In this document: positions 1 through 64,000 of the stretch, in pieces | How positions within the stretch are numbered: the first letter of the stretch is position 1 | Layout: every line of letters starts with the position of its first letter | Source: Straminergon stramineum | Taxonomy: Eukaryota > Streptophyta > Bryopsida > Hypnales > Calliergonaceae | Length of the DNA: 64,000 nucleotides | Assembly (NCBI GenBank): GCA_963920665.1 | Contig: OY987271.1 | Span: forward strand, 7,629,350-7,693,349 | Direction: 5' to 3' | Program-made: the position numbers and the translations under genes | Notes under the pieces: model-generated | What the model saw: the letters and a program-made list of their open reading frames with translations, nothing else | Databases searched by the model: none | What the model was told of the DNA's origin: nothing

Positions 1-235
1 TGAGTAGTGAACATTTTTAAAAAATATTGTGAAATTTTTAAACTTTCCACCATGAGATGCCTATAATCGTGGTTTAGGATAAGCACTTATGCAAATAACT
101 ATAAATTTAGATGTTTAAGATAAGGATTGATGTCTAAGTCATTTAAATCAAAGGTAGAGACCTTTCCTCTATTAATTTGGAGGGTTAATTAAACCAAAAT
201 TTCAAAATTACTTTTTGTGAAAAAAAATTCAAAAA

Positions 236-640
236 AAATAAAATAATGTAGCTCAAAGGGCTCCTTGGATTTGAGGAGCAAATTCGGTTTCCATTCTTAT
301 TTTATTTTTTCAATTTAGCACACAACTCCTCGGAATCCAAGGAGCCCTTCCTTAGTGTTGAGATAAGGCTCCTTGAATCCGAGGAGCCCTTCCATGGTGG
401 TTAGAAAAGGCTCCTTGAATCCACGAAGCCCTTTCTTAGTGTGAAGAGAAGGCTCCTCGAATTTGAAGAGGCATTTTTCGTACCGAAAGACCCTACCTCT
501 ATTATTTTTTGGAGGTTCTTTAAAGGCCTTCAGATCTCTAGAAAGGTCCTTTAGAGTGAATGGAAGGCTCTTTAGAGCTCAAGGAGAGCTCCTTGGAATC
601 CAAGGAGCCTTGTGATGAATAATTTCTTTTGAATATTTTT
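236..640. repeat. Degenerate palindromic repeat cluster (GGCTCCTTGG type)
   Basis: Short units of the form GGCTCCTTG-ATCC-AAGGAGCC recur every few tens of bases, in both senses. Each unit is itself an imperfect palindrome. The same motif recurs at about 2262-2651, 2937-3310, 4380-4760 and 8105-8470, so this is a local family that later insertions have broken up. No reading frame persists through it. It looks like a decayed satellite or the remains of a repeat-rich element. Confidence 0.7.
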
Positions 641-894
641 TTGAAAAAACAAAAAATTATAATTCTTGTACTCCAAATTAATAGTGGGAAGGTGCCTTTG
701 GCAATAAGAAATTGCTCTTGTGTTTCGAGGAGCCATCAGTTGAATAAAATAAAATAAAATAAAATATCCATTTTCGGAAGAAAAATAAAAAATTTATAGC
801 AATAAATTGATATTTCAAAAAATTTACTTTTAGTAATTTTGACATGACTAATTTTAGGTTCGACATGCCTATTTTTATTTAAAAAGTTTTAAAT

Positions 895-953
895 GAGTGC
901 TCAAGTCTAAATGCACATTGCTCAACACTCATCGGTCGTTGCTCTCTACTCAC
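895..953 (+). repeat. Dispersed repeat X, copy 1, left part (split by solo LTR)
   Basis: The segment (ATTGCTCAACACTC, then GTTGCTCTCTACTCAC) matches copies at 7915-7980 and 8780-8840, where it runs on into TTTAGCAA. Here the match stops at 953 and resumes at 2243 (CTCATACTCTAGCA). This copy is therefore the filled site for the intervening insertion. Confidence 0.6.
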
Positions 954-2242
954 TGTCACGACCCTCATCACAAGGCGTGCCCATGCCACCTTGGTGAGCA
1001 AGGGGGAAATTGGGGGTGACTCCCCAAGCCTTGCAAGAGATGAGGTGAGGGGGACTAGGAGTCCCTAGCGATCAGAGCGTGTTAGCGCTCTGATCTGGAC
1101 GAATTTGGGGGCGTGTGATACATTCTTGGAAAAGTCTTGAGGAGACGCTTCTAGCCGCCTAAAGAATGCGTGATTTGGACTTGTGAGTCAAAAGTTATGG
1201 GCGTTCAAAGGTGGGGGTGTCCCGGTGGCATTGGGACACTTAAGGGCTAGGAGGGAGGGGTTCATGAGGAATCCCTCCATGAAGTATGTCATGTAGCATA
1301 TCCTTGGAAAGCTAAGAACACAAGGATGCTAGATTGACAAGCACTACGAGGTTCTAAGGTAGGATCCTCAAGTTATGGCCAAGAGAAGCGCCATGGTGAA
1401 GGCGTGACGCCTCTCCCAATGGACCCGAATCTTTTGAGGGCGATGACTTTGCGAGGACTTGTCCAAATGGGGCAAGTGAGTAGTCCATCGGCATCTGCTT
1501 GTTGAATAGATGTCGAAAATGGGCTTGCATTTGAGATTTGGAGCCCGGACCGCAAAGTTATGCCGGGTGGAAGTTCGGGAGTCCCAAACTAGGGCGAATC
1601 GAGAGAAATAGGGTGGTCTTCCCAAACCAAAGTGGTTTTGGGAGTCCCCTTTGACATACAAGGGGGGGTCTACCGAATTCCACAGAGAGTACTATAGGAG
1701 GGGTTGGTCTCCCTCCTCACTCCCTCTTGGAGCCTTAGTGAGTCCTGGTGACTGAAGGTTGGTAGTGTGGGGTCACCGCCACTCCAAGGCATGATGGAAC
1801 ACTTGTGGGTGTCCCGTGGCACCGGTTGGGTGGAGTCCCACTCCTTGCTAGGCTATGTTGAGGTGTCCCGAATGGTGAGTCCCGGTTAGTGACGAAGTAG
1901 AAAGTAGCAAATACACAAGGAGCCTAGTATGGAGTTGGGATGACACTCAAGGGCGGTTAGGACCATGGTGAGTAGTGCCACCATGGGTCCTTACACAATA
2001 AGATGGAAGTTCCGCCCCATGTTACTTGGTAATATGCCTCGGTGTAATGATGGGTGTGTGTGTGCTAGTAGTCCTAGTGACTGGGACTTAGCACAAAGAG
2101 TTGGAATGGGAGACTAACATTGGATGTGCGTGGCATGTGCAGTGTTAGGAGAGCGTGACCCTTGGTGCCACTAAGGTGTTAAGTGCTTGGAAAGCAAAGG
2201 AAGGTGGACTTAAGGTGGTAAGTGTCACTAAGGGGCGCGACA
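954..2242. mobile_element. Probable solo LTR of a Ty3/gypsy-type retrotransposon
   Basis: The segment begins TGTCACGACC and ends GGGGCGCGACA, that is TG...CA with an imperfect terminal inverted repeat. It is flanked by CTCAC (949-953) and CTCAT (2243-2247), a 5-bp target duplication with one change. It is 1289 bp, distinctly richer in G+C than its surroundings, and carries no gag or pol reading frame. Uninterrupted copies of the flank at 7915-7980 and 8780-8840 give the empty site. Starts of the TGTCACGAC type are common in plant Ty3 elements. Without an internal region the superfamily call is inference. Strand cannot be fixed. Confidence 0.65.
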
Positions 2243-2261
2243 CTCATACTCTAGCATCATT

Positions 2262-2651
2262 GCCTTAGTGTCAAAAGGCTCTTCCAAAGAAGGCTCCTTG
2301 GAACCCAATGAAGGCTCCTTAAATCACAAGAGCCCTTCCTTGGTGCCAAATGGCTCATTGAAGGAAAGTTCTTTGGAAACCAAAAAAGGCTCCTCAAATC
2401 CACGAAGACCTTCTTTAGTGCCGAATAGCTTTCCCAAGAAAGGTTCCTCAGATTCAAATCCGAGGAGCCCTTCCTTGGTGCCAAAGGGCTTTTCCAAGGA
2501 AGGTTTCTTGAATCCAAGGAGCCCTTCCTTGGTGCTAAAGTCTCTCTCAAGTAAGGCTCTTTAAAACCCAAGGAAGGCTCCTCAAATCTAATGAGCCCTT
2601 CCTTAGTGCTTAAATGATCTTCTAAAGAAAGCTCAGATTTGAGGAACCCTT
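2262..2651. repeat. GGCTCCTTGG-type palindromic repeats
   Basis: About six units of roughly 60-70 bp alternate CCAAGGAAGGCTCCTTG with GAGCCCTTCCTTGGTGCC. Long open frames on both strands are a by-product of the repeat and have no recognisable protein. The cluster is interrupted by the MITE at 2652-2936 and continues after it. Confidence 0.7.
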
Positions 2652-2936
2652 CACTAAAGGAAACTATGTTGAACTTGTCAAAAATTGTGTTTTATTCAAC
2701 AGAAAAGTGTGGGTTGGATTTTGTTGAGATCTCTTCGTAATCCAAAATTTTGCATTCTAACACAAAATTTTGCGTTTCTCTTGTCAAATTTTGTGTTGAA
2801 ATGCCAAAACGCAGAATTTTGTGTTATGAAGGGAGAACTCAACAAAATCTAGACTACACTTCTTTGTTGAGTACAACATAGTTTTTGTCAAGTGAAACGC
2901 ACTTTTCGACAATTTAAACATAGTTTTCTTCTAGTG
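2652..2936. mobile_element. CACTA-type MITE (foldback, 285 bp)
   Basis: It starts CACTAAAGGAAACTATGTT and ends with the near reverse complement of that (AACATAGTTTTC...TAGTG). It is flanked on both sides by CTT (2649-2651 and 2937-2939). CACTA ends plus a 3-bp duplication are the signature of the CMC/EnSpm superfamily. The inverted similarity continues inward over about 80 bases, including ATTTTGTTGAG blocks. There is no coding capacity. Confidence 0.8.
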
Positions 2937-3310
2937 CTTTTAGGGGGAAGGCTCTTTGGATCTGAAGAGCCCTTCTTTAGTACCAAAAGGCTCTTCAAAG
3001 ATGAATCCTTGGAACCCAATGAAGTCTTCTCAAATCCAATGAGCTTTCTTTGGTACCAAAAGGCTCTTTTAAAGATTGCTTCTTGAAAACCCAATGAAGG
3101 CTTCTTGAACCCCAATAAAGGCTCTTCATTGGATTGGAGGAGTCCTTCTTTGGTACCAAAGGGCTTTCCCTTAATTTTTTGGTCATGTCATTAGATAGAG
3201 TCTTGTACTATAGAAGACTTTCAAATTAGAAGAGCCATTTCTTGGTGCAATAAAAGCTCTACAAATATAAAGAGCCATGTCTTGGTGCCAAAAGATTCTC
3301 TTTTTCTTTT
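2937..3310. repeat. GGCTCCTTGG-type palindromic repeats (continued)
   Basis: Continuation of the repeat cluster after the CACTA MITE, with repeated GGCTCTT...AAGAGCC and CTTTGGTACCAAA units. It decays into plain AT-rich DNA by about 3310. Confidence 0.6.
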
Positions 3311-3437
3311 TTTCGGTGTCATTTGTGAGACTTTTGGGGTTTTGTTAAAGTCTTTTAGTACCATGGAAGTTTGTGTTGGATCTTTGGAACCTTACCATGA
3401 TGGCAAGAAAATCTCCTTTAATTTTTTAGGTGTGTCA

Positions 3438-4373
3438 GTAACTCCTAAAGTTCCTTGACTATGTTATCACCAAAAACTCTCAAAAATTGCCATTTCTAAT
3501 AGAAGTAACAAATTTTTGAAAAATGTCATTTTTAGATACATGTAATCGTAGGATCTTGTAGTAAGCTATATTGAGAAGATGTAGAAAATTTTCAGAAATT
3601 TCCACCATGTAAATCGCAAGATATTACATTTGAAGTGACAAAAATCATTTTTTTGGCCTTAAGAATAATTGGCCAATTGCACTTCACAAGGTCACATTTG
3701 TATGAAAAAATGTCTAAAATGGATGTGCCTCTTTAGATTCATTCTTCAAGGTAAATTGGCTATATGCTTGAAAATTTTCAGATCATTTGGAATTGTGCAA
3801 CATATAGGAAAAAAATAGTAAGTAGAAAAAAATAGAGAATGATTCAAAATACTAAAATGTTAACAATTTATTAATGGAATTGAAAAATGTCAATCCCAAT
3901 GGTTGTAATGTTGTAATAAAAAATCTACACCTAATTTATTTTTTAAAAATTTTCCCAAAATATTGAAAATTGAGTTAAATAAAGGACTTCAAAGTTTATT
4001 CTAAAGTAGAGAATCGATAATTGCCCGCAAACTAAATCATCTCATAACTTTTGACTCCTTCATCAAAGTGAAATGAATCAAAGCTTTCTATGTCTATAGA
4101 AATTTAGAAAACCAATTTCAAAATTTTATTTTTTGAAAAAGTGATTTTTTCAAATCTACCTGGACTATCCAAGTTGAGAAACAAACTACATATTAGGTCA
4201 TAACTTTTGACTCATATTTCAAAATGTCTTGAAATTTAGTGCATATGAAAGATATTCCTCATCCGCACCTTCCATTAAAGTTTGGACCCAAAACATAGAA
4301 ATCTCTAGCCACACATACATGCCCAAAATTTCTATATTGCTAAAAAACAAAGTTTGGTCCTTTAGGGGTTTAA
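3438..4373 (+). mobile_element. TTAA element A, family 1 (non-autonomous, ~0.94 kb)
   Basis: The left end is a degraded TTAA (GTAA, 3438-3441) followed by CTCCTAAAGTTCCTTGAC. The right end is TTTGGTCCTTTAGGGG followed by TTAA (4370-4373). The interior is alignable along its length with copies at 6187-7119 (inverted), 13147-14660, 31791-32742 and 47136-48048 (inverted). TTAA plus CCC-starting ends resemble piggyBac-type elements. No transposase frame is present. This copy keeps the unoccupied site TTTATTAATGG (3868-3878), which is occupied in the copy at 13147. Confidence 0.75.
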
Positions 4374-6186
4374 AGTACTTTTAAATCTTTGTGAAGGTCC
4401 TCAGGAGCCAAAGGAAGGCTTTTCAGATCAAAAGAGACATTTTTTGGTGCCAAAAGGACTCTCTCTTATTTTTTTTGGTGTTAGTTTTTCTTTGTTAAGG
4501 TCTTTTGATGCCATGCCTGGAAACCTCCTTTGGTGCTTAAAGAATCTCTTGAAAGTTTTTTGGTTGTCCTTAGAAAGATTCTTGGTTCTATGTGAAGGGC
4601 TCTAGATACCATAGGAGGGTCTTTTGAAGTCTAATAACCTATCCCTAGTGCCAAGGGACCTTTCATCAAAGGAATTTGGGGGCTCATTTGAAGAATTTTT
4701 AATTCTTTGTGAAGGGCTCAAGGTGCAAGGGAGGATCCTAGGGCCCCTTTGTTGGTGCCACCTATGCTACTTGCAAAGCATATATAGTTTGGATATTAAT
4801 TTAAGCACCGTTTGTACTTTTTTAAGTACTAAGTTCAATAGAATCAAAATTCTTGCTTTCTTTTGTATTTAAGCTTCATCTTAGTATTTCAACTACTCTT
4901 GTTCTTATTTAGGAATGTTTTCACCCCATGAATAGTCATTCATTTCCAAGTAATGAAAAATTAGTCCAAGTGTAGGACTTTAAGCACAGTCTATGTAGAC
5001 CATGTTTCTACTAGTGATTATTTAATCAACCAATGTCTATGATTTTTATGAGGATAATATGGAAGACACAAATGTTTTAATGGAAGCTCAATGAAAAATG
5101 AGAAAAATATAGGAAGAAGTATGAAAAAAAATTCAAAGGCATGTACAAAAGAGCTAGAGGAAGTACTAGGTTGCATCATGTAACCTTGTTGCATAGGTAT
5201 GCTACGTCCTCAAGGAGTCAAGGATCCTTTAATCTTTATTTCTTCTCTAAAAAAATAGCTTTTTTTAATGAAGAAATTATTCTATCCTTCATCTTTTTAT
5301 ATTCTTTGGAAAAGATTACTTGAATGCTACATTTTTATGTGAAGTAAATTTTATTCATTCTTATTGGTGGCTTAACTTGTAAGGTCCCAAAGGCTTGTTT
5401 TCATCAAGAAAACACAAAAAAAATTCATTTTTGTTTCAACTTTTCAAAAATGAATTCTATAAGTTATTTTTTCTAAAAAATGTTTTGATTCCATAAAAAA
5501 ACAAGATTGTCCATAATTTTCTCAATTTACACTAGTTTGAATAGAATTAATCCAAGCTTTACATTTTCACAAAAATAGAATCTTTGAGAAAGAAATTAAA
5601 AATTAAAAAATTCATCTTTTTGTGATTTTTTGGGTGCTACCCTTGGATTCCTTGAACTACATTTTAGACTTAGAGTGGCATAACTTTTGCTCTTAGGCAA
5701 TGATTGAAATAAGAATTATATTTCTAGAAAGCTTATGTGATTTTCTATCTTCAAAAAATGTTTTAGAAAATCATGATAAGAGTTGATGCCACACAAGCCT
5801 ATCCTAATTCTCAAGGACTTTGGGACTAACGTGGGTACACCTAAAAGTGTCAAAAGTTGGGCTGTGGTTAATTTGAAGGTGAAGTAGTTAGTAATGAATA
5901 CAAGGAAGCAAAGAGATTTGTAGAAAATGAAGAAATGTAAAATCAATTTTTTGATTTTGGCAAATTTTAGATTACAATAGGGGGCCAAAGTTTTGGAAGT
6001 AGAGTGTTTAAAAGAGCTCATAAGCAGCCTTCAAAGTGAGCAATCACATTCAAAAGCTCCCCGTCCCAAGGTGTTAGAAGCAAAAGAGATGGAGTTGAAA
6101 TCAAATGGTTAATGCTCCAAAAACATATGCAAGCTCATTAACCAACTAGGTACGGAAAGGCTTGTTCAAATAAATAAATAAGCTAG
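4374..6186. other. Intergenic; repeat remnants, no gene seen
   Basis: From 4380 to 4760 there are worn GGCTCCTTGG-type units. From 4760 to 6186 the DNA is AT-rich and carries only short chance frames without recognisable products. Confidence 0.5.
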
Positions 6187-7119
6187 TTAACCCCTAAAGG
6201 ACCAAGGTGTGTTTTTTGGCAACATAACTTTTCTGGGCAGGTACGTGTGACTAGAGATTTCCATGTTTTTGGCCCAAACTTTAATAGAAGGTGTGGATGA
6301 GGAATATCTTTCATGTGCACTAAATTTCAGGGCATTCGGAAATATGAGTCAAAAGTTATAGCCTAATATGTAGTTTGTTTCTCAACTCGGGCAGTCTGGG
6401 CAGATCTGAAAAAATCATTTTTTTCAAAAATAAAAATTTAAAATTGGTTTTCTAGATTTATATATGCATAGAAAGCTTTGAATCATTCCATTTTGATCAA
6501 TGAGTCAAAAGTTATGAGATGTTTTAGTTTGCGGGCAAGTATGGATTCTCTACTCTAAAATAAACTTTGAAGACCGTTATTTAACTCAATTTTCAATATT
6601 TTTTGAAAAAAATAAAATCATTAGATGTAGATTGTTTATAACAACATTCCAACCCTTGGGATTGGGATTTTTCAATTTCATTAATAAATTGTTAACAATT
6701 TCGTATTTTGAATCATTCTCTACATCTTTCTACTTACTATTTTTTTCCTATATGTTGCACAATTCCAAATGATCTGAAAATTTTCAAGCATGTAGCCAAC
6801 TTGCCTTGAAGAATGGATCCAAAGAAGCACCACCGTTTTGGACATTTTTTCATACAAATGTGACCTTGTGAAGTGCAGCTGCCCGTTTTTTCACAGGGCT
6901 CAAAAAATGATTTTTGTCACTTCAAATGCTAATATCTTGCAATCTACGTGGTGGAATTTTCTGAAATTTTTTCCACACCTTCTCAATCTAGTTTACTACA
7001 AGATCATACGGTTACATGTGTCCAAAAACTATATTTTTCAAAAATTTGGTACTTGTATTAGAAATGGCAGTTTTTGAGGGTTTTTGGTGATAACATAGTC
7101 AAGGAACTTTAGGGGTTAA
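6187..7119 (-). mobile_element. TTAA element B, family 1 (intact ends)
   Basis: Both flanks are exact TTAA (6187-6190 and 7116-7119). The left end reads CCCCTAAAGGACCAAGG; the right end is the reverse complement of CCCCTAAAGTTCCTTGAC. Inside these nearly identical 9-bp termini the two ends diverge, as in the sister copies. It lies in the opposite orientation to element A. At 933 bp with both TTAA, it is the best-preserved simple copy of family 1 here. Confidence 0.82.
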
Positions 7120-7914
7120 CCAACCAGAAATGAGTGCGTGTTAGAGATTTAAAGCATTGATTCATTTGAGCTTTGAAGCTTAGCACATGTACCAAAAGCA
7201 TCAATCCTTCTTTGAAGAACCACTCACAAGGGGCCTTGAAAATTTTCAATATGTGATGAAGCCATTTGGGGGCTTATTTTAGACTGTGCTTTAAAGTACA
7301 ACATGATTTTGGGAGTACCCACTGTATAGGACTTTAGGGGTCAATGCATATGATTGAGGTTCTATGCACAATGTAAAAAATTCTATATTTTTAGCTCATA
7401 GATAGTAATTGGAACATGTGTGCATTGAATCTATTTCTTTCAAGTTTCAATTAGCAATGTGTTGGTCTATCTAATGGCAAAATGTAATTAGAACTCATAA
7501 ATATTGGTGTTAGCATAGGAATAAATTTATCAACCTTAGACCTTAGTAATGCTTGAAGGAAATTATAATCTTTCATTGGAAACAATACCTTCCTTGAAAT
7601 GGTTTTATAATGCCATATAAATACAAGTCTCTAGTTTCCAAAAATCTATCTATCGTCACTTTAAGGTACTTGGACATCAACCCTTATCTTAAACAACTAA
7701 GTTTTTAGTCCCATTCAATAGTCATCCATCATGTAATGCAATGAACAATATATTTATTTCATCCAACAAAGTCAACTACAAAAAATTCATTCATATCCGT
7801 TCATTCCCATTCATCCTCTTTAGATTCATTTATAGCCATATCTTTTTACAGAACCACAAATATAGACATCATTCATATGTTGAGAAGTTTTAAATTTTCC
7901 ACAAGTTTTTCTAA

Positions 7915-7980
7915 AAGCGCTCATCATTCATTGTTCAATGCATAATGTTTGTTGCTCCCTACTCATACTTTAGCAATGTT
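7915..7980 (+). repeat. Dispersed repeat X, copy 2 (empty-site reference)
   Basis: The segment TTGCTCCCTACTCATACTTTAGCAA runs uninterrupted across the position at which copy 1 (895-953) is split by the solo LTR. It is useful only as the pre-insertion allele; no function is apparent. Confidence 0.55.
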
Positions 7981-8104
7981 GCATCCTTAGATCCAATGAT
8001 GGATGAAGGACTATAATTTTTTCCTCTTAATTTCTTATCCTTAAGCCTTCCATTTAACAAAGCATAGTCTTCAATTTTCAAATTGTTAAGATTTTTGCAA
8101 CTCA

Positions 8105-8470
8105 CAAAGAATCTTTTTGGAACCGAGGAGGCTCATGGATCCATATGTGCTTATAAGAGTCTTCTCGAAACCAAAGAGGCACTTAGGCCATCTTTATTCT
8201 TTATTATCATCTCCTTTTGAGCCTCCTCAGAATTAAGCAGGCTTTTAGGGCCCCCTTAAAAATGAGGTATGTTAGATGACTTACTCTCTAATCAATTTGT
8301 AGGAGTGTTTGGAATGATTGTTTGGGTGGGCTTTGCCAATCCAAAGAAAAATGCATGTGAGTTTGAGACTTCACCAATCTAATTCAAGCCATTCATGCTT
8401 ATGATTATTGTCTCCCTAAGAGCCTCCTTAGAACCAAGGAGGTTGGTAGGACCCTTCATAAAAGGCTAAT
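8105..8470. repeat. Sparse GGCTCCTTGG-type repeat remnants
   Basis: Worn units such as AACCGAGGAGGCTC, CTCGAAACCAAAGAGGC and GCCTCCTTAGAACCAAGGAGG. They are related to the clusters in the first 5 kb but more diverged. Confidence 0.45.
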
Positions 8471-8779
8471 ATGTCTGCATTACAATGCAAACAATTTACA
8501 TCACTTGCATCCATATCAAATGAATGCACCTTATTTGGCTTTAAATTAGATGTTTTATGATGTCATTGACTTTTTTAATATAAAAAATTTTAGGATGGAA
8601 TTTTTTTCATCCACCAACTTTCATCTACTTTCATTTGCTATCATCTTCATCCATCCAAAGCAATGGATGAAATAAGTGACCTACATCCAAATTTATATTT
8701 TTTTCTAAAACTTCATTTCTAAGTATAGAATTAATGGTAATTATGACATTTAAAAAATATAATAATTAAGAAGCTTATT

Positions 8780-8840
8780 ACTCAAATGCAACCATTCATT
8801 GCTCATCGCTCGTTGTTCCTTGCTCACACTTTAGCAACCC
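8780..8840 (+). repeat. Dispersed repeat X, copy 3
   Basis: Matches copies 1 and 2 (CATTGCTCATCGCTCG, then TTGCTCACACTTTAGCAA). Here the pentamer at the LTR target position is CTCAC, identical to the left target duplication flanking the solo LTR. Confidence 0.5.
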
Positions 8841-11370
8841 TGTTAGGTACATAGTTTATAATAAATAATATTCTTTGAATTCTAAATAAGACACCTAAAA
8901 GAAAGATTGCAAAGGTAATTGAATTGGTGTTGGCTAGCATTCGATAAGTGGCTTAGACAACATCAATAATAAGTGCAAGTAAAAATATAAAAAATAAAAT
9001 GGACTCAATTGAATACAAATGAATATACAAGAAATCAACATAGCATTTTGAAAACATAATACCATTGATTTCTTCTTATTTAAAAGTGGAATGTACAAGC
9101 TCCAAGTCAATATGCATTAGTTGGGATTCAACTGCCTTGGAGGGCCGTTTTAGACCAGTTCCTCAAGCTAAGAACCAGCTAGGATTGGCCAAAATTTAAA
9201 ACTATGAAAAAATTATTAAAAAATAAAACAAATAATAAATAAATAATATGGATTTTTTTTTCAAAAATAATATTTCAAAAATAATTTTTTATTATTATCT
9301 AATGTGGCTATCACCTGACCATGTCATTGAGTTGCTCTGGCTGAGTTCCCACAGTCTGAGAACTTGTGGGAACTTGTGGTCTTTTGCAAGAGCTCATTCT
9401 CTTCTAATGTTTGAAGGTGAACAAATGAAACTCAAATTTATGCAACAAGTCAACAACCATTATTGCCTATTCAAATGATAGCAAATTATATATCATCCAA
9501 CAACTAGTAGCCAATGAAATTGCAAATGTGCATATGCCTAATTTTGAACTGATATCATTATATTCTACACTACAATTGGAAATGCAATTCAACAATAAAT
9601 TACAAATATATGATATATCAAATAGATCAAAGTGATTAGATGCCATTTCCAAACTTTCAGAAAGTTATAGAGAACTATGTATTGACTATTGACTAGCACC
9701 CAAAAAAAGAACCCAAGAAAGTGGATGGCTTATCAACTATCGATTGATAGCTAATCCGTAGAGAAAGAAATCTAGTGTTAGATGGTAGATGACAACCACT
9801 TTACACAAGTTCACTTGCTACTTTAATCTTCTCCATCATCATCAATATCTCAATTGACTATGCCGCTAATAGCTTCGAAGTTTGTGAAGGCTATAGTAAG
9901 TGAAGCCTCATGAATGACATGAATAGTTAGAGATCCTCTCTTCTTGTGCGAGGGCTTTCAATAGGAGAACATGATAATGCTTACATTAACTACTTGGGGA
10001 AGATACAATTCCTTTTGCCATCTATGAGGCCAATACTTCCTTACAACCATGCATTTATCCTCTTTTGTGGCTTTCATTGGAATCCACCATTCTACCTTCA
10101 CATTCCTATAAGTTGAATCTTAGATTAAGTCAATACATTCCAACACTTATCCAAGCCAAATATGAAGGTAATTGTTTTCACAAGGTTGATAGAGAATAAA
10201 GTCCCCAAGTAGTGTGTTTCAAAAGGGATTAAATCTCACTTTTGGTATGTCCTGAGCATGACCATATATAATGGATAGGATTCCATTTCAACCTTCATAG
10301 TGATGTCTTTTGGATTTTGTGAATTAGTTCAAGTATTATTAAATATTGCAATATAATCTTGTATCTAGTTTAAGGTGGCCAAAACCCCTCTTGAAGTTGT
10401 GATTTCTGAAGGAATAGTAGGCAATTTAGGATGAATCTTTGCAAAGATCCGCATCCAATATGCAATACAACTGGCCATTTGATCAAAGTACCTTTTTTCC
10501 TTACCATACTAGATTTCCAAAGATCAATATACTTAGCAATTCCACTATTAATGAAGCTCTATTTTGGGATGCATTCACTAGCCCTTGCAATGTCCTTTTT
10601 GGCATTTAGCTTCTTTGCATTGACCTCAACATTTTCCCTACAAGGCCTTGAACAAAACATAGTTAGGTTTACGAGTTAGAATCCTGTGATTGCCTTGAGC
10701 ATCTATAATTGATATTTTGATCGGTTTCAGCTAGGAGGAAGCCATAGTGAATATGTTGCTCATTTCTTGTTGAAACGTACTAATTCCAATAGTGATATTA
10801 TTCTAGAAATCAACCTAAACCATGTACAACTTTTTTTGAATATTTGTAAGAAATGAGTTCATAAATGGATCTAATTCATTATTTTCTTAAGAATTTGTTG
10901 AGATTTCTTCATTACAAAGTTTAGAACCTGCGGATTGTCCACAGTTATCATGTGGTTATTGTTGTTTCATGTGTGCGCACATTAATTTTCAATTTATCGC
11001 ATCATTATGATGTACTTGATTACAACAACAATTTGGCACTACATTATAATTGGTATTAACTACGTAGCTTCTATACATTAATCAAATGAATGAAAAAGAT
11101 ACAAATTATGCATGTAAATTAGTTATCATTGTTGTGCATTTTATATGCATTTTATTAAAATCCATGAAAATAATGTTGTTGCTCTATAAATTGTAATACC
11201 TCTTATTAAATGGTGCAATTATCAAGATATAAATTGAAATTCATTTGAGTATACATTAATCAAGTGCTTTCATTTTGTTGATTGAGTTCATATGCAATTC
11301 ACTATTGTAGCTTCAGAATGAACTACAAAAACAACAAATATGACCAACAATTCCATGATTACTATAGGCC
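8841..11370. other. Intergenic; possibly decayed coding DNA on - strand
   Basis: No intact gene. Between about 9700 and 10700, - strand translation gives protein-like stretches in shifting frames broken by stops, as expected for an old retroelement or gene remnant. I cannot name a family. The rest is AT-rich and featureless to me. Confidence 0.3.
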
Positions 11371-11510
11371 ATTAAACTTAAGCTTGAACTGAATCCATCA
11401 ATAAGCCACCAAGAAACTTCTCAGTGAAGTAAAGGAGTCTACTCATTGGCACTAAATTTTAGCTTGAATAGAATTCATCAATAGGCCACCAAGAAACTTG
11501 ATGTAGAGAA
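11371..11510 (+). repeat. Direct duplication, ~88-bp period
   Basis: The text around CATCAATAAGCCACCAAG (near 11395) recurs as CATCAATAGGCCACCAAG (near 11485), with matching flanks. This is a two-copy tandem duplication with a few substitutions. Confidence 0.6.
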
Positions 11511-11643
11511 AGAATCTCCTCTTTAAATCTTGGTGAGAATAGGGGGTGGAGAGGCCCTTTTTATACTCAAATCCATTCAATGAACACTCAAAGGATATAG
11601 GATAAATTGAACATGAGAGCTTGACTGCTCATTGCCAAAACAT

Positions 11644-12023
11644 AGGAATTCTATTGACAGTAAAAATTTATACCTCATTTACCCATAGTAGAATAATTTT
11701 TTTCAAAAAACTTTGAAATAAGAAAAGTTGTGAAATCAATCTAGTTTTCATTTTTTAAAACATGCTTGAGATTTAGAGCCTTCAATCAAAATTTATGGAT
11801 AAAATTTAGAGAGAATGTTTGAAAATGTCCAAAAAATTGTCCCTTCCAACTTGTCTTTGAACTTTGTCAATAACTTTTGATTGGAGGCTTTAAATCTCAA
11901 ACACATTTAAAAAAAATTAAAGCTAGATTGATTTAACAAATTTTTTTATTTCAAATTTTTTTGAAAAAAATTATTCTACTATCCCTAAATGAGATTTGAA
12001 TTTCTACTATCAACACAATTCCT
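11644..12023. repeat. Long hairpin / foldback element, arms ~170 bp
   Basis: The left arm, from AGGAATTCTATTGACAGT through AGTAGAATAATTTTTTTC and TGAGATTTAGAGCCT, is the near reverse complement of the right arm ending ATCAACACAATTCCT. Most positions pair over about 170 bases per arm, with a loop near 11820-11870. It may be a foldback MITE, but no convincing target duplication was found. If transcribed it would make a long double-stranded RNA. Confidence 0.7.
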
Positions 12024-12453
12024 GCTTTTCAATTGACTTGGTACCAAAATTATTGTAAAAGATAAAAAGATGCAATGCTAGTGTAATAGCTATGTATGAA
12101 TATGATTTTGTGTGATTATTGGACAAACTCTATATGTCTTAAAGAAGCACCAATGTTGGATGAAGTCAATTATCCATCACTAAACCACTCAAGTTGTACA
12201 TTTTCAGTCATGCATAGTTATTGTGTAACATTAACACTTCAAACTCAAATAGAAATGATATGCCTAAACTGCATTGTAATCATGAATGTCAATATCATGT
12301 TGTAACAATGTTTCCAAATGAATGAATGTAACATGAAAGCAATGTTCAATGATAATTGTATGATTACTATTGACAATTTGTGACAAAGGGACTTTGTGAT
12401 GTAATCACTTATTCGAGATTACTCTAAGAAAATTCTAGTCTCCCTTCCCTTCG

Positions 12454-13019
12454 TTAACTACTAAATGCCCAAGGCACCAAATTTTGGTGTCAACAAAACT
12501 TTGAAGTTAAATAAAACCTTATATAGTAACTATTTTTAATAGTTTATATGTTTGAAAAATTCTTTTTGAAGTCTAATTTTATCATCAAAAATTTGATTTT
12601 GAAAATGAATGATCATGATTTTTCTATAGAAGATTTTGTGCAAGGGTGTCCATTGCATATCTTGATTTTCTAGTGTTGAAGGCTCTTGGAAATGAGCCTC
12701 AAATACACTAGAACTTGGAGAAAAAATCACATTAGAAATTCATTTAAAAAAATTGTAAACTAGATTTTGAGAAGCCATAAATTGATTGGGGTTATGCATG
12801 TTAGATCCTTTAACCTCATATTTCTTTGGTGACCAAATTTTTAGTTTCAACATGTGAAGAGAGGATTGAAGGACCTCAAATCACTTTTGCAATTTTAACA
12901 CCCTCATGATCAAACATTATAATCTTTCAATCTACAAGTGATATTATTGTGTTTTCTTTTCCCATGTGATCTCTAACTCCAAGAAGCTCAATAAAGGCCT
13001 TGGGCATTTAGGGGTTTAA
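12454..13019 (+). mobile_element. TTAA element G, family 3 (short form)
   Basis: TTAA at 12454-12457, then CTACTAAATGCCCAAGGC. The right end is GCCTTGGGCATTTAGGGG, then (T)TTAA at 13016-13019. It shares its interior with the element at 32739-34786 (ACCAAATTTTGGTGT near the left end, AACCTCATATTT toward the right end) but lacks that copy's 1.4-kb insertion. It is 566 bp with no coding content. Confidence 0.75.
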
Positions 13020-13146
13020 GAAGATATTGAGTTGATATAGAGCCTCCTTTTGTATGAATGTAAGTAGTCTTGGAGTCACTTAGAATGGATTTTTGGAGTC
13101 TGATGTGGAACCTCAAATGAATAGATTCTTCACCTAGACCTACTAC

Positions 13147-14660
13147 TTAACCCATAAAGTTCCTTGACTATCTTATCACCAAAAACTCTCAAAAACTTGC
13201 CATTTCTAATACAATTACCAAATTTTTGAAATATCATTTCTGGGCTCATATAACCATAGGAACTTGTAGTACACTGGATTGAGAAAATGTGGAAAAAATT
13301 TCAGAAAATTCCACCACGTAGATTGCAAGATATTAGCATTTGAAGTGACAAAAATCCTTATTTGGGCCCTATGGAAACCCGGGTAGCTACACTTCCCAAG
13401 GTCACATTTGTATGAAAAGATGTCCAAAATAGTGGTGCTTCTTTAGATTCATTCTTCAAGGCAAGTTGTCTAAAATCTTGAAAAATTTCAGATCATTTGG
13501 AATAGTGCAACATATACAAAAAAAATAGTAAGTAGAAAGATGTAGAGAATGATTCAAAATACTAAATTGTTAACAATTTATTAACCCCTAAAGTCCCAAT
13601 GTTCCTATGGGGGACAAAATAGATTTCGGGTAGGTTCCTATGAGCTCAATTTTTAGTGAATTTTTTTGAAACTTTCTTGCAAGATAGAAAAACTTATTAA
13701 CTTTTTGGGAATATAAGTTTTATTCCAATCGGAGCTCGGGAGTAAAAGTTATGCCACAATAACCTCAAAATGGGGGAGAGCGGGCAGCAAAAACATTTGT
13801 AAAAAATTGAAATATTTTTTTAAATTATTTTATTCTCATATATTATATTTCTGTCTAAATGGGAAGCTTTGAATCATCCCATTTGGATAAGTGATGTAAA
13901 AGATATAGAGTTTCTTGTTTTGTGGGCAATTGGAGCATCTTCAAAAAAAACTTTTTCTTTCACTTTGAATGCTAATATCTTTCAATCTGTAAGGTCAAAC
14001 ATCATGAAATTTTCATTACATGATCCAAGAAAAGTTTGGTGCAAGATCCTACGGTTAGATTCTAAAAAAAGTATTTTTTTTTCTGATTTCTTAGATGAAT
14101 GCAATAGAAGTAGTAGTTTTGAGTGGTTTTTGACTGAAAAATGGCCTTGGAACTTTAGGGGTTAATGGAATTGAAAAATGCCAATCCCAATGGTTGTAGT
14201 GTTGTTATAATCAATGTACACCTTCTTTCTTTCTTTTTTTTTCCAAAATAATGAAAATTGAGTTAAATAAAGGACTTCAAAGTTTACTTTAGAGTAGAAA
14301 ATCCATACTTGCCCGCAAACTAAAACATCTCATAACTTTTGAGTCATTGATCAAAATGCAATGATTCAAATCTTTCTATGTATATATGAATCTAGAAAAT
14401 CCATCTCAAATTTTTATTTTTGAAAAATGTGATTTTTTCCGATCTACCCGGACTACCCAAGTTGAGAAACAAACTACATATTAGACTATAACTTTTGACT
14501 CATATTTTCAAATGTCTTGAAATTTAGTGTACATGAAAGATATTCCTCGTCCACACCTTCTATTAAAGTTTGGAACAAAAATATGGAAATCTCTAGTCAC
14601 ATATACCTGCCCAAAATTTCTATGTTGCCAAAAAATGCACCTTGGTCTTTTAAGGGTTAA
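13147..14660 (+). mobile_element. TTAA element C, family 1, carrying a nested element
   Basis: TTAA at 13147-13150 precedes CCCATAAAGTTCCTTGAC. The right end CTTGGTCTTTTAAGGG is followed by TTAA (14657-14660). Outside the insert at 13581-14165 the sequence follows family 1 copies throughout. Its right edge lies about 570 bp upstream of the DDB1 start codon, so it bounds or enters the DDB1 promoter. Confidence 0.82.
13581..14165 (+). mobile_element. TTAA element D, family 2, nested in element C
   Basis: It is flanked by TTAA on both sides (13581-13584 and 14162-14165). Ends are CCCCTAAAGTCCCAATG and the reverse complement of CCCCTAAAGTTCCAAGG, a 15-bp terminal inverted repeat with one mismatch. 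Removing it and one TTAA rebuilds TTTATTAATGGAATTG, which is exactly the uninterrupted text of element A at 3868-3883. The interior differs from family 1 on the left. On the right (about 13955-14090) it resembles the subterminal part of family 1. No functional protein is seen. Confidence 0.88.
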
Positions 14661-15231
14661 AGCAATTGGAGTTCTTTTTTCTATATATTTAATCTAAATT
14701 TCAAAATCTCCAATTTTAGATAGAAAATTAATTCTAAAATTTTCCTCCATATTATATTTTATGACAAATCCTTGAAAGTTCTAGAACCGCTACAATGTGA
14801 CAATCCATGTTCCCAAATGATACTCGATCTATAAGTTACCCGGAAAATATGAAAGTACTCTAGAGAGGCACTATTCCGACTGCCACATTGTTCCCCATGC
14901 CGGGTATGTTGGATGGTTCCGTGTAATTACTTATACCCGCCGGATATCTAGTGGTATAGAGTGCCCGAAAGCAAAAGCGTTGCGGGAGAATGCATTAGGG
15001 TTTGGAGGTCAGAACTCTCACTCCCGGAGTTGGGGTGTCCACGAAGAAACTCGTTCGCGTTTTGATTCTACTTGCATCAGCTTCATGCTGTCGCAGATCT
15101 ATTTTGGTTGTAGTTGTTGAAAAGAATCACGGCACTACTTGTGGAAACACCTCCTAGTTTAGAGTCGAGGGAATTTGGTGCAGGGACGAAGGAGAACGGT
15201 GGTGAAAGGCGGTTTTTAGCGAGGGGCAGCA
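14661..15231 (+). promoter_or_regulatory. DDB1 upstream region and 5' UTR
   Basis: Between the edge of element C and the DDB1 ATG. Composition shifts from AT-rich to mixed at about 14850, consistent with the gene boundary. No reliable TATA box or start site can be fixed by eye. The last ~200 bases are presumably 5' UTR. Confidence 0.5.
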
Positions 15232-18200
15232 ATGAGTAGCTGGAATTATGTTGTTACGGCTCACAAGCCTACTAATGTGACGCACTCCTGCGTCGGGTAC
15301 TTCACCAATCCGCAGGAGCTTAATCTCATCATCGCGTATCCTTTTCTAGCGAAAGTCTTTGGCTCGTTTTCCTTTTTCCTTGTAAATTGCCACGGGTTTA
15401 TTACAACTTGATGGTTGTGCGTATTCTATTTTTTTCGATTGTATTAAGCTGAAACAATAAGTGATGTTGGAGAGTGAGTATGACGCAAAATGCTGGCTCT
15501 TATGAAAGTTTGGGAATTGTTTTAGACGGCAGATTTAGGTTAACGATGTGGACGTGTGTGTCCTGATCATGAAGGCAAATAAGCTGCTTACAGTATTATT
15601 AAGTTAGCAACACAATTATCCTGCTTAGGAATTTTAATGTCTCCAGCGTGCGTTTTTTTGAAATACAGGTACTTATTTCCTGGTCTCCTAGAAGACTCTA
15701 ACTGTCTTGTGATTTCGGAGCTTGCCACAAGACTGACGTTCAATGATCGCATCTCGGACTTGAAATTTCCGTGTATAATGTCAAGATAACGAGAGGCTGT
15801 CAATTATGTCATGGTTCGTCGTATGAAGTGTCGTATCAATTTGGACAGTTCGTTTTCTTTTGTTGACGTTGATTGTGAGCGGAAAACCTAGAGGGACTAC
15901 ACGTTGAGAAAACATTTTTTCTTCGCCGTATCAGCAATTAGGTTTCGAATCAGATGAGTTATGGCAATTGAACTAGGTGTGAACACTGAGATGCTACTTT
16001 CAGTGTTAATAGACACTTTCAGAACTGCACGCCATTGACACAGTTATGCCGATTACGCATCATTTGTCTGTGAGGTCTTTGACTTTCATCTCAGAAAATG
16101 CACGAGAATCGAGATTCACCTGCTGACAGCATCAGGGCTCCAGGTATGGAACCTTTTAGGATCATGAATACTCTGAATTGTATCTGAACCTTGCAGAGCT
16201 ATCCATTTTCCTGAGATTGTGTTATCCCATAGCAATTATTGCAGATTAACTAGTATATTTCTGCCTATCAGTGTGCTTTTCAGACGAATGGAAACAAACG
16301 ACTGCTCTAGTACACCTTACGAATAGAGGCACTCCTGTTTATTTACGATGTAGTCTTAAGTTTATTTTGTATAGCAATTTGCTGCTTAATACGTGTACTT
16401 CTGGTAATTATGTTGTAATTTGTGATTGTGCAATTTAGACTTTCAAGTGGAGCACTGTCTTACTTCCTTTTAATTTTTATGAGATTGGATTAGTGAGCCT
16501 TTCGCATACATGCAGACACCTAGTTCAAACAGGGCTGGGGCATTTCCTCTATTCTATAGTGTTGGGATCTTATTGTATAATTTACCAGTTGTATGCGACA
16601 TCAAAAGCATCTAATATATTTTCTTTTTCAATTGCAGCCTATGCTCGATGTACCAATCTACGGCCGAATCGCCACACTCGAGCTTTTCCGCCCTCCTGTA
16701 AGTCATTGAAACTTACAACTCGTTCTGATAGTTTGGGGCTACTAGTGTGGGCTGTGTTAGTGTAGTGCACATGTAAGTAACCTCTTAAAACTGTAGCTCT
16801 CTTGTTGAGTGCAAGCGCTCTCGTTAGCGAGCCATTCAGTCTGCCACTCGGAACTTAATATGATATTTTATTCGTGTCGATAAGTAAGTATCCCTGAGCA
16901 CGTGAAGAAGTATTGATATTTTGTGTGCTTTGGTTGCAGGGGGAGTCACAGGACGTACTATTCATATCGTTTGAGAGATATAAATTTTGTGTTCTTCAAT
17001 GGGATGCAGAAACAAGCTCACTCATTACACGGTAAAATAGACTTTTCACGACGGTTTCACCTAAATCATTTGGGCGAAATCTATGGGGTGTCGTTTATTC
17101 TTGGCAGTGGAACTTAGTACGGATGATTTGGTGGAATGCAGAGCAATGGGAGATGTGTCTGATCGAATTGGTCGACCCACTGATAATGGACAGGTGTGTA
17201 CTTCAGGGAGTTGAAATTTATTATTATGTCAAGATGTGTATGTTTAACCCTTGAACGACCAGCATTGTTTCTGATATTTGAACGTCCATCTTATTCTCTT
17301 TTATATCTTCTAATACAATAATATCAGTTTAGACATACTTCCACCATGTTAAGGTGATACTCTACCGCTGAGTTATATCCCTCCCTAAAAAAATCTTGTT
17401 AATTAGCATAAATCTCACAGGTCAAATTACTAAAAGCTACTATTTATTGTCTTTGAGCAACTTAAAACCAGGTTATTTAATACCATCACGATTTCAATTA
17501 CGGAAATAGTAGAAAAGATCTCATTTTATTGTCAACTGGGTATAGTTCACACCAAAGTGAGGCCACAAATGTAAAATTCTCTCCAATTGAATGGATGATT
17601 GTATTTTCCCATTGGTTCGAAATAGATCGTATAAAAATTGATGTTATAGCTTATTTTTAAATTTCTTGTTTTTGAATGACAAGATGACTAGAAAATAATT
17701 TGTTTGAACGACAGACACAAATTAAATTTTTTGAATAACCATGATAATCGAATAATCGAAGAAAATTTTATAGATTTGTGGATGGTCAAAGTTTTGTTGA
17801 CTTCTACTACATTTCAAATTTGAAACACTAATATCTCACTTGATATTGATCATTTTTAATGATTCAGAGTTTTAATTAATCTAGGGAAAAAATAAATATA
17901 GGTCTTAGTTTATCACAAAAGCATTTGACATCGATAGCTTTTCAAATAATTGTTTTTTTTGACTCCATATGGCCGGAAAGGTCACTTTGGTCGTTTAAGG
18001 TTGAGGCATTGTCTCATTTTGAAGATCTTCTTAAGAAAAATAAGCGTACAATGCTTCCTCATTCGTGATTATCTAAGTCAAGTACAATCCCAGGGCTTAG
18101 AGTTATCCTACGTGCGAATATCCGTTCGAATTTTAATACTAGATTGTCTGAACTTTGTCCTTTTCTCAGATTGGCATCGTTGATCCCGACTGCCGCCTTA

Positions 18201-21200
18201 TTGGTCTCCATCTTTACGATGGTCTGTTTAAGGTTTGTCTCTTATCTCAAATAACTGTGGTGCGATCGGTAATTCGTTGTTGTATTCAAAAGCTGATACG
18301 AGCGCTGCTTCTTTCTGTGTTTGTGTTGCAGTCCTTTGGACAAGTTACTCTTTATTGTGTCTAAGCTTATTTTTGCTAAATTTTTTCTGGTTATGTTCAC
18401 CACGCATTACACTTTCCAGAAAATAGAATGATGTTGATCACATCAGGGAATGTCGCTTCTATTCGTTTTTAAAATGCACCCTCATTTTTCAGAGTAGTAA
18501 GGCTTAGAAAATGATTACTTCAGAGTCTTAATTATGCACATTGCTTGGCTGAGTCTTCCGACATGTGTGCCGCATGCCAATTTGATGTTTTCGAAAGACT
18601 GAATATTTTACGTTTCCAGGTGATTCCCATCGACAATAAAGGTCAACTGAAAGAAGCTTTCAATATCAGGTTCGTAATTCATGGTTCTTTTGTGTCGTGC
18701 AAATCATAGTGTGTTACTGTTCTGCATATTTTCTTTGTCTAGACATTCAGCAATGTACATGTCCATTTTATTCTCTCCTCTTTGTAATGCATCTCCGAGC
18801 TTTGAAAGGGTTTTTCTTCCTTCGTATGGCTGGCAGGCTGGAGGAGCTGCAAGTGCTGGACATAAAATTTCTTTATGGCTGTGCTAAACCTACCATTGCA
18901 GTCCTCTATCAGGTAGGATCTCAATATCTTTTGGATTACTGATGTTTTCGACAATAGTATTTTCTTTGTGGTTCTACATAGTCTACACTCATGCTCGACT
19001 ACATCTAGAGCATTCTCATATTGCATTCCTCTTATCGCACAAGCTTCTGATAGTTTGTGCAAAAGGGGTAATTATTGGAAATTGTTGTTTTAAGATTTTT
19101 GTGTGTAAGAAACTCGTAAGTTCAGTTTGTTATTTTCTATCGATTAGGTGGCAGTTGGAAAGTTATCACTTCTACATATTGTAAACTACATTCTGCTCTC
19201 TCTTTCAAAGAAGTTTTGGGAAAGATGGATACTTTTTTACAACACTGATGCAGTTTTCGCGACGTGGTCAACCAGGACAATAAAGATGCAAGACATGTCA
19301 AGACTTATGAGGTGCAATTGAAAGAGAAAGATTTTGGAGAGGGCCCATGGCTGCAAAATAATCTGGATAATGGAGCAGGCCTGTTAATTCCGGTCCCACT
19401 TCCATTGGGTGGTTGCATCATTATTGGGGAACAGACTATTGTTTACTATAACGGGTCTGTTTTTAAAGCCATCCCAATCCGACCGGTACATTACCTCACT
19501 TTCATTTCTCTTGTTACATTTAGTTAGGATCGGCGAACAACTAGGATTTGAGGCCACGTCAGACTACTGATTGGAAAAGTACTGGGAATTTATAATAATT
19601 CTCATTTTTTTCCATTTCTCATTTGTAAGCGTAATATTAGTTCGTCCAATGGGCAAGCTGGTAGCCCCATGTACTGGTACCGGATCAAACATCTACTCGT
19701 TTCGTTCACGGTAGTGATTATGAATCATTATTTGAATGCGTCAGAAAATACGCTTCTTCCAAATTTTCTGAAACCCTGAAGCTGAACAAACTTTATTTCA
19801 AACTATTGGGAACGAACAGGTCTCATATAGTTAGTATTCTGTAATGGTCTCGAGTATAGCCTGGGTACCTCAAAAAGTATCCCGCCAGGTCTTTCTTTGA
19901 AGTACTTGAGGCAGTGGGCTTGATTATGTGTTTGTGTAATCTAGTAGGATTTGTGTGATATTGCTGCTCAAACTGTGAGAGTTAAGAGTCTATATTATCA
20001 ATTTTATGAGTCTATTTTGTGAGTTTTTCTTGAGGGAATGCTGATGGTGAACCTGATTGGGGAGTTCTTAACAGTCAATTACGAAGGCCTATGGAAGAGT
20101 GGACAGTGATGGGTCTCGATACTTGCTGAGCGATCACAATGGCATGTTATATTTGCTTGTCATCTCGCATGATAACGAAAGGTCAGAAATTGGGTTTTCC
20201 TCCGGATGCATCTTTTTCCTTGATTTCCCTTTACACTTCTGGTTCTTGAAGAGTTATGAATATATGCTCATGCATAGGCGTTTTAATAATTTCACCTGCG
20301 CCGTACACGACTGGGGGTAGTCGAAGAATGCCTGACTGTAGCTAGGATATCATAATTGTCTATGGTTTTAGTTGAAGTCTTTAGTTTTGGTCGATACTCC
20401 TTGTTGCAAGTAATCGACCTCCATCCGGAACATACATCGATGAGATTATTCTTTATTACGTGCTTTAGAAACCAGTAATGGAAATTTGAGTGTGTTTTTC
20501 TATGCAGGGTGTCTGCCTTGAATGTAGAGCTACTTGGGGAAACATCGGCAGCATCTACTTTGTCCTATCTTGACAATGGGGTTGTGTTTGTTGGTTCCAG
20601 CTACGGCGATTCACAGGTGTATATTCATCAAACATATTCACTGTTTGATTGTACTGGATTTGTTTTTTTCTTCTTTAGTCACATGCCGTTGTATCAAGAC
20701 TTTTGGTGTAGTTACTTTGATTTATAAATATGCATAGCCAGGTCTTTTTGACCCTTGTACATCCTTTTCTATGCAGGCCTATTTTAATGGCCTTAGGGTA
20801 CTAATAGTAGGCTAATACGACTGTGCAGCTGATTAGATTGAATCAACAACAAGATGCCAAGGGGTTCTATGTCGACGTTTTGGAGAGTTTTGTGAATTTG
20901 GGACCCATTGTAGATCTTTGTGTTGTGGATCTTGAAAGGCAAGGGCAAGGGCAAGTGGTGACCTGCTCAGGTGCTTTTAAAGATGGCTCCCTGCGTATAG
21001 TTCGCAATGGTATTGGCATCAATGAGCAGGTCAGATTCTGTCTGCTTAAGCTTAAGGGATTACCAAGACAGTTGGTAGATTGTATTTGCTACGTGAACAC
21101 TGCAGATATTAGTCAGTCTTTATATTAAATGCTTAATATGCATCCAAAATGCTGTCTACTATGCGCATTATCTTCTGTATCTCGGGTGTTGGTTGTTATA

Positions 21201-24200
21201 ACTTATACTCTTTATCAGATGTGAGCACGACAGATACATCCAAGGCATTTATGAGGTGTGTTTTACAGGCGTCTGCAGAGTTGCAAGGTATAAAGGGTAT
21301 GTGGTCACTGCGAGCATCATCGAGTGATGTCTTCGATACGTTCCTAGTAGTAAGTTTCATAAGTGAGACACGTATTTTGGCCATGAATGCTGACGACGAA
21401 CTTGAAGAAACTGAGATCGATGGCTTCGACTCTGAAGCTCAGACTCTCTTTTGTCATAATGCTGTCCACGACCAACTTGTACAGGTAAGAGCATGAGCTA
21501 TGCGTTAACATATGTTCTGCTAAGCCACTATCTAGGTGCTGCTGTGGTCTGATCCGTATGAGTGTAAGGGCCCCCCCTGTCCTATGCTTTGGATTGGTGT
21601 ATAACAAGTAGTAAAGTGTGATGTCATATTGCTTGAAAATTTGTTTTCTCATGTTATATCTCATTCAATTCCTTGCGAGTTTTTTCAACAAATCTTTCAT
21701 CCTACTTCCTGATCATCCAGCATTTTGACACAGGTCACAGCAGGCGCATTACGTCTCGTTGATGCAAAGACGAGGAGGCAACTGACAGAGTGGAAAGCCC
21801 CTGCACCAATTTCAATTAATGTTGCTACTGCAAATGCATCTCAGGTTTGCCCCGGGTTCTGTGATACCAGAGTCTTCCACTTTTTTCCTAAGCTAATAAT
21901 GATATTGTTAATTGGGTCAACTCGTCTTTCTTTTTCATTTATCAATTAGATTATCCATCGTTATGTTCACTGAACATTGGCAGCATTGAGATGTTTCATA
22001 ACGGTTTGTAATTATATGAATGTTATGGATGAACAGGTTCTACTTGCAACAGGAGGTGGAAATCTTGTATATATTGAGATAGGTCAAGGTACATTGGTGG
22101 AGGTGGCACACGTTCAGCTGGAGTATGAGATCTCTTGTTTGGATATCAATCCTGTGGGGGATAATCCTGAGCGCACCAACTTGGTTGCAGTGGGCATGTG
22201 GACAGACATCAGTGTCCGAATTTTCTCCTTGCCTTCTCTTTCCTTAATTACCAAAGAAATGCTGGGTGGAGAGATCATTCCTCGTTCTGTCCTCTTCTGC
22301 TCTTTCGATGGGGTGAGTTTCACCATCTGAAGCTAGTTCTGAATTTATTCTTATGGCAATTCAAGTTGCTCAAGGAATCATTTTAAACTTTCATACTGTG
22401 GTCATTCTTTCCATCCAACCTGAGGCAGATCCTTGCTTACAAGAATGCAATATTTGATCTCTGTTTTGGACAATTGTTCGGTTGTTAATTTGTGACACCG
22501 TTTAGGGTTTCAATTACTTTGCTTATCTGCATTTGGGTTCACAAGTGTCTGGGCTTTAGCTTGATTTAGGCTCCCCGTAAAACCAATCTAAATTTTCTTT
22601 TCTGATGTTTACATTCCTCATGTGCATGATCAGTTGCTTATCTAAGTTCTATGCTGTCTATTCAGATTGCGTACCTATTGTGTGCGTTGGGAGATGGTCA
22701 CCTCTTCAACTTCATGCTGAACCCCGTGACAGGAGAATTGTCTGATAGAAAGAAGATATCACTTGGCACGCAACCTATTGCATTACGTACCTTTCGATCC
22801 AAAAATGCCACCCATGTATTTGCAGCCTCAGATCGTCCAACAGTGATTTACAGCAGCAATAAGAAACTCTTGTACAGTAATGTCAATCTGAAGGAAGTCA
22901 ATCATATGTGCCCATTCAACTCTGCATCATTTCCAGACAGGTTCGTTTCTGACCTTCTAGCCAGTGCATCGTCGAAATGTTCAGCTCAGGATTTGTCGGA
23001 CAGATTTGGTTCATACATTCATACCGCTTCAGATTCTTGTCGCTGCGCCCATCTCCTTCAGAGTATCTTTGTGGAAATATTTTTAGGACTGTGTTAGTCG
23101 TATGTCGGTGGGTTACATTATTTGATGTGGTCTGCAGTCTTGCCATCGGGAAGGAAGGAGAGCTCACAATTGGTACTATAGATGATATTCAGAAGCTTCA
23201 CATTCGCACCGTTCCACTTGGTGAACACCCTCGCCGTATTGCTCACCAAGAACAATCTCGCACATTCGCCATTTGCTCTGCCAAGTATGCACCGACAGGT
23301 TCCAATGGTGAAGATATGGAAACTCATTATGTACGGTTGATTGACGACCAAACGTTTGATATAACATCTTGGTTTTCTCTCGATCCGTATGAAAATGGAT
23401 GCTCCATTATCACTTGTTCCTTCACTGATGACTTCAATGTGTACTATTGTGTGGGGACGGCCTATGCTCTTCCGGAAGAAAGCGAACCCAGCAAGGTACG
23501 CACTCTTTAGCTAACTATCCCACTTGTAATGTTCTTCGTCTGGTTTTGTTCTTGGGAAATCCACTTAATCTCAAGTCTGGCCTAGCAGTATTCAAGTGCT
23601 TTCTTCTTCACCTTACTTACCAATATATTCCGTTGCATCAGGGCCGTATACTAGTTTTTCTCGTGGAGGATGGCAAGCTCCAGCTGGTGGCAGAGAAGGA
23701 AGTGAAAGGGGCTGTGTATAATTTGAATGCTTTTAATGGCAAGTTGCTAGCAGGCATCAACCAGAAGATTGCTCTATACAAGTGGACATTGCGAGATGAT
23801 GGAACAAGGGAGCTGCAATATGAGTCCTCTCATCATGGTCATATCTTAGCCTTATATGTTCAATCACGAGGTGATTTTATCGTCGTGGGAGATTTGATGA
23901 AGTCAATTTCGCTTCTCATTTACAAGGTTTGTGCCACTACAGAATTGCGGATTATATCTGGTCAAAAACTATTTTACATTGTCCTTTGCTTTGGAATCGT
24001 CCTTTTCCTTTTTTTCATTGGATTACTGTATTTTGGAATCCTGAACCCTTCATATTCAGGAAGGCAATAAAAGAAAAATTTCCTGTCTTGTGTTTGACAG
24101 CCCGAAGAGGGTGCGATCGAGGAGAGGGCTCGAGACTACAATGCGAATTGGATGACAGCTGTCGAAATTTTGGACGACGACACATATTTGGGGGCAGAGA

Positions 24201-24682
24201 ACAGTTTCAATCTTTTCACTGTAAGAAAAAACAACGACGCGGCTACAGATGAAGAAAGAGGTCGATTGGAAGTCGTTGGTGAGTACCACCTTGGTGAGTT
24301 CGTGAACAGATTTCGACATGGGTCCCTGGTGATGCGACTGCCCGACAGTGAAGCCAGTCATATTCCAACCGTCATCTTCGGAACCGTGAATGGCGTCATA
24401 GGAGTCATCGCTTCCCTACCTCAGGAGCAATTCTTATTCCTGCAGAAGCTACAGCAGGCTTTGGTGAAGGTGATCAAAGGTGTGGGTGGATTAAGCCACG
24501 AACAGTGGCGCTCTTTCAGCAATGACCGCAAAACCGTGGACGCCCGTAACTTTTTAGATGGTGACTTAATCGAGTCTTTCTTGGATCTCAGTAGAAACAA
24601 GATGGAGGAAATCGCTGCTCCACTAGATGTTTCCGTTGAAGAGCTTTGCAAACGTGTAGAGGAACTTACTCGGCTACATTAA
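15232..24682 (+). CDS. DDB1: DNA damage-binding protein 1 (CUL4 E3 ligase adaptor)
   Basis: Exons: 15232-15335, 16095-16143, 16638-16697, 16940-17031, 17142-17193, 18170-18232, 18620-18669, 18837-18912, 19276-19485, 20075-20181, 20508-20616, 20829-21029, 21269-21484, 21734-21844, 22037-22312, 22666-22940, 23138-23495, 23642-23926 and 24101-24682. All introns are GT-AG. The joined frame is 3276 nt, 1091 aa, against about 1088-1090 in other plants, so the gene is complete. It opens [20 protein letters not shown] and ends [10 protein letters not shown], both characteristic. As established for the family, it folds as three beta-propellers plus a C-terminal helical part, holds CUL4-RBX1 through the middle propeller, and receives DCAF, DDB2 or DET1/COP10 substrate modules. 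It acts in the nucleus in DNA repair and in light and hormone signalling. Conserved blocks include [18 protein letters not shown] and [12 protein letters not shown]. Intron 5 (976 bp, the longest) holds a TTAA element. Confidence 0.98.
17244..18004. mobile_element. TTAA-type element Q inside DDB1 intron 5
   Basis: The left end is TTAACCCTTGAACGACCA (17244-17261). The right end is TGGTCGTTTAAGGTTGA, the reverse complement of TCAACCTTAAACGACCA. The ends match over about 16 bases with one gap, and one TTAA has changed to TTGA. It is 761 bp, AT-rich and non-coding. It accounts for most of this intron and lies between a normal donor (17194) and acceptor (18169). Confidence 0.65.
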
Positions 24683-25140
24683 ACTTGTTCCTACTGTTGT
24701 TATCAGACGCCGCCCAATTCTGTAGGCGAAGGTGACCGCAGAAATTACCTCAAGCTCTACCGATGTGGGAAATGTTTCCATTTGTGTAGTATTTAGTGAA
24801 ATTTAGGTATTTAGATCTTTAGTTTTTAACTAGCTAAAGGAGAACGATCACTGCAATCAACGGTTTGATATATATGTTTTACTGCAATTGCTGGCTGGTT
24901 GCTACTGTTTTTCTGGGTAGGCAGGGAAAAGCCATCATATTTCACTCGGGAGCTTCCGTCCCAGGTCGTTCAGGTGAGATCGGGGTTAAGAGAAAAAGTC
25001 ACGTACGAAAGCCTCCAAACAGAGGGCCAGAGAGAGAAGCAGCCTACACGACTAGAAAAAACTGAAGGGCAGAACCATAAGAAAACGATGCCAAAAGAAC
25101 CTTCCAAGGAGGTAAAGCACTGAACATTATGAATTGCTCC
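24683..25140 (+). other. DDB1 3' UTR and downstream spacer
   Basis: The DDB1 stop is followed by non-coding sequence of gene-like composition. No confident polyadenylation signal was identified by eye. The 3' UTR end is not determinable here. Confidence 0.4.
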
Positions 25141-27348
25141 ATAAACTGCTGAGATCAGTAGGAATCAGAAGATCTCCAGGAAGACACATTGTCCTAACAT
25201 GAAAAAGAAAAATCCAGCATACGCAAGCCAAAGGGGCATCTTGAAATTCAAACCTGAATTCTCAGATAGTTCTCGATTTTAAGCTTTACTAAGAAAATGC
25301 AGCTCCTACAGTCTACTTTTTATTCCATTTTGATTTTTTTTTCAAAATTGTTAAAATTGTAGATCTTGTGACACTGTAAACGTAGTATCCTCAAATCTTG
25401 AAATTCAGCACTTGAATTTCATTGGTGAGGGATCAATGAGTACATCAATTACATCATGATGTATATCACTATGATCTCCATTTTTCTTGAAGGATCTGAA
25501 TGCCTGGATATTCCAATGAATGAGAATCCCTCTCCCCCTCATGATCCTGTAAGTCAGAGTGCTGAAATCTTGAAGAGGAATCCTCGATTTCTACTTGCGA
25601 AAAATCTGGTGAGGCGGGATTCATGTTGAAGTAAACTTCTTTGCCAGATTTTTCCTCCAGATTTTCTGGTTTGGACTTGATTCTTATGTTCGTTTCCCCT
25701 GCATGTCCTTTCTGCTTTGGACTAATCGTAATGAAGTGAAAGCATCATCAAGGTTCGCAGCAAGTTCAGTAGCATTGCAAATATATTGCAAGGGGACCAG
25801 GATTTCGCTCAAACTCCGATCCAAATGCGGTACCAGGTTCTCAGGTACTGCGGCAGCAAAAACGCCCTCCCGCACAGCAAGTACTTAATGTTTGCTGAGG
25901 ATTGAACTCTTCGCAGCAAACACTCGGCAGACAAAAGAATGAGGAAAAGATTCTCCTGTTTTACTCATGTAAAGCTTACTTTTCTGTACACATTGAAGCA
26001 GTGACTGTCTCACAGTCTGACATGGCCAACTTTAGAACGGCCTCTAGCAAGCCCACATTGGAGCGCGGATCTCTGTACTTAAAACGCTTGTACACGAGTG
26101 GCTTGCTACAATTGCACGCGGAAATGACTATTTCCTACGTCAAGGACAGTTTAATTTGGATTGATGACACTCTCAGTCTACATGTCAAAATATTTTTGAG
26201 GATCCCTTTTGGTCCGGAATCTCTGTAGTTCCTTCCAAGCCGCCAAGCCCACCTGTATAGTAGGCTGTCCTGTACGAAACAAGACCACTTTTATATGAAA
26301 AAAAATCCATCACCTGCTCTTCTTGAGCAATTCTGGCACCAGATTTTCCCAATGCAAGTTCTTCCTCCGAATGTCTCAAGTGGTTCCCTTAGAAATATTG
26401 CATGCAGATCTCCCTTCGTTCCTCATATAACCTTTTAGGGTGTTGACTCCACACCTCCCATAATCTGGAGACTCTGTATGACTGTATACGGTAGACATTC
26501 ATCCCACAATCTCGGTTGTAAAGACAGTATTGCAATCCGTCTCATGACTTTGTAGCATTCTCAAACTTGCTCAATGCTTGGGCATCCACAGAAAGCACAC
26601 TCCGCCAATTCCAACTTCCTCTTTATTTAATTCACACGGTGCAAAAAATCCCATCGTGGTGAAATTTTCACCCTTTATTTCCCAATGGCCGTAGGTCCTT
26701 GCTGTAGTGAGAAATATATATATCCTTTGGCATCTAATGATGTCAAAGTCTAGCAGAAAAATGCTATTCTCTGTGTAGACTAAATGAGTATCCCATTTGC
26801 TCCACCCTACTTTTGAAACCCAACTGCGTGCATGGCCTTCTTTGTGTTGATCACATTCCACTTCTTGATAATAAATAAAAGAAGTTCCTGCTTTGAACTC
26901 TAAGCTTCTCCTACTCCCTCAATATAGGGTTGAAGTGAAAATCTGAAATCCTCCCTTCCATGAAGGAAGACCTATACCGTAAATCCTAATAAAGGACAAT
27001 ACGTAAATTCTAATGAGGTTTTGAAGGTTTGGGGTGAATTGCAGGAAATTCTTGTGAATTAACAAAGAGCAAAGCCAGTCACAACAACTGGGCAGTGCCG
27101 CAAAAGCAATTCTCATTTACAAATGACACCGAGAAATTGCAGCAGATTACAAGTGACCATGTGTGAGTCTGGAAATGGGGTTGCCTACGCCACCAAAGTT
27201 ATTTTTTTGGCGGACACCATCTCTAGGACTGCAGATTGCAAGTCAATTTTTCCAACTGTCAAGCCGCAAAGTATGTGGGACACAAAACCTAAGCACCATG
27301 TTTCTAGAATGGAAAAAAAAAAGTTGAGGACTAAGTCTTTACATTAGG
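25141..27348 (-). pseudogene. Possible decayed gene(s), family not recognised
   Basis: The - strand holds two protein-like stretches with non-repetitive composition. One at 26571-26915 includes WSKWDTHLVYTENSIFLLDF and ends GGVCFLWMPKH. The other, at 25684-25875, includes DRSLSEILVPLQYICNATEL. Neither has a convincing ATG, splice-linked neighbours or an intact frame between them. They could be exons of an unrecognised gene or remains of an F-box/kelch-like gene; that guess rests only on general look. Confidence 0.25.
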
Positions 27349-27400
27349 TTAACCCTAGAAGGACGCCTTGGACACTTAGTGTCCAATGGATGACAAAGAA
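27349..27400 (+). mobile_element. Solitary TTAA-element terminus (S)
   Basis: TTAA at 27349-27352 followed by CCCTAGAAGGACGCCTTGG, a clear left-end match to the TTAA families. I found no matching right end within the next several kb, so the element is truncated or its other end is too decayed. Confidence 0.4.
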
Positions 27401-30323
27401 TCCTTCTATGTAAGACAAGAGGTGCAAATGTTCATTCTTGGAATTTTCAAGAAAAGGGGAAGTCTTGCATAGTAATTTGACCTCTGGTGAGTGCTCTTGA
27501 GGTTTTTTAAGCAAGTGATTCACAAGGTACCAAAAATGATTATTTCCAAGATGACCAACCCAACCTTCTAGGGTTCAATGAAGGTTCTTTATTTCCAAAA
27601 GGCTCAATTGGGAATGCCTTATCCTAAATAGCTCCAAAAAAAAAGATGATGGATAAACGGCAAGCCAAGCAATTGTCCCCAAATCTTGTCCATTAAATCT
27701 ACAAGGGTGTACAACTAGGCCCCATTGCATTAGTTTTGCATGTTGGGGGACATCTTGTTGGATGAACAATATAGAAATCTTTAGTATTTATAGTTTGAAT
27801 TTAATATTCTTAGGTGTTGAAAGGACAATAGAACTTGGAATAAATTATAAAATGACTACCGAATGTCACACTTCTCAATGGATGCTCAAAGGTCAATTTA
27901 TCTACTATCTAAAAACACCAATTAAAAAAATCCTTTAGGATATAAAAGTAATCCATCACCTTTAATATGAAACAAGTCAAAAGTCTAGTTGAGCATATGG
28001 CCATGACCTTTTGAATTTCCTTCAATCCTTAGCTCGAAGTGTTGAATGAAGATGATTGAATGATTTCCAAGGAAAATGCAAAATTTGCAAGAATACAACA
28101 ACTATGACAAATTTGATGAATTCTAGAATAACTCTTTGAAATCATAATTTCAATGTTACAACATTCATCTCACAACTTTAACGAATCTTGGATCTCTTAT
28201 TATATGAAAATGAGAACCATGCATAGGATGCAATGAACAACCTCTTAACTCTTGCCAACCTCAAAAGAGGATGAAGTTATTACTCTCTTTGAGCATTGGA
28301 TGTGTAGTGCATAATTGTTTGTCAATTGCTCATGCTCATGCTCATGACCTTTAATGCTTTGTTGTGCTTATAAAATTCTTTATTGAGTATCATAGGAAGG
28401 AGATTTAGATTTGGAGGCAAAATAATTGTTGCCACTTCATAAGAATCAAGACAAGATCTCTTCATTTTTACAAGTTTTCAAATCTTTCCATCTTAAGATT
28501 AAGCATCAAGTGATCTAATCAATCTCATCATTGAAAAATAGGCTAAATGTTCCTCTCTAGAAAATCTGAATGAAGTATTTCATCCATTTCATATAGCTCA
28601 CACACTAAGCTCTCAAAATTGTTCATCATCTACCTATTGATGCAAACTTACTTTGGAGTTCAACTAGATTCTTTCATTGAGGCTATATTTGATCAAATGA
28701 AAGTGCAACCACATACTAAGATTTTATTTCCACTAGCCCCCCTAGAGTTCCATTTTTGGAAACTTTAGAGGAGTTATTATAAGCCTAGCTCTCCAACAAT
28801 TTGTCTCTAGTCCCTCTTTTGCACAAATACAGAGCTAGAAGGCCCAGTGACATTGGACTAGAGGGGTGCTATTTTACGGAAAATGTCAACACTAATACTA
28901 GGGGTGCCATTGCTTGGAAACAAGCCAAGTTCACTACTAGGCGGCTTAATGTCCATGTGACTAGGGGTGATTGCAAGAAAGACTAGTACTATTTTGCATC
29001 ACTTGGAATGATGGAGTTGTTATGTGCTATAACTTTTGAATTATGAACCCAATTGACTTGAAATTTTTATTGGAGATGGATAACTTGATAGTAATTAGAT
29101 CCCTTATTTTTCAGAAATTTTCAAAAATCAATTTATAATTAAATTTTAATTTAGCTAATTTATCACACTTTGTGGTTTAGGGTTTTTTAGTACTAGGGAG
29201 TACCCGAAATTAATGATATAGAGATGAAATTTTTGTGGTCTATTCCCTCACTAGTCAAGAATGAGCCTACCAAAGATCATTTAAAAAAACATTATTTTAT
29301 GTCCTCTACATTCATGCAAACAGGGCTCCCTTGCACGCGCAGTTCTAAACATTGAAAATGGTTTCAAGATCATTCTCTTGGTGAAATCTCTTCACCATGA
29401 AGTCTTCCGAAATGGCCAATTTTTGTTTTCTTTGAAAATTTCTTTTCCTATTTTTTACAAATTAAAATGTAAAAATACCTATTTTCATGAGATTTTGCAC
29501 TTTTCTAGTTCTCCTACTTAGAGAATTTTTCTATGCTTTTCCTTCCTAGGGTACCTTCTTCTTAAAGGTTTATACATAAAACATATTTTTTACATTTCAA
29601 AAAAAAAAAAATTCTAATTATACAATATTCCCCAAAAAATCATGAAATGCTACAAAAACCAGACAATCTTTCTTGCAATGACCCCTAGAGCTCCTTGGCT
29701 ACTCACGGTTTTGTTGATTTTATTGCAAGAGCTTTAATTGGAGAAGATAGTCAACTAGTGCTATAATGGAAACACCGGGAAGCATCCAAGGTCGTCATGA
29801 ACAATCCAGGCTCCTTCCAGTTCCTAAAGCTCCGAATCCCTATTGGGAAAATGCTCTAAAATAACATCCTTCACCACTTCTTCTACACATTATTTCTCAC
29901 AACAAGGCTCTACTTTCACGTTCCTTAAAGTAGTTGATTGCAATGCTCTCTTTGCTGCTGGATGCAATTCAACGTGCGTATCGCATGACTCGGCATAAGT
30001 TTGAATGTGCTCGTAAGTTACCGGCACTGCAATTTGATTCCGGGAGTTCCTGCAAGTCGGGGATCCATTCCAGCTATTCCAGTTAATTCAACCCTGCTAC
30101 TGATTCGCATTTCATGTGTTGACCATTCTCACAAGGGGATCATTGACTTGTTCTGAAATCCTGCACCTCTCCAGGATCTCATGGTGAATACCGGCTCTTT
30201 GTACGCAGGCCGTGCGTGGTCTGTTTTTAACGAAGAAAATCTTTCAGTTGTTGAACAATCTCCTGGAGCTCCTCAACCATGCTATTTGAAGAGACGTGGA
30301 CACACACCTGTAAATTAGGGTGC
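27401..30323. other. Intergenic, no gene recognised
   Basis: AT-rich DNA with short chance frames. Between 28731 and 28990 CTAG-centred motifs (ACTAGGGGTG, CTAGAGGGGTG) recur several times, but no element boundary could be defined. Confidence 0.4.
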
Positions 30324-30325
30324 TA

Positions 30326-30549
30326 AGGGAGGAGCACCCAATGGCGTCCCTATACCCAATGGCGTCCTTTTCTAGGTCAATCAAGAATTCATTTTAGAAC
30401 ATAAATGTAGCTGGACTGTAGACAACTTATCATTTTAGGTCCAAAAAAATAAGCTCTCTATTGTCTACTTACATTTATAGCCTGAAATGATTATGCTCTG
30501 TAGAATTGGACGCCATTGGGTACAGGGACGCCATTGGGTACTCCTCCCT
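30326..30549. mobile_element. Stowaway-like (Tc1/mariner) MITE, 224 bp
   Basis: TA (30324-30325), then AGGGAGGAGCACCCAATGGC. The other end is the reverse complement of AGGGAGGAGTACCCAATGGC, followed by TA (30550-30551). The terminal repeat is about 42 bp with two mismatches and itself contains CCCAATGGCGTCC twice. The inner parts also pair, so the whole element can fold back. TA duplication and AGGGAGG ends suit Stowaway-type elements. A second member is at 59805-60181. Confidence 0.8.
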
Positions 30550-30718
30550 TACACATTCACGGAATCATCAACTGATGGGACGTGCACAAATTAATGCATT
30601 CTATATAGGGCAATGATCCAGGAGGACGGGATTTCGAGGGGAAAAAAACAAAAAAAACATGTCAATGAGGAAGGCAAAACTTGACGAGGAGGCATTTTTT
30701 TTTGCAAAATCCCTGACA

Positions 30719-31015
30719 ATGAGCAACATTGTCTAGCATAAAGCGCAAGGAGAATCCTCAATTAGTTCGATAGAACTTGGATGAACAAAGATGAAAAATG
30801 CATAATCCCCGATTATGTAGGCAATGTAATCAGGTAAGGAAACCCAACGATGAGCAACATTACATAGTGTAAACCGTAGGGAGAATCCTCAATTAGTTGG
30901 ATAGAACTTGGATGAACATAATTTGGATGAACAAAAACATTTACAAAGAAAAATGCTTAATGCCCAATTATGCATGCAAAAACATGTAATCGAGGAAGGA
31001 AACCTTGATTATACT
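30719..31015 (+). repeat. Tandem duplication, ~131-bp unit
   Basis: ATGAGCAACATTGTCTAG (30719) and ATGAGCAACATTACATAG (30850) begin units that share GAGAATCCTCAATTAGTT, GATAGAACTTGGATGAAC and, after a small insertion in the second unit, AATCGAGGAAGGAAACC-like text. There are two units with moderate divergence. No protein is supported. Confidence 0.65.
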
Positions 31016-31282
31016 TCCCAATTCAACATGAAAATGAATGGGATATTTTCCAACTTTGGTTTACGTATTGGGGAGGAAGGTTGGAATTTTTTTGATGCAC
31101 CTTTTAGCATGGTTACACCACAAAAGGGAGTGAATGACATGGAGTACTAACTACTAAGCTAGTAAAATTAGTGTGAGATCCATGAATTATTTTATATCAA
31201 TTTTTGTCTTGGAATAAAATAATGCGTAAGATTTTAATGACTTCAGTATTACAAATGATATCCCTTCTTCGCTTAGTAGTCA

Positions 31283-31330
31283 TTAACCCTTAAAAGACAT
31301 TCCATGTTCCCATTAGGTCAAATTTTATTA
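31283..31330 (+). mobile_element. Solitary TTAA-element terminus (L)
   Basis: TTAA (31283-31286) followed by CCCTTAAAAGACATTCCATG, a left-end-type match without an identified partner end before the next element at 31791. Confidence 0.4.
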
Positions 31331-31790
31331 GTTTTCTATATTAAAATACAACTTTCTAAAATTTGATATTTTTCTTATGTAATAATATATATATCCAAAA
31401 TTTAACTTCATTTTTTCATAAATTAAAAACATTAAAATGAAATTTATATGATTTTTTTGAAATAACTTCTTTGTAAAAATCATAGTAATTACAAAAATGC
31501 TTAGTAATTGGAGATGATAGTGTGCTACACATTCATGCAACCATATAGTGATCCCATCAATTTTTTTTCCAATGGAGAACTTGAACATGAAATTAGACTT
31601 TGATTCTAACCTTTTCAACAACACATTGTAAGCTCACATACAATTTTTTCCAAAATTTTGTTCAATTTCAAAGGTTAAAAAACACAAATTGATTTAGGGT
31701 GTAGGCTAACAAATGCCTCTAGCACTATTTCATGTATTTATTACAAGATCAAAAGGTTGGTCCTAATAGACAAACACTAACTTCAAGATC

Positions 31791-32742
31791 TTAACCCCTA
31801 AAGGTATTTGACTACGTTTTCACCAAAAACGCTCCAAAACTGTCATCTCTAGTACAAGTACCAAATTTTAGAAAAAATACATTTTTGGACAAATGTAACC
31901 ATAGGATCTTGTAGTATACTAGTTCGGGAAGATGTGGAAAAAATTTCAGAAATTTCCACCGTTTGGATTGCAAGATATTAGCATTTGAAGTGACAAAAAG
32001 CCATTTTTTGGCCATGCAAAAATCCAGGCAGCTGCACTTCACAAGGTCAGATCATTATGAAAAAATGTCCAAAATGGTTGTAACTCTTTGGATTCACTCT
32101 CCAAGTCATGTTGGCTACATGCTTGAAAAAATTTAGATCATTTGGAATTATACAACATATAGGAAAAAAATAGTAAGTTGAAAGAAGTAGAGAATGATTC
32201 AAAATACTAACTTGTTAATAATTTATTTATGGAATTGAAAAATGCCAATCCCAATGGTTAAATTGTTGTAATAAAAAATCTACACCTCAACTTTTTATTT
32301 TTTTCCAAAACTATTAAAAATTGAGTTAAATAAAGGTCATCAAAGTTTATTTTAGAGTAGAGATTCCATTACTACCCACAAACTACCCACAACTAAAACT
32401 CTTCATAACTTTCATTTCATAAATCAAAATGGAATGATTCAAAGCTTTCCATGTATATATAAATCAGGAAAATAAATTTCAAATTTTTATTTAAAAAAAA
32501 GTGATTTTTAAAGAAGTTTTTTGCTGCCCGGGCTGCCTGCTAAGCAATGAAAACAACATATCATACAATAACTTTTTAACCATGTATTCAAAAGTTATGA
32601 AAATTGTTGGGTCTTAAAGCTACTCCTTGGGCACATGTTTTGGGAAAAATTTCAAAGAAAAAAAAATAAAAATTCCATTTGTAGTGAGCTACCCGAAATC
32701 GCTATGTTGCCAAAAAACATTGTTTGGTCCTTTAGGGGTTAA
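31791..32742 (+). mobile_element. TTAA element E, family 1
   Basis: TTAA at 31791-31794 then CCCCTAAAGG. The right end TTTGGTCCTTTAGGGG abuts TTAA at 32739-32742, which is also the left TTAA of the next element. Its interior follows copies A, B, C and I. There is no internal insertion and no transposase. Confidence 0.82.
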
Positions 32743-33065
32743 CCCCTAAATGCCCAAGGCACCAAATTTTGGTGTTTCAAAAACTTTGAAGTTAAATAAA
32801 ATCCAACCAAATTGCTATTATTATTATTTTATATTTTTGGAGAACTCTTTTTGAAGTCTAGTTTTAGGATCAAAAAGCCGATCTTAAAAAAGAATGATTA
32901 TGATTTTTCTATTCAAGATTTTGTGCAAGGATGTCCATTGCAATCTTGACTTCCTGTAGTGTTGAAGGCTCTTGGAAATGAGCCTCAAATGCACTAGATC
33001 TTGGAGGAAAAATCACATTAGAAATTCATTTTAAAAAAATTGTAGAATACATTTTGAAAAAACGT

Positions 33066-34463
33066 TGTCGTATTGTAAATGTGTTCATTATGTGAAAATG
33101 CATAATTGTTTGTTAAATTGGAGGGGTTTTTTTTTGTAGAGTTTCAAGAAACAAATGGGGTTATACTCCACTTGAACTCTTTTTTTTTACCTCTATTTGA
33201 CAAACACTTAGTTCTTTGATTTCTATACTAGAAGATATTTTAATATGTTAGTTAATTAGGTTGAAGTTGTAAAAACAAAAAGTAAAGCTTGTTTTACCTT
33301 TTTCCTTATTTTTATTTTATTTTTAATGGATTAGAAATCCATGTAGATGATATGGATAGACTTATCGAGAATAGGAAGTGGCCCATGTGGGTATTATGGC
33401 CCATGTGACATCTTAGTGGCCAAAATCCATTAATTTAAGTGGATGGCATGGAGGTTGAGGTGGCGGATGAGGTTAAGGATCATCTTCTTCCTCCTCCTTG
33501 TTTTGCTTAAGGAAGCCGTCACTTTGGGAGGAGATAACACTTTGTATATGGAGAGTTTGGTAATGAATTTTTGAGAGCTTGTGTATCTTGTTTTTTTGTT
33601 TCCAAAAAGCTATCACTCATGAAGTTTGGAGTTAGTATGTGTAAGTTATGAATTTAGGAGTGAAGTCTTGTGAAGCTGCCTCAAACTTTCAAGAGAGTGA
33701 GCTTTGAAAGGGTATGAAATGTGGACAGTACTTTGTATTTGAGTGAAACTTGGGAAGCTTGTAGATGTTCATGTTAACTTTCCAAATTGGGTTCATTTTC
33801 TTGATTTGGAGGTAGTATGTGAAAGTTACGGGCTTGAGAGTGAAAGGGTGAAGGGATACTTTCGGGTTTCAAGTGAGTGAGCTTTGAAAAGGTATGAAAT
33901 GTGGACAGTACTTTGTATTTGAGTGAAACTTGGGAAGCTTGTAGATGTTCATGTTAACTTTTCAAAATGAGTTTATTTTCTTGATTTGGAGGTAGTATGT
34001 GAAAGTTATGAGTTTGAGAGTGAAGTATAGGTGAGCTGCCTTTGAGTTGGGAAGGGTGAACTTTGACCGACCATAAAAGTCGGATAGTATCTTAGTTTTG
34101 AGTGAATTTTGGAGAGGTTGTAGAACTTTTTGTTAGCTTTCCAGAGGCATATCACACTCTTAGTTTGGAGTTGTATAGCGAACGTGGCACTCAATCAACT
34201 ATCAAACACTTCTTCGAGGGTAGTTCATGAAGGATATGACTTTGTTTCCACAATTTTTTACCATGCATGGGGTATATTGAGACTCCATGACATCTTTGGA
34301 GGGGTGTATGGAAGGATGATAGTATTTTGGTTCATATGGCATCATTGGGGGGATTTATTGTTATGTTTGTGACTTTGGCCACGGGATCTTTCATTATTTG
34401 AACCACGTCTAGTTGCACCTAGAAGCCCCGCGTTTTCCCAAGGCAAGGCCTCTCTACTCGACA
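33066..34463. mobile_element. Probable solo LTR nested in element F
   Basis: The segment starts TGTCGTATTG and ends CTACTCGACA (TG...CA with TGTCG/CGACA inverted termini), flanked by ACGT on both sides (33062-33065 and 34464-34467). It is absent from sister element G. The interior carries tandem blocks with AAGTTATG motifs and no coding frame. The 4-bp duplication is short but within the range for LTR elements. The call rests on ends, duplication and the gap against G. Confidence 0.65.
33540..34200 (+). repeat. ~180-bp tandem repeat inside the nested LTR
   Basis: The whole 60-base stretch 33721-33780 recurs exactly at 33901-33960. A third, diverged unit starts near 34081 (GAGTGAATTTTGGAGAGGTTG), with a weaker one before 33720. 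The period is exactly 180. Confidence 0.8.
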
Positions 34464-34786
34464 ACGTAAATTGATTGGGGTTGTGCATACTAAGCCCTAT
34501 AACCTCATATTTTTTTAGTGACCAACTTTTTAGAGTTGACATGCAAAAAGAGAAATGAATAATTTTCATACTTTTAACACCCTCATGATCAAACATTATA
34601 ATCTTTCAATCCGTAAGTGATATTGTTATGTTTTCTTTTCCTATGTGATCTCTAACATGTCTAGTTTTAATTTGTATGGTTACAATTCAAAAGAAATTGG
34701 TATAACTGATGAAAATGTTGACTTTTTGTTCAATTTAGAGCAAATTTCAAGAAGCTCCAAACAAGCCTTGGGCATTTAGGGGTTAA

Positions 34787-35387
34787 AGAACAAAACATGC
34801 AAATTGCATTTGTTCAAGTACTTATTGCTTGATCAAAAGGTCAATCCTAATAAACAATCACCAACTTTAGGATCCTACAAAAATAGAACATGCAAATTGC
34901 ATTTGCATATGTTGTCAATATGCATTTGAAAATTTACATAAATTGTGATAAATTAGTATATATCCATACCTTAAGTTAGGATGTTTATTTGTTTGTTTGT
35001 TTTATTTTGTTTGTTACATTGACATCTCCCAAACTGCACGTCCTCCAATCATCTTCTTGGTAACATCAAAAAGCCCTTGGCAAGAAGGGGTGCATGGCCT
35101 TTGTTCCATGAAGTTTGGACCTATGATGTAAAAGTTATTGAGTTTGAAGTTTTAAGAATAAAAAAATTTTAAAAATACTTTTACTTTCAATATTTTGATT
35201 GTGGCAATGGCACAGGGCACCCTAGTACATATTATAGATGTACATTGTGGCATTTGAAGATATTTCATAGTTTAGAATGCAATGATTCTAAAATCGTTTG
35301 ATACTTTGAAAGATTTCTAGCATCCGTCTAGTCTGCAAAAAGTTCTAGGTCTCTACACAATTCACAAGCTCCTATGGATCTAAATGG
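34787..35387. other. Host tandem repeat split by elements E/F, then spacer
   Basis: GATCAAAAGGTCAATCCTAA (34831) repeats GATCAAAAGGTTGGTCCTAA (31747), and ACATGCAAATTGCATTTG occurs twice (near 34794 and 34888). The pre-insertion locus was thus a roughly 93-bp direct repeat, with E and F sitting in its first unit at a TTAA. The remainder to 35387 shows no gene. Confidence 0.6.
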
Positions 35388-35996
35388 TTAACCCTTAAAG
35401 GATGGATTGGTGATCGTGGAAATCCTTCCTTTTGGACTCATGTGACATCATCTACTTTAAAAAAATAAAAAAATTTCATTAGAAGTCATACTAATGTAGA
35501 AGACCTACCCTTTTCTAACAAAATTCCAAAGATGAATAGTCATAGTTCTATCCTACATGGAGAGATTTTGTCATCCATCAGCCACAAAACATCAGCTTTG
35601 ACATTTAACCCCTAAATGACGTAGCGAATGTTTTTTCTCCAATGAACGACAAGTAATTCTCCTCTCTAGGACAGAATTGCAACTATTCATCCTCAGAATT
35701 AGGGGTGGAAAGGGTAGATCTTCTACATTAGTTTGACTCCCAATGGGTTTTTTTTATTTTCTTAAAGTGGATGATATCACATTAGTTTGACTCCCAATGG
35801 GTATTTTTTATTTTCTTAAAGTGGATGATGTCACATTAGTTTGACTCCCAATGGGTATTTTTTATTTTCTTAAAGTGGATGATGTCACATTAGTTTGACT
35901 CCCAATGGGTATTTTTTATTTTCTTAAAGTGGATGATGTCACATGGTTCCAAAATCGCTGATTTCCATGGTCACCAGCCCAGCATTCAAGGGTTAA
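35388..35996. mobile_element. TTAA foldback element J with ~200-bp arms
   Basis: TTAACCCTTAAAGGATGG (35388) and the reverse complement of TTAACCCTTGAATGCTGG (ending 35996) are the termini; about 37 bases match with seven mismatches. The pairing continues inward (CATGTGACATCATC, CTAATGTAGAAGA, GATGAATAGT) to a centre at about 35605, TTTAACCCCTAAAT, which itself looks like an element end. A second GGGTTAA follows directly at 35997-36003. It contains no protein. Confidence 0.75.
35727..35942 (+). repeat. 54-bp tandem array, four copies, in right arm of J
   Basis: ATTAGTTTGACTCCCAATGG starts at 35727, 35781, 35835 and 35889, a strict 54-base period with almost no divergence. The unit is part of the foldback arm, because the left arm holds one inverted single copy. 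It therefore expanded after the element formed. Confidence 0.9.
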
Positions 35997-36003
35997 GGGT
36001 TAA

Positions 36004-36694
36004 GACATGTTTTTTTTGCCAACAGGATGGTCCCCCACGTGGCTCAAGAATGTTATGCACAGAGCCCAATTGAAGTTTCAAACCAACTGGCGTGTCTCAC
36101 TTAAGCCCATCACCACCCAATTTGGTGAGAGCTCCAATGCAACCCCAACTTCAGAATCTCACCTTGGTTTCCAGTGCATTGGCTCCTATTTAAGTTATTT
36201 TTAGCTGCCACTGAGTTGTTGCTTGGCGCATGATTCGTACTGTACCTACTCCTTGGCCTAAAGATTCTGCACATGCTGCCAACTCTACAGCTGCGAAGAG
36301 AAATTCTGGCACTTCAATATTAAAAAGTAATTCCTCAGCATTAAAAGTACAGTATGTAGAACCTCGTGCTGCAACTTCTGATTCTCAACTCACAACTTCT
36401 GATTTTTAGAAGCAGCAGCAGCAACACAATCTCATCAGGAAATCCAAACGAGCTCCACTCAACAAAATACTCAACCCATGTAAGCGCAGAAACCTTCGGA
36501 TTAAACTGTTCTTTTCAGCACAGCAAAGGCTTTTTGCTGGAGTACATAAAGATGGAGGGTCCCTAAAAACTGCCCAACCCTGAGAATGAATCGACAAATG
36601 CGAAGCTAAATTACAGTCTTCTGATGGGAACAACCAGAACCAGCAAGCGCTCAACCCGAGCGTGGTTTCTCATTGTTACAGACCTATGGTATTG
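36004..36694 (-). other. Downstream flank / probable 3' UTR of START gene
   Basis: Composition becomes gene-like (less AT-rich) from about 36030. The - strand START gene stops at 36695, so its 3' UTR must lie here. No other gene was recognised. Confidence 0.4.
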
Positions 36695-39104
36695 TTACAA
36701 CCTGCGACCAACTCTGCCTAGGCGTCTCGCAACTCCAAAAACCAGAAACTTGCCCACAGCACCTCTATCAATACTACAAGCCAGTGCAACAGCACCACCT
36801 AATATCACCCATTTCATGTAACCCTTGTTGTCTTGCTGCTGTCGCCCTTTCGCGAGGACAGCTTCGTACTTCTGTTCAGCTTCCTCCGTTTTCGAGTCTT
36901 TCACAAGATGATGGGGAACTTTGGTCATTTTACTAGCCAACCGTGCTGACGGTGAGAGAGGCACGTTCGCTTTCCGATCCGCCTTGTATTTCTTCATCCC
37001 GGGATCCATTTTCTTCACACAACCCCACATGCCTTGCCGCACTCCCAGTCTTGCTAAGTCCTTTTGGATGCCCATGTCCTCATGATGGAATAACGTGACT
37101 TCGGTGGATGTCATTTGACCGTCGCCCCTTGCTGATTCAGCTGCACCCAATCATAACAATCAGCAACTATTTCCGAGAAGCTTACATAATAAGGGTCCCT
37201 TCACCTTGCTCACAACTAGGGTCCACCCCTCAAATGTAGAATATGGCGGAATGGATGTTTGCCACACCAAAATCGACTTACAACAGATGCCGTACTGCAA
37301 CATGATTCTACCTCGAGCCTCAAAATACTAGAATAAAAAAGAAACCCGGAAGTGCTCAAACTAAAGATTAAAAAGTTGACTTTTAATAGTCATGGTAAAT
37401 TATAGGAACTCCCAACTATCAATATCATTCATTCATTCATTCATGAAGAGAATTCTTTCTTATTTCCATTGATACGTTACACGATCATCAGTACAACTTC
37501 CTCAATGAGTATTGATAGGATGAAGTGCAATTTTCAAACATTCATCATTCACTGGGTGGATGATTGAGCATTTGAGGGTCAGAGACACACCTGATCTTAT
37601 CCGCCAACTTGAATAAAAAACACCCACCCTTCTTGGAGACTGCTTTCGGACAATCAAATCGTGATCCACACCCTGCAAAGAGAATTAACAAAGTCTCAAT
37701 GCACTATACTCTGGAAGGCAGCTTCTAAACATCATGACTAAAAATCATTGCTAACAATACGGGAACAAACCAAGCACTGTAAGAACAACCCAAATATTTA
37801 CCTTGGTGATGCAGTAGTAGGTTTTGTTGGACTCCCAAATGCGGCGAGCAATGACGTACTCCCGGTCCTTGCAGAAGAACGGGTACTGTGCAAGCACATT
37901 CAAGTTTGAAATCAACAAAGACTTCATGTACTACTATTTTTCAGGTGAAGCGTCCTAGAGACTTCCATAATTTCACTAAGACCAAGACTCCAATATCAGA
38001 AAAAGAGGAATATTTCAATAATTCCATACCTTCCTAATCCATTGCGCTACCGTAGCACCGGTCTCTTTACACTCCTCCCAGGTTTTACGAAAGATCAGCA
38101 TTTCATCCCAGTGTTCTCTGAACTCGTCATCCCAGAAAAAATCTCGCACCAATTCAGGCGCCGTGTCCTCGAACACAGTTCGACTTTTATACTCAGTTGG
38201 CCCCACCTGCAGAATTTCAGAAAAGATCAGCATAAACCACACTAATAACCGCATCACTACATAACACCAACACTTGTGCAGCATCCGATGCAAGAAAGTC
38301 GTAGTCACCTCAACATCACGGCGCCATGCTTGATATGTCATGCCAGGGATAGATTTGTCCATCATTGTCTGCCAAGTCGGACCTCCATCTTTGGAGTCCA
38401 GCAACGTCATGAACCGAGCCAGATCCTCATCTGTCAGCACTTCCTTCTTATTCTTCTCCTTAGCGACAAGCGCACTGCACATCAACGATCGAACCTTCCA
38501 GTAAGCAAATGCACCCCTACGCCCCAAAGTGACCAATTTCCGTATCTATAGCAGATGATCAAGGCATCAAATAGAAATAAGAAAGCATATTCTATGTTTT
38601 GAACGATAGAAATATGATTGACGTGACTATGAGCTTCCAAAGAGAAATTTAATTTTAGCTAGGGCTACAGAAGAGAAAACCCGTGATGATTATAAAATGC
38701 AGATAGCGAGGATCAATACAGAAACACATATACATTACTCACCCAGAAGATACTGCATCCGTATCAGGGGACAAAACTTCTACTTCCGCTGGTGGCCACA
38801 TCCAAGAACTAAACGTCTTCCATGCTTCTTTCCACATAGGAAACGCTGACGCCGCCATTATCGCCAGCCAAAAACGGCGAGCTCCAAAACCTGGGGGAGT
38901 TCCCCATACTAGCCGAGGGCGAAATTTTATACCCATTAAGAAAATACTAACCCATTCAGGTTTCCGCGACAAACCTACTAGGAGACAAAGTGCAACAGCC
39001 ACCCAAATCGGCAACATGCATAACATCATATCTGCAGCTGTCCCCATCACTGCAGGCTTCCCCCATAATACATAGTATACTTTGCCTATCGGATCCATTT
39101 TCAT
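36695..39104 (-). CDS. START-domain lipid-transfer protein, membrane-anchored
   Basis: Exons, in transcript order: 39104-38743, 38516-38309, 38206-38030, 37885-37802, 37672-37591 and 37140-36695, about 452 aa. The first ATG follows an in-frame TGA. Residues ~26-45 form a hydrophobic anchor, followed by RKPEWVS as in plant homologues. The START domain occupies roughly residues 149-350 and is recognised from DGGPTWQTMMDKSIPGMTYQ, SRTVFEDTAPELVRDFFWDD, YSSWRIRS and LFHHEDMG...LGVRQGMWG. The tail ends in a second hydrophobic stretch (WVILGGAVALAC) and FGVARRLGRVGRRL, also typical of the plant family. START domains bind a single lipid or sterol; the ligand here is unknown and action at a membrane is inferred. 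The exon 1/2 junction is uncertain: donor 38753 with acceptor 38546 (exon 2 from 38545) also keeps frame (~458 aa). Confidence 0.9.
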
Positions 39105-41240
39105 GAACAAAACTCCGGAGTACACCCCCAAGCGGGTGCTCCAGCAAGGTCACCCTGATACAGAAAACACAGAAGGCACGTCAGACCAAATAAATATTAC
39201 AATGCAGTGACAACAAAACATCAAAGGGACACAATCGCAAAAACAATGGCATTCAATTCCATGTATGCTAACTAGGATGACGTTATCTTACCTCTGTTGG
39301 AAAACCTTGTGACGAGACCCCTAACAGTTGTTTATCACACTTCCGTCAATTACAATTTCTTCTCCGCACCTACTCCACACTGTAACGCCATAGAAAATAA
39401 TGACATCAATATCCCTGAAAACTAACCTCTCGAAATAGATTGAAACCAATCAATTGCCAAGGCAAAATCACGCTAGACCACGGCGCTCTTCAACCTCAAC
39501 TCAGAGTCTCCAATTAGCACCAAATACAGGCAATACTGTAGCAAGCTCATAAGAAAATGCAAGTCACGAGACAACGAGACAGCTTTTTCACTTTCCCAGC
39601 AAAAAAAAAAATCAAACCCCAACAGGCTTCTCCTCCCTTGCTTGCTAATTCAATTTGAGGCCCGTGCTGCTCGAGTGACCCCACCTCCACCCCGAAATGT
39701 ACACATATGGCACATTCACTCCATAAGTATACACTGAGCAGCACTCTAGCCTTCAATTCTGACTGCAATCTCTTAAGAGCCTGTCAAACTGCAGCTCTTT
39801 TCTCTCAAAAAGTTCACATCGCTATTTAATAATGAATTCTCTACAATGTGAAGATAAACTTCCATATGATCCATTAATATCCTCTCCTTCACAACGAAAT
39901 CAACCGTTTCAGACAGGATAACCTCAGAGCAAACCATTCCAGCAAGGTTACAAAATGGTCTAAGAACAGACCCCCTATTCTGTGCGTTTGGAAGAACATA
40001 TATATGAGAGAAAAGACTCAATCCCCGAGCAAGAGCGATATTCATACCAATACCGTGCCCTCTTGTACGAAGCGATCTCAAGTGCCCCTTTCTAAACAAC
40101 TTAAAAAGCTTCGCTGTGTACAACGCAGAGATTCACAACCGTATATGACAATTCTCCGAAGTAGATTTTCTATAAGAAGGTCTCCTTCTGACATTGTAAG
40201 AAATCCCAGTTTCGGCAGCGTGAGTCACAACCAAGAAAATGCGGATGCGAATTCAGAAAACCCTCAAAGAGATGTCTTCAGGCCTCCAAACCCGACCGCA
40301 ATCCAGCCGAGATTGTGGAAAGGTTTTGCACTCTCTAAGAACCCCAGACCTCTCCTTAAATATACAAAAGAAACTCGCTACTGCCGAAACATCCGCTAAC
40401 CCGTGTATAGTACAATCACGCCCTCAAATGTGGACCTATGGAAAGGAATCAGCTTACGACAACCAAGGCTGGCTGACGACCAATTCTTTAGCAGCCAACC
40501 AAACTTCTCCAATTCAAATATGTCGGCAATCCAACCCCTCGGTCTTGGCACACTAGGGTCCACATTCTTAGAGTAGAATTGTAAGACCACATCACCACGA
40601 TGACGCTCTCATCGCCGTAAAAGCACAACCCCAACTCCCAACCCCGCGTAAGCCACCGTAATAGTTGAACCAACAAGAATTTGCGATACCTGCTACTCTA
40701 CAACTACTGTAGATCAGAAGACCGTCAAAGCCGTCCACAACCATCTCACGCTTCGTAAAACTCCGATTCCCTTCATAAACACCCTCGCCAACAAATTCAA
40801 CACAGCCCTAAAAAAAACTCCCTTAATAAAGCCGAAATTCTTTCCAAATAACACAATAAAACGCAAGGCTACCTTGGAAAATTAAAAATAAAAACTGGTG
40901 TGCTGCAAATCTCTCGGAGAAGAAGAGCCGCTTCACCGCCTCTTCCCCTGCCCCTACCCCCCTTGCACCGACCCCTTTCCAAAGTGCCACATCGCCTCCA
41001 AAAAATTTCCAAGGAGAGCAATCGATCCGGCGATCTTGGCGACTGTGATGCAGCTAAGAATCTTGTCGGTCTAGCGAAATTGCATTCGAGAAGGGGCATG
41101 GAGCGCACAGCTCCATCTCTCGCTCGCTCGCTCGCAGGCAACGCGCAACGTGATCGGGAGAAAAGGGATCAGCCACAGGACAGCCAACCCCCTCTACTGT
41201 ACATGTACAAGGCCCCCAGAGAGGGGAGTCTATCATCTAG
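39105..41240 (-). promoter_or_regulatory. START gene 5' region with a spliced 5' UTR
   Basis: Reading the - strand, a pyrimidine-rich stretch and TTTTCTGTATCAG precede GGTGACC just upstream of the ATG. This looks like an acceptor, so the 5' UTR appears to be spliced from an upstream exon, perhaps in the GC-richer part near 40880-41240. No further coding exon was recognised in this interval. Confidence 0.4.
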
Positions 41241-41501
41241 GAAATGAGAAGATTGGGGATTCCGGATTCTGGAAAGGAAGATCGGGGATATGTCTCTAGT
41301 TGTGGGGATGCGTGGGTTCGGGAGAGATCTCCACATCTACGACTGGGGGGATACTTTCACTTTTACTTTTACTTTTCTACGTGTCGTTTTATCATGATGG
41401 ACGGGATCGACGGGAACGATCGTATAGGACCCTCGGAATTGTAATTCATTGCAACTGGATGAGGTTGGAACTCCAAGCTCGGTGCCGCTTTGTGTCACTG
41501 T

Positions 41502-41550
41502 CTTTTTCTTTTTCTTTTTCTTTTTCTTTTTCTTTTTCTTTTTCTTTTTC
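41502..41550 (+). repeat. (TTTTTC)n microsatellite
   Basis: About eight near-perfect copies of a hexamer, preceded at 41356-41378 by shorter CTTTTA repeats. Confidence 0.95.
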
Positions 41551-44173
41551 TCCTTTTGGGAACTTATTAAAACAAAACACTGTCAGGCAATGCATTTGGG
41601 TAAGTACTCAGTAGTACTGTAGTTTCGTTCGATTATAATTGGAATAATTATAGCATCTTATCCATTGGGGACATGGATAATGAAGGGCGGTTTTCCATGC
41701 ACCATGTGGAAACTCATTGAAATTTCACCTAATTATAATTCTTGGAAGGTAAGGATACAATTTAATACTCTGTAATAATCTATACTAGTATGCCTTGTGC
41801 CGTTGCGGTAATAAAATTATTTTTCTAATTTTTTATTTCATAAAAAAATTGGAATTCAATATTTTTTCTACTATGAGTTGGAATGCCACAAAATAAAGTC
41901 TATGCACCCCTCCTTGTAGAGAGCTTTCTAACTTAACAATACCATGAAGGTGACCAAAGGACGTTCAATTCTAGAAATCTCATTGTAATAAATAAAATAT
42001 GGTACCTAAATTCAATAAAAAAACAAACAAAAAACAAGCTAATTTAATGAATGTGTTAGAGCATGGCCACCAAGGAGTGTCAAAAATGACGCATTAGAGT
42101 GCCTGTTGTGGGCCCTATAGCTGCGATCAAAGCTCACCTCCCACCCTTACACGCTGTTACACCACACTATCGCGAATTCGGGAGCTACATGGCCAACTCA
42201 AGCTACATCTTTACTGGCTGCAGATTGTTACTTGTGACGACACGAGGTATTTTTGGCATGTTCATACAAGCATTGAGGACGAATTCTCCTCAATCTGCAG
42301 TTGTGTACCAACAAAGAGGCCCTTAGCTGTTGAGTGGCCAGTCCTTTTTACAAAGTGGCCGCGATGTTGGGAGAGTGACAATGAGGTGCAAATTCCGTCA
42401 AGGGCCCATTAGAAGGCATTGAGGCCATGCCCAATGTGCTTGGGTGGCTATGCTCTTAGGGATTGATATTATTTCAATGAGGTTGTTTTGTTTTATTTTG
42501 TTTGTTTGTTTATTTTAGTGACATCTTCTAAATTATACATCCCTTGGTTGTGTTCTAGGTGTTGTTGGAAAGTTCTCTATGAAGAAGGGTGCATGGGCTT
42601 TGTTCCATGGCTTTTAGATCTCCTGCAAGAAAAGATATTGAATTCTAAAGTTTTTATGAATTACAAAATTATAAAAATTACTTTTATTTTGGCTATGGTA
42701 GTAGCACAAGGCACACTAGTGTTTACAAATTGAACAAATTTGATAGGAGGAGGTAGAAAGTGGCTTTCACATATGTATGGAGTCAAAAGGTACAAAGGGC
42801 CAAATCTAATAAGCAAACATGTGGCAATCATAAAAGAGGTTGTTTTTATGGTTGCTTGTGGGTATGAACTGACAAAACATAGTACAAAATTGAAGTGACA
42901 TGAATAGTCAAATTAGAGTTTCTCAATACACTAACATGTAGCTAACCTATGGTACACATGAAGTCACTAGGTCATAAAAAAGTTTGTTTTCATATTGACT
43001 TGATTCTTTGTCATTTGGAAATTTCATTATTATTTGAACATCTTATCCATTTCACACGTAGATAATTAGATGCATTTTCTACATGCCAAATAGGAATTGG
43101 ATGCAACAGTCATGTGGAAAACTCTAGTGGCATGGTGTGAAATTTCACCCAATTCTTGTGATGTATTATTCTAAGGTATGCAACACATTGAAAGTCAATG
43201 TGTTATGAAATAGCTAATTTTCATGCTAACTTGCTCACTTCTCATTTGGTGTTTTTATTATTTTTGTAGATCTTATACATTTGGACCTGAATAGTTAGAT
43301 GTAGTTTCTACATAATATTAAACTATTGACTATAAGTTGTGAAAATCAATTGTGAATTAAAATCTCCTTCAATTCTTACCAATAAAGTGTACCATAAAAT
43401 ATAAAATAGTTTGTCTTCTTACTAACTAACTTGAATAGAAGTAATAAATATATATACATATATACATTGAAAAATTATAAAAATTATTACATATGATAAT
43501 ATGTCAAATTTCATTCATTTAAATTAGTGCAACTTTGTTAAATTAGTATAATACATGCTACTTGTATTCACGTAGGCCATTATTGCATTGACTTCATTTT
43601 GCATTTGAAATATTTGTTATATTTTTTTGGAAATGTTGCTGAACAAACAAGTTGATTCTAAAGGACAAATTTGACTCCAAAATTTGACCCCATAAATAGA
43701 TGTGGTACATTGACATAAAAAAGAATCTCAAATAAAATTTTGAAGGGCATTGCACAAAGGTTGGGTGCTTGGTTTGACTTTATCCACAAATATAACTAAA
43801 ATTGTTTTATTGTTTGGATGTTAAAGGATTACAACATACAATGTAGTATATTTGTCCATTTGTCTTTGATTTACATGTTACCAAAATAAAGAATCCATTT
43901 TTGTGATTGTAAACTATTTTGAGTGATTTTACTTGTTAACATGGGATCTTCTTTAGCTTGAATATTGTATTAAGGTTTAAAAAGATTCTACAATAAAAAA
44001 AAATACATTGATTCAAATACCTTATGAATAAATTATGAATTTTTGAAGTTGTGCTTGTGAGATGAGTAGAAGCTTGCATTCAAGATTTTCTACAACGCAA
44101 GGAGTCTCGATTCATAGAGAGGTAAGCATCCCCTCCCTTGAAGTATATCAGAGAGTGGGTAAGTTATGACTCT
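41551..44173. other. Intergenic, no gene recognised
   Basis: AT-rich DNA. At about 42057-42440 a GC-richer block begins GAGCATGGCC and ends GGCCATGCCC. That could mark a decayed MITE, but the inner ends do not pair well. Nothing else is supportable. Confidence 0.4.
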
Positions 44174-44783
44174 TTAACTCCTAAAGGACTAGGGGTGTTT
44201 GAGTAAAGCTCTTGTTTTCTTGACTAGCTCTTGTAACAAGCACAATTTCTCAAATGTGTGGAATAGTATTGATGATCACCACTATTGGAACGAAAGAAGA
44301 GTTGTGTAGCTTTCCTATGAAAAAAATATCAATAAAATTGTACAATTTTTGGGAAAATAACACCGTTGACAAAATTGATTAAAGATATCCAATTTGGTGG
44401 AACTTTGTACATGCACTAAAATTGGAATGTTGCAATTGGAATGCTCAAAAGTCATCCACAAACTCTGATTTTTTTTCCTACATCCACATATGATCATGAT
44501 TTGTATGTGTAATTTTTTTTTAAATTATTTTGAGTTGTGGAAAAAAATATATGAGCATGTGAAGTGATAACACAAAGTGCCTTTCCTATGCTCAAAAAAT
44601 TCACCAAAAACTACTCACTCAATCATTTCTCAATCGGATTGTACGTATGGATTCAACAAAATAAGTCATCTAGGGTCTCTTTGTTGTTCATGGACTAAGT
44701 TATTAGTGAGGTTCACATTTTGATTTTTTTACAAATGTAGTTGTAGAAGCCATGTGATGGCCTTATGGTCATTTAGGGGTTAA
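44174..44783. mobile_element. TTAA element M
   Basis: TTAA (44174-44177), then CTCCTAAAGGACTAGG. The right end CCTTATGGTCATTTAGGGG is followed by TTAA (44780-44783). Termini match at CYCCTAAAkGACy. It is 610 bp, the interior is unlike families 1-3, and there is no coding content. Confidence 0.72.
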
Positions 44784-45708
44784 CAATTATACGCTCACAT
44801 TCAATATACCGGTATTCTATGTCTATTCTTGTCACTGATATTATGGACCAATCATGGCGTATTCATAACCGATTCTAGGCAAGAAATCTCCCACGAGAAA
44901 ATGTTGAGCCAGCACCGGCACTCCAACTTACGGCAAGTCAATAATCACAGGAGGTTACCGATTTCCATAGAAACAGACCTTTGAAATTATTAAATGAGTC
45001 AGAAATCAAACTGTGGTTAAGTACATCCTTTGGCGGTTTCTGAATCCAGCTGCCTGGAGGAAAATTTGGCTCTATTTTCTCGTGGGTGGGCACGCGTGAT
45101 GATTGTGTGACCTAGATGAGAAGTAGACGAACCTCACGGCAAGTGGATATTCTCATTTCGTATTGATATTGATGGAAAAGTCTCGATCGCTTCCTGGTCT
45201 TCGATCAATGTGAGGTTACAGTTCGCTTAAATTTACTAAGTTTGTGAATCTTTGGTGGGGTCGAAGGAACTGAATATGCCAATTGCCTTGGCAAGAATCT
45301 CTGGAACTTGGTGGCACCTTCCGTCACTCGCAGCCAATATGAAAGCATCGAAACCGACTAAGTTATGGGTACAGTACTGCATTACTGCTCCGTTTTTTGC
45401 CAAAACAATCGATCGAACAAAGATCTAAACCCTATTCTGATACAGTTGTACCGAATACTCAAGACACTTGTTCTTTCAGGCAGAACCACTCACTTCGAGG
45501 ACTGTCTACGGTATAAAAGTTTGAACACTACCGCGGAATGCTTCCCGTACCCTTTTAAAGCTCCTGAGTCCTGACATGGTTTCCAAATCTGAATCCAACT
45601 TTGCAGGGATAAGTTTGTCACGTGTAACATGTGACCTGCACGGTTGTGCTGAGTTTGGTCTTCTTTTCCACTTGTTCTCACTGAGGTCCGTAAGCTTATG
45701 GGCATCCA
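44784..45708. other. Intergenic, mixed composition, no gene recognised
   Basis: From about 44860 to 45700 base composition is close to that of the genes, but no ordered exons or known motifs were found on either strand. Confidence 0.35.
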
Positions 45709-45711
45709 TAA

Positions 45712-45866
45712 GGGCCGGCTTTCCATGTGGAGTCGGGGCTGGTGAAGCCCACCGATCAGTGGTGGAATGGGGACTCTAGAAACATCATGCTCCTATTCCA
45801 CTCCTATTCCACTGTTGATCGGTGAGCTTCACCGGCTCCAACTGGCTGACACATGGAAACCGGCCC
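45712..45866. mobile_element. Tourist-like (PIF/Harbinger) MITE, 155 bp
   Basis: GGGCCGGCTTTCCATGTG at one end pairs with the reverse complement of GGGCCGGTTTCCATGTG at the other. The flanks are TAA on both sides (45709-45711 and 45867-45869). Pairing continues through GGTGAAGC and CACCGATCA, so it is a near-complete hairpin. A TWA target with GGGCC ends is the Tourist pattern. Confidence 0.85.
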
Positions 45867-45898
45867 TAAGCATTCCTACCCAATATGCAACACCTCAT

Positions 45899-46450
45899 TT
45901 GTCCAATCCCAAAAGCCTAAATATTGATGATAGAAGATCTAGACAATCCAAGCATGAGTCTATGAGAGCGGAGTGTTGATTTTGGGTACACTTTGAAAAT
46001 TTATAACTTGATTCATACAATGTCCAAATAATCAATGTGTGGTAAAATATGCTTTGGAGTTCTCTTTTAGTTGTCAATAAGATCCAAGTTTTATAAAACT
46101 ATGTTTATATTAATACTAACTATGTTCAATTGTAAATAGTGATGATTATAGGTATGCGTATGCATAATTTGCATTGAGACCATTAAGCCACATTAAAACC
46201 TAGAAATTGATGTCACAAGATGTACACAATCACAACAAGAAAGCCTAAGAAAGTCTAGTGTTGATTTCAAGCACACCACATAGGATGTATTGTGACATTT
46301 CATAACATATTCATATGAAATCTAAATAATGCATGCTAAAGTGCATTGGAAACTTCTTGTATTTGTCAAATTGCAACAATCAAAGTGTACTTTATTTAAT
46401 AATAGTAAATATGCTCAATTGCTATTAGTGACAATTACAGTTGCACTTAC
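45899..46450 (+). repeat. Direct duplication, ~284-bp period, diverged
   Basis: GTGTTGATTTTGGGTACAC (45974) corresponds to GTGTTGATTTCAAGCACAC (46258), and TATGTTCAATTGTAAATAGTGA to TATGCTCAATTGCTATTAGTGA. Two units, many substitutions, no frame conserved. Confidence 0.55.
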
Positions 46451-47135
46451 TTGGGCACTTACATAGGAAGAAAAATTTAGATCTCAAGCATTTTTAAGTA
46501 GATAATTAATTGTTCTAACAAGATTTGAATTGTGAACTCTTTATTTTACCAATCTTTATTCTACATGGATTGGTTTGTAATTGTGCTCAAAAAAATGAAG
46601 CACACAATGACCAAACTAGTTATGATGCTAAATAATTACAAAATTTGTCTTCTTAGTATACTCAATGTACTTTATCATCTTGATAATGTGCTTGCATTAA
46701 GCTATTGAAAATGTTCACTGCCCATACACTAGATGCTAAATCTCACAAGACAAGAGAAAGCCTCTAATACAACCTCTTAGTTCATTTTACAGTCATGAAG
46801 TTCATTTTGTCAAGATATTGATTTCAACTACTTTAATTAGAGATAAGCTAAGATCCATATTCATTTTGTCTCTAATTTCATTACCACTTTAAATCATGTA
46901 AAAATCACCTATATCAAGTGAAATATGAGTGTATCAAATTTGAAGTAAAGCAAAAGTTTTGGGGACTTTGACCATTTGCAAAAATATATTAACACTTATT
47001 TGAATGGAAAAAATATTGGAGGTGTTTTTTTGGGAGTGGTTCTATTATCTATGCCACTATGATAATAACACCAAGTGACATCTTTGATATTCTATGTCAA
47101 GATAGACCACAATCCACTAAGTCATGATTATGTCA
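46451..47135. other. Intergenic, AT-rich, nothing recognised
   Basis: No gene, repeat boundary or RNA gene could be supported in this stretch. Confidence 0.4.
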
Positions 47136-48048
47136 TTAACCCTTAAAGGACCATCATGGGTTTTTTAACTTCATAGCAATTTTAGGCAAGCACGTGTGAT
47201 TGGAGATTTCTAAAATTTTTGCCCAAATTTTAAGAAAAGGTGGGGATGAGGAATGTCCTTCATATGCACTAAATTTCATGACATTTGAAAACATGAGTCA
47301 AAAGTTATGGCCTAATATGTTACTTTTTTTTGTAAATGGGTAGTCCGGGAAAATTAGAAAAAAATTACTTTTTCATAAACAAAAATTTGAAATTGATTTT
47401 CTAAAGAGAGATAGATATGTGGAAAGCTTTGAATCATTCCATTTTGATCATTGAGTCAAAAATTACAAGGATTTTTTATTTGCAAGCAGTTATGGATTCT
47501 CTACTCTAAAATAAACTTTAAAGTCCTTTATCATACTCAATTTTCAATATTTTTTGAAAAAATAAAATCTTAGGATGTAGATTGTTTATTACAACATTGC
47601 AACCATTGGGATTGGCATTTTTCAATTCCATAATCAAATTCTTAACAATTTAGTATTTTGAATCATTCTCTACTATTGCCTACTTACTATTGTTTTCCTA
47701 TATGTTGTACAATTCCAAATGACCTGAAATTTTTTGAGCATGTGGAAAACTTGTCTAGGAAAAAGTTTCCAAAGAAGCACCACAATTTTGGACGTTTTTT
47801 CATAGAAAAGTGAGCTTGTGAAGTGTAGCTGCCTTGTTTTTTGCAAGGCCCAAAAAATGATTTCAATGAATTTGAATGTTTATATCTTGCAATTCACATA
47901 GTGGAAATTTCTGAAATTTTTTTCACATCTTTTTAAACTAGTGTAATACAAGATTCTATGGCTACATGTGCCATTTGGTATTTGTACTAAAAATGGCAAT
48001 TTTGGAGCTTTTTTAGTGAAAACATAGATATGGAACTTTAGGGGTTAA
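47136..48048 (-). mobile_element. TTAA element I, family 1
   Basis: TTAA at 47136-47139 then CCCTTAAAGGACCATCATGG. The right end TGGAACTTTAGGGG is followed by TTAA at 48045-48048. Same orientation as element B; 913 bp; alignable along its whole length to A, B, C and E, with scattered substitutions and small gaps. Confidence 0.8.
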
Positions 48049-48070
48049 AGTGTGTGGAACAATAGAAAAT

Positions 48071-48367
48071 CATTAAGAAAATTCCGAGCTCTAAACAAGG
48101 CTTCCAGTATTGGATTTTTGGCACCCCCACTGTGCAAGTATAGAGAAAATTTGAAAAAAAATTAGAAAAAAAAAAGTTTAAAATTTTTTTAAAAATATTT
48201 AAAAAAACAATCAATTTGTCATGGTGTTGATGAGGCACTAATAGTGCCACGTCAAATTCCAAATTTTAAAAAATAAAAATTTATTTTTTATTTTTTATTT
48301 TTTTCATAATTGCACTATGGGGGTGTAGAATTCGCAGCCTTGTTTAGAGCTCAGCATTTTCCTAATG
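48071..48367. mobile_element. MITE with ~58-bp terminal inverted repeats (MULE or hAT type)
   Basis: CATTAAGAAAATTCCGAGC with CTCTAAACAAGGC pairs with the reverse complement of CATTAGGAAAATGCTGAGC and CTCTAAACAAGGC. AGAAAAT flanks both ends. Depending on where the boundary is set, the target duplication is 7 bp, or 9 bp with one mismatch (TAGAAAATC/GAGAAAATC), so hAT or Mutator origin cannot be separated. It starts only 22 bp beyond element I. Confidence 0.75.
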
Positions 48368-48375
48368 AGAAAATC

Positions 48376-49017
48376 TTGGAATCAATGGACTCATTGGTAA
48401 TGTAATCTTTCATGTAGAATTGATTTTATGGATTTCATGTGGATATAGATATAAATATAAAATTAAAATATACCATAATAGAAGTGATATCAAAAATTCT
48501 TGACTCAATGATGTTTTTTTAGAGATTTTAGGGATTTTTTTGCTTTTGTTAATTAGTATCCTATTTTGAGACCTACTAGTATTCTACCTTCTCATACCGA
48601 ATGTCTCCTTCTATGAAATTATCTAACTTGAATCCTATTTTAGTAGATTTTGTATACAAAGTGAATTGATCATTTTATATTCATTCTACCTTTCAAATTG
48701 TAATGAATGTACTTAAAGTCCAAAATTACCAACAAACGAACAATGTAATTTCGAGGGTAGTGGAAATTCTACATTTTTGTATTTCACACCTTCCTATGGA
48801 TGTATAGAGCTTCATGACTCAAGTTGAGATTGCTTTTTAATACAAAAATATAATACAAAACATTTCAGTTTTTAAAAGAAGAAGAGTTGGTTTTTACGTA
48901 GGGTTAGAGACCCTATTCATACTATCAATGTCTTAGTCTATTGTGCCACTATTTCACTATTGTGTATCAAAAATGTACATTTGAAATGTACATCATCGAT
49001 GCATAGTGACAGAGATA
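48376..49017. other. Intergenic, nothing recognised
   Basis: AT-rich, no supportable gene or repeat. Confidence 0.4.
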
Positions 49018-49230
49018 GGTGTCTATTGAATTGTGTCGCAAATCAAGTGCCTTCTTGAATTGTGGCACATATAAAGTACCTTTTGAATGGTGGCTCAAAT
49101 AGTGTGTCTTTTAAATTATGGCACAAATAAAATCAAGTGTTGTTTTGAATTGGGACACAAGTTGGGTGCCTTTTTGAATGGTGGCTCAAATAATGTCTCT
49201 TACCCCACACTCCATACACTCCATACACTC
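49018..49230 (+). repeat. Degenerate short tandem repeats
   Basis: Units of the type TTTTGAATTGTGGCACAAAT recur about six times to 49200, with related variants such as TTGAATGGTGGCTCAAAT. They are followed by ACTCCATAC repeats (49208-49232). Confidence 0.6.
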
Positions 49231-49232
49231 CA

Positions 49233-50157
49233 TGCCCAAGTTGCCTCCCCCTATACCCCCATCTTCGCCCTCCTTAGATTTTCGAATATAGTGTGGGTCA
49301 TCCCAAACTGATGGCTGCAATTGCAGCAGCAGCCCGTGATGATGCTTCCCCCATCCCCGTGCATTCGTTTTCCCATCCATTCATTCCCCGTTCCCCGTTC
49401 CCCTTTATCGGTTCCCGGTTCCCTGTCCAGTCAGCGCCCTCCCTTTTGGCAGAGCCGCTTCCATTTGTTTGGTGGATTGCGGCTGGGAAAAGCCCACCGA
49501 CCAATAGCAGCGCAGGGTGGCCTACCCCTTGCAGGCACATGATATCCACTTCTATGAGGCATGAGCCTCTCTTTCCATTTGAACAGCCAGTCAAGTTAGG
49601 AACACCAGCTTTCCACAAACACCAAAAAAATATTTTAAGTTTTAAAAATTTTAAAAATTTTAAAAATATATATATATATTTTCAAAATAAAATTTTCATG
49701 AAATTTTAAACCCAGACCAACAACGGACAGCCACAAATGAGAATAGCTTAGGTGAGCCTCCATTGTGTGGCATAGAATTGGGAGCCTGGGGCCAGCCAAT
49801 TGCAATTGTTGAGGGGACAAGAGCTCATGGCATCTGATTGGGGCTCACTTGGGGGCGAAGCCCATTTGTGGGGGTTTACATGATTTATTATTAGTATTAT
49901 TTGGGAGGTCACTCAAGGGGAAGGCGGTTAGGCTAAAACTTATAGATAAGAAAAGGAGGTAGAGTTTTGGTGTTGGTAGTCCATGGGGCATAGGGGGCTC
50001 ATTCATAGGATAGCCTATTTTGTTTTTTGTTTTTTGTTTGGGGGGATTCATATTTTAGGGGGCCTACTTGGTAGATGGATGGGCCTTTTTGCTTGCAAGT
50101 GGTTACATGGATCTCAATCGAACTTGGAAATAGGGAAGTACTTTAGGGGTCAAGTAT
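49233..50157. other. Intergenic, low-complexity stretches
   Basis: Contains short TTCCCC-type runs (49370-49440) and a TTTTAAAAA/TATATA run near 49636-49680. No gene supported. Confidence 0.4.
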
Positions 50158-50870
50158 CAATGATGCTAATGTGTAAGCCTCAAAATGTAAACCTATGATC
50201 TCAATGAGCTTGGGTGTAAGTGGGTATCCTACAACTATTGATGATATCTATAATATACATCTCTTATAACCATGGAAGATTGGAAGGTGTCATTGATAGC
50301 GTAAATACCTATGGTATGGGCACCTACAATGTAGGTATCTATAACATAGGTACTTGATAACATAGAAGATGTCAATAATATATGTATTTATATTATAACA
50401 TACATGCCTAGGCTCCTAGATTCATAAGTTCTAGAATTGAGGCACAAATGCTAGCAACCTTGGTCATAGCATTATTGAAGAAGTTCGAAAATCATGAAGC
50501 TTGTATGTAGGTTATGGAGAGGTGTAAGTTACTTAGGAATGGTGGAGTGCATAATAGGTATCAAGATGGATTATTGAAAATAATTGGTTATTGAGTAATG
50601 ATTCTTTTTTTTAACTCTTAATCCCTCAAAGACAATAAGTTCATGGAGATTTTTTAGAAACCTTGGGCAAGGTCTTGTGAAGAAAATTTTGTACATGCCA
50701 TTTTTTGATTTTTTTTTTTGGTCCTCATTGGGAGGATTCATAGTAGCTACATCAAAATCCCCAAAAAATTTGGATTGTTGACCAATTGGCAACGATGCTA
50801 GTGTATAATCATAGAAATGCAAGCATATGAGCATTGAGCCTACATATAAGTAGATAATCTACAACCATTG
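50158..50870 (+). repeat. Two-copy direct repeat ~630 bp apart
   Basis: GATGCTAATGTGTAAGCCTC...ATCCTACAACTATTG (50161-50240) resembles GATGCTAGTGTATAATCATA...ATCTACAACCATTG (50794-50870), both followed by ATCTATA-rich text. This is an old tandem duplication; no coding. Confidence 0.45.
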
Positions 50871-51260
50871 AAGGTACTTATGATATAAATATCTATAGTA
50901 TAGGTATCTTAATATAGTTACATTATAATCATAGAAGGTTTGTATAATATAGGTGTCTAGTCTTTTAGGATGATGGACTCATGATCATAGGCTCACATAA
51001 TAGCACCCCTCACTGGTTGATAAAATTGTGTTATTTGAAAATGGCTAAAAAAGAACTAGGCGATCTAAGTAGTCCCTCCTCCTCTTAACCACGACTAGAA
51101 AAAGATAGGGGTTGAACTTGAATGTTTTTGGAGAAGGGTGGATGGTATAGAAGGAGGTTGTTTGCAATAGGGCTCCCTTCATGGGAGGACACCTCTTGTC
51201 AGTCCTCCCATTGTATGAGACCTTTTGCAAACCTCCCCCTATATACAAAATTGCAAATAT
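50871..51260. other. Intergenic, nothing recognised
   Basis: No gene or repeat boundary could be supported. Confidence 0.4.
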
Positions 51261-52434
51261 TCAACCTTATAAGGTTTCCCACGAGACATCTTTGCAAAGT
51301 TAAATTCTAATTCTAGGAATCTCATAGGGTGTGAATCATTCAAGAAATGAATGGACATCCAATCGGCGAAGCTTTTTTACGGTTGGGGTAGCCAAATACT
51401 AGTACATCTCCAACAAAGAAGGTTCTATTCAAAGATGTACTAGCAGTGGAGAAATTCAACAATGGCCCATGCTACAATCATGCAAATATAATCATGCAAT
51501 CACAATCATGTTTTTCAAACTTAGTGTCTAGATACCTAACTTCATGAACTATAAAATTTCATGAATTCTCAACTTTTTGTAGTGAACAAATTTCAATTGT
51601 GGAGAGGTCAAAGTTGATTGATCTTAGTAGGTAGCCCCCCCCAATTTTTTTTGCAATTTCCAAACACTATAATCTTTTAATCCATATAGTGAAACATGAT
51701 GAAATTTTCACCCTACAATAGCTAGAGTAGTGTATATCAAAATTATTTAGTTGAAAATGTGATTTTGTCCTTCTTTTCAGATATAGGTTTTAGGAACTAG
51801 ATATGGCAATTTGGAGTGGATTTGGTAGAACATAGTCAAAGTACCTTAAGAATTAAGGTCCATTTCCACTTAGTTGTAGATTAGAGATGTTGTATTTGTA
51901 AATGAATGAGAATAAAATGATGATGCTAAAATTGTTTGGGTTGCGAGGGAAGATGGCCAAATTTTTGAGAGAATAAGTATTTTAGTTATTGGCTTTTTCA
52001 CACAATATTATATAAAGGAAGCCACATCAATATATTGACTATCCAAATGTTTAGTGACTTGACCCCATATTATAGCTACCTCGGCTTGTCTCTTCGAAAC
52101 AAATTATGGAGTTTAGTCAAAGTGCGATTGATTAGTTATTTGCCATACACTTCTAAGCTTGCGCCACTTTTATTTATTACTTTCTAATACCCTCCATTAT
52201 GAAAATATGATGGTTTATATTTGTAATGTATAAACTTTCAATTCCTCAATGTTTGCAATGGTGATTGGAGGATGTTGGAGTACTACTTTTGTAATTATAA
52301 CATCTGAAAAGATAGTAATCCCAAGCTATGAAGAAATTTTTTTATTAGCAAAAGCATAACTACTACATAATGAAATTCCTTGATATATTCTTCAAGTTGC
52401 CCAACTAGGAACCAAATTGACCTTTAAGGGTTAA
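51261..52434. mobile_element. Two worn TTAA-type elements, back to back
   Basis: Text at 51640-51856 (GATGAAATTTTCACC, then ACATAGTCAAAGTACCTTAAGAATTAA) follows the right-hand part of families 1 and 2. Its left end may be TCAACCTTATAAGG at 51261. A second right end, GACCTTTAAGGGTTAA, closes at 52434 and may pair with TTAAGAATTAAGGTCC at 51846. Boundaries are tentative because both are heavily mutated. Confidence 0.35.
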
Positions 52435-52520
52435 AACCATACTTAGGATCAATCACAAAGTATCTTTTTAGAGAGCTTGTGAAAACTACCTATCTCAATA
52501 ATTTGTGAAAAGTACATAAA

Positions 52521-52560
52521 TTAACCCTTAAAGTCTTAGTTTTTGAAAATAAACTTAAAA
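52521..52560 (+). mobile_element. Solitary TTAA-element terminus (T)
   Basis: TTAACCCTTAAAGTCTTAG is a good left-end match. No right end was found downstream. Confidence 0.35.
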
Positions 52561-54418
52561 GCAGTTTGAGAGGTGGGTTGAGAAGTCAAAGGGTAAAATT
52601 AATTATCGGATCATGCATTAATAACACTAAAATCACACTTAATATTCAAAAATGCTTGCCAGGGTCTTTCCTTTGGTTCTGTGTATTGTTCTTATTTCAA
52701 TGGGAATCGTCCATTTGTTTTAAAATAAATAAAAAATCACTATGATTCCAAATTGTGTAATATTACCCAATTACACCAAATTCAAAGATCTAAAAATAAA
52801 TTATGGTTCTCTGAATTTTTAATGTTTTAAAAATATATTTAAAATTAAAGAAAAAAATTTCAAAGTTAAATATCAAATTTCAACATTAAAAAATAATTTT
52901 CAAATGTGCTCATTTGGGATATGAAAGTTACAAGTAATAGCACATCTAAGTTTGCCAAATGCACTCAATACTTCGAGGTAACAAATGTTTTATGTAGCAA
53001 GTTTCAAACTACCTAAAATGAACCATTAGGTGAACTAGGCTAATTTTGTGAAATTAGTGTGGGCGAAAGTAAATGCATTGTATAAAACAAATATATACAA
53101 TTTGGAAGGGCGTTCACTATTTTTTGAAAATTAGTATTTGTTAGCAAATTCACAAGTAATAGCATGATTTTACAACTTAACTTGGTTGTTGGAATTGAAT
53201 ATGCCAAATGATTGACTCCAAGAAACATAGGAACCAATTATATGGACCAACACTCAATTCAAAGTTAAATTTGAAAGTTGAAACTTGGCCCCAAGGGCCT
53301 CCTAACATATATTGGTAGGTGGATGCGTTCACCAATATTGGAATATAGAAAGCACTATTATGTTTCTTCTACAATATAGAATGCACTAATATCATTGGAA
53401 CTCATTCTCCTACTTCCACACTAGCCGATGATCAGTGGTACTATTATTGTCTTTTAGTACCATTTTGTTCACCAAGCTTCACATGTAAGCCACCTTTAAT
53501 TACTAGTGATAAGTCAACAAAGTATCTTAACAATGTGTGTGACACTACTTTACTAATTTACCAAAGTGGCACACACTATATTATCATGCAAGCATAAATT
53601 TTAATATATTTGATGAAGTTTCCAAATTTTTTGTCTAATGACACTAATCTGGCAATGCCATCAATTTAGCACCCTCACTGATAGGATAAATTAATAGGAT
53701 AAATCAATGTAGCATGTTAACATTCCAAACAATGGAGTGAGTTGCCTTATTGTGTGATTTTGGATTCAATCCTCATGAGCCTAACCATTCAAGCTCATTG
53801 GAATGAGGGATTAAGATGCTATACACATCACTATAAGCATCTTAATATTTGTGTAGGAGTGTGATTTGGGGGACATTCATGCATTTGTGGAGAGAGCTCG
53901 GGTATAAGACCCGAATCTGTTAAGGATACATTTCTATCAGTATGTACGATTCTCTTATGCAATTTCAACGTGAAAGGTTGCAGATCATTTTCAAGGTGGA
54001 AGCAGACAAACTCATTTTCATTCAAGATTCGAGATCAAAATGATTTAGTGAAGTCATGCTTACACCAATTGCTGATTAGTCCTGCCAAGTATGAATAAAA
54101 GAGTTGCTGCAGGACAAGGGTCAACATAGGAGAAGTGATCAGATCCGAAAAGTTTTAGGTCCTCTACCTCATGGCCATGTCATGATAAGGTAACAGTCTA
54201 GACTATAGCAGATGCTGTTGAACTGATAGAAAGAGTTTCTCATGTGATTGGGTCTGCCTGCTCGGACAAAATACATGAAAAGGACAGGTACACTGACTTC
54301 CAACAATAAGAAGCTCATGCTTTAGAATTTGTATTAAGTCATGGATACACGTCATGCTCGCTTCAGACGTTGGGAAACTAAATTTACCTACGGGTTTTCA
54401 GCTAATCTGTAATACAAA
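52561..54418. other. Intergenic and 3' flank of the next gene
   Basis: AT-rich to about 53800, then gene-like composition up to 54418, which is probably 3' UTR of the - strand gene. No other gene was recognised. Confidence 0.4.
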
Positions 54419-57400
54419 CTATCTCTCCAGCAAGCTAATCTCAGTCGGAGATTTGGGAATATTTACACATCCGCTGAAGTATATGGTTCAGAGATAAAAT
54501 GTTCAAAACTTGTAGATAGGGACAGTTTAAGTCGGCTTATAGACCCTTACCTAAATTTGGGGAATTGCAGCACATCAGCGTTGCGTATTGCAAGCTCATG
54601 CCAGAGCCTCTCTTCCAGTCCCCTCGGACCCAAACGCTTCACCGCACTGATAGTCAGATCGTCTGAGATTGCTGGAGAGACAGCCGAACTGCTTTCCCTC
54701 GAGTCAGTGCTGAATTCCAACAATATACCTGCGATAACATAATACTGTCATTGTTTCCTCTTGAAGTAGAAGCAATCAGTCAGAAGAAGAATTTCAAGGC
54801 AGACTCAGAATTCTCAATGTCAAAAGCAATCAAGAAATTCAGCACTGAGTTGCAGCTGAAGGATTTGCATCACAGTAAATACTCGGGAAATAAGATGCTA
54901 AGGTATGAAGGCAGCCCTTCCTCACTCTTGGCTATACCAACTTCACTCATAATGATTAACCCCAAAGGGCCAAGGATTCTTGGTTTCAGAAGGCAAAGTT
55001 GATTGATCATATTGTGTAAAACATAATTCAGATGGGGTCGAAATTTATATCATCTCAATCAGTAAAGAACATTACATCTGTTGGTAAATAAATAAATAAA
55101 TTTGGACAAAAGAAAATTCACATGTGACTTACTGAAAATTTCTAAAAAAACATGAAGATTGCATGCGACATATACAGAACAGGAATGGCAGTTTCTGTAT
55201 ACGCAAACCTCAAGATCTAGAGCAGAACGGCTATAAAGAATTCTCTTAATTTCCTTAGGTTCATGCATGGCAATAGATGCTATTTATGCGATAAAACCAT
55301 ATTTCGGTTCGTCGGCAGTTCGAGGGTGATGGATAAAGTTGCAAGGACTCAGGCAATGATTTCATGTTCCTCCTCAATGCCCAGAAGGGCTTCTCATGTC
55401 ACAAGACAAAGTTAGTGTTACATAATAATAATTTTAGTAAATTCATAAACCTGGGACCCTTACCAAAATTTTGCTATACATCTAATGGAGTTGTTCAATC
55501 ACAAGAATCAACAAAATAAAATCAAACGCATGCGCATGTTTGAAAAATAAAATGTTCAAAAAATTTGGAATGTCCATAGATTCATGAGGTTTTGTGCAAT
55601 TACGCATTCAAAGGGTGACAGTCACGTGTTTTCTATGTGATGTCCGTGTCAGAAAGATCAGGTTCTTATCAAATGACTCCAATTAAGTAAATTTTGCTTA
55701 AATTCTATAAGATTTTAGGAAGTCATTAATACCTGAACTTTAATCAAATTAAAAAATATGCTTTTATTGTGCAGATAAGCCTTATAAATATGATTAAACT
55801 AAAAGTGTAATAATAAACTGAAGTCAATTGACGAAAACCTAAATTTTCAACTTGATTTTGGTGTACCCTATAAATTCCAAAAGAAGATTTTGTAAAAATA
55901 TGGGGAAAAAAAGAGTGAAAATGACATTCGAAAATGAGAGAAAATGAGGAAAAATATAATGAATGAATACTTACCAGGCGTCCTGAAAGGGCTAGGCATG
56001 ACAAGAGTGGGTGTAACATCGTCACTTTCAGTGGGCACCGTCTCTCCAGGGTCACAAGTTCTAAGAGGCGAGACACCGAACCCCGGAGTTTGCAGAGAAA
56101 ATAATCCATCGTCTCCATTGGTAACTTGCGCCAGAGAGGTCTCAAACACCAAGCGAGACTGACAGGGAGAAGGTTCAGGAGTCCAAATATCTTCGGCTCC
56201 GGGTGCCAGTTGACCATCACAAACTGTAGTAAATGCAACGAGAGGCGATGGACTTTCGCTAATAGTAGAAAGGACTCTGGTCGAACGGGGTGGTGATTGC
56301 ATGCAAGGTGTTTGGGGTAGTGGACTGATAGATGTGCTTCTACGTGTGCCACCTGTCCAGTCTCGAGGGGGACTGCATGTGAGGGGTTCACTACCATTGG
56401 GGCTCTCACAATCTAACAGATCAGTGGAAACGAGTGGGGAATAGCTGATGGCACCAAACTCTAAATCAGTGATTAGTGGACTGCCACTGCCACATTTGCA
56501 TCCACTAGGAGGTGTTGTTTCATGACTTCCTGTGGTAGACGGCTCTTGATCAAGGTTTCTAAGCAACGAAGATGATCGCTCAGCAGCTGCCCTGAGGAAG
56601 ATATTCAAGTCCTGAAAGAGAATAATAAAAACTTCAGTTTCCTGAGTGGTCAGGTCAACAGTAGGAAATTGTTGAGATTTCAAACAAGATACCTTCGATT
56701 AACCCGTAAATGACCAAGGATTCATGGTTTGCATGAAAGATTTGTCTGATCATAATGGAATTTTTATTTTGTGATGGGACCAATTTTTATATCACCGGGA
56801 TCTAAAGTTGAAAGTTCCCATATGACCTACTCGAAACTGCTTAAAAGTCAATGAGATTTGGACCTGTTTATCTTGTTAGGGGTTAACATCGCAAATAAAT
56901 AGGCATATTCAATCCTGTCGTCACTGGGACGAAGAAACGCCGAACAACTTGAATTGACGAAATTGATGTCGTGTGAGCGTATTGATTGCAGCACCTACAC
57001 TTGGATGATTTTAAGAGAAATGCTGACCTGGAGGTTAGCATCAATGTTGGCCAAGGCATCGGCAAAAACCTGAACCTCGGCATCAGCAACAAGATTCGAT
57101 GACGCCAGCGCGTGAATATTCAACACCGTTGAGTCAATCTACATACGAAAACACTAATAAATCAGAAACAGACGTGGAGTACTAGCAACATGAAGGACGA
57201 GTACAAAAGTACAGTAGAACTCCAAGCTGACCAGTAAAGAAAATCGGCTACGCCAGTCCAAGCACTCCAGACGAGATGCGACTTCGTAGTTAGACTATCT
57301 GGAGACTACCAAAGAAGACACCGGACATAAATAATGACGAGAGCTATAATAACCTGACGTCACCTTAACATCAAGAAAAATTTTAATTTTTGCTTCGAGA

Positions 57401-57600
57401 AAAGGACGGAGAGATACCTGGTGCAGAGTTTGCGTAACTTGTGTATGAACATCAAGCAACTTCTCAAGAGAGCTTTCGGTTTGATTACGTATTGCTTGAC
57501 ACGGTTCGTCATGCTGTATTCCATGAGACTGACTGTATTCTTCCTTTGCGAATTTCCTTACTTTTGGATAAGGAGTCCCATTGCCCCTCGTCGCTTTCAT
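54419..57600 (-). CDS. Uncharacterised coiled-coil protein, weakly Ska3-like
   Basis: Exons, in transcript order: 57600-57418, 57138-57028, 56611-55975, 54728-54551 and 54473-54419. The joined frame is 1164 nt, 387 aa, all GT-AG. An in-frame TAA lies upstream of the ATG. Residues ~40-120 are helical with heptad-like leucines (ESSLEKLLDVHTQVTQTLHQ, then ANIDANLQDLNIFLRAAAE). Residues ~120-310 are Ser/Pro/Thr-rich and disordered-looking, with CDK-type sites (SLQTPGFGVSPLRT, SPFRTPG). The conserved-looking tail includes KRLGPRGLEERLWHELAIRN. An N-terminal helical part plus a TP-rich tail with TPG motifs recalls the kinetochore subunit Ska3. The resemblance is architectural and weak, so no name is assigned. 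The last exon is short and least certain. Introns 2 and 3 contain related TTAA elements. Confidence 0.7.
54956..55180 (+). mobile_element. TTAA element P, intron 3 of the coiled-coil gene
   Basis: TTAACCCCAAAGGGCCAAGG at 54956, then TTCTTGGTTT. It aligns with element O at 56699: both continue with TGATCATA, then a GATGGG(G/A) block and AATTT(A/T)TATATCA. The right boundary is not resolved; similarity to O persists to about 55165. Confidence 0.5.
56699..56886 (+). mobile_element. TTAA element O (188 bp), intron 2 of the coiled-coil gene
   Basis: TTAA (56699-56702), then CCCGTAAATGACCAAGG. The right end TTGTTAGGGG is followed by TTAA (56883-56886). It is the shortest complete TTAA element here. 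It lies wholly inside the 416-bp intron, 87 bases upstream in coordinate of the exon 3 boundary, and leaves splice sites intact. Confidence 0.75.
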
Positions 57601-59680
57601 TTTCGCTTCCGACACGCTACCCGTATGACATAATAAGCTCTTTTACAAAAATGTTGTGTTAGGGGCCGTTCCGTCTCGTATAGTAACCACTGTTACCAGC
57701 AGCAACTCACCTATTCACGTAATTGGTTAATTAGCAAATGGTGTAAACATGAATTTGGCTAAATACCTTTGATGGTTGATCTTCGAATAAAAATAGGGAT
57801 GTTATTTGTCATTCATTGTGGTCTATAACCTCCCACATTGAAATTGCATAAGGAATTTATACAGTGATGAAAAAAATTGATCTCAACAAATTCAGTTCTT
57901 TATCCAAAGATTTCTCCACAGCTGTCCACATGTACCCAAAACCACTCACCTACACAAATCAAAGTGACGCAAATAAAGCCTCCACCTTATATACCATTCT
58001 GGAATAATGCCTAGCCAAAGAACCAGACTCGAACCTAACCACAGTAGTAACAAAAAAACTAATCGTGAAATAAAATCTGCAGCATTTTAGTACATAAAAG
58101 GGATTGGACGATAAATCTTGTCCTTCCAGGCAAGAACTGTGCCCGTCTAAACGCTAGCCTTGACGGTTATCAAGGCTAACGGCTGCCTCCGAGTCTTCGT
58201 AAAGTCGTGGAAATCACGATCCACGTCTACAGGCTCGTTTCGAAAAAAAATGAAGTACCAGAAACAGCAGCAATCTCCATTAGGCATTGACGTACCAAAT
58301 GGACTGGGTGCCAGAGCATGATAAATCACGTACAGTTCAGCCCAGTCAAGTCCAGACAAAGAGACAATTTTAAACATTCAGAACTCATTAATACAACTTC
58401 CCTAAGACGACACTGGTCACACTATAATTGACTACAGCACACTTGTCACACATTCAACCTATTTCAAAGTCATCTGTTGGGACTCTAAGCAGTCAGATTG
58501 AAGAGGTTAGGGCGTACTGAGAATCAGCATCACAACGACACATATTCTAACTAAACTGACAGATCTTCATAACCTCCATAACATAGTTTTAGAAGGAAAA
58601 TGCTATGAGATTATTGGTTGAGAGCTTTGGGAGATTGAGATCCGGAAATCGAGATCCGGTTTCGGGTTTCGGGTGTCAGTTGCAATGGGAACGTGAGGTC
58701 TAATACCATAATTCCAATGATCCCTTACAATCTACAGGTGCCAGGTAGCCATTCGAGAAGAGAGCTCTGTTAAGATCCATAACTATTTCTTTTCATTCCG
58801 ATTTCTATAATAACACTCACTTTCACACGATTTTCTAACTTCACCGACTATCTTCGAGTCGTCATTGAGATTACACTTGGTAACTCGAATTCGGAGCCAA
58901 AGTTGTGGGAAAAAACAACATCGTTCAGAGCTCAGCAAGTACAATTTTCAACAAGCAGAATTCAGTTACGCAGTACACAGTACATAATAGGGCTGTCATA
59001 GCTCTAGAGTTCTACTCCTTTCACTGTTTCTTTCCTAATCGGGGGTCCCGCAACATTCTGAGCCGCAGAAATACTGGAAATAGTACTCCGACATAGAGCT
59101 TCCAGTTCGAGTTCAAGAAATCACACTACATTGGGAACAGAATGCTCACATTCTGACACCCTAATCCTCTTATCTCCACCTTCAGCCTCCGAAATCACCA
59201 AGAAAAACACTCATCAAGCGAAACCCATTTCAGAAACAACCAAACCCTGACAAAAAGAAGTTGAAAGCTTACCTGCAACAAGAAACAAGAACTCTCTGTT
59301 GCTTTTGCCATTCAGTCCCTCGATTTTCCTGATCGCTCCACCGTCGCCCGTATAAATTTTCGCCCGCTACTTCCTGCCGACACATGAGAGACCACCGCAA
59401 CCGATTGTAACAGCAGAATACATTCGACATTCCTCGAAAGAAAGCAAAAATCGTACCAATCGTTGCTGTTGCGGTGGAGAAGTCCCCGTGGAGGATCAGT
59501 TTGAATCGGAAAGGGAGGGAAACAACGGAAGGGTCGCTTGATGAATGATATTATGGGAAGACTTTCATCCATTTGAAGTCTCTTCGTCGATTCGAAGTCC
59601 AGTCTTTCAAGTCTACGCTTTGCACCAATTGCCGGGCCACCAGATGCCGGGCCATTGCTAGTTTTCAAGTACCGACTTTA
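57601..59680 (-). promoter_or_regulatory. 5' UTR intron and probable first exon of the coiled-coil gene
   Basis: On the - strand, TTGCAG/GTAAGC at 59273/59272 is a strong donor in gene-like sequence. A plausible acceptor lies just before the ATG exon (TTTTGTAAAAG near 57645). The gene probably has a non-coding first exon around 59274-59650 and a 5' UTR intron of about 1.6 kb. No coding exon was recognised in between. Confidence 0.4.
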
Positions 59681-59804
59681 GAAATAGAGAAGGGTATCTC
59701 CACTGTTCGATCTGGGACGCTATCCTACGGATAGTGCGGATAGGTAATTTACGTTCTCATCCTACTGCTACCCGTTAGAGCTCCCCGCCAAGTAAGAGCA
59801 TGTA

Positions 59805-60181
59805 AGGGAGGCAACCCATTCCTGATCACCGCCCACTTTTGGCAATATAGGCTGCCCTCTTTCCAGGCAGGAGGAGATGACAGTGATTAATTACAGCACA
59901 ATTCCCCGTGCAGTTGTGGCACATTGTGATTGTTTTACAACACTCTCAATTCTTGGGTGGATTTTGCAACCAGCGCTTGCCGGAAACATGAAGGTTTACA
60001 TGGGAAGAACGGAATCTTTCACTAAAAAATTCGTAGTAATTATTTTTCTCAAAATAAAAATCTGGAAAATTATAGAAACCTTCTTAACTCTATCTCTGCA
60101 CACTAGAAAATTTCCCCCAAAAGAAAATTGCCCTCCAGATAGGTGTAACCACTTAAGTGGTTGGAAATGGGTTGCCTCCCT
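59805..60181. mobile_element. Stowaway-like (Tc1/mariner) MITE, 377 bp
   Basis: TA (59803-59804), then AGGGAGGCAACCCATT. The other end is the exact reverse complement over 16 bases, followed by TA (60182-60183). It shares the AGGGAGG terminus and TA target with the element at 30326-30549 but has a different interior. Confidence 0.75.
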
Positions 60182-60183
60182 TA

Positions 60184-61873
60184 GGACCTGGAATAATAAT
60201 CTGGATTGAATCCCATCTTTTGTACAGTACATTGTGTTATTCATGTAAGGAACTTGCATTGATTATATGAGATTCCAAAGATTACCACTTCAAATAAAAC
60301 TGCATTTTTTACCACGAAAATTTTCCCTAGAAGAAGCAGTTTTTGAGGTAATTGTGAAAGAAAATTACCGGCTCAAACATCATTTTGGAGTTTGTGACAC
60401 CTATATGTTGAAAAAATCAACTGAAAGGAGGACCCAATTTGTAAAAAACAACGACCAGATTCAAGCCGGTATTCAAGCATTCACCAGTACCAACTCTTAA
60501 ATCCTATCATTGAATCAATCAGCACCTGAAAAATGGATTGAGTTAAGTTACATTGATTTCAGCAATGAGTGCCAGAACCAAGAAGTATTTTATCATGTCC
60601 ACTGTAACCATGGATTCAGCCAAGAGCCCAACACTGTCACATGCAAAAATCAAGAAATAGTAAATAAACCCACTGCCCACATAAAAATGCATGCACTTTG
60701 ATGCAGCCAAGACAAAGCCCAACAATGAAGAAATATTAGCTCCTTTTATCATGCTTAATGTACACATCAACCCAGACATGAACCACCATCAGTAGAATAA
60801 AATGATCCCATTTCTGCAAAAATGATAAACCACCGCAAGTGTATAACCTTGATGGAGCCCCCTTCTGAAGAGATTTCTGAAGAGGTGGTAGTCAAGCATT
60901 GGATATGGAGAGCATGAAATCTTATATCTCATAATCATGTTCTCCAGCGTAATGGTGTCCTCCAATAGATCCAAATATGTCTGAATACAAGTACTGTGTC
61001 CTCCAATATATCCATGATTGAAAAGGATCCAAGCACGACGAGTAAACTAAGTCCAAGTACACCCTCGACCCTAGGTATGAAAACAACATTCCTTGTCACT
61101 CTAGTACACCTCTCAACATGTTTTTCATAACAAGACTTTTGGTGCTCTACTTCCGTGTCACCGACTGCACGAAACTGCAACTCTCTCCTAGTCTCTCCCA
61201 GTCTCTCCCAGCCTGGTAAAAATCTTCACCTCTTCCGTAGGCAAACAATGCTCAAGCAATCACACCCTGTCATCCAAAACTTTCGATTGAAGCAATGCAC
61301 AATTCCGATACTCTGAAGTGTCAATTTTACTGCAAAGTAATAAATAGATCATTCACAAGACCTGCATCTGTTGAGCAAGGCTCAGCATGCAACGGCAAGC
61401 CGCTCAAGTTTTTTCCTACCAAACTGCCACAAACTCATTTCACAAGAGCACCAAAGCTCTAGGGTACGTAACCAATAATGGGAAGCCGGTGCTGTACGCG
61501 CGTCGGTGCGCTCTACTGCAAACAATTCTCAAAGAAGTCCTCAACAAGTCTAAGATTTCAGATCATGGCCAACTGCGGATGCAACCATACCACGAACGAG
61601 GGAATTGAAGATCATTCTATGCCTGCGCCGCGATTCTATAGGTTTGAAGAAAATTGCAACCCGTGATGGATCGTTCACAGCTTACAGGGCTGCTAGCTAG
61701 CTGTCGCGGCTACTGCTCTCTACATGTGAAGGATAGCGCTTGGGACTGGTTGGTTTGCACCGTAGTAGACTTTTGGATTGCAGAGCAAGTGTACAGAAAT
61801 TAATTGCCAAGGGTGTGAAGATGGAAGTGCGAATTAATTAAGGGAGGAAGTGGAAAGATGCATGGGTATGGGG
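60184..61873. other. Spacer and probable 3' UTR of DCTPP1
   Basis: 60184-61150 shows no supportable gene. From about 61150 composition becomes gene-like, with short CTCTCCCAGT repeats near 61184-61210. Part of this is presumably 3' UTR of the - strand pyrophosphatase gene ending at 61874. Confidence 0.35.
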
Positions 61874-62999
61874 CTAGAGCCTGTCGTGGTAGACCAGAGT
61901 CTCGGTGTTGTTGAGGTTGCGGCGGACGCCTTTCTTGGCAAGCTCGCGGTACTTCTTACTGTTACCCTTGCAAAGCTCCACGGGGTACTTGACAGCGTTT
62001 TTCTGGAGCTTGTGGAGCGCCGACTCGCCCAGGTCCACATTGCAGACGTCCGCCAGGCGCACCAGGTACAGCAGCACGTCCGAAAGCTCCTCGCCCAGGT
62101 GCTCCTTCTCCGCGTCGTTCCAGTCCGAAAGCCCGCGCGGCACTTCGCCTTTCCACTGGAAGATCTCCGACAGCTCGCCCACTTCGCCCACCTGCAATAC
62201 GCATTCCACGATTCTGTCAAACGGATTCATTCCGCCAACAATCGATCTCCTACACTCACAGACGGAGACTCTAATAGAGACTCTAACAGAGACTTTCCAT
62301 AGAGCGGATCAGAATTCGGTAGTTCCATGTGATGATATTCCAACAGACTGCTCACAGTGCAGGGGAGGGGAAGGACCATGCCAAATCCCCACCCGCTTCG
62401 TGGTGTAGAAAATCAGCACAAGGAAGTCCCAAACCAGTGAAACTGATGTCAATCTGACGGGCGGGTGGGAAGAACAGCCCAACTGGTATATAACAGTCAG
62501 GCCCATACTAGCTAGCTAAGCGTTGTTCTGGTGCAACCATTGAGACTTCCTCTAAGCTGGTGCATCTGCTAGGCCACCAGAATGTTAATGGTCTAGTCCC
62601 TCTCCTCCCCACCCAACCCAACTCACAGCTAGCAATCTTACAGGAATACCATATTTTTACAGGGTGATTGTCACGACCAGTCCCTCCGCTCACATGTAAC
62701 AGCAATTCTGATCCGCTGCACTGTCAAATGGAGCACGCACATGGACAGTCCCTCTAAAGAATTATGAAAAGCAAAATCTACGTTGGGCGATGGCGACTAC
62801 GTACGAGAGCGAGGAGTAGATTGCGAGGGCTGTGGAACTGGTCCCACTCGCGATCGGCGGCAAACCCCGCCATCTTGCGAGCCAGGTCCTTCAACGTCAC
62901 CTCCTTCTCTCCCGGCGCCATCATAAAATTCGCCTTCTTCTCGTGCATGGCCAGCTTATCCGCCACCGTATTCTGCACCTCTTGCGCTCTCCCAGTCAT
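61874..62999 (-). CDS. DCTPP1: dCTP pyrophosphatase 1 (MazG-like, all-alpha NTP-PPase)
   Basis: Two exons, 62999-62805 and 62191-61874, with a GT-AG intron of 613 bp at a codon boundary; 170 aa, the usual size for the family. The ATG is the first in frame after a TGA. The family hydrolyses dCTP and modified dCTP to the monophosphate plus pyrophosphate, protecting DNA from damaged precursors. Metal-binding residues are visible as ExxE at 68-71 (GEVGELSEIFQWK) and ExxD at 100-103 (EELSDVLLYLVRLADVC). WDQFHSPRNLLLAL precedes them as in animal DCTPP1. Exon 2 is much richer in G+C than the other genes here, mainly through third positions. The neighbouring genes give no functional hint. Confidence 0.95.
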
Positions 63000-63300
63000 G
63001 CTCACAGCAAAGCTTAACCGAAAACCAACCTCTCCCAAATCCGAATCTCTCGTACCCAACACCAACTGCCTCTCAAACTCAACCGTCTCAACCGCCACCA
63101 CTTCGACACTCCTCAACTCTCAACCACGATTACGATTACAAATTCCGCTGAAACACCAGAAGAAGTGCACGTTCGCTAACGAACACCAGAGAGCTCAAGA
63201 GCGAGAGAAAGAGAGGACCCGTGAGAGAGTCAGAGAGCGAGCAAGAGAGAGAGAGAGCGCGCTGAGTTGCAGAGATTCCAGGTATCACTCTGGACTTATA
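63000..63300 (-). promoter_or_regulatory. DCTPP1 5' UTR/promoter with GA-rich tract
   Basis: 63180-63262 is a GA-rich run (read CT-rich on the transcript strand) with AGAGAGAGAGAG at 63244-63257. Such CT-rich leaders are common just downstream of plant transcription starts. The start site itself is not resolved. Confidence 0.5.
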
Positions 63301-64000
63301 TACTGAAAATTCTCGTTAGCCTGATGATCGATCGGTGACTCCCAGCGCGCGCGCTCGCCCAGTGAGAGCTGCAGGAATGGCTTGTCTCCAGTGATTTCTG
63401 GGAGTTCTGGGGATGCAACAGCAGCACTCAGGGCAGGGTCTCAGTGGAGACTGAAATTCCGCGACGGACGTCGCCAAGATCTTCTCTGTTTCGTCTTGGG
63501 AAACGGGCGATAGCTGCGGGTTAGGCTGCACGCAGGGCAGGCGCTGGCTGGGACCCCCGAGCCGCCACTCCCCTCGAACAGACGGGTGGTATGAACGGAT
63601 CCTTCCACGCAGCCCGGCCATTTCGCTTCACTTCCGTCTGGGGGTGGTTGCCCTTTTGGGTTTCACTCGTACACTGTAAGGTAGAAGCACCTAAATGCGA
63701 TACTTATTTTGAATCTCTTGATATGGAAGGTGTATATAGGAAAAATGATGTGTGTGTGCTAGGAAATGGTTTAAAAGACCAACAAAATTAATTTTTGTAT
63801 TTTTTCAAGCTTGTATGAATATTGTAAAGATTTTTGGAAATAACTTCGTTGATGCACCTACTATGGACACCGGACTAACACCAATATGGGCATGGAAACA
63901 CCCAAATGAGACACACTCTAAACTTGGATTAAGTGTCAATGATTGGCTACTTCTTGGAAGAGTGACAACTTCTTGGAACCCCACATGTCTACTTTGGGTC
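63301..64000. other. Upstream flank, no gene recognised
   Basis: GC-richer to about 63650, then AT-rich to the window end. No exons or element ends could be supported. Confidence 0.35.

What the first reader, a model, noticed from the sequence alone, without database searches (positions are those of the whole stretch)
3438..56886. A diverse set of TTAA-flanked, CCC-ended elements resembling piggyBac in a land plant
At least ten elements of about six interior types (3438, 6187, 12454, 13147, 13581, 31791, 32739, 35388, 44174, 47136, 56699, with a worn one at 17244) share ends TTAA-CCC(C/T)TAAA(G/T) and sit at TTAA. Strict TTAA targeting with CCC-type ends is the rule of the piggyBac superfamily, which to my knowledge is rarely described in land plants. 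None here encodes a transposase, so an autonomous partner must exist or have existed elsewhere in the genome.
Basis: partly seen in the sequence, partly recalled or inferred. Interest (0 to 1): 0.88.

Follow-up and report, generated by a model that had tools for sequence, protein, structure and literature searches.

The report
Moss genome full of piggyBac transposons
The repeated pieces in this stretch of a likely moss genome look like shortened relatives of piggyBac jumping genes, a type best known from animals, and longer relatives with the same ends elsewhere in the genome, some carrying a transposase reading frame without stops, likely moved them; this matters because a survey of small transposons in 207 plant genomes does not count piggyBac among the plant groups.

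Summary
Ten two-ended elements with TTAACCC-type ends cover 14% of the window. One is inserted inside another exactly at a TTAA that two uninterrupted copies keep single, as expected if TTAA is duplicated. Seven of 30 transposase loci were extended; all seven are 4.5-6.4-kb elements with TTAA-CCCC at both ends, though five were chosen because one end was already visible. A pair 98.7% identical on two contigs matches both ends of the window's commonest type in register. The window elements are therefore internally deleted piggyBac derivatives (shown for type 1, likely for the rest). A flanking gene is closest to moss genes. Thirty transposase domains from this genome are diverse and lie apart from seven animal ones; four are near-identical, which points to recent movement. 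A 3' motif lies 162-169 bp from the end in the eight loci where it was found. piggyBac is a known superfamily; its abundance and diversity in a land plant appear new.

The parts
3438..4372 (-). type-1 non-autonomous piggyBac-like element, 935 bp, worn ends (GTAA / TAAA)
   Evidence: both ends match the long element L016el in register
6187..7119 (+). type-1 element, 933 bp, perfect TTAACCCCTAAAG ends
   Evidence: positions 1-217 match L016el 1-216 at 80%, 555-933 match 6054-6431 at 69%
12454..13018 (+). type-2 element, 565 bp, inverted ends close to TTAACCCCTAAATGCCCAAGGC
   Evidence: ends; a 3' block shared with L034/L038, not at the same distance from the end
13147..14660 (-). type-1 element, 1514 bp because it is interrupted by 13581-14165
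   Evidence: alignment without the insert; match to L016el
13581..14165 (+). 585-bp element nested in 13147-14660, with TTAA on both sides
   Evidence: empty site in copies 3438 and 6187; 47-95 match L034 5' end 47-95 at 82%; 3' end matches L016el 6366-6431
31791..32742 (-). type-1 element, 952 bp
   Evidence: both ends match L016el
32739..34786 (+). type-2 element, 2048 bp, perfect 22-bp inverted ends; shares its left TTAA with 31791-32742; holds a 180-bp tandem duplication
   Evidence: no transposase domain in six frames
35388..35996 (.). element of 609 bp with about 110-119-bp inverted ends and a 54-bp tandem array inside
   Evidence: ends alone assign it
44174..44783 (.). element of 610 bp, ends TTAACTCCTAAAGGAC / TTAACCCCTAAATGAC
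   Evidence: ends alone assign it
47136..48048 (+). type-1 element, 913 bp
   Evidence: both ends match L016el
56699..56886 (.). possible 188-bp element, one good end and a weak partner

Best explanation
These are likely non-autonomous, internally deleted piggyBac-superfamily DNA transposons in a likely moss genome, and they were likely spread by cut-and-paste insertion into TTAA by piggyBac transposases encoded by longer elements of the same genome that carry the same ends. Shown: the ends, a TTAA at a nested insertion that is single in two empty-site copies, in-register homology of both ends of the five type-1 copies to a longer element that encodes PF13843, and near-identical transposase copies on three contigs. 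Inferred: that the transposase binds the shared terminal and subterminal stretches (the first 20 or so bases at both ends, a GGGTAGGT-type motif near position 48 at the 5' end, a CACCGYGYGGATTGAAAGATTATAAC-type motif about 165 bp from the 3' end), cuts the element out and joins it at a new TTAA as animal piggyBac does; that short copies spread because they keep both ends and little else; that the other types belong to the same system; and that some families moved recently.
For: Ends far above chance. Nested insertion with two empty-site copies. Genome: 11,214 + 11,030 exact ends against 58 + 72 for the reversed pattern. PF13843: 118 matches, 116 of 473 candidates scored, best E 7.8e-79, 0 of 14 control genomes. 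Seven of seven extended loci are 4.5-6.4-kb elements with TTAA-CCCC at both ends: L034, L038, L030, L014, L023, L016, L019. All five type-1 window copies match L016el at both ends, in register, E down to 2.4e-51. The open 700-aa frame of L034 matches solved piggyBac transposase 6x67 at E 2.5e-30, with the motifs that hold the catalytic aspartates aligned, and PF13843 at 7e-73. 18 of 18 cores preceded by TTAA. L016el and L019el, on different contigs, are 98.7% identical over two long pieces.
Against: No movement was observed. Types 35388, 44174 and 56699 are tied to piggyBac by their ends only, and type 2 by ends plus a short 3' block. Five of the seven extended loci were chosen because a TTAACCC end was already seen near them. 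Most of the 30 transposase loci examined carry stops: 6 had none inside the domain (L016, L018, L019, L029, L030, L034), and in one of these, L029, the second catalytic aspartate reads N. The C-terminal zinc finger of animal piggyBac was not recovered above cut-off. Type-1 copies are 75.5-89.3% identical, so these particular copies are not young.
Confidence: 0.95

Rival explanations
1. The elements belong to Kolobok, another superfamily that duplicates TTAA.
For: TTAA at the nested insertion; Kolobok is TTAA-specific (PMC9587614, passages).
Against: Kolobok ends are described as 5'-RR..YY-3'; these are CC..GG, as stated for piggyBac (PMC10045372, passages). Full-length relatives with the same ends encode PF13843.
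Confidence: 0.01
2. The elements are TA-duplicating (Tc1/mariner, Stowaway-like) or 3-bp-duplicating (PIF/Harbinger, Tourist-like) plant MITEs whose TTAA is only a preferred site.
For: The nested insertion alone cannot tell a TTAA duplication from a TA duplication with flanking T and A kept.
Against: A 3-bp repeat would leave unequal ends; 18 of 18 cores have the full TTAA; full-length relatives of type 1 encode piggyBac transposase.
Confidence: 0.01
3. The transposase genes are unrelated insertions that happen to lie beside MITE ends, or contamination from an animal.
For: Only 7 of 30 loci were extended to both ends, five of them chosen because one end was visible.
Against: Seven of seven are bounded on both sides; two copies of one element share both boundaries on different contigs; matches lie on contigs C1 to C11; the 30 domains from this genome group apart from 7 named animal ones with 100/100 support.
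Confidence: 0.02

Closest known systems
piggyBac superfamily of DNA transposons (DDE_Tnp_1_7, PF13843; solved example 6x67, the cabbage looper enzyme by recall)
   Same: TTAA target, CC..GG ends, PF13843 transposase with the three catalytic motifs aligned
   Different: host is a likely moss; full-length elements seen are 4.5-6.4 kb; asymmetrical subterminal motifs, one 162-169 bp from the 3' end in the loci where it was found; C-terminal finger not recovered by Pfam
piggyBac-derived MITEs of animals (for example corals, PMC2872659, and Daphnia mPok, PMC4912750; seen only as search listings with the start of the abstract)
   Same: short copies without a transposase related to longer piggyBac elements
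   Different: plant host; the elements here are mostly 0.6-2 kb and about six types lie in 64 kb
Kolobok superfamily (PMC9587614, passages)
   Same: TTAA duplication
   Different: RR..YY ends; the plant hosts named in the passage are green and red algae
PiggyBac-labelled repeats of the fern Ceratopteris richardii (PMC6890710, one table passage)
   Same: a land plant with repeats labelled PiggyBac (1230 copies, 122,417 bp)
   Different: the passage seen is a table count; no structure, ends or transposase described in it

Membership tests
piggyBac superfamily | 4-bp TTAA target duplication | tested here: met
   nested insertion with empty sites; 18 of 18 cores after TTAA; 7 of 7 full-length elements; in the window 9 of 11 cores after TTAA, 2 after TAAA
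piggyBac superfamily | termini 5'-CC..GG-3' | tested here: met
   criterion from PMC10045372
piggyBac superfamily | related elements encode a DDE_Tnp_1_7 (PF13843) transposase | tested here: met
   118 matches; inside seven bounded elements. In-register link shown for type 1 and 13581; short or end-only for the other types
piggyBac superfamily | catalytic aspartates in the three motifs aligned to solved piggyBac | tested here: met
   (L034); kept in L030, L034 and L016, second one lost in L029. Residue roles recalled
piggyBac superfamily | C-terminal cysteine-rich zinc finger | tested here: inconclusive
   cysteines visible at the end of L034, L030, L016; only a sub-threshold Pfam hit for L034, DZR E 0.096
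piggyBac superfamily | footprint-free excision | not testable with these tools
   needs an excision assay or polymorphic sites
Kolobok | 5'-RR..YY-3' termini | tested here: not met
   ends are CC..GG
Sola (TTAA-inserting group) | Sola transposase | not tested
   its use of TTAA is recalled; a paper cited for Sola elements (PMC2727372) is not held. Type 1 has PF13843 within the same ends; the end-only types were not tested against Sola
PIF/Harbinger or Tc1/mariner MITE | TWA or TA duplication with superfamily-typical ends | tested here: not met
   full TTAA kept at 18 of 18 cores; transposase of the type-1 relatives is PF13843

The most novel reading that the evidence does not exclude
piggyBac is a native, long-resident and still mobile transposon superfamily of mosses: one moss genome holds over ten thousand copies in many deep lineages with intact, recently copied transposases, and its elements use a position-locked 3' subterminal signal about 165 bp from the end that has outlasted the divergence of the transposases.
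Probability: 0.4. Interest if true: 0.85.

Novelty: new member of a known kind. Interest (0 to 1): 0.72.

Why it matters
[quoted passage not shown] A survey sorting only into those groups would misfile or miss such elements (inference). Against this, a review lists PiggyBac among class II superfamilies in a sentence on plants (PMC10794571, passages) and one abstract says piggyBac has been isolated from insects, fungi and plants (PMC10813416, passages), neither with detail in what I saw. Animal piggyBac is used as an engineering tool in rice because it excises cleanly (PMC10905368, passages), and a 2017 paper says it had yet to be tested in the moss Physcomitrella (PMC5505980, passages); a native plant piggyBac would be a direct test subject and a possible source of cross-reaction. 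The moss set also makes the history of the superfamily in green plants testable.

Tried and rejected
Viral contigs were scanned for two end patterns: 5 and 0 hits. Five is about what chance would give for a 17-base word in a collection of that size (my rough estimate), and they were not used.

The orphan ends at 7344, 17244, 29678, 31283, 35605, 36003, 50153, 52434, 52521, 54956 and 56699 were tested for partners. Only 56699-56886 was kept, as possible.

A transposase remnant in 32739-34786 was sought in six frames: nothing but a chance-level hit to an unrelated domain.

Kolobok, Sola, PIF/Harbinger and Tc1/mariner were considered; see the rivals and the membership table. Rfam found nothing in the window at gathering thresholds.

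Named plant transposases: 9 of the 120 listed rows (158 found) and 18 of 72 carry an organism name by my reading, and all are animals. The same database returned named mosses for the host gene. Repeat masking before gene prediction, and the word-based search, may explain the absence.

In one search further core-like hits with two mismatches, not preceded by TTAA, were taken as chance because the sequence after them does not continue like an end; this choice favours TTAA and is why the 18 of 18 test matters more.

The share of ends preceded by TTAA over the whole genome could not be counted, because that search did not complete; the 18 of 18 comes from coordinates listed, compared by eye.

No structure prediction was run; sequence similarity to 6x67 settled the family.
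Full report
WHAT IS THERE. The end pattern TTAACCCYTAAAK occurs 25 times (up to one mismatch) in 64 kb against 0.71 expected from shuffles. Ten pairs of ends bound elements of 565 to 2048 bp that cover, with the doubtful one at 56699, 14.5% of the window. Five belong to one type (75.5-89.3% identical after the nested insert is left out), two to a second, and the rest stand alone. Some ends are worn: GTAA and TAAA at 3438-4372, TAAA at 13018.

TARGET SITE. Element 13581-14165 lies inside element 13147-14660 with TTAA on each side; the uninterrupted copies 3438-4372 and 6187-7119 have one TTAA at exactly that place. This alone does not exclude a TA duplication. Elements 31791-32742 and 32739-34786 abut and share one TTAA. 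On contig C1, 7 of 8 fetched ends had a partner end 644 to 954 bp away; two loci overlap and share a partner, so there are 6 distinct partners, 5 with TTAA and one with TAAA; the eighth locus had none within reach. Core-like hits with two mismatches that do not continue like an end were set aside in that count. In the window, 9 of 11 cores searched without TTAA follow TTAA and 2 follow TAAA; in loci L014-L048 both readable ones follow TTAA and a third lies at a locus edge. A genome search for the core CCCCTAAAGGACCAA without TTAA gave 2138 + 2056 hits and 0 + 0 for the reversed control. All 18 plus-strand hits that fall in the stretch of C1 also listed have TTAA directly before them (coordinates compared by eye).

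HOST. The gene at 61874-63119 (minus strand) encodes a dCTP pyrophosphatase. Its closest relatives are three unnamed records (97-100%), then Ceratodon purpureus (92%) and, over 74% of the query, Physcomitrium patens (92%). The window also holds frames matching CPSF_A at 23432-24682; they read as a DDB1 gene from memory. The host is therefore a likely moss. The window is part of an assembly of 326 Mb in 59 contigs.

GENOME-WIDE. The exact pattern occurs 22,244 times; the reversed control 130 times. If most elements have two exact ends, this is about 11,000 elements (inference). The density is 68 per Mb, against 234 per Mb in the window (15 exact ends), so the window is about three times richer than average.

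TRANSPOSASE. PF13843 gives 118 matches, from 116 of 473 candidates scored, so this is a lower bound; two loci contribute two matches each. The best E is 7.8e-79, all listed rows are over the curated cut-off, and 0 of 14 control genomes match. I took 30 loci. Seven were extended until both ends were visible: L034 (C4:15543625-15548289, 4665 bp), L038 (C4:7760867-7765333, 4467 bp), L030 (C4:21663045-21669457, 6413 bp), L014 (C2:2299996-2305120, 5125 bp), L023 (C6:2152470-2157593, 5124 bp), L016 (C3:43274771-43281201, 6431 bp) and L019 (C1:25328650-25334972, 6323 bp). The first five were chosen because one TTAACCC end was already visible within 1.5 kb, the last two because they are near-identical. 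All seven start and end with TTAA-CCCC. The other 23 loci were not extended; of these, L020, L026 and L033 show a TTAACCC end beside the 3' motif, and L041 an exact end 596 bases into the locus; for the rest I saw none that I trust within 1.5 kb. L034, L030 and L016 carry stop-to-stop frames of 700, 620 and 948 aa across the domain. L034 aligns to solved piggyBac transposase 6x67 (E 2.5e-30) and matches piggyBat 9c0f (1.5e-23), with TIDE, LDNYFTS and GVDVADQ opposite TIDE, CDNWFTS and GVDTLDQ of 6x67. The catalytic role of these aspartates is recalled.

LINK BETWEEN SHORT AND LONG ELEMENTS. All five type-1 copies match L016el at both ends in register. For 6187-7119, bases 1-217 match 1-216 (80%, E 2.4e-51) and 555-933 match 6054-6431 (69%, E 1.1e-36); the stretch between, apart from some 30 bases, has no match in L016el. 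Element 13581-14165 matches L034 at 47-95 in register (82%) and L038 near the 3' end (73%), and L016el at the last 66 bases. Element 32739-34786 of type 2 shares the terminal 20 bases (90%) with L014, L023 and L038 and a 22-24 base block at the 3' end with L034 and L038 nearly in register; 12454-13018 has the same block about 90 bases nearer its end. Neither type-2 element matches L016el. Types 35388 and 44174 share little beyond the ends, and 56699 was not compared. Type 1 is thus an internal deletion derivative that, in 6187-7119, kept about 220 bp of the 5' end and about 380 bp of the 3' end of an L016-like element.

SUBTERMINAL SIGNALS. At the 5' end a motif GGGTAGGTTCCTA lies at position 48 in L034 and 13581 and, with one change, at 49 in L038; 6187 and 31791 have it at 49 of the corresponding end with 4 and 3 changes. 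At the 3' end a motif close to CACCGYGYGGATTGAAAGATTATAAC was found in the downstream flank of 8 of 30 loci. In six (L020, L026, L030, L033, L034, L038), with 1 to 7 mismatches, it starts 162-169 bp from a TTAACCC end; in two (L014, L023) it has 9 mismatches, and the end position puts it 164 bp from the end. It was found in 0 of 30 upstream flanks and 0 of 60 single-base-shuffled 1500-base stretches of the window. In many of the 22 loci without it the 3' end may lie beyond the 1500 bases held, so absence there means little; L016 and its relatives carry a looser form that the search missed (alignment). That it is a transposase-binding site is inference.

AGE AND HISTORY. In a tree of 57 rows (30 loci of this genome and 27 of the 120 hits listed, 7 of them the named animals used), the 30 domains and 13 unnamed database rows lie on one side of a branch with 100/100 support, and the seven animal rows with 7 unnamed rows on the other. 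The 30 are spread over several deep branches, while L015, L016, L018 and L019, on three contigs, are nearly identical. L016el and L019el are 98.7% identical in two pieces of 3.6 and 3.0 kb. This fits long residence with recent movement of some families; the rooting is by midpoint, so direction of transfer is open. The unnamed relatives bear source labels jgi, lgn or ena and no organism.

COMPARISON WITH THE LITERATURE. Ten searches of the held library (two found nothing, and in six others only the top of the list was shown) gave no paper describing native piggyBac elements in a moss among the listed titles and abstract starts; the library holds only open-licence papers. Papers of which I saw passages only: PMC9587614 (Kolobok TTAA with RR..YY ends), PMC10045372 (piggyBac CC..GG ends), PMC12550479 and PMC10741241 (plant superfamilies without piggyBac), PMC9033089 (no occurrence of piggyBac), PMC6890710 (1230 PiggyBac-labelled repeats in a fern), PMC10794571 (lists PiggyBac among class II superfamilies in a sentence on plants), PMC10813416 (its summary says piggyBac has been isolated from insects, fungi and plants), PMC10905368, PMC5505980 and PMC10619864 (only the word piggybacking). 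So the label has been used for plants before; structure, targets and transposases as here were not found in what I could search.

VERDICT. The finding is right, and its test succeeded. It is a member of a known superfamily in a host and at an abundance that the plant surveys seen here do not expect.

Noticed in passing
window 333-3292 and 4389-4454: Degenerate 42-75 bp direct repeats around AAGGCTCCTTGAATCC...GAGCCCTTCCTTGGTGCC, many copies about 60-86% alike, on both sides of element 3438-4372. Nature unknown.
   Followed up: no
window 35671-35994: 54-bp unit repeated about four times at 98% identity inside element 35388-35996, whose inverted ends are about 110-119 bp long, unlike the other types.
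   Followed up: partly
window 33687-34024: 180-bp tandem duplication at 94% inside element 32739-34786.
   Followed up: no
L020, L026, L030, L033, L034, L038 3' ends: A motif near CACCGYGYGGATTGAAAGATTATAAC lies 162-169 bp from the TTAA at the 3' end only, in elements whose transposases are far apart in the tree.
   Followed up: partly
L029 transposase: A frame of 792 aa without stops has N in place of the second catalytic aspartate (INNYFTS); a dead or perhaps repurposed copy.
   Followed up: no
window 30324-30374 and 30501-30551: Inverted repeat of 51 bp at 92% around a GACGCCATTGGGTA unit.
   Followed up: no
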